Part shown: positions 1-34,507 of the stretch, piece by piece | How positions within the stretch are numbered: position 1 is the stretch's first letter | Layout: every line of letters begins with the position of its first letter | Assembly (NCBI GenBank): GCA_946481275.1 | Contig: CAMLMV010000058.1 | Span: 1 to 34,507, forward strand | Direction: 5' to 3' | DNA length: 34,507 bases | Source of the DNA: an uncultured Massilia sp. | Lineage (GTDB): Bacteria; Pseudomonadota; Gammaproteobacteria; Burkholderiales; Burkholderiaceae | Made by a program: the position numbers and the translations under genes | Notes under the pieces: generated by a model | Told to the model about the DNA's origin: nothing | Seen by the model: only the letters and a program-made list of their open reading frames with translations | The model's database searches: none

Positions 1-87
1 GCGGCGGCGCCAATGGAAAGAAGCTTGCTCATACTGCATAAGACTGCGCAGATTTTGGCTAAGTTCCCGGCGAACTGATTAAACCCG

Positions 88-104
88 TACAATGCAAGTT
101 GCAT
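88..104 (+). promoter_or_regulatory. Possible -10 box overlapping a 13-bp palindrome upstream of the small secreted protein
   Basis: TACAAT at 88-93 resembles a sigma-70 -10 box, and it overlaps the perfect inverted repeat ATGCAA-G-TTGCAT at 92-104, about 33 bp before the ATG at 137. A palindrome on top of a -10 box is a typical repressor position. No convincing -35 box stands at 17 bp (the nearest is TTCCCG at 64-69), so the promoter call is weak. Confidence 0.35.
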
Positions 105-136
105 GCCGGTGCTCGCCCCGGCCTCTTGGAGACACC

Positions 137-445
137 ATGAAACGCCATCTCGTCCTTCTTCTGGCCGCATTGACGGCCGCCACCGCATTCGCCCAGACCA
201 CCGTGCCGAACCCGCTGGCGCCGGACAAGGGCGCGCCGGCCGCGCCCGCGGCCAGCAAGCCGGCGCCGAAGAAGGAGGCGTCCGCCGGCGGCGCGGGCAA
301 GGTGTGGGCGAACAGCGCCAGCAAGGTCTATCACTGCGAAGGCAGCAAGTACTACGGCAAGACGAAGAAGGGCGAATACATGACGGAAGCGGACGCGAAG
401 GCCAAGGGCTATCACGGCGTGGGCGGCAAGGACTGCGCCCGATAA
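137..445 (+). CDS. Small secreted protein with C-terminal YHC...YYGKTKxGxYMTExxA motif
   Basis: This is a 102-residue protein with a clear signal peptide (MKRH, a hydrophobic core, cleavage likely after AFA near residue 19). A Pro/Ala/Lys-rich low-complexity linker follows (about residues 24-52), then a compact domain of about 48 residues. The domain reads [20 protein letters not shown], continues with [18 protein letters not shown] and ends GGKDC. I recognise this motif as recurring in small secreted proteobacterial proteins, sometimes beside nuclease-like domains. Its two cysteines and one histidine could form a disulfide or metal site. No biochemical role can be assigned. The start at 137 was chosen over an in-frame ATG at 92 because GGAGA lies just upstream and the signal peptide begins there. 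The 3' end overlaps the convergent exporter gene by 34 bp. Confidence 0.8.
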
Positions 446-1308
446 GCCGGCGGCCGCGCCGCCACGCCCACCGCGGCGAGGACGAACGCGATGCCGGCCA
501 GTTGCCGCGGTCCCACCGGCTCGTCCAGCAGGAGGGCCGCCAGCAGCAGCGCGGCCACGGGCGCCAGCGCCGTGAACAGCGCCGCTTCCGTCCCGCCGAC
601 CCGGGCCGTGCCCGCGTACCACAGCAGGAAGCCGCCGACCGTCGGCAAGAGCGCGTAGTAGCCGACGGCGAGCAGCGCGGCCGGCGTCACCGCCGCCGGC
701 GACACGCCTTCGGCCAGCGCGAACGGCAGCGACGCGGCGAGGCCGATGGCGCTCATCAGCGTCGACAGGGCGAGCGGCGAGATCGCAACGCGTACCCGCT
801 TGTTGAGCAGGATGAACAGGGCTTCGCACAGCACGGCGCCGAAGACGAGCGCATTGCCCGTCGACGATCCGGCGCTCCGGCCCGCCGGCTGCAGCACGAA
901 CAGGCCGATGGCCGCGAGCAGCACGGTCGCGATCAACGCGGGCCGCGGCCGCTCGCCGAGCACGACCACGGCAACGACGGCCGACACGACGGGCAAGGTG
1001 CCGAGGATGACGCCCGCATCGAGTGCCGACGTCGCGCGCAGCCCGGCCATCAACAAGGTCGTGTACCCGGCCGTCCCGGCCAGCCCCTGCACGACGAGAA
1101 GGATGCCATCGCGCCAGCCTGGCCGCGGCAGGCGTTCGCCGGCGACGCGCAGCAGCGCGAGAAAACAGGGCAGCGCCAGCGCGAAGCGCAGCGCGGTGGC
1201 CGTGAACGGCGGCAGGCCGGCGGCGGCGATCTTGCTGGCCACGACGGTGCTGCCGACGAGCACCATGGCCAGCGTCAGGTACACATATCCCAGGGTTTTA
1301 TCCGACAT
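412..1308 (-). CDS. EamA/DMT-family inner-membrane transporter
   Basis: This 298-residue polytopic membrane protein has about ten hydrophobic segments in two halves, the layout of the drug/metabolite transporter (EamA, RhaT-like) family. The first helix carries [17 protein letters not shown]. The first half ends near [11 protein letters not shown] and the second near [20 protein letters not shown]; these paired LGE/LDEP motifs are a family hallmark. Members usually export amino acids, metabolites or drugs; the substrate here is unknown. The start at 1308 is supported by GAGGAGAA just upstream; an in-frame ATG 33 codons earlier would overlap the araC-type gene and adds a polar tail. It lies 34 bp after that regulator on the same strand, so co-transcription and regulation by it are likely. 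Confidence 0.88.
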
Positions 1309-1342
1309 GGCGTTCTCCTCGTCATCGACACGGGAACGCAGG

Positions 1343-2179
1343 TTAGTCGTCGTGTTGGCGCCGGTATTGAACGAAATTGCAGGCGTACGCGCCGGGCGTG
1401 ATGCCATAGGTGCGGATGAAGTGACGCGTCATGTGGCTCTGGTCGGCGAAGCCGCTGGCGGCGGCCGCGTCGGCCAGTGTCGACCCGCGCGCCAGCAGGG
1501 CACGGGCCGCGTCGATGCGGCGCTGGACCAGGTAGGCGTGCGGGGTCAGTCCCGTCGCCCGCGCGAACTGCCGCACGAGCTGAAACCGGCTGAGCCCACT
1601 GACGGCCGCCAGGTCGGCGAGACTGGGCGCGGCGGCCGGCGCATCGTCGATCATCGCCCATGCCCGCGCGATCGCGGCCGTCGCCGATGTGGCGCCGACG
1701 CGCGGCGCATCGCCCTGCAGGCCTCGCAGCAATTCGAGGAGCAGTTGTTCGCGCAGGAGGTCGGTCGCGTCGCCCGTGACGGCCGCGTACAGCCGCCGGA
1801 AACAGTCGGCCAGCGCCACATGGTGGGCGACCGGCTGGTGAAACGTGTAATCGCGGCGGGCGCCGTCGCTCAGGTCGGCCGCGACGGCCCCGGCGAGATG
1901 CGGCGGCAGGTACAGCATGCGCCACGCACGGGGCGCACCGCCGAGCGGGGCGCCGTCGTGCACTTCGCCCGGATTCACCGTGATGATGTCGCCGGCCAGC
2001 GCCTCGACCTGGCCGCGCCCGCTGCTCGACGTCTGGCCGCCGGCCAGCATGAGGCCGACGCCGTACTGGTCATGGCTGTGGCGCGCGAAGACGTGGTCGC
2101 TGCGCGCTTCCACGGCCTGCACCCCCGGCAATGCGGCACGGACGATCCTGAAATCGGCGCTCTTCCTGGACTTGGGCAT
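1343..2179 (-). CDS. AraC-family transcriptional regulator with cupin sensor domain
   Basis: This 278-residue cytoplasmic regulator has an N-terminal cupin-like AraC ligand domain of about 150 residues (HSHDQYGVGLMLAGG and NPGEVHDG are typical). The C-terminal double helix-turn-helix spans about residues 180-275. The first HTH reads SLADLAAVSGLSRFQLVRQF; the second reads LADAAAASGFADQSHMTRHF, followed by the usual YGITPGAY. It probably controls the exporter 34 bp downstream, a common pairing in proteobacteria. It begins 9 bp after the GDSL hydrolase stop codon on the same strand, with only a weak ribosome site, so translation may be coupled to the hydrolase. The effector is unknown. Confidence 0.9.
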   Translation of the reverse strand: MPKSRKSADFRIVRAALPGVQAVEARSDHVFARHSHDQYGVGLMLAGGQTSSSGRGQVEALAGDIITVNPGEVHDGAPLGGAPRAWRMLYLPPHLAGAVAADLSDGARRDYTFHQPVAHHVALADCFRRLYAAVTGDATDLLREQLLLELLRGLQGDAPRVGATSATAAIARAWAMIDDAPAAAPSLADLAAVSGLSRFQLVRQFARATGLTPHAYLVQRRIDAARALLARGSTLADAAAASGFADQSHMTRHFIRTYGITPGAYACNFVQYRRQHDD

Positions 2180-2188
2180 ATGCTCAGT

Positions 2189-3373
2189 CTACCAGCCGTG
2201 CAATGCGGACGACTGCGCGACCGCCTCGGCCATCGCACGGTAGCCCGCATCGCCCGGATGCAGATGATCGCCCGAATCGAAGCCGGCCCGCAGGCGGCGC
2301 GGCCGGGCGGTGTCGCGCAGGACGGCGTCGAAGTCGACGACGGCATCGAACACGCCGGCCGTGCGGATCCAGTCATTGAATTGCCGGCGCAGGTTTTCCT
2401 TGTCGGGATTGTAGTGGCCAGCGTACGGCGTGCCGGCGAGGGCGTCTTCGAACGGCGGCAATGTCCCCGCCGTCACGCGCACGCCCCGGACGTGGCTTGC
2501 CGCGACCAGTTGCCGGTACGCGGCCGTGAGTTCCTCCAGCGTGGCGGGGCGCTCGCCCGGCGCGAACGGACTGCCGGGCCAGCCGATGTCGTTAATGCCG
2601 AGCAGCACGATGACGTCCGACACGCCGGGCTGGCTCAATACGTCCTGTTCCAGGCGGGCGAGGGCGCTCGTGCCCATGCCGTCGCGGGCCAGCCGTCCGC
2701 CCGAGATACCGGCATTGGCGACGGCGATGCCGTGCGGTGCCAGCCTTTCCGCGAGGACGTCCGGCCAGCGGCGGTCCGCATCGGGCGTCGAGCCGTTGCC
2801 GTCCGTGATCGAATCACCGAGCGCGACGACGGTGCGGGCTGGCTTCGCTGATTCGACCAGGACGGCGCTCAGGAACAACCGGCCGCCGACCTGGGTGCTG
2901 TCGATGTGCACGGTCTGCTGCGCGCCCCAGTGGAACGACGCGACGGGCGTGGGCGCGGGCAGCCACGTCGTCACGCCCAGCCGGGACAGCGGCCGCACGG
3001 GGAGGGCGAGGGGATCGCTCGTCACCGTGGCGCCCGGCAGGATGGCGGCGCCCGGTTGCCCGGAAAACGTCAGCGCCCGGGCCGCATGCGGATCGTCGGC
3101 CGGACCGACGCGCACGGCGCCGAGCCTGACGGGTTCGTGGCCGTAGCGGTTCGAGAACACGAGCCGGATGCGCTGTCCGCCCGCGCTCAGGCGGACGGTC
3201 TCGCGCAGGGTCGCGTTGTCGAGCCTGGCGGGTACGTTCATCGGCAACGTGAACGTGGCGTCCCAGGCGGGTTGCGGGGCCGCGTACCAGGACGTGGTCC
3301 AGTTTTCGCGTGTCCGCGCGTCATGTGCGGCAAGCAGCAGGGAGAGGGTGAGTGCGGCGATCGGTTTGGACAT
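2189..3373 (-). CDS. Secreted SGNH/GDSL-family hydrolase (esterase/lipase type)
   Basis: This 394-residue protein has a short signal-like N-terminus (MSKPIAALTLSLLLAAHDA). An N-terminal beta-rich region of about 150 residues precedes the SGNH hydrolase domain. The catalytic blocks are visible: block I VVALGDSITDG (Ser188), block II NAGISGG (Gly oxyanion), block III LLGINDIG (Asn261) and block V DHLHPGDAGY (Asp369/His372). SGNH enzymes hydrolyse esters, acylated sugars or lipids; the two-part layout resembles bacterial esterases placed in the outer part of the cell. The substrate is unknown. The start has AAGGAG seven bases upstream. It is the first gene of a probable minus-strand operon with the AraC regulator and the EamA exporter, and is divergent from the LysR gene across 93 bp. 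Confidence 0.88.
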   Translation of the reverse strand: MSKPIAALTLSLLLAAHDARTRENWTTSWYAAPQPAWDATFTLPMNVPARLDNATLRETVRLSAGGQRIRLVFSNRYGHEPVRLGAVRVGPADDPHAARALTFSGQPGAAILPGATVTSDPLALPVRPLSRLGVTTWLPAPTPVASFHWGAQQTVHIDSTQVGGRLFLSAVLVESAKPARTVVALGDSITDGNGSTPDADRRWPDVLAERLAPHGIAVANAGISGGRLARDGMGTSALARLEQDVLSQPGVSDVIVLLGINDIGWPGSPFAPGERPATLEELTAAYRQLVAASHVRGVRVTAGTLPPFEDALAGTPYAGHYNPDKENLRRQFNDWIRTAGVFDAVVDFDAVLRDTARPRRLRAGFDSGDHLHPGDAGYRAMAEAVAQSSALHGW

Positions 3374-3407
3374 GGTGGGCTCCTTGATGAGGGCTCCACG
3401 TTAGGTC

Positions 3408-3464
3408 ATTCTGAAGCAGCGATGAAGATGGTAGGATCGCAGGTCAATCATTCCAATTCAGAAT
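3408..3464. promoter_or_regulatory. Paired ATTCWGAA palindromic boxes between GDSL hydrolase and LysR genes
   Basis: The 93-bp divergent gap holds ATTCTGAA at 3408-3415 and ATTCAGAAT at 3456-3464. Both contain the TTC-N-GAA palindrome, with centres about 48 bp apart. The second ends 2 bp before the LysR start codon. LysR regulators usually bind two such sites between their own gene and a divergent target, so these are candidate operators for the adjacent regulator. Proof of binding is absent. Confidence 0.45.
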
Positions 3465-3466
3465 AG

Positions 3467-4375
3467 ATGGATACGCTCCACGCGATGCGCGTCTTCGTGC
3501 GCACCCTCGAACTGGGCAGCCTGTCCGCGGCCGCCCGCGAATTCGGCACGACGCAGCCCACCGTCAGCAAATGGCTGGCCCAGCTGGAGCGGCAGCTGCG
3601 CGTGCGGCTGGTCGAACGCAGCACGCGCGGCCTGGCGCCGACGGAGCAGGGCCGGCGCTTTCACGCCGACGCCAAACGCATCGTCGAGCAGTTCGACACG
3701 GCCGTGGGCGACGTGCAGGGCATGACGGGGCAGGCGGCGGGACTGCTGCGCATCAATGCGCCGGTGGCGCTGGGCCAGTTCCGGATCAACGCGATGGTCC
3801 AGCGCTTCATGGCCGACCACCCCGCCATCGACGTCGAACTGATTCTCAACGACCGCTTCGTCGACCTCGTCGAGGAAGGCGTCGACGTCGCGTACCGGCT
3901 GGGCGGCACGTTGCCGCCCGATGCGATCGGCCGGCACCTGGCGACCGTGCCGCGCTTCCTGGTGGCGGCACCGGCGTATCTCGCGCGGCGGGGCGTGCCA
4001 GCCGTACCGGACGACTTGTCGGCGCATGATTTCGTGCGATTTGCCTGGACGCCGGGCAAGACGGTGGAATTATTCCGCGGCGACGAGAAGGCACGCGTAC
4101 CGACGTCGAGCCGCTTCCGCGTGAACAATGCGTTGGCGATACGGGAGGCGCTGGTGATGGGCAGCGGAATCGGTGTGTGTCCGGACTGGCTCGTCCGGGA
4201 CCTGCTGGACTGCGGGGAACTGGTGCGGGTGCTGGACGGGTGGGCCGCGCGGCCGCAGGATTTAACCCTGCTGTATCCGTCGCGGCAGTTTCAGCCGCTG
4301 CGGACGCGGCTGTTCATCGACTTCGCGGTGGGGCAATTCGCGGCGCTGGCGGGATTCGATCGCGTTCAGGAGTGA
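3467..4375 (+). CDS. LysR-family transcriptional regulator
   Basis: This 302-residue protein has the standard LysR layout. An N-terminal winged HTH (residues 1-60) includes LSAAAREFGTTQPTVSKWLA followed by LERQLRVRLVERSTRGLAPT. The C-terminal periplasmic-binding-like effector domain begins GLLRINAPVALGQFRI, of the subgroup that includes PecT/CrgA-like regulators. It is transcribed away from the GDSL hydrolase operon and is the natural candidate to regulate it. No Shine-Dalgarno sequence is visible before the ATG at 3467; the preceding bases are a palindrome, so translation may be leaderless or weak. Its last 10 bp overlap the convergent zinc-ribbon gene. Confidence 0.92.
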   Translation: MDTLHAMRVFVRTLELGSLSAAAREFGTTQPTVSKWLAQLERQLRVRLVERSTRGLAPTEQGRRFHADAKRIVEQFDTAVGDVQGMTGQAAGLLRINAPVALGQFRINAMVQRFMADHPAIDVELILNDRFVDLVEEGVDVAYRLGGTLPPDAIGRHLATVPRFLVAAPAYLARRGVPAVPDDLSAHDFVRFAWTPGKTVELFRGDEKARVPTSSRFRVNNALAIREALVMGSGIGVCPDWLVRDLLDCGELVRVLDGWAARPQDLTLLYPSRQFQPLRTRLFIDFAVGQFAALAGFDRVQE

Positions 4376-4575
4376 AACGCGCTCTTCGGCTCGACGCGCG
4401 GCTGGCGGCCCGGACGGCCGGGTTTCCTGGCGAACTTCCTGAGTTTGGGGAACACCAGGGAGCGTACACCGCAATCGCTGCACAGGATGTGCTCGCTGCT
4501 CCACAGGATACGCATGAGGGGCGTACGCGCGATCCGGCGTACGTAGGAGGAACCGCAATCGGGGCAAGAGGCCAT
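4366..4575 (-). CDS. Small zinc-ribbon protein
   Basis: This 69-residue protein carries two CxxC pairs: CPDCG at the N-terminus (residues 4-8) and CSDCG about 27 residues later. That is the spacing of a four-cysteine zinc ribbon. The C-terminal 30 residues are basic (KLRKFARKPGRPGRQPR), suggesting RNA, DNA or ribosome contact. No homologue-level name can be given. The ATG at 4575 was chosen; a TTG two codons upstream is the only alternative, and neither has a good ribosome site. It is convergent with and overlaps the LysR gene by 10 bp. The paired cysteines and absence of low-complexity bias argue that it is real rather than a shadow frame. Confidence 0.6.
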   Translation of the reverse strand: MASCPDCGSSYVRRIARTPLMRILWSSEHILCSDCGVRSLVFPKLRKFARKPGRPGRQPRVEPKSAFHS

Positions 4576-4613
4576 GGGCAAACCGTGAGTGTTGAAGATT
4601 AATCAACAACATA

Positions 4614-4632
4614 CCAGCCGTTGCTGGGCTGG
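4614..4632 (-). terminator. Hairpin in the pilC/zinc-ribbon gap, possible weak terminator
   Basis: CCAGCC (4614-4619) and GGCTGG (4627-4632) form a 6-bp stem with a 7-base loop. Read on the minus strand it is followed by a partly T-rich stretch (TATGTTGTTGATT), so it could end the pilBC transcript about 200 bp after the pilC stop. The T tract is interrupted, so the call is weak. Nothing else convincing was found in 4576-4828. Confidence 0.3.
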
Positions 4633-4828
4633 ACGGTGCGGTAGCGCACACATCCGCGCTCATGCATGGTGCGTTAGGAAGATCACAGTCAGCCGGCGGC
4701 GGCGCGGCTCTTTGGCCCGGCCACGGACCGGGCACTGCGCTGGGCCGCGACCTGGGACGTCGTGGCCGTCATCCGGACCCTGCGTACGCGGATCCGCCTG
4801 CGGCGCACGACGCTCGGCGGCACGGCGA

Positions 4829-6067
4829 TCAGACCACCGACCCCAGCTTGAAGATCGGCAGATACATGGCAATCACGAGACCGCCGATCAGCACGCCCAG
4901 CACGACCATGATCATGGGCTCCATCAGCGACGACAGTGCCTTCACGGCCTCGTCCACTTCTTCCTCGTAGAAGTCGGCCACCTTGCCCAGCATGCCGTCC
5001 AGCGCGCCGGATTCCTCGCCGATGGCGACCATTTGCGTGACCATGTTTGGGAAGACATTGACGTTCTGCATTGCGACGGTCAGGCTCGTGCCCGTGCTGA
5101 CTTCGGTCTGGATCTTCTTGGTCGCTTCCAGGTAGACGTTGTTGCCGGACGCGCCGCCCACCGAATCCAGCGCTTCCACAAGCGGCACGCCGGCCGCGAA
5201 CATCGTCGACAGCGTGCGGGTCCAGCGGGCGATCGTCGCCTTGCGGATCACTGCGCCGAACACGGGAATGCGCAACAGCACGCGGTCCATGAACTGCTGC
5301 ATCTTCAGCGACCGGCGCCAGGACTGGAAGAAGAAGTACAAGGCGCCGAAGATCGAGCCGAAGATGATGTACCACCATTGCACGACGAAATCGGAGATGC
5401 CCATCACGATCAGCGTCGGCGCAGGCAGGTTCGCGCCGAAGCTGGAGAACACGGATTTGAACGCGGGCACCACCCAGATCATGATCACGGCCGTGACGAT
5501 GAAGGCGATGGCGATGATCGCGCACGGGTACATCAGCGCACCCTTGATCTTGCTCTTCAGTGCCAGCGTCTTTTCCTTGTAGATCGCCAGGCGGGTCAGC
5601 AAGTCTTCGAGGATACCGGCCTGCTCGCCGGCGCCGACGAGGTTGCAGAACAGCGGGTCGAAGTACAGCGGGTATTTGCGGAACGCGTTGTTCAGGCTCG
5701 TGCCCGTTTCGATGTCGGCGCGCAGGTCCATGATCAGCTTGGACATCGACGGATTCGCATGGCCCTTGCCGACGATGTCGAACGATTGCAGCAACGGCAC
5801 GCCGGCCTTCATCATCGTGGCCAGCTGGCGCGTGAACAGCGTGAGGTCCTTGTCCTGGATCTTCTTGCCGCTGCGGTACACCTTCTTCTTGACCTTGGTG
5901 ACCATGATGCCCTGGCGGCGCAGGGTCACGTTCACGATGGTCTCGCCACCGGCGCGCATTTCGCCGCGCACGGTCTTGCCGGTCTTGTCCTTGCCTTCCC
6001 AGGCGAAGATGTGTTCCTTGACCTGCGCGCTGGGCGCGCGGCGTGCCGGGGCGGATGTCGTTGCCAT
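4829..6067 (-). CDS. pilC: Type IV pilus inner-membrane platform protein PilC (GspF family)
   Basis: This 412-residue inner-membrane protein anchors the type IV pilus motor and couples the PilB/PilT ATPases to pilin insertion and removal. After an N-terminal cytoplasmic start (FAWEGKDKTGKTVRGEMRA) it has two tandem GspF domains, each beginning with the family signature. The first is FTRQLATMMKAGVPLLQSFD and the second WTRTLSTMFAAGVPLVEALD. Three hydrophobic segments are visible (around CAIIAIAFIVTAVIMIWVV, WWYIIFGSIFGALYFFF and MIMVVLGVLIGGLVIAMYLP). Its length is normal for the family. It starts 9 bp after the pilB stop, with AAGGA overlapping that stop codon, so it is co-translated with pilB. 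The prepilin peptidase gene that often follows pilC is absent here. Confidence 0.96.
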   Translation of the reverse strand: MATTSAPARRAPSAQVKEHIFAWEGKDKTGKTVRGEMRAGGETIVNVTLRRQGIMVTKVKKKVYRSGKKIQDKDLTLFTRQLATMMKAGVPLLQSFDIVGKGHANPSMSKLIMDLRADIETGTSLNNAFRKYPLYFDPLFCNLVGAGEQAGILEDLLTRLAIYKEKTLALKSKIKGALMYPCAIIAIAFIVTAVIMIWVVPAFKSVFSSFGANLPAPTLIVMGISDFVVQWWYIIFGSIFGALYFFFQSWRRSLKMQQFMDRVLLRIPVFGAVIRKATIARWTRTLSTMFAAGVPLVEALDSVGGASGNNVYLEATKKIQTEVSTGTSLTVAMQNVNVFPNMVTQMVAIGEESGALDGMLGKVADFYEEEVDEAVKALSSLMEPMIMVVLGVLIGGLVIAMYLPIFKLGSVV

Positions 6068-6076
6068 GGTGGGTCC

Positions 6077-7810
6077 TTATTCGTTCGTGCAGCCGAGCAC
6101 TTCTTCGAGACTGGTGAGGCCTTGTTTCACTTTCAGCAGGCCGGAGCGGCGCAGCGAGTTCACGCCCTCGGCCTCGGCCTGGGCGGCGATCTGCATGGCG
6201 TTGCCGTGCGCGAGGATCAGCGCCTCGATCGCGGGCGTAATCGGCATGATCTGGTAGACGCCCACGCGGCCCTTGTAGCCGGAACCCAGGCAGCGCTCGC
6301 AGCCGACGGGGCCGTAGGGTTTCCAGTCGCCGTCGAAGTCGGTGTCGCGAAAGCCCGCGGCCTTCAGCGTGTCGCGGCCGATATCGAGCGGCTGCTTGCA
6401 CGTGCACAGGCGGCGCGCGAGGCGCTGGGCCGTGATCAGGATGACGGACGATGCGATGTTGAACGGCGCCACGCCCATGTTCATCAGGCGCGTCAGGGTC
6501 GACGGCGCATCGTTCGTGTGCAGGGTGGAAAACACCATGTGGCCCGTCTGCGCCGCCTTGATGGCGATGTCGGCCGTTTCCAGGTCGCGGATCTCGCCGA
6601 CCATGATGATGTCCGGATCCTGGCGCAGGAAGGCTTTCAGCGCGACGGGGAAGGTGAGGCCCGCCTTTTCGTTGACGTTGACCTGGTTCACGCCCGGCAG
6701 GTTGATCTCGGCCGGATCTTCCGCCGTGGAGATATTGATCCCCGGCTTGTTCAACAGGTTCAGGCAGCTGTACAGCGACACGGTTTTACCGGAGCCTGTC
6801 GGGCCCGTCACGAGCACCATGCCGTACGGGCGCGTGATGGCGTCGATCAGCAGGGCTTTCTGGTCGGGGTCGTAGCCGAGCGAGTCGATGCCCATCTGGG
6901 CCTGCGTCGCGTCGAGGATACGCATGACCGTCTTTTCGCCGAACAGCGTCGGCAAGGTGCTGACGCGGAAATCGATCGTCTTCGTGGGCGACAGCACGAG
7001 ACGCATGCGGCCGTCCTGCGGCACGCGCTTTTCCGAGATGTCGAGCTTGGCCAGCACCTTGATGCGCGAGACGAGTTTGTCGCGGATCGACAGCGGCGGT
7101 GCGAGATGGTCGCGCAGCACGCCGTCCACGCGCAGGCGGATGCGGTACTGCTTTTCGTAAGGCTCGAAGTGGATGTCCGATGCGCCGAGCGTGATCGCAT
7201 CCATCAGCACCTTGTTGAGGAAGCGCACGATCGGCGCGTCCTCGACCTCCGCGGCGGCCGCAGCCGCTTCCGCCGCCTGGGCCTGCGGTTCGTCCTCGGC
7301 GAACTCGATGTCGCCTTCCTCGCCGGCCAGCTCGCTCAAGTCCTGTTCGGCGCTCTTGGCGATGGTCGCCAGCAGCGCCAGCAGCGTGTCGTGCGCGACG
7401 ATCACCGGCTCGACCGTCGATTCGCTCTGGAACTTGATCTGGTCGAGCGCCTGCGTATTCGTCGGGTCGGACAGCGCCACCGACAATTTGTTGCCCCTGC
7501 GTGCCAGCGCGACGACGCGCTGGGCCTGCATCAGTTTCGGGTCGATCGCGTTGACGGGCAGGGCGTCGTGGCTGAACGTGCCGAGGTCGAGCAGGGGATA
7601 GCCGAAGGTCTCGGCGCAGAAGACTGCCAGGGACTTTGCATCGATGGAACTGCTGCCGAGCAAGGTGTCGATGAAACCGGCCTTGTCGGCGGACGCCTTC
7701 TTTTGCAAGGTGTCCGCTTGAGGCAAGGTCAGCCGTCCGGCCTGCACCAGGGCACGCGCCAGCCCGGGCAACGCCGTGCCGGGGGTGGTGTTGGGGAGGA
7801 CTGCTGCCAT
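6077..7810 (-). CDS. pilB: Type IV pilus extension ATPase PilB (GspE family)
   Basis: This 577-residue hexameric ATPase powers pilus extension at the cytoplasmic face. The N-terminal domain (about 1-150) is the MshEN/T2SSE_N type. The ATPase domain shows Walker A GPTGSGKT (about 336-343), Walker B with DPDIIMVGEIRD (about 400-409) and the His box GHMVFSTLHTND. The C-terminal tetracysteine zinc site is complete: CTC (469, 471) and CERC (504, 507). An Ala/Glu-rich linker (EPQAQAAEAAAAAAEVEDAP) separates the two parts. The ATG at 7810 was chosen because the N-terminal domain begins there; a TTG start at 7903 would add 31 unrelated residues. Neither start has a clear ribosome site. It overlaps nothing and forms an operon with pilC. 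Confidence 0.95.
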   Translation of the reverse strand: MAAVLPNTTPGTALPGLARALVQAGRLTLPQADTLQKKASADKAGFIDTLLGSSSIDAKSLAVFCAETFGYPLLDLGTFSHDALPVNAIDPKLMQAQRVVALARRGNKLSVALSDPTNTQALDQIKFQSESTVEPVIVAHDTLLALLATIAKSAEQDLSELAGEEGDIEFAEDEPQAQAAEAAAAAAEVEDAPIVRFLNKVLMDAITLGASDIHFEPYEKQYRIRLRVDGVLRDHLAPPLSIRDKLVSRIKVLAKLDISEKRVPQDGRMRLVLSPTKTIDFRVSTLPTLFGEKTVMRILDATQAQMGIDSLGYDPDQKALLIDAITRPYGMVLVTGPTGSGKTVSLYSCLNLLNKPGINISTAEDPAEINLPGVNQVNVNEKAGLTFPVALKAFLRQDPDIIMVGEIRDLETADIAIKAAQTGHMVFSTLHTNDAPSTLTRLMNMGVAPFNIASSVILITAQRLARRLCTCKQPLDIGRDTLKAAGFRDTDFDGDWKPYGPVGCERCLGSGYKGRVGVYQIMPITPAIEALILAHGNAMQIAAQAEAEGVNSLRRSGLLKVKQGLTSLEEVLGCTNE

Positions 7811-7875
7811 ATGGTTAGGGTCGGAAGGACGACAGGAAGCCGGGCAGGATGAAGGGCCCCGGCGGATGGTCTCGA

Positions 7876-7893
7876 TGATGCCCGTAGGCATCA
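7876..7893 (-). promoter_or_regulatory. UACG-tetraloop hairpin in the pilB leader
   Basis: TGATGCC (7876-7882) and GGCATCA (7887-7893) form a perfect 7-bp stem. On the pilB-sense strand the loop is TACG closed by C-G, the UNCG class of exceptionally stable RNA tetraloops. It lies about 65 bp upstream of the chosen pilB ATG and has no T tract, so it looks like a leader element rather than a terminator. If pilB started at the TTG at 7903 it would be inside the coding region. Confidence 0.4.
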
Positions 7894-8057
7894 AATCGGT
7901 CAAGACTTTGTCGTACGGAAAGATGCGTGCATACCACGTGGATGAAATGGCATGTAACCGGCTCGCAGTGTCGAGTGAATAACATCGTTAATCCTCGTGC
8001 AAGAACAAGGGCTTACCGCCGGATCGTGGCCGGCGGCGCTCGGCCGGCGCGGCCCGA

Positions 8058-9365
8058 TCAGGCTGCCAGCCAGCGTTTGACCGCGACCGGCCGCAACAGT
8101 TTCACGACCTTGATGGCCTGGTTCTGCACCTGCACGACTTCGATCACACAGTTGCCGATCTTGAGGGCGATGGGGAATTCCGGAATCTCCTGCAGCTGTT
8201 CCAGCAGCAGGCCGTTGACGGTCTTCGGGCCGTCGAGAGGCAGGTCGAGACCCAGCTTTTTATTGATGTCGCGCAGAGGCGTCGTGCCTTCCAGCAGCAC
8301 TTCGCCCTGGGCATTCCACGCCATCGCATCGCTGCGGGCGGCGCCCGGCGTCGAGGTCGTGAAGTCGCCGATCATTTCCTCGATGATGTCCTCCAGGGTG
8401 ACGAGACCCTGGACCTCGCCGTATTCGTCGACGATGATGCCCAGGCGCTCCTTGTTTTCCTGGAAATACTGAAGCTGTGTGAAGACGCCCGTGTCTTGCG
8501 GAATGAAATAGGGTTCCGTCAACAGTTCGCGGAAGTGGTCGATCGTGAGGTCGTCTTCCTCGTTCAGCAGCGCGACGGCCTTGCGCACGTGCAGGATGCC
8601 GACGATGCGGTTGATCTCACCCTCGTACACGGGCAGCTTGTTGTGGTAGCAGGTGGTCAGCTCGGCCTTGAGGTCGTCGACCGGCAGCGCGAGGTTCAGC
8701 GCCTCGATCTGGCTGCGCGGCGTCATGATGTCCTCGACCGAGATCTTTTCCAGTTCGAACAGGTTCAGCAGGATGCTCTTGTGCTTTTGCGGGATGTAGC
8801 TGCCCGCTTCCAGCACGACGGAGCGCAATTCTTCCGGCGACAGTCTCTGCTGGGCATCCGCATGCCCCACGCCCACGCCGCGGATGCGCAGCACACGCAG
8901 CAGGCCGTTGACGAACAGGTTCACGAACCAGATCGCCGGCTTTGCGATCTTCATCAGCGCGCGCAGGACATAGCTGGAGCCCAGCGAGATACGTTCCGGG
9001 TACGTGGCGCCAATAATCTTGGGCGAAATCTCCGCGAACACGATCAGCAGGAACGCGACGACGGCCGTGGCGATCGTGATCACGCTTTCCTCGTGGCCGA
9101 AGAACAGGATGGCGATCGCGGTGACGAGCGCCGTCGCCATCGCATTGATCAGCGTATTGGCGATGAGGACCAGCGACAGCAGTTTATCGGTGCGGTCCAG
9201 CAGCCACAGCGTGGTAATGGCGGCGCGGTTGCCCCGTTTGGCAAGATGGCGCAGGCGATACTTGTTGGCCGCCATCAGGGCGGTTTCCGCCATCGCGAAG
9301 AAGGCCGAACAAAGAATCAGGAGGGCGAGTGCGAGGATGAGCACCCAGAGTGGTACGGTTTCCAA
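8058..9365 (-). CDS. CNNM/CorC-type membrane protein (HlyC/CorC family, DUF21-CBS-CorC)
   Basis: This 435-residue inner-membrane protein has the full three-part layout. The DUF21/CNNM transmembrane domain (about 1-190) has four hydrophobic helices and the motif FFAMAETALMAAN. A CBS pair (about 205-330) includes IMTPRSQIEAL, LPVYEGEINRIVGILHVR and VDEYGEVQGLVTLEDIIEEM. The C-terminal CorC_HlyC domain (about 345-425) includes LDLPLDGPKTVNGLLLEQL. Relatives are linked to magnesium, cobalt or sodium transport, and older annotations call them hemolysins. The start codon is TTG (9363-9365), preceded by GGTGAT; no ATG precedes the first helix, so TTG is the best start. It precedes pilB on the same strand with a 247-bp gap that lacks any gene. 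Confidence 0.93.
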   Translation of the reverse strand: METVPLWVLILALALLILCSAFFAMAETALMAANKYRLRHLAKRGNRAAITTLWLLDRTDKLLSLVLIANTLINAMATALVTAIAILFFGHEESVITIATAVVAFLLIVFAEISPKIIGATYPERISLGSSYVLRALMKIAKPAIWFVNLFVNGLLRVLRIRGVGVGHADAQQRLSPEELRSVVLEAGSYIPQKHKSILLNLFELEKISVEDIMTPRSQIEALNLALPVDDLKAELTTCYHNKLPVYEGEINRIVGILHVRKAVALLNEEDDLTIDHFRELLTEPYFIPQDTGVFTQLQYFQENKERLGIIVDEYGEVQGLVTLEDIIEEMIGDFTTSTPGAARSDAMAWNAQGEVLLEGTTPLRDINKKLGLDLPLDGPKTVNGLLLEQLQEIPEFPIALKIGNCVIEVVQVQNQAIKVVKLLRPVAVKRWLAA

Positions 9366-9452
9366 GGATCACCGTGAAGAATCGTCGGGAAACTGGCGAA
9401 GGCCAGCGCAGAGGCCGATTCTAAGACAAGGGGAGGGGGCTTGCAAGTTTGG

Positions 9453-10268
9453 CTAGGGAGGGGCGGCTTTGGGATTCAGGCTGTCGACCATCGAACTCGG
9501 GATCAGGATGGTGGCCCCGCGTTCCTTCGTCGTTTCATAGATGATGTTCATCGCACGCAACTGCAGGGCCGCCGGATGGCCGGCGTACATGTCGGCCGCT
9601 TCCACGAATTTTCCGGCGATGGCCGCTTCGGCCGAGCCGAGGATGACCCGCGCCTGCTTTTCGCGTTCGGCCTGGGCCTGGCGCGACATCGCATCCTGCA
9701 GCACGACGGGAATCGCGACGTCGCGGATTTCCACCGAACCGACGGAAATGCCCCACGGCGCCGTCTTCCGGCCGATCGATTCCTTGAGCTGCGCGTCCGC
9801 TTCCTGGCGTTCGGACAGCAGTGCCGTCAGCATCGACATGCCGATCATTTCGCGCAGCGACGTCTGGGCGACCCGGTCGATCGCTTCGCGGTAATTGGTG
9901 ATCGCCAGCGCGGCCTTCTCGGCATCGTGCACGTGCCAGAAAATGATCGCGTCGACGTTGACCGGGACCGTATCCCTGGTCAACGCCTGCTCCGCGTTGA
10001 AGGCCGTCGTCTGGATGCGCACGTCGATGACGGCGATCACGTTGTCGATGACGGGCACGATGGCGAACAAGCCGGCACCCTTGACGCTGTGCAGTTTCCC
10101 CAGCCTCAGTATGACGAATTTTTGCCACGTGTTCGCCATCTTCAGCGAGAACGCGAGAATCACGGCCAGGACGATGAACGCCAGTCCCGGCAGCGGATCG
10201 ACCCAGTACGTCAGGACGACGCCGATGCCGAGGCTGGCGGCGACCAGGAATGCGGTGACCGGATTCAT
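9453..10268 (-). CDS. Slipin / SPFH-domain (stomatin-like) membrane protein
   Basis: This 271-residue protein has two N-terminal hydrophobic segments (residues 1-40) followed by an SPFH/band-7 domain. It includes NTWQKFVILRLGKLHSVKGA, VDVRIQTTAFNAEQ-like and VNVDAIIFWHVHDAEKAALA, typical of slipins. A short coiled segment follows (AMSRQAQAEREKQARVILGS). Family members oligomerise at membrane microdomains and often act with an NfeD partner protease, which is not encoded here. It starts 4 bp after the stop codon of the upstream hypothetical gene and has no good ribosome site of its own, so translation is likely coupled. The start at 10268 was chosen because the helix begins at MNPVTAFLVAAS; longer versions of the frame read as shadow. 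Confidence 0.93.
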   Translation of the reverse strand: MNPVTAFLVAASLGIGVVLTYWVDPLPGLAFIVLAVILAFSLKMANTWQKFVILRLGKLHSVKGAGLFAIVPVIDNVIAVIDVRIQTTAFNAEQALTRDTVPVNVDAIIFWHVHDAEKAALAITNYREAIDRVAQTSLREMIGMSMLTALLSERQEADAQLKESIGRKTAPWGISVGSVEIRDVAIPVVLQDAMSRQAQAEREKQARVILGSAEAAIAGKFVEAADMYAGHPAALQLRAMNIIYETTKERGATILIPSSMVDSLNPKAAPP

Positions 10269-10272
10269 GATG

Positions 10273-10944
10273 TCAGTGATGCATCCGTTCCCAGCCATGG
10301 CGCATGGCCAGCTTGACCTTGTCCCAGGCGGACGCCTCGCTGCCGGCGTGCCTGCTTTCCCAGTCGCTCTTGAGCGCGGGCTCGACGTCCTCCCACGCCT
10401 GCTTGGACTGCGGCGCCTCGCCGCCGGCAGGCGCTGCCCACGTGGCGTCCTCGTCCGGGTTGTCCCACCGCGCGATACTGCCCATTCGTTCCTTGAACGT
10501 GTTGCCTGCGGGCGGTTCGTCGGCGTTCTGGGTGCCGAAATAATGGCTGTCTTCGTGCGGATGATGCTGCAGGGCCCCGGGCGCGGTGCCCGGCGGGTAG
10601 TCGCGGCGCGGCGCCAAGGCGGCTTGATGACCCTCGTCCGGAATGTCTTCGAGGCCGGCCGGGCGGTACTGCCCCATGATGCCTGCGGCGCGCGCGGCCT
10701 CCGGATCGGTTCCTGTCGTGAGCGTGACGATGTGGCGTTCGCGCGTGTCGCCTGGCTGCGCGTGCCGGTGATACAGGGTGCCGAGCAATCGCGCGGCGGT
10801 ATGCCGGAGCGACGTGTCCGGTCCCGTCGCGGGCACGTTCGAGAGCGCCATGTCGGCGCGCGGATAGCCGGATGCCAGCAATGCGTCCAGGGCATGCTGG
10901 GCATCGCGGCGTTGGTCGAAGACGGCTTTCAAGGTGTGACGCAT
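10273..10944 (-). CDS. Hypothetical protein with YflT-like N-terminus and duplicated AWxxVxxAxxxxW motif
   Basis: This is a 223-residue soluble protein of unknown function. The first 90 residues (MRHTLKAVFDQRRDAQHALD, then GYPRADMALS and HIVTLTTGTDPEAARAAGIM) resemble small ferredoxin-like stress domains (YflT type), in which a helix packs on a sheet. A charged, His/Pro-rich middle part is probably disordered. The C-terminus repeats one motif twice: AWEDVEPALKSDWESR (about 183-198) and AWDKVKLAMRHGWERM (about 206-221). It starts with a good ribosome site (GGGGAG) and its stop lies 4 bp before the slipin start, so the two products are made together and may interact. The functional assignment is open. 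Confidence 0.8.
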   Translation of the reverse strand: MRHTLKAVFDQRRDAQHALDALLASGYPRADMALSNVPATGPDTSLRHTAARLLGTLYHRHAQPGDTRERHIVTLTTGTDPEAARAAGIMGQYRPAGLEDIPDEGHQAALAPRRDYPPGTAPGALQHHPHEDSHYFGTQNADEPPAGNTFKERMGSIARWDNPDEDATWAAPAGGEAPQSKQAWEDVEPALKSDWESRHAGSEASAWDKVKLAMRHGWERMHH

Positions 10945-10988
10945 GATGATCTCCCCGTTGTCTCATGGAGAGCGTCGTGCCGGCGAGT

Positions 10989-11005
10989 GGCCGCCGCTGG
11001 CGGCC
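10989..11005. repeat. GGCCGCC/GGCGGCC hairpin upstream of the hypothetical-slipin operon
   Basis: A perfect 7-bp inverted repeat with a 3-base loop (GCT) lies 45 bp before the start codon of the hypothetical gene. It would fold in the leader RNA or mark a protein site. It has no T tract. Confidence 0.35.
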
Positions 11006-11048
11006 GGGGTGCGTGCGTTGCCGTTGATTCCGCGCGACCAGGTCGGTC

Positions 11049-11060
11049 ACTGCATGCAGT
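11049..11060. promoter_or_regulatory. Perfect 12-bp palindrome ACTGCATGCAGT
   Basis: This fully self-complementary site lies 105 bp upstream of the hypothetical-slipin operon, in the 197-bp gap after the MCP gene. It is a candidate operator for that operon. A palindrome of this length is uncommon by chance in so short a gap, but no regulator is encoded beside it. Confidence 0.35.
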
Positions 11061-11093
11061 ACGGCGCTTGTAACGACAGCATACGCCGAATCT

Positions 11094-11114
11094 GGACAGG
11101 ATGCGCACCTGTCC
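11094..11114 (-). terminator. GGACAGG/CCTGTCC hairpin after the MCP gene, possible terminator
   Basis: A perfect 7-bp stem with a 7-base loop (ATGCGCA) begins 27 bp after the MCP stop codon, the usual place for a transcript end. The minus strand after it is AGATTCGGCG, without a T tract, so it may only protect the 3' end or need Rho. Confidence 0.4.
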
Positions 11115-11141
11115 ATCGCAAATCGCGGCTGCGCCTGCGGC

Positions 11142-12713
11142 TTACCCGCGTGCCAGCGCCAGCCGCGCGTGGCCGGCCGGTGTGCCCAGCGCGTGGCCGG
11201 CGGCCAGCTTGAACTGCGCCAGCGCGCCCGACAACTGCTCGGTCTGCTCCGCCAGCGATTCCGCCGCGGCCGACGCTTCCTCGACGAGCGCCGAGTTCTG
11301 CTGCGTCATCTGGTCCATGTCGTCGATCGCGCGGCCGATCTGTTCGATGCCTTCGGCCTGGCGCTGGCCCGCGACGCTGATCTCGGCCATGATGTCGTGC
11401 ACCTTGCGCACGGACGCGACGATCTGTTCCATCGTGGCGCCCGCTTCGTCGACGAGCGCGCTGCCCGCGTCGACCTTGGCGACGGAGTCGCCGATCAATT
11501 GCTTGATTTCCTTGGCGGCGGCGGCCGAGCGCTGCGCCAGGTTGCGCACCTCGCCCGCGACGACCGCGAAGCCGCGGCCCTGCTCGCCCGCGCGTGCCGC
11601 TTCCACCGCGGCGTTCAGCGCCAGGATATTCGTCTGGAAGGCGATGCCGTCGATCACGGAGATGATCTCGACGATCTGCTTCGCGGACGCGTTGATCGCG
11701 CCCATGGTGGAGACCACGTTGCCGACCACTTCGCCGCCGCGGGTGGCGATGTCGGTGGCGGACACGACGAGCGCGTTCGCCTGGTTCGTGTTGGCGGCGT
11801 TCGTCTTGACGGTGTCGGTCAGCGATTCGACGGCGCGCGTCGTGTGCTCCAGGCTGCCCGCCTGCGATTCCGTGCGGCTGGCCAGGTCGGCATTGCCGCT
11901 GGCGATTTCGGCGCTGGCCGTGGCGATGGTCTCGGCCGACGTCTTGATGCCGGACACCATCGTCGCCAGGCGCGTGCGCATTTCCTGCAGCGCCGCCAGC
12001 AGGCTGTGCTGGTCGCCGGCGTCGAGGCGGATCTCCATCGACAGGTCGCCGGCCGCAACAAGCCGCGTGATCTCGCGCGCGTATTCCGGCTCGCCGCCCA
12101 GCTGCTGCCAGATGGTGCGGATGACGAACCACGATACGCCGATCAGGGTGGCGATCACGATCAATGCCGTGATGATGGTGACGGACAGCACGCGGCGCAC
12201 GCTGGATGCGCTTTGCGCGATGCCGTCCTTGAATTGTTGCTGGGCCTGTTCGTTGAACTTGGCGACGTCGGCATTGAGCACCGTCAGCGCGCCCTGCATG
12301 CGTTGCACGGTCGCCTGCGGATCGCCCTGCTCGAGTTCGAGCATGATCTTCGCGGCGGAGACGGCCGGCGCATAGTAATCCTCGAATTCCTTCGCGAGGC
12401 GCTTGCCGGTGGCATCCATGCCGGGGATCTTCGTCACGTCGGCCAGCTTGGCGCGGACCTTGTTGGCCTGGTCGCCGATCTGGGCGATGCGGGCCTTGTC
12501 GCCTTCGGAGACGGCATCGCGCAAGCCATCGGTGATGCCCTGCAGGTCCGCCGTCAACGCCTTCGCCGTGCCCAGCGCCGGGTAGTCCACGGCTTCGGTC
12601 GTGTGGATCGAATCCAGGGCGCCGCTCGCGATGCTGGCCGAGACCGCCACGCCGAGGCCGAAGATGATGGTCGAGATGACCGGGAGTGCCCAGATCTTGC
12701 GCTTGATGCTCAT
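11142..12713 (-). CDS. Methyl-accepting chemotaxis protein
   Basis: This 523-residue transmembrane receptor has a first membrane helix at about 8-30 and a helical periplasmic sensor of about 145 residues (four-helix-bundle type). A second helix lies at about 176-198 ([20 protein letters not shown]). A HAMP-like segment follows ([20 protein letters not shown]), then a long cytoplasmic signalling domain. The signalling tip is canonical ([20 protein letters not shown], then [17 protein letters not shown]). No NWETF-like C-terminal tail is present, so adaptation enzymes would bind through other contacts. It is the last gene of a minus-strand group with a PstS-like binding protein 67 bp upstream and a porin before that, suggesting the receptor reads the bound state of that protein. 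A good ribosome site (AGAGGAA) precedes the ATG. Confidence 0.95.
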
Positions 12714-12735
12714 TGCCGTTCCTCTAAATTCAACA

Positions 12736-12764
12736 GCCCGCCGCCGGAAAACCGGGGGGCGGGC
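12736..12764 (-). promoter_or_regulatory. Strong intra-operon hairpin between binding-protein and MCP genes
   Basis: GCCCGCC (12736-12742) pairs with GGCGGGC (12758-12764), and CCGG (12744-12747) pairs with CCGG (12752-12755) across a 4-base loop, giving about 11 pairs with small internal bulges. It lies just before the MCP ribosome site and lacks a T tract on the transcribed strand. It probably tunes relative expression by partial termination, 3'-end protection of the upstream message or blocked translation. Confidence 0.5.
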
Positions 12765-12780
12765 AGGTGGTTGGGGATGC

Positions 12781-13185
12781 TTACGGTGCCGTGTAGATCA
12801 CTTTGACCGAGGCGTCGACCGCGCTCTTGTCGATGTAGCCGATGGCCTTCGGGTCGCTCGCCACCATCTTCTTGACGGCGGCGCTGTCGGCGGCTTCCTT
12901 CGGCATCGTGGCTTTGCCGGTGAACACCAGCTTGGACCACAAGGCCTTGACCTGGGACGCGTCCTTGTCCGTCACCTTTTTATAGAACTCGGCGCGGACG
13001 GGGGCGCTTTCCGGCTGGTCGATCGGGCTCATCGAACTCGATTTGCCAAGGAAGAATTGTGCGACCTGGTCTTTCGTCATCGAGGCCTCGGCGGCCTTCG
13101 GGTTCACGACCACCACCACTTCCGCCATGGCGGGCAGGGCGAGGAACAGGGCGGCGGCGAAGCCGGTCTTGATCAGTTGTTTCAT
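12781..13185 (-). CDS. Short PstS-like periplasmic substrate-binding protein
   Basis: This 134-residue secreted protein has a signal peptide cleaved near AMA (residue 21). Its sequence follows the phosphate-binding (PstS/PBP-like) superfamily: [52 protein letters not shown] and the closing AIGYID motif. It is less than half the length of a normal PstS, so it represents a minimal single-domain version, probably not an ABC-import partner since no such importer genes follow. It has a strong ribosome site (AAGGGGA), starts 10 bp after the porin stop, and is followed by the MCP gene. A role as periplasmic ligand sensor for that receptor is inferred from context; the ligand could be phosphate or another oxyanion. 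Confidence 0.82.
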
Positions 13186-13195
13186 CGTCGTCCCC

Positions 13196-14437
13196 TTAGA
13201 ACACGAAGTCGAGCGCGACGGCGCCGACGGTCACCGGACCCTTGAAGCCCGGCTGCGCATTGATCAGCAGGCCGGATCCCTTGTTCGGACGCACGCGGTC
13301 GAATTGCACCTTCAGTGCCACCGACGAGCGGAAGTCCCAGCGCAGGCCGATCGAGTCGGTCTGCTGCTCGGCCTGGCCCACGCCGGTGTAGCTCAGGTTC
13401 GACACGATGCCGTTCAACGTGGCCAGGGTCGGGGTGCAGGCGGCCGGGTAGCCGGCCGGGCAGGCTGCCGGCATGCCGTTGTGGACCGAACCGTCGATCG
13501 ACAGCTTGGCGTGGCTGTAGTACGGCAGGAACTTGCCGAAGCGATAGCCGCCCATCACGTACCACGACGTGGTGTCGTTGATGTAGGCGTCGGTCTTGCG
13601 CTTCGCGTACTCGCTCTGCACGACGATGTCGTTCCAGTCGAGCGTTGCACCGAGGGACGTGAACGAGGCCTTCTTGTCGCGCACGTCGATGTCTTTGGCG
13701 AGCTGGGCCGCTTGCGGGAACTTGTAGCCGGCAGCGACCGTGTTCAGCGTGTTCAGCAGCGTTGCCAGCGACGCCGAGTTGTTCAGCGTCAGGCGGCCAT
13801 CGACGCGGCCGAAGCGCACCGTCAGCGGGCCGTGTTCGGCCACGAGGTTCAGCGCGGTCACGCGGCGGCCTTCCAGGCTCGGACCGCCTGCGATGTCGAC
13901 CTTGCTCTTGCCGACAGCGAATTGTGCGGTGTACGTCGTGTCGGCATAGCTGTGCTGCCAGATGACGTCGGCGCCGTCGACCGTGTTGAACAGCATTTGC
14001 GAATACACTTCCGCCGGCGGACGCAGCATCGTGTTGGCATAGCCCACGTTGCGGTAGTCCGAGATCATGAATGCCGGCAGCCCCATGCGGCCGACGCGGA
14101 TCGAGACGTCGTCCGACACCTTCGCCTTGGCGAATGCCCATGCCAGTTCGGCGCCGAAGTCGTCCTGCGCATCCTTGCGCACGAGGCCCTGGCCCGTGAC
14201 GGACAGCCAGCTGTTCACGGCGTAGTCGGCCTGCACGCCGAAGTTCGAATCGACGCCGGTCGTGACGTCCTTGGTGGCGCCGCTGGCCTGGTTCGGACGA
14301 GCGAACTCGGCTTTGTCAGTGTTGGTCCAGGTGAGGGCGCCGGTACCGAAACCGCTGATGCGGACGGCGTCCTGCGCGAAAGCGCAAGGCGCGACAAATG
14401 ACAAGGCGAGCGCACTCGCGATGATGCGTTTTTTCAT
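13196..14437 (-). CDS. Outer-membrane porin-like beta-barrel protein
   Basis: This 413-residue protein has a signal peptide (MKKRIIASALALSFVAPCAFA) and a barrel made of alternating short strands, ending in VALDFVF, the C-terminal aromatic signature of outer-membrane proteins. It begins with VRISGFGTGALTWTN, like many betaproteobacterial porins. A loop carries a Cys pair (AACPAGYPAACTP) that could close a disulfide. Specificity cannot be told from sequence. It heads the group porin - PstS-like protein - MCP (10 bp, then 67 bp gaps), which suggests that entry of a solute, its periplasmic binding and chemotactic sensing are expressed together. The ribosome site (CAGG) is modest. Confidence 0.88.
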   Translation of the reverse strand: MKKRIIASALALSFVAPCAFAQDAVRISGFGTGALTWTNTDKAEFARPNQASGATKDVTTGVDSNFGVQADYAVNSWLSVTGQGLVRKDAQDDFGAELAWAFAKAKVSDDVSIRVGRMGLPAFMISDYRNVGYANTMLRPPAEVYSQMLFNTVDGADVIWQHSYADTTYTAQFAVGKSKVDIAGGPSLEGRRVTALNLVAEHGPLTVRFGRVDGRLTLNNSASLATLLNTLNTVAAGYKFPQAAQLAKDIDVRDKKASFTSLGATLDWNDIVVQSEYAKRKTDAYINDTTSWYVMGGYRFGKFLPYYSHAKLSIDGSVHNGMPAACPAGYPAACTPTLATLNGIVSNLSYTGVGQAEQQTDSIGLRWDFRSSVALKVQFDRVRPNKGSGLLINAQPGFKGPVTVGAVALDFVF

Positions 14438-14571
14438 GGGATTTACCTGCTGAAGACTGCGGGTGGAGGTTCTTGTTATAGAAACACTGGAACGGCGAGC
14501 GTTTGGGCCGTGTAACGAATCTGTCTTAAATTGTAGGGTTGCAGCAAAAATTGCGGCAAGGAAAAACTCAC

Positions 14572-14588
14572 GAATAGTCTCTCTATTC
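14572..14588. repeat. GAATAG/CTATTC inverted repeat between porin and ClpP-like genes
   Basis: A perfect 6-bp inverted repeat with a 5-base spacer (TCTCT) lies in the AT-rich part of the 216-bp gap, about 135 bp upstream of the porin and 65 bp after the ClpP-like stop. It could be an operator for the porin operon or an RNA hairpin. A second small inverted repeat, GACAG/CTGTC, lies at 14621-14636, just after the ClpP-like gene. Confidence 0.3.
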
Positions 14589-14653
14589 AGTTGTGACCGC
14601 TATCTTTGTTGTACCGATCAGACAGCGCGCCCTGTCAGAATTGGATGATGGGC

Positions 14654-15211
14654 TTAATTCCACCAGTGGGAAGTCGTGCCCGCTTCCGGCAGGCGCGCCT
14701 GCCGTGCCGCATGCACGATACCGGCCTCGACCGCCTGCTCGGCCGTGTAGAGGCGGGCGCTGCCCGTCAGGCAGGAACCGATGTCGTGGGCGCCCGGCGC
14801 GTCGCGGGTGGCGTCCTCGTAGATGGCGGCGTAGCGCTCGGCGTCGAAGTCGAGGCAGTCGCGCCATTCCGAGATGCGGGCGTGGTCGGCCGCGACGAGG
14901 TTGCCGAAGCCCCAGTGCAGCGGGTGGATGAGGAAGCGCGTGCCGGGGCACGCGTAGCGTTTCTGCCCGGCCAGGAAGATGGCGACGCCGACGGATTCCA
15001 CGCTGCCCACGTTCCACGTCGTGAGTGGCAGCGGCAACGATTTCAGGAAGTAGTACAGGGCGAAGCCGGCCGTCATGTTGCCGCCTTCGGTCGACATGTG
15101 CAGTTCGATCTCGCTCGCGCCGCTTTGCAGTGCCTGTAAGCAAAGGTTGCGCACGGTACAGGCGGAATTTGCGTTGATCGGTCCAATGAAATGTACGATG
15201 TGCAAAGCCAT
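14654..15211 (-). CDS. ClpP-like serine peptidase-fold protein with apparently missing catalytic Asp
   Basis: This 185-residue cytoplasmic protein has the ClpP/crotonase-type fold. Recognisable ClpP blocks are FIGPINANS near the start, IELHMSTEGGNMTAGFALYY, then the nucleophile region VGSVESVGVAIFLAGQKR (Ser73) and the histidine region TRFLIHPLHWG (His96). In ClpP the third triad residue, Asp, lies just before the block ending SAEEAKEYGLID. Here the matching stretch is GSARLYTAEQAVEAGIV, with Ala152 in the Asp position. The start at 15211 was chosen for its strong AGGGAGG site; an upstream in-frame ATG adds 13 residues. It is divergent from xdhA across 168 bp and not near clpX or tig, so it is not the housekeeping ClpP. 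It may be a peptidase with altered triad or a non-catalytic relative. Confidence 0.83.
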   Translation of the reverse strand: MALHIVHFIGPINANSACTVRNLCLQALQSGASEIELHMSTEGGNMTAGFALYYFLKSLPLPLTTWNVGSVESVGVAIFLAGQKRYACPGTRFLIHPLHWGFGNLVAADHARISEWRDCLDFDAERYAAIYEDATRDAPGAHDIGSCLTGSARLYTAEQAVEAGIVHAARQARLPEAGTTSHWWN

Positions 15212-15272
15212 GGCGCCTCCCTGTGACGGCTCAAGCATAGCAAGTTTCACAAGCCCACGTCGCGCTATTGAA

Positions 15273-15304
15273 AATATCTGATATTCAAAATCGTTATCCG
15301 GATA
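15273..15304. promoter_or_regulatory. Two palindromes in the clpP-like/xdhA divergent promoter region
   Basis: AATATC-T-GATATT (15273-15285) is a perfect 13-bp inverted repeat, and TATCCGGATA (15295-15304) a perfect 10-bp palindrome; both stand in an AT-rich island within a GC-rich region. They lie 75-107 bp before the xdhA start and 62-93 bp before the ClpP-like start. They are candidate operators for purine-responsive control; the regulator gene is not in the window. Confidence 0.5.
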
Positions 15305-15379
15305 TATCCCGCCGTACCCCCGGTGCTACTCTTGCATCCAGTTAGTCATAATTTTCACAAGATCCATTCTGAGGCGATG

Positions 15380-16852
15380 ATGTCCACACCGATCCGATTT
15401 TTCTACCGCGGCGCCGTCCATGAAGTGAACGACGTCGCGCCGACGCAGACCATCCTGCAGCACCTGCGCGAGGACCTGCACTGCACCGGCACCAAGGAAG
15501 GCTGCGCCGAAGGCGACTGCGGTGCCTGCACCGTCGTCGTCGGATCGCTGGAAAACGGCGAACTGCAGATGCGGGCCGTGAATTCCTGCATCCAGTTCAC
15601 GCCCACGCTGGACGGCAAGGCGCTGTTCACCGTCGAAGACCTGGCGCAGGAGGATGGCAACCTGCACCCCGTACAGCAGGCACTCGTCGAATGCCACGGC
15701 TCGCAGTGCGGCTTCTGCACGCCGGGTTTTGCGATGTCGCTGTGGGGCATGTATCTGAAACAGGAAGGCCGCGAGCCGAGCCGCTGCGAGATCGACGACG
15801 CCCTGTCCGGCAATTTGTGCCGCTGCACGGGCTACCGTCCCATCATCGATGCGGCCAAGCGCATGGTGACGCTGCCGCGCGTCGATTTCGACCGCGCCGC
15901 CGTGACGGCACAACTGCAGGCGCTGCAGCGCGACGCGGGCGCCACGTACGAATACGACGGCCAGACCTTCCACGCACCGCGCACGCTGGACGAACTGGTC
16001 GCCGTGCGCGCCGCGCATCCGAAGGCGACGATCCTCGCCGGCTCGACCGACGTCGGCCTGTGGGTCACCAAGCAGATGCGCGAACTGACGGACGTCATCT
16101 ACCTGGGCCACGTGGCCGAACTGAAGACGGTGCGCGAGCAGGACGGTTTTATCGACATCGGCGCCGGCATCTCCCTCGAGGATGCGTACGCCGCCATCTG
16201 CAGGCATTACGAGGCGGAGCTGGGAGAATTGTGGCAGCGTTTCGCATCGCTCCCGATCCGCAACGCGGGCACCTTGGGCGGCAACGTGGCGAACGGTTCG
16301 CCGATCGGCGACTCGATGCCGTGGCTGATCGCCATCGGCAGCGAACTGGTGCTGCGCGGCCCGGACGGCGAGCGCACCATGCCGCTCGAGAATTTCTATC
16401 TCGGCTATCAGGTGAAAGACTGGCGCGAGGGCGAGTTCGTGCAGGCCGTGCGCGTGCCGCTGCCGCGCAAGAACGTCGTGTTCCGCACGTATAAACTGGC
16501 CAAGCGCTTCGACCAGGACATCTCGGCCGTCTGCGCCGCCTTTGCCTTCACGCTGGAAGACGGCATCGTCCGCGACGCGCGCATCGCGTATGGCGGCATG
16601 GCCGCGACGCCGAAGCGCGCCGCGCAGGCGGAAGCTGCCCTGAACGGCCGCGCGTGGGACGAAGCGGCCGTGCGCGACGCGATGGACGCGCTGGCAAAGG
16701 ACTACGCACCGCTGTCCGACATGCGCGCCTCGAGCGCCTACCGCATGAAGACGGCGCAGAACCTGTTGCGCCGCTACTGGCTCGAAACGCGCAAGGACAA
16801 CCCGCTGCCGCTTGCCGCGGTCAATGCATTCGCGCACACCGCCACGGCCTGA
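15380..16852 (+). CDS. xdhA: Xanthine dehydrogenase small subunit (2Fe-2S and FAD domains)
   Basis: This 490-residue cytoplasmic subunit passes electrons from the molybdenum subunit through two iron-sulfur clusters to FAD and NAD+. The ferredoxin-like cluster uses Cys42, Cys47, Cys50 ([10 protein letters not shown]) and Cys70. The second cluster uses Cys110/Cys113 (CGFC) and Cys147/Cys149 (LCRCTGYRP). The FAD domain (about 195-370) includes [15 protein letters not shown] and [20 protein letters not shown], and a CO-dehydrogenase flavoprotein C-terminal domain completes it. The second of two adjacent ATG codons (15380) fits the GAGG ribosome site best. It is the first gene of xdhABC-guaD, 10 bp before xdhB. 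With XdhB it oxidises hypoxanthine to xanthine and xanthine to urate. Confidence 0.97.
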
Positions 16853-16862
16853 GGAGAACACC

Positions 16863-19208
16863 ATGAACGACGCAGGATCCCCCGCTCTGACCAAGGCCGA
16901 ATGGAAACAGGTCGGCCTCGGCAAGACCCATGAATCGGCCCGGCTGCACGTGCTGGGCCAGGCCGACTACACCGACGACATCGCCGAAGTGCGCGGCACC
17001 TTGCACGCTGCGCTCGGCCTGTCGGGCAAGGCCCACGCCCGCATCCTCGACATCGACTTCACGGACGTCCTGGCCAGCCGCGGCGTGCGCGCCGTGCTGA
17101 CGGCGAAGGACATCCCGGGCACCAACGATTGCGGCCCGATCATCCACGACGACCCGATCCTCGCGGACGGCCTCGTGCAATACATCGGCCAGCCGATCTT
17201 CGTGGTCGTCGCCGACAGCCACGACCTGGCACGCCGCGCCGCGAAGAAAGCCAAAGTCAGCTACGAAGAACTGCCCGCGATCCTGACCCCGCAGGCGGCA
17301 CGCGCCGCCGGTTCGTACGTGCTGCCGCCGATGCGCCTGACGCGCGGCGATGCCGAAACCGCGTTCGAACGCGCCCCGCTGCGTGTGAAGGGCGAGCTGT
17401 ACGTGGGTGGCCAGGAGCAGTTTTATCTCGAAGGCCAGATTTCGTACGCGATTCCGCAGGAAAACGACGGCATGCTCGTGCTGTGCTCCACGCAGCACCC
17501 GAGCGAGATGCAGCACGTCGTGGCGCACGCCTTGGGCCTGCATTCGCATAACGTGGTGGTGGAGTGCCGCCGCATGGGCGGCGGCTTCGGCGGCAAGGAA
17601 TCGCAGTCGGCGCTGTGGGCCGCTTGCGCCTCCATCGCGGCGAAACGCCTCGGCCGCGCCGTGAAGCTGCGCGCGGACCGCGACGACGACATGATGGTGA
17701 CCGGCAAGCGCCACTGCTTCCACTACCTGTACGAAGTGGGCTACGACGACGCCGGCCGCATCCTCGCGGCGAAGGTCGACATGGTGAGCCGCGCGGGCTA
17801 CTCGGCGGACCTGTCCGGTCCTGTCGCCACCCGCGCCATCTGCCACTTCGACAACACGTATTACCTGTCCGACTGCGACATCCGCGCGGCGGCCGGCAAA
17901 ACGAACACCCAGTCGAATACGGCATTCCGCGGCTTCGGCGGTCCGCAGGGCGCGATCGCGATCGAGTACATCATCGACGAGATCGCGCGCAACCTCGGCA
18001 AGGATTCGCTCGACATCCGCAAGCTGAATTTCTACGACAAGATCGACCGCAACGTGACGCCGTACGGCCAGCCCGTCGTCGACAACGTGATCCACGAACT
18101 GGTGGGCGAGCTGGAACAGACGAGCGAATACCGCGCGCGCCGTGCGGCGATCCAGGCCTACAACGCGACGAGCCCCGTGCTGAAGAAGGGCCTCGCGCTG
18201 ACGCCCGTGAAATTCGGCATCGCGTTCAACGTGACGCACCTGAACCAGGCCGGCGCCCTCGTGCACGTGTACGTGGACGGCTCCATCCTCGTCAACCACG
18301 GCGGCACGGAAATGGGGCAGGGCGTCAACACGAAGGTGATGCAGGTGGTCGCGCACGAACTGGGCGTGGACCTGACCCGCGTGCGCATCGCCGCGACGAA
18401 TACGAGCAAGGTCGCCAACACGTCGGCGACGGCCGCATCGACGGGCGCGGACCTGAACGGCAAGGCCGCGCAGGATGCGGCGCGCCAGATCCGCGAACGG
18501 CTCGCCGCCTTCGCCGCGAAGCAGTACGGCGGTGCCGTGGAAGACGTGCGCTTCGTCGCGGACACGGTGTTCGCGAACGGCCACGAAGTCCCGTTCGGCG
18601 AACTGGTCGCCAAGGCTTACCTCTCGCGCGTGCAGCTGTGGTCCGACGGCTTCTATGCGACGCCGAACCTGCACTGGGATCCGAAGACGATGACGGGCAA
18701 CCCGTTCTTCTACTTCGCATACGGCGCGGCGGTGGCGGAAGTCGTCATCGACACGCTGACGGGCGAATGGAAGCTGCTGCGTGCGGACGCGCTGTACGAC
18801 GCCGGCAACTCGCTGAACCCCGCCATCGACATCGGCCAGGTGGAAGGCGCCTTCATCCAGGGCATGGGCTGGCTGACGACGGAAGAACTGTGGTGGAACG
18901 CGCAGGGCAAGCTGATGACGCATGCGCCGTCCACGTACAAGATCCCGGGCGTATCGGATTGCCCGGACGCGTTCACGGTGAAGCTCTTCAACAACCGCAA
19001 CGTGGCCGATTCGATCCACCGCTCTAAAGCCGTCGGCGAACCGCCGCTGCTGCTGCCGTTTTCCGTGTTCCTCGCGATCCGCGACGCCATCTCGGCCGTC
19101 GGCGACCACAAGGTGAACCCGCCGCTGCGTGCCCCGGCGACGAGCGAAGCGATCCTCGACGCCGTCTCCTTCGTCGAACAGGCCGTGCAGGAATCGAAGG
19201 CAGCCTGA
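16863..19208 (+). CDS. xdhB: Xanthine dehydrogenase molybdopterin-binding subunit
   Basis: This 781-residue catalytic subunit carries the molybdenum cofactor. Key motifs match characterised xanthine dehydrogenases. GGGFGGKE holds Glu246, the residue equivalent to bovine Glu802. TAFRGFGGPQ holds Arg356, equivalent to bovine Arg880, which positions the purine. GGTEMGQGVNTK is a cofactor-binding loop. AVGEPPLLLPF holds the catalytic base Glu726, equivalent to bovine Glu1261. The presence of the Glu/Arg pair supports true purine oxidation over aldehyde oxidase. The start at 16863 has AGGAG upstream and removes a 17-residue unlikely extension. It ends 1 bp before xdhC. Confidence 0.97.
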   Translation: MNDAGSPALTKAEWKQVGLGKTHESARLHVLGQADYTDDIAEVRGTLHAALGLSGKAHARILDIDFTDVLASRGVRAVLTAKDIPGTNDCGPIIHDDPILADGLVQYIGQPIFVVVADSHDLARRAAKKAKVSYEELPAILTPQAARAAGSYVLPPMRLTRGDAETAFERAPLRVKGELYVGGQEQFYLEGQISYAIPQENDGMLVLCSTQHPSEMQHVVAHALGLHSHNVVVECRRMGGGFGGKESQSALWAACASIAAKRLGRAVKLRADRDDDMMVTGKRHCFHYLYEVGYDDAGRILAAKVDMVSRAGYSADLSGPVATRAICHFDNTYYLSDCDIRAAAGKTNTQSNTAFRGFGGPQGAIAIEYIIDEIARNLGKDSLDIRKLNFYDKIDRNVTPYGQPVVDNVIHELVGELEQTSEYRARRAAIQAYNATSPVLKKGLALTPVKFGIAFNVTHLNQAGALVHVYVDGSILVNHGGTEMGQGVNTKVMQVVAHELGVDLTRVRIAATNTSKVANTSATAASTGADLNGKAAQDAARQIRERLAAFAAKQYGGAVEDVRFVADTVFANGHEVPFGELVAKAYLSRVQLWSDGFYATPNLHWDPKTMTGNPFFYFAYGAAVAEVVIDTLTGEWKLLRADALYDAGNSLNPAIDIGQVEGAFIQGMGWLTTEELWWNAQGKLMTHAPSTYKIPGVSDCPDAFTVKLFNNRNVADSIHRSKAVGEPPLLLPFSVFLAIRDAISAVGDHKVNPPLRAPATSEAILDAVSFVEQAVQESKAA

Positions 19209-19209
19209 C

Positions 19210-20217
19210 ATGGACGACTGGCTCATCCCCACCGCGCAACCGGCCGTCTTGATCACGGTCGCGAAGGTCGACGGTTCCGTACCCCGCGAACCGGGCGCGC
19301 GCATGCTCGTCGACGCCGGCGGGCAGTGGGGCACCGTCGGCGGCGGCCACCTGGAGCTGCGCGGCATCGAGACCGCGCGCGCCATGCTGCAAAACGGGGA
19401 GGCGCGCCGCATCGAACGCTTCCCGCTCGGGCCGAGCCTCGGGCAGTGCTGCGGCGGCGTCGTGCACCTCGCGTTCGAGCTGGTCGACCGCGACCAGTGC
19501 GCCGAGCTGGCCGCACGCCGCCACGAAGACTGCTGGCGCGTCGTCGCGCTGGATGGCGCACCCGACCTCGCGCTCGTCGATGCGCTGGGCCACAACATCC
19601 AGCGCACCGGCGGCCGCTACCCGGACTTCGAGCGCAGCGGCGGCACCCGCGTGCTGCTCGATGAGGCGGGACGGCGCTGGCTCGTCGACCACGTCCCGGC
19701 GCCGCGCGCGCACGTGATGCTGTTCGGCGCCGGCCACGTGGGCGCCGCCATCGTGCGCCTGCTGGCCGACCTGCCGTGCAAGGTGACGTGGGTCGACGAA
19801 CGGGAAGACATGTTCCCGGCCGCCGTCGCGCCCAACGTCGTCGTGGAAGCGACCGACCTGCCGGAAGCCCTCGTGCGCACGGCGCCTGCCGGGACGAGCT
19901 TCCTCGTCATGACGCACAATCATGCGCTGGACCAGCGCCTGACCGAAGCGATCCTCCGGCGACCCGCGCACCAGGACTGGTTCGGCCTGATCGGATCGGA
20001 AACCAAACGCAAGCAGTTCGAACACCGCCTGCGCGACCGCGGGATTTCCCGCGCCCGCCTGGACGACATGGTGTGCCCGATCGGCGTCCCCGGCATCAAG
20101 GGCAAGGAGCCCGCCGTGATCGCCGTCGCCGTCGTCGCGCAACTGCTGATGGTCTGGGAGGCGGCGGCCCACGCCGCACCCGCGACCGCAACCGAAGTCC
20201 CACTGGAACAAGACTGA
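19210..20217 (+). CDS. xdhC: XdhC, molybdenum-cofactor insertion/sulfuration chaperone
   Basis: This 335-residue accessory protein binds molybdenum cofactor, promotes its sulfuration and delivers it to XdhB; it is not part of the final enzyme. The N-terminal XdhC/CoxI domain has GSVPREPGARMLV, GTVGGGHLEL and LGPSLGQCCGG, the last with the conserved cysteine pair Cys80/Cys81. The C-terminal Rossmann-type domain begins MLFGAGHVGAAIVRLLADL (GAGHVG at about 173-178) and includes the FGLIGSETKRKQF and GVPGIKGKEPAVIAVAVVAQ blocks. Gaps of 1 bp to xdhB and 1 bp to guaD indicate a tightly coupled operon. A longer in-frame start reads as shadow of xdhB. Confidence 0.96.
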   Translation: MDDWLIPTAQPAVLITVAKVDGSVPREPGARMLVDAGGQWGTVGGGHLELRGIETARAMLQNGEARRIERFPLGPSLGQCCGGVVHLAFELVDRDQCAELAARRHEDCWRVVALDGAPDLALVDALGHNIQRTGGRYPDFERSGGTRVLLDEAGRRWLVDHVPAPRAHVMLFGAGHVGAAIVRLLADLPCKVTWVDEREDMFPAAVAPNVVVEATDLPEALVRTAPAGTSFLVMTHNHALDQRLTEAILRRPAHQDWFGLIGSETKRKQFEHRLRDRGISRARLDDMVCPIGVPGIKGKEPAVIAVAVVAQLLMVWEAAAHAAPATATEVPLEQD

Positions 20218-20218
20218 G

Positions 20219-21526
20219 ATGTCCAACGATACCCGTACCGTGCAGGCCTACCGAGCGAGCCTGCTGCACTTCCACGCCGATCCGGCCTTTGCCGAGAACG
20301 CCCACGCCTGGCACCAGGACGGGCTGCTCGTCGTCGAGAACGGCCGCGTGCTCGCCGCCGGCGACTACGACAAGCTGGTTCCCACGCTGCCCGACGGCAC
20401 CGACGTCGTCGACTACCGCGGCCAGATCATCACGCCCGGCTTCATCGACACGCACCTGCATTATCCGCAGACCGACATGATCGGCTCGCCCGCGCCGGAC
20501 CTGCTGCCGTGGCTGGAGAACTACACGTTCCCGACCGAGCGCCAGTTCCAGGATCCCGTGCACGCCCGCACCGTCGCCGAATTCTTCCTCGACGAGCTGC
20601 TGCGCAACGGCACGACGACGGCGCTCGTCTACTGCACGGTGCACAAGGAATCCGTCGACGCTTTCTTCGAGGCGAGCGCCGCGCGCAACCTGCGCATGGC
20701 CGGCGGCAAGGTGCTGATGGACCGGAACTGCCCGGACTTCCTGCGCGACACGGCGGACATGCGCGACAGCGAAGACCTGATCCGCCGCTGGCACAACAAC
20801 GGCCGCGCGCTGTACGCGCTCACGCCGCGCTTCGCGCCGACATCGACCCCGGCCCAGCTGGGTGCGGCGGGTGAGCTGGCGCGCGCGTTCCCGACCACGT
20901 ACATCCAGACGCACGTGTCGGAAAGCCGCGACGAATGCGCGTGGGTGAAAAGCCTGTACCCGGACAACCGCAGCTATCTGCAGGTGTACGAGCACTATGG
21001 CCTGATGCGTCCGCGTGCGATGTTCGGCCACTGCATCTGGCTGGACGACGTCGACTTCGCGCTGATGGCCGACACGGGCGCCGCGATCTCGCACTGCCCG
21101 ACGTCGAACCTGTTCCTCGGCAGCGGCCTGTTCGACGTCGCCAAGGCGGACGACGTGGGTGCGCACGTGTCGCTGGGGACCGACGTCGGCGCGGGCACGT
21201 CGTTCTCGATGTTGCAAACAATGAATGAAGCGTATAAAGTTGCGCGGTTAAAAGGCAGCTATCTCCCGGCCCTGCGCATGTTCTATCTCGCCACGCTGGG
21301 CGCCGCGCGCAGCATGCAGCTCGAAGGGACGATCGGCAATTTTGCCGCCGGCACCGAGGCGGACTTCATCGTCCTCGACCCGAAGGCGACGCCGTTGCTG
21401 GCGCGCCGCACGGCGAACGGCGACTCGCTCGAGGAAACCCTGTTCGCGCTGGCGCTGCTGGGCGACGACCGCGCGATCCGCGCCACGTATGCGGCGGGCA
21501 AGCGGGTGCACGAGCGGGCGCGCTGA
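20219..21526 (+). CDS. guaD: Guanine deaminase
   Basis: This 435-residue cytoplasmic amidohydrolase converts guanine to xanthine and ammonia, feeding xanthine dehydrogenase. Metal ligands of the family are visible: HxH in IDTHLHYPQTDMIG (His79, His81), QTHVSE (His232), GHCIWL (His271) and the catalytic Asp322 in GTDVGAG. The HLHYPQTDMIGS segment and NYTFPTE are specific to guanine deaminases among amidohydrolases. Its length matches bacterial members. The xdhC stop and the ATG are separated by one base (TGAGATG), which argues for translational coupling. Forty-six bases separate it from the secreted adenosine deaminase. Confidence 0.96.
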   Translation: MSNDTRTVQAYRASLLHFHADPAFAENAHAWHQDGLLVVENGRVLAAGDYDKLVPTLPDGTDVVDYRGQIITPGFIDTHLHYPQTDMIGSPAPDLLPWLENYTFPTERQFQDPVHARTVAEFFLDELLRNGTTTALVYCTVHKESVDAFFEASAARNLRMAGGKVLMDRNCPDFLRDTADMRDSEDLIRRWHNNGRALYALTPRFAPTSTPAQLGAAGELARAFPTTYIQTHVSESRDECAWVKSLYPDNRSYLQVYEHYGLMRPRAMFGHCIWLDDVDFALMADTGAAISHCPTSNLFLGSGLFDVAKADDVGAHVSLGTDVGAGTSFSMLQTMNEAYKVARLKGSYLPALRMFYLATLGAARSMQLEGTIGNFAAGTEADFIVLDPKATPLLARRTANGDSLEETLFALALLGDDRAIRATYAAGKRVHERAR

Positions 21527-21572
21527 TCCGGGTCCCGGCTGCCTGAACGAACCTTTCACAGCCGAGACGACA

Positions 21573-23063
21573 ATGACGAAAACCCTGAGCAGCAGCCTGC
21601 TGATCACCCTGGCGGCCCTCGCGGCCGCCGCTTCCGCGCGCACCCCGGCGTCCGGCCCCAACGAAGCCGCCACCGCGCGCCACTACGCGTCCCTGATCGC
21701 GGGCGCCCAGCCGAAGACGGCGGAGCTGGTCCTGTTCTTCTCGCAGATGCCCAAGGGCGGCGACCTGCACCATCACTACTCCGGCGCGATCTATGCCGAG
21801 ACCTATGTCGACTGGCTCGACAAGCAGGGCTATTGCGTCAACAAGCTGACTTACAAGATCGAGACCGACAGGAGCGTCGTCGAGCACGAACGGGCGAAGC
21901 AGCCGAAGGACCGCGCCTGCCTGTCGTCGTCCGACGTGTATGCCGACGACGCCACGTGGCGCGAGCTGCTGCAGCGCTGGTCGAGCAAGGATTTCAATAA
22001 CCACGGCGCCATCCAGCCGCCGCCGGACCGCCAGTTCTTCCAGACGTTCGGCTATTTCGGCCCCATCTCCGACCGCAACTTCCACGAAGGCCTCGTCGAG
22101 CTGAAGAACCGCGCGCTGGCCGAGAACGTGGCCTATATCGAGACGATGTTCAAGAGCCCGGACACGGTGTCCGATCCGGAATTCGACAAGCGCGCCTGGG
22201 ACAGTGCACGCGACGAGGCGAAGTTCGTCCAGCTGCTGGAGTCCGCGCGCCAGAAGCTGAATGCGACGCCGGCGTTCCGGACCTCCGTCGACAACTTCGT
22301 CCGCACCGTCAACGAGGCGGCCCTGGGCATCGACGACGACAACTTCACGATGCGCTACCAGACCTATGTCGTGCGGCTGTTCTCGCCGTCGCGCGTGTTC
22401 TCCTCGATGCTGGCCGCGTTCGAATCGGCGGCGCGGGGCGGCAAGATCGTCGGCGTGAACATCGTGGGCCAGGAAAGCCAGATGGTCTCCATGCGCGACT
22501 ACACCTTGCACATGCAGATGTTCCGCTACCTGAAGAAGGTCTACCCGAAGGTCAACGTCGCGATGCACGCGGGCGAGCTGGCGCTGGGCGACGTGCCGCC
22601 GGAAGACCTGAAGTACCACATCGACCAGGCGCTGAACGTGGCGGGCGCGCAGCGCATCGGCCACGGCATCGACCTCGCGCACGAGTCGAACGCGGTCGGC
22701 ATCATGAAGACGATGCGTACGAAGGACATCCCGGTCGAGATCAACCTGACGTCGAACGCGTTCATCGAAGGCGTGCAGGGCGAGAACCACCCGATCACGC
22801 TGTACCGCAAGTATGGCGTGCCGTACGTGATCTCGACGGACGACGCGGGCGTCACGCGCCACAACCTGGCCAATGAATACGTGCTGTTCGCCAGCCGCTA
22901 CAAGCCGAGCTACGCGGAAGTCAAGAAGGCGTCGTACAACAGCATCCGCTACAGCTTCCTGCCCGAGTCCGACAAGCAGCGCCTGACGCGCCTGCTCGAT
23001 GCACGCTTCGCGCGCTTCGAGTCGGATGTCGCCGCGCTCGAACGCACCGCCGTGAAGCGCTGA
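21573..23063 (+). CDS. Secreted (periplasmic) adenosine deaminase-family protein
   Basis: This 496-residue protein belongs to the adenosine/AMP deaminase superfamily but carries a signal peptide (MTKTLSSSLLITLAALAAAA, cleavage near ASA at 22). Active-site motifs are present: MPKGGDLHHHYSG (His66, His68), HAGE (His332, catalytic Glu335), RIGHGID (His364) and STDDAG (Asp423/424). It is longer than the ~330-residue cytoplasmic enzyme, with an extra N-terminal region and a long insertion (about residues 80-170), as in secreted ADGF-like deaminases. It probably converts periplasmic adenosine to inosine. The start at 21573 follows a modest ribosome site (GAG at 21565-21567); the upstream part of the frame lies inside guaD and is shadow. 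It is the last gene of the xdhABC-guaD group. Confidence 0.9.
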   Translation: MTKTLSSSLLITLAALAAAASARTPASGPNEAATARHYASLIAGAQPKTAELVLFFSQMPKGGDLHHHYSGAIYAETYVDWLDKQGYCVNKLTYKIETDRSVVEHERAKQPKDRACLSSSDVYADDATWRELLQRWSSKDFNNHGAIQPPPDRQFFQTFGYFGPISDRNFHEGLVELKNRALAENVAYIETMFKSPDTVSDPEFDKRAWDSARDEAKFVQLLESARQKLNATPAFRTSVDNFVRTVNEAALGIDDDNFTMRYQTYVVRLFSPSRVFSSMLAAFESAARGGKIVGVNIVGQESQMVSMRDYTLHMQMFRYLKKVYPKVNVAMHAGELALGDVPPEDLKYHIDQALNVAGAQRIGHGIDLAHESNAVGIMKTMRTKDIPVEINLTSNAFIEGVQGENHPITLYRKYGVPYVISTDDAGVTRHNLANEYVLFASRYKPSYAEVKKASYNSIRYSFLPESDKQRLTRLLDARFARFESDVAALERTAVKR

Positions 23064-23076
23064 GCATCTCCCTTCT

Positions 23077-23100
23077 GCCGGCGGCGGTCCCGCCGCCGGC
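23077..23100 (+). terminator. GC-rich hairpin after the adenosine deaminase gene
   Basis: GCCGGCGGCGG (23077-23087) and CCGCCGCCGGC (23090-23100) are perfect complements starting 13 bp after the stop codon. The stem is strong but the following bases are AACCTCCCTCC with no T tract, so it may stabilise or pause rather than terminate alone. Confidence 0.5.
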
Positions 23101-23142
23101 AACCTCCCTCCGCCCGGCGTCGCCACCCCACTTATGTCTCAC

Positions 23143-23160
23143 CGGCATATGCATATGCCG
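23143..23160. promoter_or_regulatory. Perfect 18-bp palindrome CGGCATATGCATATGCCG
   Basis: All 18 bases are self-complementary with no central spacer, and the site also contains the tandem unit GCATAT. It lies about 92 bp upstream of the TATAAT box and 480 bp upstream of the TonB-receptor start. The symmetry suggests a dimeric regulator site. No regulator gene is adjacent. Confidence 0.55.
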
Positions 23161-23229
23161 TCCCTGTGGCCAACTCGCTACAGAATGGATTAATTCTCAC
23201 GTCGTTTGCTTAAAAACCAAGCGAAACAA

Positions 23230-23257
23230 TTTCATTCGAGAACGCCCCATTTATAAT
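23230..23257 (+). promoter_or_regulatory. Candidate sigma-70 promoter of the TonB receptor gene
   Basis: A consensus -10 box TATAAT at 23252-23257 is preceded, 16 bp upstream, by TTTCAT (23230-23235), a weak match to the -35 consensus. The region is AT-rich in a GC-rich genome. Transcription would start about 375 bp before the receptor ATG. Confidence 0.5.
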
Positions 23258-23640
23258 CCCGCCGTGTCTGTTTCTGAGGGAAAAGGCAACCCGCACGCGA
23301 CCCTCTGCTCACTTCTTAGGCAACTTATACGCGCAAGCTATAAATTCCCAAGTGAAAACGTATTTGTCTCGATAAACGGCTTCATGCATATTGGCCTTTT
23401 ATTAAGCCAACGTCCGAGAACATGAGCGGTTTTCGGGTGTAATAGCCTGGAAACAATTGACCGCTAGACTCGCGTGCGCTGCTTTTTGCTGGTGCATCGT
23501 CAACCACGTCCGCACCATCAAACAGCAGGCAGGAAGAACAAAGACCGGCCGTCATGAGCGACCGGTCCAGGATTGCAGTACTCAAGAGGGGGGAACTCGG
23601 TTCCCAACCATAACTATCAAGTCTATTTGGGGTTAATCCA

Positions 23641-26600
23641 ATGATCTATCAAAAACGGATCCAGCTGACGAAGCTGGCGCTGGCTCTGTCGATTGCGCTC
23701 GCGGGGGCGCCGGCCCTGGCGCAGAACACGACGTCGGCTGTCGGCGGTCGTATCTCGAGCGCGGACGGCCGACCGGCCGCCGGCGCTGCGGTGCAAATCG
23801 TCCACACCGAATCCGGCTCGGTCAGCAATGTCGTCACCGACGCGGAAGGCCGCTACATCGCGCGCGGCCTGCGCACCGGCGGTCCGTACACGATCATCAT
23901 TACCAAGGACGGCGTTACCGAAAAACGCGAAGGCATCTACCTGCAGCTGGCGGAAACCGCCACCGTCGACGCGACCGTCGGCGCACCGATGCAGACCGTG
24001 ACCATCGCCGGCAACCGCGCCCGTTCCGACATCTTCAACCGCTCCAACATGGGCGCGGGCACTGCGATCAGCAACGCGCAGCTGCAGATCCAGGCGTCGG
24101 TCAACCGCAACCTGCAGGACTACGCCCGTGCCGACCCGCGCGTCTCGCAGACCGACAAGGAACGCGGCGAACTGTCCGTCGCCGGCCAGAACTCGCGCTA
24201 CAACTCGATCACCATCGACGGCGTGAACGTGAACGACACGTTCGGCCTGGAAGCGAACGGCAGCCCGACCTCGCGCCAGCCGATCTCGATCGAAGCGATC
24301 CAGTCGACCCAGGTGAACGTCGCCAACTACGACGTCACGCAGAAGGGCTACACCGGCGGCAACATCAACGCCGTCACCAAGTCCGGCACGAACCAGTGGA
24401 AGGGCGGCGTGTACTACGTGTACCGCGACGACCGCCTGGCCGGCCAGCGCTACAACCCGTCGACCGACGTGTATTCGGATCCGGTGCCGTTCAAGGAAAC
24501 GACCAAGGGCGTGTGGGCGAGCGGCCCGCTCGTCGAGGACAGGCTGTTCCTGTACGCGCTGTCGGAAGAGACCAACTCGTCGCGCAGCGCGCCGGACTAC
24601 GGCCCGGTGGGCTCGAACAACGGCACGACGGTCGCCATCACCCCGGCGGAAATCGCCGCGGTGCAGAACATCATGAAGAACCAGTACGGCGTCAACGCCG
24701 GCGGCCTGGCGCAGGGCGGCGGCAACTTCATCTCGCGCGAGCAGATGCTGAAGGTCGACTGGAACATCAGCGACAACCACCGCGCCAACATCCGCTACCA
24801 GCGTACCACCCAGGCCGAGCCGCAGTACTCGACCTTCAGCGCCACCGCGCTGAGCCTGGATTCGGCGTACTACTCGCAGGGCAAGCAGATCGAGACGACC
24901 GTGGCCCAGCTGTTCTCGGACTGGACCCCGACCTTCTCGACCGAACTGAAGGCGTCGTCGCGCAACTACGATTCCGTCCCGACCAATAACACGCAGCTGC
25001 CGACCATCGGCGTGCAGTTCACCGGCGCCACGCCGGCCGGCACCCCGAGCAACGTCTCCACCGGTTCGCGCACGATCAACCTGGGTACCGACAACTCGCG
25101 TCACATGAACCTGCTGCGCACCCGCACGCAGGACTTCTACGCGGGCGCCAACTGGACCGTCGGCGACCACGAGATCAAGTTCGGTGCGGACTACCAGAAG
25201 AACAAGATCTACAACGCGTTCCTGCAGAACGTGTTCGGCAACTACACCTTCGGTTGCGACAACAACCTGACCTACTCGTTCGGCAGCATCAACTGCACGA
25301 CCGCGTCCCAGGCCCAGGTCGAAGCCGCCGTGCTGGAAAACCTGCGCACGGGCCGCTACACGTCGTACACGCTGCAGGTCGCCGCACCGGGCTTCACGCT
25401 GAACGACGCCGTCGCCCAGTTCAACATGACGAACACGGGCCTGTTCCTGCAGGACACCTGGAACGTCAACCGCCAGCTGACCCTGAACTACGGCTTCCGC
25501 GTGGACCAGGTGGGCGTCGGCGGCACGCCGGTCGCCAACGCGAAAGTGGCGCAGGCTGCCGTGCTGAACCCGAACGCGCGCCAGACCGGCGGCTTCGGCT
25601 ACAACAACCAGCAGACGATCGACGGCACCAAGCTGTTCCAGCCGCGCTTCGGCTTCAACTACAACTTCGACACCCCGCGCCGCATGCAGCTGCGCGGCGG
25701 CTTCGGCCTGTTCCAGGGCGCCGCGATGTCCGTCTGGCTCGCGAACCCGTTCCAGAACACGGGCATGACGACGCAGCAGATCACCTGCTCGGCAACGGGT
25801 AACACCAAGTGCCCGCCGGTCGCCGGCACGCCGAACGGCGCGTTCAGCACCGACGTCAACAACCAGCCGAAGCTGGGCGGCTCGACCCCGCCGATCGCCA
25901 ACGTCGACCTGATCGACCCGAACGTCAAGCAGCCCTCCGTGTGGAAAGCCAACCTGGCCTTCGAAACGGAACTGCCGTGGTATGGCCTCGTGGCCGGCGC
26001 CGAAGTCCTGTATGCGCACACCAAGGACGGTATCTTCTTCCAGAACCTGAACCTGGGCCAGCCGACGAAGATCGGCGCGGACGGCCGCCAGCTGTTCTGG
26101 AACGCGAACGGCCTGGCGCAGAACTGCTGGAGCGTGGGTAACAACGCCGTCAGCACCGCCAAGGGCTGCACCAACACGACCAAGTCGCTGTCGAACTCCT
26201 CGTTCGGCAACGTGATCAAGGTCACCGGCACCGACAAGGGCGAAAACCGCGTCTCGACGCTGTCGCTGTCGTACCCGATGACCAAGGGCTTCGGCTGGTC
26301 GGTCGCGGCGAGCCACACCTACGCGACGGAAGTCTCGAACCTGACGTCGTCGACGTCGGGCTCGAACTACGGCGCCCGTTCGGCCCTGAACCCGAACGAC
26401 AACGTGGCCGCCAACTCGGCCTACCTGGTCAAGAACCGCATCAACGCGCTGATGAACTTCGAGAAGGCGTTCTTCGGCAAGTACAAGACCCGCTTCGGCG
26501 TGTTCTACGAAGGCCGTACCGGCAAGCCGTACAGCTGGACCTTCAAGAACGACATGAACGGCGACGGCATCGGCAGCAACGACCTGATGTACATCCCGAA

Positions 26601-27054
26601 AGCCTTCGGTTCGGGTGAAGTCGTGTTCGCGGGCGATACGGCGACCAGCCACGCCAACGAGCAGCGCTTCTGGGACGTCGTCAACGCCAACAAGGCCCTG
26701 CGCCAGGCAGCCGGCGGCACCGTGGCCCGCTACGGCGACTTCTCGCCGTGGACGAACAGCTTCGACCTGCGCATCAGCCAGGAAATCCCGGGCATGTTCG
26801 CACGTAACAAGGCATCGATCTCGTTCGACATCCTGAACTTTGGCAACCTGCTGAACAAGAAGTGGGGCCAGATCTACGAAGCACCGTTCTTCTCGAACGG
26901 CGGCCAGACCCGCGGCTTCGTCGACTACGCCGGCATGGATGCGAACGGCCGCTACGTGTATGCGGTCCGCTCGGCCGTCGATCCGCTGCAGATCCGCCAG
27001 GTGAAGGGCGAGTCGCAGTGGTCGGCACAGGTCACCGTCAAGTACGAGTTCTGA
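23641..27054 (+). CDS. Oar-like TonB-dependent outer-membrane receptor
   Basis: This 1137-residue protein has a signal peptide (cleavage near ALAQ, residue 28), then a carboxypeptidase-regulatory-like beta domain (about 33-113: GGRISSADGRPAAGAAVQIV, TDAEGRYIARGLRTGGPY). A plug domain follows (about 130-280, with ITIDGVNVNDTFGLEANGSP and YTGGNINAVTKSGTNQWKGG), then a large 22-strand-type barrel that ends in a terminal Phe (VTVKYEF). This is the architecture of Oar-like receptors, which import large or complex substrates with TonB energy. The substrate cannot be read from sequence. Position between a secreted adenosine deaminase and 5'-nucleotidase/nuclease genes suggests nucleic-acid fragments or nucleosides. 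It has a GGGG ribosome site 9 bp upstream, and a strong terminator follows, so it is a single-gene transcript. Confidence 0.94.
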   Translation: MIYQKRIQLTKLALALSIALAGAPALAQNTTSAVGGRISSADGRPAAGAAVQIVHTESGSVSNVVTDAEGRYIARGLRTGGPYTIIITKDGVTEKREGIYLQLAETATVDATVGAPMQTVTIAGNRARSDIFNRSNMGAGTAISNAQLQIQASVNRNLQDYARADPRVSQTDKERGELSVAGQNSRYNSITIDGVNVNDTFGLEANGSPTSRQPISIEAIQSTQVNVANYDVTQKGYTGGNINAVTKSGTNQWKGGVYYVYRDDRLAGQRYNPSTDVYSDPVPFKETTKGVWASGPLVEDRLFLYALSEETNSSRSAPDYGPVGSNNGTTVAITPAEIAAVQNIMKNQYGVNAGGLAQGGGNFISREQMLKVDWNISDNHRANIRYQRTTQAEPQYSTFSATALSLDSAYYSQGKQIETTVAQLFSDWTPTFSTELKASSRNYDSVPTNNTQLPTIGVQFTGATPAGTPSNVSTGSRTINLGTDNSRHMNLLRTRTQDFYAGANWTVGDHEIKFGADYQKNKIYNAFLQNVFGNYTFGCDNNLTYSFGSINCTTASQAQVEAAVLENLRTGRYTSYTLQVAAPGFTLNDAVAQFNMTNTGLFLQDTWNVNRQLTLNYGFRVDQVGVGGTPVANAKVAQAAVLNPNARQTGGFGYNNQQTIDGTKLFQPRFGFNYNFDTPRRMQLRGGFGLFQGAAMSVWLANPFQNTGMTTQQITCSATGNTKCPPVAGTPNGAFSTDVNNQPKLGGSTPPIANVDLIDPNVKQPSVWKANLAFETELPWYGLVAGAEVLYAHTKDGIFFQNLNLGQPTKIGADGRQLFWNANGLAQNCWSVGNNAVSTAKGCTNTTKSLSNSSFGNVIKVTGTDKGENRVSTLSLSYPMTKGFGWSVAASHTYATEVSNLTSSTSGSNYGARSALNPNDNVAANSAYLVKNRINALMNFEKAFFGKYKTRFGVFYEGRTGKPYSWTFKNDMNGDGIGSNDLMYIPKAFGSGEVVFAGDTATSHANEQRFWDVVNANKALRQAAGGTVARYGDFSPWTNSFDLRISQEIPGMFARNKASISFDILNFGNLLNKKWGQIYEAPFFSNGGQTRGFVDYAGMDANGRYVYAVRSAVDPLQIRQVKGESQWSAQVTVKYEF

Positions 27055-27080
27055 TTCGTACCGGTGTGACGTAAAGGAGG

Positions 27081-27108
27081 CGGCCGGTGGCGACACCGGC
27101 CGTTTTTT
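27081..27108 (+). terminator. Rho-independent terminator of the TonB receptor gene
   Basis: CGGCCGGTG (27081-27089), a 4-base GCGA loop and CACCGGCCG (27094-27102) form a perfect 9-bp stem followed by six T bases. It lies 26 bp after the stop codon. Confidence 0.95.
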
Positions 27109-27126
27109 CTACCCTTGTAAAGACCA

Positions 27127-27168
27127 GAACAGCGAACGTGCGTGCCATAATCGATGGCTGCTGTTCGC
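27127..27168 (+). promoter_or_regulatory. Overlapping alternative inverted repeats in the 5'-nucleotidase leader
   Basis: GAACAGC (27127-27133) can pair with GCTGTTC (27160-27166), and GCGAAC (27132-27137) with GTTCGC (27163-27168). The arms overlap, so the two pairings exclude each other. They lie 18-59 bp before the 5'-nucleotidase ATG. They could be an operator or alternative RNA folds; neither is proven. Confidence 0.3.
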
Positions 27169-27185
27169 ATGACACAAGACTTCAT

Positions 27186-28844
27186 ATGATCGTATCCCGT
27201 CCGTTCGCGCTGGCCCTGGGCGCCGCGTTGCTGCTGTCCGGCTGCGCCTCCGCGCCGGTCCGTCCGCTCGAGATCAACCTCGTCGCGCTGAACGACTTCC
27301 ACGGCAACCTGGAACCCAGCAAGTACACGTACACGCCACCGGGCACGACGCAGCCGCGCACGACCCAGGCGGGCGGCATCGACGTGCTGAAAGGCGCACT
27401 GGACACGTTCCGCAAGGACGACCCGGACCTGCTGTTCGTCGCGGCCGGCGACCTCGTCGGCGCGAGCCCCGCCGCGTCGTCGATGTTCGCGGACGAGCCG
27501 AGCATCGAAGCGCTGAACCGCATGGGCCTCGTCGCCAGCTCGCTGGGCAACCATGAATTCGACCAGGGCCCGAAGGAGTTGCTGCGCCAGCAGCACGGCG
27601 GCTGCGATTCGCCGCGTCCCGCGAAAGCATGCCGCCTCTCGCCCGATTTCAAGGGCGCCGGTTTTACGTATCTCGCCTCCAACGTCGTCGACGCCCAGAC
27701 GGGCAAGAACCTCGTGCCGGGCTGGCGCATCGTCGACGTCAAGGGCGTCAAGGTGGGCCTGATCGGCGCCGTGCTGCACGACCTCGCGTCCGTGACCATC
27801 GCCTCGTCCATCAAGGGGCTCGCCATCAACGACGAAGCGGCCTCGATCAACGCCGTGCTGCCCGCGATGCGCGCGCAGGGGGCGCAGGTGTTCGTCGTGC
27901 TGATCCACGAAGGCGGCTTCGCCGACCAGCCGTACGATAAGGCCGATTGCGACACCTTGCACGGCCCCATCGTCGCGATCACGAAGAAACTCGACCCGGC
28001 CATCCGCCTCGTCATCAGCGGCCATTCGCACACGGGCTACCTGTGCAAGGTGGACGGCAAGGTCGTCACGCAGGCGGACGCCTACGGCCACCTGCTGTCG
28101 CGCATCAAGCTGACGCTCGACCCGGCCACGAAGGCCGTCCAGGATATCCAGGTGCGCAACGTGGTGATGGCGCCGGATGCGTTCACGCCCGACGCGAGCC
28201 TGTCCGCGTACCTGGCCGACGTGCGTGCGAAGAGCCGCGCGGAGCTGGCCAAGCCGGTGGCGCGCGTGCAGGGCCCCTTGTCGCGCAAGGAGAATGCGTC
28301 CGGCGAATCGGTGCTGGGCGGCGTGATCGCCGACGCGGCCGTCGCCGCCACGCGCGACCAGGGCGCGCAGATCGGCTTCATGAACCCGGGCGGCATCCGC
28401 AAGGACCTGGAGACGGGGGAGGGCGGCGTCGTGAGCTTCGGCCAGGCGCAGGCCGTGCTCCCGTTCGGGAACACGCTCGTCGTGATGGACCTCACCGGCG
28501 CGCAGCTGCGCCGCGTGCTCGAACAGCAGTGGGACCGGCCGGCGGCATCAAGCCCGTCGATCCTGGCCGTGTCCAGCAGCCTCACGTACGACTGGGACGC
28601 CACGCAGCCGGTCGGCCGCCGCACGGCGAACGTGAAGGTGGACGGCAAGGCGCTCGACGACGACAAGGTCTATCGCGTCGTGGCCAACAACTTCCTGGCC
28701 GAAGGCGGCGACAACATCCCGATGTTCGCCAAGGGCACGCGCCGCGTCGAGACGGGCCTGCGCGACCTCGACGCGCTGATCGCTTACCTGCAAACGCATC
28801 CGGAAGCCGGCGGCACGCCCCCGCGCATCCGCAAGGTCCGCTAA
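27186..28844 (+). CDS. 5'-nucleotidase / bifunctional metallophosphatase lipoprotein
   Basis: This 552-residue protein removes phosphate from nucleotides outside the cytoplasm, giving nucleosides. The N-terminus has a lipobox (LLLSGC, lipidated Cys20), so it is anchored to the membrane facing the periplasm. The metallophosphatase domain shows NDFHGN (Asp37, His39), GDLVGASP (Asp89), LGNHEFD (Asn122, His123), an IHEGG block (His241) and SGHSHTG (His280, His282). The C-terminal 5_nucleotid_C substrate domain shows NPGGIRKDL, VLPFGNTLVVMDLTGAQL and NNFLAEGGDN. Overall it is like UshA-type enzymes. The ribosome site is weak. It is preceded by the receptor terminator, so it has its own promoter, and is followed 31 bp later by the nuclease. 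Confidence 0.95.
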   Translation: MIVSRPFALALGAALLLSGCASAPVRPLEINLVALNDFHGNLEPSKYTYTPPGTTQPRTTQAGGIDVLKGALDTFRKDDPDLLFVAAGDLVGASPAASSMFADEPSIEALNRMGLVASSLGNHEFDQGPKELLRQQHGGCDSPRPAKACRLSPDFKGAGFTYLASNVVDAQTGKNLVPGWRIVDVKGVKVGLIGAVLHDLASVTIASSIKGLAINDEAASINAVLPAMRAQGAQVFVVLIHEGGFADQPYDKADCDTLHGPIVAITKKLDPAIRLVISGHSHTGYLCKVDGKVVTQADAYGHLLSRIKLTLDPATKAVQDIQVRNVVMAPDAFTPDASLSAYLADVRAKSRAELAKPVARVQGPLSRKENASGESVLGGVIADAAVAATRDQGAQIGFMNPGGIRKDLETGEGGVVSFGQAQAVLPFGNTLVVMDLTGAQLRRVLEQQWDRPAASSPSILAVSSSLTYDWDATQPVGRRTANVKVDGKALDDDKVYRVVANNFLAEGGDNIPMFAKGTRRVETGLRDLDALIAYLQTHPEAGGTPPRIRKVR

Positions 28845-28875
28845 CGATATAAACCGTATTCACGGAGAGATCCTC

Positions 28876-29928
28876 ATGAAGAAAATCGCATGTGTCGTGG
28901 CGCTGGCCGGCGCCTTCGTGTCGCTGGACGCGGCCGCATGGGGCACGGACGGCCATCGCGCCGTGGGCGCCATCGCCGACAAGCTGATCAAGGGCACCCG
29001 TGCCGAGGCGCAGGTGAAGGCACTGCTGCTGCCGGGCGAATCGCTGGAAGCCGTGTCGACCTGGCCCGATTGCGTGAAGGGCAACTGGTGCGGTCCGCAG
29101 ACGCCGGAAATGATCGAGTACGTGAACGCGAATCCGAAGCACAGCGAATACCATTACACGGACGTGCCGTTCCAGCTCGACCACTACCACGACGGCGCCG
29201 CCGGCACGGCCGACGACGACATCGTGCAGACGCTGAAGGAAGCCATCGCCGTCCTGCAGGGCAAGGACACGCCCGCGACCAATCCGCACAAGTTCACGAA
29301 GCGCCAGGCGCTGATCCTCATCACCCACCTGGCCGGCGACATCGTCCAGCCGCTGCACGTGGGCGCCGCCTTCGTCGACAAGAACGGCAAGTTCATCGTG
29401 CCGAAGACGAAGGCCGAGATCGACGAGACCGTCGTCTTCGATTCGCGCGGCGGCAACAACTTCCTGATGGACGACGCGAAGATCGAGCAGATGTCCGCGA
29501 ATCTCATTCCGCCGGGCGAACCGAAGCCGGTGAAGCCGGGCGTGCCGAAGGCGCTGACGAAGCCGTTCCACTCGTACTGGGACAGCACGACGGTCGACTA
29601 CGCGTTCCGCCGCATCCGCACGAAGACGCCCGAGCAGTTCGCCCAGGCCGCCATCGACGGCAAGCCGAACGTGGCACAGAACAGCGGCGACCCCGTCACC
29701 TGGCCGTACCAGTGGGCGGACGATACGCTGGCGGTCTCGAAGATCGCATTCGCCGGCGTCAAGGCGGGCAAGATCGTGCCGCAGGTGAGCAAGAAGGGCG
29801 AAACCTATTACACGTGGACCCTGGAAGTGCCGAATGACTATCCGGTGCCCAGCTCCGCGCTCGCAAAGACACAGATGATCAAGGGCGGCTACAACCTGGC
29901 CGCGCTGCTGAAGGCGATCTGGCCGTAA
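28876..29928 (+). CDS. Secreted S1/P1-type zinc nuclease
   Basis: This 350-residue exported nuclease has a signal peptide ending AAA before Trp22, so the mature protein would begin with the Trp whose N-terminus binds zinc in P1 nuclease. The other zinc ligands line up with P1 spacing: His27 (WGTDGH), Asp65 (TWPD), His93 (EYHYTD), His151 and Asp155 (THLAGD), His161 (PLHVG), His232 and Asp236 (FHSYWD). Family members cut single-stranded DNA and RNA and often remove 3' phosphates, yielding 5'-nucleotides, which are the substrate of the neighbouring 5'-nucleotidase. The stretch between His161 and His232 is 71 residues, clearly longer than in fungal P1, with a Pro/Lys-rich part (PPGEPKPVKPGVPK). 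It shares a transcript with the 5'-nucleotidase, and a strong terminator follows. Confidence 0.95.
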   Translation: MKKIACVVALAGAFVSLDAAAWGTDGHRAVGAIADKLIKGTRAEAQVKALLLPGESLEAVSTWPDCVKGNWCGPQTPEMIEYVNANPKHSEYHYTDVPFQLDHYHDGAAGTADDDIVQTLKEAIAVLQGKDTPATNPHKFTKRQALILITHLAGDIVQPLHVGAAFVDKNGKFIVPKTKAEIDETVVFDSRGGNNFLMDDAKIEQMSANLIPPGEPKPVKPGVPKALTKPFHSYWDSTTVDYAFRRIRTKTPEQFAQAAIDGKPNVAQNSGDPVTWPYQWADDTLAVSKIAFAGVKAGKIVPQVSKKGETYYTWTLEVPNDYPVPSSALAKTQMIKGGYNLAALLKAIWP

Positions 29929-29951
29929 TCCCGGCGCCAACCTTCCGCAAG

Positions 29952-29987
29952 CCGCCGCGCGCCCACAAGGCCGCGGCGGTTTTTTTT
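29952..29987 (+). terminator. Rho-independent terminator after the S1/P1 nuclease gene
   Basis: CCGCCGCG (29952-29959) pairs with CGCGGCGG (29972-29979), with an inner GCC/GGC extension across the loop, followed by eight T bases. It lies 23 bp after the nuclease stop codon. Confidence 0.93.
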
Positions 29988-30026
29988 CGTGGGTTAGAAT
30001 TCCGGCTTCTCATTCGGACCCTCATC

Positions 30027-30863
30027 ATGCCCACGATTCTTCGTTTCATCGTCCCCGCCTCCGCGTTGCTGGCGCTCGTGCCCGCCGTCGCCGCCGAACC
30101 GGACTCACGCAACCTGCCGTTGTGGGAAGCCGGCATCGGCGCCGCCGTGTTCAACACGCCCGCCTACCCGGGCGCATCCGACCGCAGCAACCGCAACCTC
30201 GTGCTGCCGTTCCTGCTGTATCGCGGCAAGGTGCTGCGCGCCGACCAGCAGGGCATCGGCGCGCGCCTGCTGGACACGGACAAGGTCGAATTCGACGTCG
30301 GCCTTTCGGGCGCGCTGCCGTCCAGGTCGGACGACGTGGAAGCGCGCCGCGGCATGCCCGACCTCGGCACGCTCGTCGAATTCGGCCCGCGCGTGAAGTA
30401 CAAATTCGCCGACCTGGGCGACATGGGACGCCTGCGCTTCGAACTGCCCGTGCGCGCCGTCATCGAAGCCCGCGGCGGCCTGCGCCGCCAGGGCTGGACG
30501 ACGGAACCGCGTTTCGTGTGGGAGCACCGCGGCGATGCGGGCCGCTGGACGATGGAGGCGCAGGTGGGCGCCGTGTTCGGCGACCGGCGCATCCACGGTT
30601 ATTTCTATGACGTCGCGCCGCAGTATGCGACGGCGGACCGGCCGGCCTACCGGGCGGACAGCGGATTGATGCTCGTGCGGACTGGCTTCGGCGGCACGCT
30701 GCGGGTCAATCCGGACGTGCGCGTGTTCGCGTTCGTGCGCCTGGACAGTTATGCGGGGAATGCGAACCGGGACAGTCCGCTGTTCAGGAAGGATACCGGC
30801 GCGTCGGCCGGGGTGGGCTTTGCGTGGACGTTGGCGCGCTCGAGCAAGCGCGCCAACGACTGA
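30027..30863 (+). CDS. MipA/OmpV-family outer-membrane protein
   Basis: This 278-residue protein has a signal peptide (cleavage near AVAA, about residue 23) and the sequence pattern of the MipA/OmpV family. It shows GAAVFNTPAYPGASDRSNRN, LPFLLYRGKVLRADQQGIGA, then regular amphipathic strands to GASAGVGFAWTLAR. Family members are small outer-membrane barrels; some interact with peptidoglycan-synthesis enzymes, and others are linked to antibiotic or osmotic responses. No direct role in nucleic-acid use is known, so its place may be incidental. It follows the nuclease terminator, so it needs its own promoter, and its stop codon is 1 bp from the stop of the convergent ABC permease. Confidence 0.9.
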   Translation: MPTILRFIVPASALLALVPAVAAEPDSRNLPLWEAGIGAAVFNTPAYPGASDRSNRNLVLPFLLYRGKVLRADQQGIGARLLDTDKVEFDVGLSGALPSRSDDVEARRGMPDLGTLVEFGPRVKYKFADLGDMGRLRFELPVRAVIEARGGLRRQGWTTEPRFVWEHRGDAGRWTMEAQVGAVFGDRRIHGYFYDVAPQYATADRPAYRADSGLMLVRTGFGGTLRVNPDVRVFAFVRLDSYAGNANRDSPLFRKDTGASAGVGFAWTLARSSKRAND

Positions 30864-30864
30864 A

Positions 30865-31830
30865 TCAGCGCGATTTCACGAACGGCTTGCCGATGGCTTT
30901 CGGGGCCACCGACTTGGCCATCAAACCGGCCAGCACGACGACGGTGACGATGTAAGGAATCGCCTGGATCAGGGACCCCGGCAGGCGGCCGACGACCGGG
31001 AGGTCGACGCCTTCGAGCTGGATCTGGATCGCGCCGAACAGGCCGAACATCAAACAGCCCAGCACCGTGTGCAGCGGGCGCCAGTTGCCGAAGACGAGCG
31101 CCGTCAGCGCCAGGTAGCCGGCGCCGGCCGACATGTCGCGCAGGAAGAAGCCGCTCTGGACCAGCGTCAGGTAAGCACCGGAGAACGAGCACAGGACGCC
31201 GGCCACGAACATGGCGAGATAGCGCGTGCGCTCGACCGAGACGCCGGCCGCGTCGGCCGCATGCGGGTTCTCGCCGCACGCGCGCAGGCGCAGGCCGAAG
31301 CGGCTGTGGTACACGACCCAGTGCACGACGGGCAGCAGCAGGAACGCGACGTAGACCAGTACCGACTGGCCGCCGATCAGGTGGCCGTACAGCCAGCCGA
31401 TGACGGGGATGTGCTCGACGGCGGCCGTGCCGGGCAGGACGACGTCGAACAGGCGCGCATTGCGCAGGTCCGGCGTGCGGCCGCCCTGCTGGAAGAAGAA
31501 TTGCGCGAGCACGAACGTCAGGCCGCTCATGGCGATGTTGATGGCGATGCCGGCCACGAGCTGGTTGCCCTTCTGCGTGATCGACACGAACGCCTGCACC
31601 ATCGCGAGGGCGACCGACACGCCCATGCCGGCGAGGATGCCGTACCACGGGTTCTGCGTGGCGTAGGCGACGGCGGCCGACGCGAATGCCGACGCGAGGA
31701 TCTTGCCTTCGAGGCCGATGTCGACGACGCCCGAGCGCTCCGCGAACAGGCCGGCCAGCGCGGCGAACATCAGCACCGGCGCGTTGCGGATCGTGGAGAC
31801 GATGATGCTGGCGAGTTGAAAGTCTTCCAT
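30865..31830 (-). CDS. Nucleoside-type ABC transporter permease (NupQ/YufQ-like)
   Basis: This 321-residue inner-membrane permease belongs to the BPD_transp_2 (branched-chain/sugar/nucleoside) group, with about eight to ten hydrophobic segments. MFAALAGLFAERSGVVDIGL, continuing EGKILASAF, is the characteristic start of the second permease in BMP-type nucleoside importers. A further conserved block is LRACGENPHAADAAGVSVER, which includes the cytoplasmic coupling segment. Its ATG directly follows the stop codon of the other permease (TGAATG) with GGGG upstream, so the two are co-translated and probably form a heterodimer. The substrate is inferred from family and neighbours. Confidence 0.92.
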   Translation of the reverse strand: MEDFQLASIIVSTIRNAPVLMFAALAGLFAERSGVVDIGLEGKILASAFASAAVAYATQNPWYGILAGMGVSVALAMVQAFVSITQKGNQLVAGIAINIAMSGLTFVLAQFFFQQGGRTPDLRNARLFDVVLPGTAAVEHIPVIGWLYGHLIGGQSVLVYVAFLLLPVVHWVVYHSRFGLRLRACGENPHAADAAGVSVERTRYLAMFVAGVLCSFSGAYLTLVQSGFFLRDMSAGAGYLALTALVFGNWRPLHTVLGCLMFGLFGAIQIQLEGVDLPVVGRLPGSLIQAIPYIVTVVVLAGLMAKSVAPKAIGKPFVKSR

Positions 31831-32925
31831 TCAAATCCCCTTGTTGGTACGAGTGACGTTGAGCAGTTTCAGGATGGCCGGGGCGTAGAAGTTTTCCATC
31901 GCGCCGCAGAACAGGATGATCAGGCCCTGGATGAAGATGAACGTCTCCTGCGGGATATTCGGTTTTTCCAGCGACAGGTCGAAGCCGCCCTGGATCAGCG
32001 CGCCGAACAGCACGGACGACAGGAAGATGCCGACCGGATGCTGGCGGCCCATCAGCGCGATGGCGATGCCCACGAAGCCCGCGCCGGCGGGGAAATTCAG
32101 CGACAGGTAGTGCGTCGACCCCATCACGGAATTGACGGCGCCGAGGCCCGCGAGCGCGCCCGATACGAGCATCGTGACGATGATCGTGCGGCTGATTTTC
32201 ACGCCCGCGTAGTGCGCGGCGTGCGCGTTGAGCCCCGTCGCGCGCAGCTGGTAGCCCCACGACGAGCGCCACACGACGACGCCGTAGATCACGAGGGCGA
32301 GGATGGCAAGGATAAAACTGATGTTCAGCGGCGTGTCGCCCAGCACCGGCAGGAGCTTGCTCAGCAGGGGCAGGGCGGCGCTGTCGGCGAACACGCGCGA
32401 GGCCGGGTTCTGCTGGCCTTCCGGGATCAGGTATTTGACGATCACGAAGTTCATCAGGCTCGCGGCGATGAAGTTGAACATGATCGTCGTGACGACGACG
32501 TGGCTGCCCCGTTTCGCCTGCAGGTAGCCCGGAATGAAGGCCCACAGCGCGCCGAAGACGGCCGCGCCGATCATCGCGAGCGGGATCATCAGGATGCCGG
32601 GCAGGTGGGCGTCGAGCGCCAGCACGACCCAGGTCAGGCCCAGGCCGCCCACGTACATCTGGCCTTCCGCGCCGATGTTGAAGAGGCCCGCCTGCATCGC
32701 GATCGACACGGCGAGGCCCGCGAAGATGAAGGTGCTCGCGTAGAACAGCGTGTACGCGAGGCCTTCCGGATCGAGGATGGCGCTGTCGACGAGGATGCGG
32801 AGCGATTCCGACGGGCTCTCGCCCAGCAGGTGGATCACGAGCGCCGCGACGAGCAGCGCCGACATCAGGTTCAGGATCGGCAGGACGAAACCGGTGGCCC
32901 AGCGTGGCAATTCAGTCTTTGTCAT
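31831..32925 (-). CDS. Nucleoside-type ABC transporter permease (NupP/YufP-like)
   Basis: This 364-residue inner-membrane permease has about ten hydrophobic segments. Signature blocks are ASTFIFAGLAVSIAMQAGLF, continuing NIGAEGQMYVGGL, then VVTTIMFNFIAASLMNF and LRATGLNAHAAHYAGVKISR. It is the first permease of a BMP-type importer. Family members import purine nucleosides, with some importing riboflavin-like or other compounds. It starts only 4 bp after the ATPase stop codon and its end touches the second permease, so ATPase, permease 1 and permease 2 form one transcript. Together with the purine-salvage genes on the other strand this supports a nucleoside substrate. Confidence 0.93.
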   Translation of the reverse strand: MTKTELPRWATGFVLPILNLMSALLVAALVIHLLGESPSESLRILVDSAILDPEGLAYTLFYASTFIFAGLAVSIAMQAGLFNIGAEGQMYVGGLGLTWVVLALDAHLPGILMIPLAMIGAAVFGALWAFIPGYLQAKRGSHVVVTTIMFNFIAASLMNFVIVKYLIPEGQQNPASRVFADSAALPLLSKLLPVLGDTPLNISFILAILALVIYGVVVWRSSWGYQLRATGLNAHAAHYAGVKISRTIIVTMLVSGALAGLGAVNSVMGSTHYLSLNFPAGAGFVGIAIALMGRQHPVGIFLSSVLFGALIQGGFDLSLEKPNIPQETFIFIQGLIILFCGAMENFYAPAILKLLNVTRTNKGI

Positions 32926-32929
32926 GATG

Positions 32930-34477
32930 TCAGTGCTTGTGCATCCCGCCCATCAGCAGGCCGATGCGGGTGGTGTCGAATTCGTCGATGGGGAGGATGC
33001 CGGTGATGCGGCCGCCGGACATCACGATGATGCGGTCCGCGAGCGCGCGCACCTCTTCCAGTTCCACCGACGACAGCAGGATCGCCACGCCTTCGTCGCG
33101 CAGGCGCAGGAGCTGCGTGTGGATGCTTTCGATGGTGCCGATGTCCACGCCGCGCGTGGGCTGGCCGACCAGCATCAGCTTCGGCTTCGCGGCCACTTCG
33201 CGCGCGATGACGACCTTCTGCTGGTTGCCGCCGGACAGGAGACCGATGCGCAGGTCCGGATTGTTCGGACGCACGTCGAACGCCGTCATCAGGTGCGCGC
33301 AGCGCTGCGCGATCTTTTTATAGTCGAACAGGCCCCAGCGGTTCTTCACCTTGTCCTGGTAGCCGAACACCGTGTTCTGCATGACGGAGAAGTCCTTGAT
33401 CACGCCGTCGCGCAGGCGGTCTTCCGGCACGTGGCCGATGCCCAGTTCGCGGAACGCTGCCGGCAGGCCGTCCGCGTTCGTGCGGCCCGTGTACGGCAGG
33501 TCCTGGCCGAGGAATTCGACTTTACCGCTCGTCGGCAGGCGCATGCCGGACAGGATCTCCAGCAGCTCGCTCTGGCCATTGCCCGACACGCCCGCGATGG
33601 CGACCACTTCGCCCGCGCGCAACGTAAAATCGATGTCGGACAGGAGGGCGACGCCGTTCGCGTCCCGCAGCTGCAGGTCCGACACCTTCAGGACCTCGGT
33701 GCCCGGGTTGTACGGCGCGCGCGGCAGTTCGCTCTGGATCGGGCGGCCGACCATCATGTTGGCCAGCTGTTCCTTCGACGTCTCCGCGGTCTTGACGGCG
33801 CCGACGACGCGGCCCGCGCGCATGACCGTCACCTCGTCCGTGATCTCCATGATCTCCTGGAGTTTATGGGTGATGAGGATGATGGTCTTGCCCTGTTCCT
33901 TGAACAGCCGCAGGATCTCGAACAGCGACGCCGTCTCCTGCGCGGTCAGCACGGCGGTGGGCTCGTCGAGGATCAGGATGTTGGCGCTGCGGTAGATCTG
34001 CTTGAGGATCTCCACGCGCTGCTGCGCGCCGACGGACAGGTCGTGGATCGTCGCGAGCGGATCGACGTCGAGGCGGTAGCGGTCGCAGATCTCGCGCAGC
34101 TTCGCTTCCACGGCGCCGCGCTTGGCGGCCAGCCTGAAGCCGCCCTCGTTGCCCAGCATGACGTTGTCGAGGACGGTCATGTTCTCGACGAGCATGAAGT
34201 GCTGGTGCACCATGCCGATGCCGAGGGCGATTGCGTCAATGCTCGTGCGGATGTCCTGGGGCTGGCCGTCGATGAGGACCTGGCCGCTGTCGGCGTTGTA
34301 GTAGCCGTACAGGATGCTCATCAGGGTCGACTTGCCGGCGCCGTTTTCGCCGATTACGCCATGGATCGAGCCCTTGGCGATCGCGAAGCTGACGTCGGCA
34401 TTCGCCTGCACCGCCCCGAAGGCTTTGCTTATGTTGCGAAATTCTACGGCTGGCTGCATAGCGGTCTGTCCATTCAT
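32930..34477 (-). CDS. Nucleoside-type ABC transporter ATPase with two nucleotide-binding domains (NupO/YufO-like)
   Basis: This 515-residue ATPase fuses two ABC domains. Domain 1 has Walker A GENGAGKST (residues 43-51), Q-loop MVHQHFML, signature LSVGAQQRVEIL and Walker B ILILDEPTAVL. Domain 2 has a degenerate Walker A (GVSGNGQSE, with no Lys), signature LSGGNQQKVVIAREV and LMLVGQPTRGVD in place of a normal Walker B. Such asymmetry is normal in RbsA/NupO-type ATPases, where one site hydrolyses ATP. Two in-frame ATGs are possible (34477 and 34459); the first lacks a ribosome site. The periplasmic binding lipoprotein gene expected upstream lies outside the window to the right. Confidence 0.95.
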   Translation of the reverse strand: MNGQTAMQPAVEFRNISKAFGAVQANADVSFAIAKGSIHGVIGENGAGKSTLMSILYGYYNADSGQVLIDGQPQDIRTSIDAIALGIGMVHQHFMLVENMTVLDNVMLGNEGGFRLAAKRGAVEAKLREICDRYRLDVDPLATIHDLSVGAQQRVEILKQIYRSANILILDEPTAVLTAQETASLFEILRLFKEQGKTIILITHKLQEIMEITDEVTVMRAGRVVGAVKTAETSKEQLANMMVGRPIQSELPRAPYNPGTEVLKVSDLQLRDANGVALLSDIDFTLRAGEVVAIAGVSGNGQSELLEILSGMRLPTSGKVEFLGQDLPYTGRTNADGLPAAFRELGIGHVPEDRLRDGVIKDFSVMQNTVFGYQDKVKNRWGLFDYKKIAQRCAHLMTAFDVRPNNPDLRIGLLSGGNQQKVVIAREVAAKPKLMLVGQPTRGVDIGTIESIHTQLLRLRDEGVAILLSSVELEEVRALADRIIVMSGGRITGILPIDEFDTTRIGLLMGGMHKH

Positions 34478-34507
34478 TTAAAAGCGCGCCGCGCCGGCAT
34501 GAAAGCC

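Follow-up and report, generated by a model that had tools for sequence, protein, structure and literature searches.

Nucleic acids offer carbon, nitrogen and phosphorus in abundance, and to our knowledge little is known about how their products pass the outer membrane other than through passive channels like Tsx, the nucleoside channel of the Escherichia coli outer membrane, which is not TonB-dependent. In the Bacteroidetes, outer-membrane TonB transporters are encoded with exported hydrolases in substrate-specific polysaccharide utilisation loci (PULs) of the SusC/SusD type, among them a ribose/nucleoside system in Bacteroides thetaiotaomicron. The carbohydrate utilisation loci containing TonB-dependent receptors (CUT loci) of Xanthomonas were originally defined by a carbohydrate substrate and, in the parts of the source considered here, the concept allows multipartite systems, while the word 'nucleoside' has 0 occurrences in its main text (PMC1790865). 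Extracellular DNA is used by Vibrio cholerae (PMC3212620) and by Pseudomonas aeruginosa, of which both strains assayed were negative for extracellular DNase (PMC6555301). Among the titles and opening lines of abstracts retrieved from the open-licence PMC literature, none describes a locus joining a TonB receptor, a nuclease, a nucleotidase and xanthine dehydrogenase (XDH).

A locus of this composition is found in an uncultured Massilia sp., in a stretch of 34,507 nucleotides (contig CAMLMV010000058.1), hereafter the window (Table 1). Most plausibly it corresponds to a TonB-receptor CUT locus with nucleic acids in the place of carbohydrates, and not to a SusC/SusD PUL. As in CUT loci, so far as the parts of that paper considered here portray them (PMC1790865), a TonB receptor (Oar-type in the window, an alternative type, receptor b, in relatives) stands beside degradative enzymes (S1/P1 nuclease, 5'-nucleotidase and adenosine deaminase (ADA), with a PLD nuclease in relatives) and an inner-membrane transporter (the ABC importer at 30865-34477, with BMP in relatives). 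CUT loci also have a regulator in the region; here no regulator gene lies between xdhA and the window end, and in relatives a LysR gene, a candidate regulator, is situated between the importer and the purine phosphorylase (PNP) operon. The locus differs from the CUT loci of that description in its substrate, which judged from gene content would be nucleic acid, in having one element across three operons, and in a receptor slot that is swapped between two types. With Bacteroidetes PULs it shares an outer-membrane TonB transporter with exported hydrolases, whereas no SusD domain was found among the scanned window ORFs (Pfam) and the importer is a BMP-type ABC system; the initial annotation had proposed a nucleic-acid counterpart of PULs, a likeness that is supported by co-conservation, rearranged versions and a shared element and that fails in the SusC/SusD sense. 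Like V. cholerae (PMC3212620) and P. aeruginosa (PMC6555301), the organism would use nucleic acid as a nutrient, whereas the parts of those papers considered here describe no dedicated TonB-receptor locus. Tsx likewise serves the outer-membrane step for nucleosides, but is passive, whereas the present receptor is of the TonB-dependent type. The xdhABC and guaD genes are of the same kind as in known purine catabolism clusters, but here abut an exported-type deaminase and a nucleic-acid module. On the observed genes, their linkage, the shared element, the co-occurring LysR gene and the receptor exchange, this is probably (at roughly 0.77) a conserved locus through which members of the Massilia group use nucleic acids and nucleosides.

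Table 1. Features of the locus, in window coordinates.
Feature	Position	Strand	Basis
xdhA, xanthine dehydrogenase small subunit	15377..16852	+	TIGR02963; start ATG 15377 or 15380
xdhB, molybdopterin-binding subunit	16863..19208	+	TIGR02965
xdhC, maturation factor	19210..20217	+	TIGR02964
guaD, guanine deaminase	20219..21526	+	TIGR02967
Adenosine-deaminase-family protein, signal-like N-terminus	21573..23063	+	PF00962; start and signal by eye
Block in which Massilia sp. PDC64 gives no long DNA match	23099..27229	.	blastn and local alignments
Shared 45-bp control element	23325..23369	+	PWM score 61.1
TonB-dependent receptor of Oar type (1137 aa), in the exchangeable slot	23641..27054	+	PF13620, PF25183
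5'-nucleotidase lipoprotein	27186..28844	+	PF02872, PF00149
S1/P1 nuclease, long form	28876..29928	+	PF02265
MipA-family protein	30027..30863	+	PF06629, 152 bits
ABC permease 2 of BMP-type importer	30865..31830	-	PF02653
ABC permease 1	31831..32925	-	PF02653
ABC ATPase (double)	32930..34477	-	PF00005, two stretches

Pfam and NCBIfam profiles recovered the genes named in the initial annotation at 15.4-34.5 kb, together with a MipA-family gene (PF06629) absent from its list; an Rfam search of the window gave no match at gathering scores. The xdhABC set is complete as claimed, its three subunits exceeding the NCBIfam cut-offs (xdhA, 697 bits on TIGR02963, cut-off 467; xdhB, 1282 bits on TIGR02965, cut-off 850; xdhC, 307 bits on TIGR02964, cut-off 162), as does guaD (587 bits on TIGR02967, cut-off 375). 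The ADA-family protein is over the cut-off of PF00962 (84 bits), under the equivalog cut-off of TIGR01430 (84 of 217 bits) and under that of the ADA growth factor subfamily (TIGR01431, 67.5 of 315 bits); it has the motifs HxH, HAGE, GHG and DD, and the catalytic motifs are invariant in 17 alignment rows of relatives (H66, H68, H332-E335, H364, D423 and D424 in the numbering of the G001 protein). Its gene starts 46 nt past the end of guaD and hence is possibly the terminal gene of the xdh operon. xdhABC-guaD is a separate, more widely distributed unit without the 45-bp element; xdhA-xdhB adjoin guaD in 15 of 15 genomes chosen for having guaD and no strong ADA or S1/P1 match, and puuE- and uraH-type genes lie upstream of the cluster in relatives.

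The 5'-nucleotidase combines Metallophos and 5_nucleotid_C domains (PF00149; PF02872, 138 bits) in the UshA/CD73 manner, has nucleotidases as its closest PDB relatives and carries, by eye, the lipobox LLSGC; no NCBIfam model reached cut-off for it. The S1/P1 nuclease scored 88 bits on PF02265 (cut-off 29.5) in an alignment restricted to profile positions 1-130 of 258, and its residues W22, H27, D65, H93, H151, D155, H161, H232 and D236, which we take to be the ligands of the three-zinc site of the family, are conserved across 16 alignment rows, the window among them, with W22 kept in 15 of the 16. A signal peptidase cut ahead of Trp22 would make a Trp the first residue of the mature protein. 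A PLD-family nuclease is additionally encoded in the loci of many relatives. The BMP-type importer that had been reported is represented in the window by its permeases and ATPase, the BMP binding protein (PF02608) being found after the ATPase in relatives and thus beyond the window end here. The top NCBIfam models for these three proteins are named 'putative B6 transporter' and all scores are below cut-off (407 of 670, 164 of 465 and 136 of 400 bits), so that the ABC families alone leave the substrate unspecified, and the nucleoside fit of ATPase and permeases comes from gene context only. In two MAGs, among the best 80 of 295 loci, NupC (TIGR00804, 444 bits against 442) adjoins receptor b, 5'-nucleotidase and S1/P1 nuclease.

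That the grouping is not due to chance is borne out by co-conservation across the family, seen in the linkage of S1/P1 nuclease, 5'-nucleotidase and ADA and in the Oar ortholog. Within 145 genomes of this one family, whose kinship makes the counts non-independent, 38 gave a strong S1/P1 match, and the 5'-nucleotidase lies within 1.4 kb of it in 37 of them, while 33 have ADA no farther away than 9 kb; the five ADA misses comprise contig ends (G114, G099), other contigs (G020, G028) and absence (G061). Five Undibacterium loci, and one MAG locus that ends at a contig edge, share the order BMP, ATPase, permease 1, permease 2, receptor b, 5'-nucleotidase, S1/P1, ADA (all among the best 80 of 295 loci, several of which overlap the numbered genomes). 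A wide spread through the taxonomic order was rejected, the S1/P1 profile reaching 1e-40 in only four of 250 genomes (G001, G019 and partial matches in G240 and G320). Across the taxonomic class, the ADA profile matched 17 of 321 genomes, G001 among them, and no further query gene was detected within roughly 1.5 kb on either side in the other 16.

The receptor and importer are preceded by a 45-bp element of the pattern TTATA-N9-TATAAAT-N9-AAAACGTATTTGTCT, which occurs upstream of the receptor gene in 28 of 28 regions and upstream of BMP in 18 of 23. In the window it ends in a -35-like TTGTCT (23364-23369), with CATATT 17 bp further (23387-23392), a promoter reading made by eye. The third target, in relatives, is a PNP/deoB/deoC/aldehyde dehydrogenase/deoA/cdd operon 17-33 kb away (PNP, deoB, deoC, deoA and cdd above NCBIfam cut-offs in G049), where the element, at sites outside PWM training, scores 54-69. 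Genome-wide, 80 of 91 matches in 29 genomes fall at receptor, importer and PNP promoters (BMP sites assigned from strand and distance only, 7 of 28 PNP sites from distance only) and 11 sit elsewhere; all three promoters carry the element in 23 of these genomes, which were drawn from a 34-genome scan with G020, G133, G028, G061 and G033 left out. A scan of all 145 genomes found sites in five more locus genomes outside the 34 (G099, G092, G109, G139 and G114), and none of the 36 complete receptor-b loci lacks the element, a set that overlaps in part with the training genomes. The reversed pattern gave 0 matches in the 34 and 0 in the 145 genomes. Training sites scored 38-81 against a maximum of 15.4 in shuffled upstream regions (3850 shuffles), which is the more stringent control because the Markov background is GC-rich like the loci and flatters an AT-rich element.

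No element was found before xdhA, where the best scores in 26 regions (14.2 and 10.8) are at shuffled-sequence level, which lends no support to XDH, GuaD and ADA being co-regulated; in L147 one match of score 17.1 lies close to where xdhA should begin, and no 8-mer was common to at least six genomes in every one of the three upstream classes. In the 34-genome scan the element was absent from G133, G028, G061 and G033 with up to three mismatches allowed, which makes the regulon lineage-specific. The LysR gene, whose product is 66-69% identical to the G020 query, and the element have an identical distribution, both occurring in 30 of the 34 genomes. Since one promoter element is common to them, the receptor, importer and PNP-deo operons would form a nucleic-acid and nucleoside regulon beside the purine-ring (xdh) operon, most likely controlled by this LysR-type regulator, whose contact with the operator we infer. 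In the strain of the window the receptor element alone is visible, the other parts lying beyond the window end and being taken from relatives. The initial annotation had spoken of purine / nucleic-acid utilisation, and xdhABC, guaD and ADA are indeed present; 'purine' covers too little, since one of the operons with the element includes genes for deoxyribose and pyrimidine nucleosides (deoB, deoC, deoA and cdd), and a purine-only reading was rejected on this ground.

The receptor slot is exchangeable between relatives. An Oar ortholog was found in 28 of 145 genomes, in all 28 at this locus (at most five candidates scored per genome), and receptor b immediately precedes the 5'-nucleotidase in 65 of the best 80 of 295 loci. 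In Massilia sp. PDC64, the flanks are 92.9-94.1% identical in DNA to the window and the other receptor type lies in between (blastn, local alignments). Receptor types were placed on one FastTree of ADA, 5'-nucleotidase and S1/P1 from 34 genomes with some weak nodes (0.45-0.73), on which parsimony yields the number of changes and not their direction. The receptor families by themselves do not give a substrate, and no PDB relative of the Oar-type receptor was found at E 0.001. It is quite possible, if still tentative, that an Oar-type or FecA-like receptor takes up nucleic-acid products in a TonB-dependent manner, and that the receptor gene with its own operator copy acts as a cassette, exchanged again and again among strains for a diverged allele as well as for the other type.

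A pathway can be proposed, for which we infer substrates, transport, induction, order of steps, protein locations and operon limits. The exported S1/P1 nuclease, with the PLD-family nuclease in many relatives, would convert DNA and RNA to nucleotides, the 5'-nucleotidase lipoprotein would remove phosphate from these, and the exported ADA may turn adenosine into inosine. The dedicated TonB receptor, Oar-type here, would carry an oligonucleotide, nucleotide or nucleoside across the outer membrane, so that some of the enzyme steps may be periplasmic. Nucleosides would then reach the cytoplasm through the BMP-type importer, where the PNP-deo-cdd operon could recover (deoxy)ribose and bases and XDH with GuaD would oxidise the purine ring, while the LysR-type regulator would drive the receptor, importer and PNP-deo operons via the shared element.

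A receptor that imports a metal chelate or a vitamin and shares only the regulon would be compatible with the rest of this pathway. It is suggested by receptor b, which matches siderophore-receptor models weakly (below cut-off) and has PirA, FecA and FepA types as PDB relatives, and by the sub-cut-off resemblance of the importer to putative B6 transporters; the 5'-nucleotidase directly after receptor b in those 65 loci and the restriction of the Oar ortholog to this locus, among the candidates scored, speak for a nucleic-acid product and render another ligand unlikely. Nuclease and nucleotidase might also release phosphate from nucleic acids, given that many bacteria draw on exported nucleases and 5'-nucleotidases for their phosphate supply, with the other genes neighbours by history. 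The element, however, links the nuclease/nucleotidase operon with the importer and PNP-deo operons, so phosphate scavenging is decidedly unlikely.

Coupling with importer, PNP-deo and XDH genes indicates consumption, and leaves very little room for the idea that exported 5'-nucleotidase and ADA clear extracellular ATP and adenosine signals, even though CECR1 and mollusc AMP-deaminase-type enzymes, which have signalling roles, are among the solved relatives of ADA. Adjacency through genome relatedness with no joint function, to which the dependent counts from a single family lend some weight, is the least probable account, given that in loci with guaD the order is kept down to 59% identity in ADA, 54% in 5'-nucleotidase and 56% in S1/P1, that the genes next to the locus on its upstream side differ (Clp-like in 12 and porin in 8 of 33 regions), that the components are also found in other arrangements and that promoters of unrelated genes have the 45-bp element in common.

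With nucleic-acid and nucleoside utilisation as the preferred reading, a substrate hypothesis is now available for an Oar-type receptor. If the proposed uptake and replacement are correct, turnover of the receptor cassette would be expected from phage or bacteriocin targeting, or from the two types taking different nucleic-acid products. One dedicated TonB receptor, a promoter element and a candidate LysR regulator would make the question of outer-membrane uptake genetically tractable, and the natural occurrence of both receptor versions in almost the same genomic background may allow it to be addressed by simple deletions.

On the plus strand of the window, Pfam and NCBIfam scans identified xdhA-xdhB-xdhC-guaD followed by an adenosine-deaminase-family protein (ADA), an Oar-type TonB receptor, a 5'-nucleotidase lipoprotein (5NT), an S1/P1 nuclease and a MipA-family protein, after which two permeases and an ABC ATPase lie on the minus strand. 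The BMP-type importer named in the initial annotation is present in its permeases and ATPase, but the gene for its binding protein (BMP) lies outside the window, following the ATPase in relatives. The S1/P1 protein retains the residues that act as zinc ligands in the family, and Trp22 would become its N-terminal Trp if the signal is cleaved before that residue. The HxH, HAGE, GHG and DD motifs are retained among relatives of the ADA, and the window's own protein scores far under the cut-offs of both the adenosine deaminase and the ADGF models. Pilus genes lie upstream of the locus (see the table).

Coordinates of features in the window and in stretches fetched from other genomes (L handles)
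Stretch	Feature	Position
Window	pilC and pilB (type IV pilus)	4829-7903
Window	ClpP-like gene, immediately upstream of xdhA	14654-15208
Window	Second block upstream of the element	23145-23227
Window	45-bp element	23325-23369
Window	Oar-type receptor	23641-27054
L258	Fourth element copy	3838-3882
L259	Fourth element copy	3260-3304
L260	Fourth element copy	3232-3276
L261	Element-like site	5802
L266	Element-like site	5212
L267	Element-like site	3530
L262 (G020)	Two BMP-like genes in a row, ahead of importer and adenosine-deaminase-like gene	4805-6952
L264	HTH-sugar kinase and glycosidase-like genes	2-2168

The proposed grouping of these genes is borne out in a sample of 145 family genomes centred on the nearest genome, G001. 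A strong S1/P1 match (E < 1e-90) was found in 38 of them, 37 of which have 5NT no more than 1.4 kb away on the same contig, the exception (G114) being at a contig end; in 16 of the 37 the gap is at least 300 bp, often filled by a PLD nuclease gene. ADA lies within 9 kb of S1/P1 in 33/38, the five misses comprising two contig ends, two genomes with ADA on another contig and one without ADA. With up to five candidates scored per genome (E ≤ 1e-100), the Oar ortholog gave a single match in each of 28/145 genomes, always at the locus. The synteny comparison suggested at the outset, made across 33 fetched loci, showed that gene order is kept in guaD-bearing loci despite identities down to 59% for ADA, 54% for 5NT and 56% for S1/P1, while the adjoining upstream genes are variable (Clp-like, matching the window's ClpP-like gene, in 12/33 regions; porin in 8/33). 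Moreover, xdhA and xdhB adjoin guaD in all 15 genomes chosen for having guaD without a strong ADA or S1/P1 match, which together with the grouping counts shows that two units are joined at the locus, namely a purine-ring unit, which is more widely distributed, and a nucleic-acid module.

Relatives can carry a different, FecA-like receptor (receptor b) at the same slot. Of 295 loci obtained by scanning named genomes with receptor b (750-850 aa), the best 80 were analysed. In 65 of these the receptor is followed by 5NT; the other 15, including Pandoraea, Roseateles and Mitsuaria records, have no 5NT directly downstream. The full order guaD-ADA-receptor-5NT-S1P1 occurs in 36/80, in genera including Massilia, Duganella, Rugamonas, Janthinobacterium and Pseudoduganella; 23 of the 36 also carry a PLD-family nuclease gene. 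In other arrangements, five Undibacterium loci read BMP-ATPase-permease-permease-receptor-5NT-S1P1-ADA on a single strand, one MAG locus truncated by the end of its contig has the same order from the permeases onward, and a NupC-type nucleoside transporter is the neighbour in two Oxalobacteraceae MAGs.

A 45-bp block that aligns without gaps, TTATA-N9-TATAAAT-N9-AAAaCGTATTTGTCA, is common to the receptor and BMP upstream regions, with CATAGT-like bases 17-18 bp further on. This element is found in 28/28 receptor upstream regions, ahead of both receptor types, and in 18/23 BMP upstream regions (400 nt each); on a weight matrix built from them, the training sites score 38-81 and shuffled upstream regions no more than 15.4. 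A third target, outside the training set, is an operon encoding purine phosphorylase (PNP), DeoB, DeoC, an aldehyde dehydrogenase, DeoA and Cdd (matrix scores 54-69), with genes named from NCBIfam models in G049, where the aldehyde dehydrogenase falls below every model cut-off. In a genome-wide search allowing up to three mismatches, 80 of 91 sites in 29 locus genomes lie at the three promoters (receptor in 25 genomes, BMP in 27, PNP in 28, all three in 23), BMP sites being assigned by strand and distance and PNP sites by PNP match in 21 genomes and distance in seven; the reversed control pattern gave no site in 34 genomes. At two mismatches 39/145 family genomes matched; four of these (G007, G042, G069 and G094) have sites whose sequence suggests a chance match, and the remaining 35 are the 34 locus genomes plus G020.

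A fourth copy occurs in three genomes of two genera (L258-L260), downstream of genes for an exported nuclease (ExeM/NucH model NF033681, 574 bits in L258; by position and eye in L259 and L260) and a small exported-type protein, and upstream of a response-regulator-like gene in L258 and L259; similar sites were found genome-wide in G124, G006, G093 and G137. Element-like sites in L261, L266 and L267 lie beside another TonB-receptor-like gene (~760-790 aa) and point away from it. In G020, two consecutive BMP-like genes, then an importer and an adenosine-deaminase-like gene, stand under an element copy (by eye).

Of 34 genomes, 30 have a LysR-type gene, and these are the very 30 that carry the element. 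Among 29 locus genomes, the LysR gene shares a contig with the locus and lies downstream of it in 28, and is on a separate contig in the remaining one. G020 has the gene oriented divergently to an importer-PNP-deoB-deoC operon (genes named by eye), and the element sits between the two. LysR sites have the form T-N11-A, which the element's dyad fits. The LysR protein is a candidate regulator.

The receptor slot itself is exchangeable. On an ADA+5NT+S1P1 tree of 34 genomes (27 Oar, seven receptor b), in which some nodes are weak, receptor type changes at least six times by parsimony, and each of four genera contains both types. Two cases are independent of the tree: Massilia sp. PDC64 (L206) is 92.9-94.1% identical in DNA to the window over two stretches, 14695-23099 (apart from a short insert after guaD) and 27229 to the window end, and has receptor b with its own diverged element copy in place of Oar; in G124 and G110, ADA, 5NT and S1P1 are 93-97% identical and receptor b just 61%. 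Exchange of the receptor together with its promoter region would fit selection acting either on a protein that is exposed or on the range of substrates. Farther upstream than the element, a second block (GCATATGCATATGCC to AAGCGAAAC) is also similar in PDC64, unlike the rest of the exchanged region. G134 has Oar at the locus and receptor b on a different contig (G134:C9 and G134:C11 hold the two genes), and may represent an intermediate in the exchange.

In the pathway whose substrates and order of steps we infer from the protein families, exported nucleases and the nucleotidase, with ADA, would convert nucleic acid to nucleosides, the receptor and importer would carry the products inward, PNP, DeoA, DeoB, DeoC and Cdd would recover pentose and bases, and GuaD and xanthine dehydrogenase would oxidise the purines. 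Ureide breakdown would be continued by PuuE- and UraH-type genes, found near xdhA in 24/33 and 19/33 loci, respectively. A kinase gene adjoining the PNP operon is at most a tentative pseudouridine kinase, scoring 124 bits on that model against a cut-off of 540. In L264 an HTH-sugar kinase gene is oriented divergently to the PNP-deo operon; the gene after it resembles pseudouridine-phosphate glycosidase by eye and has no NCBIfam match at 1e-30.

The locus is not a SusC/SusD polysaccharide utilisation locus. It would work like a CUT locus, which combines a receptor, degradative enzymes, an inner transporter and a regulator (PMC1790865), the candidate for the last being the LysR protein encoded downstream in relatives. 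Titles and abstract starts of open-licence literature yielded no such locus, which is weak evidence of novelty. The original reading as purine and nucleic-acid utilisation is right in kind but too narrow in substrate, as the PNP-deoB-deoC-deoA-cdd operon stands behind the same element. The main interest of the locus lies in its regulon and its exchangeable receptor.
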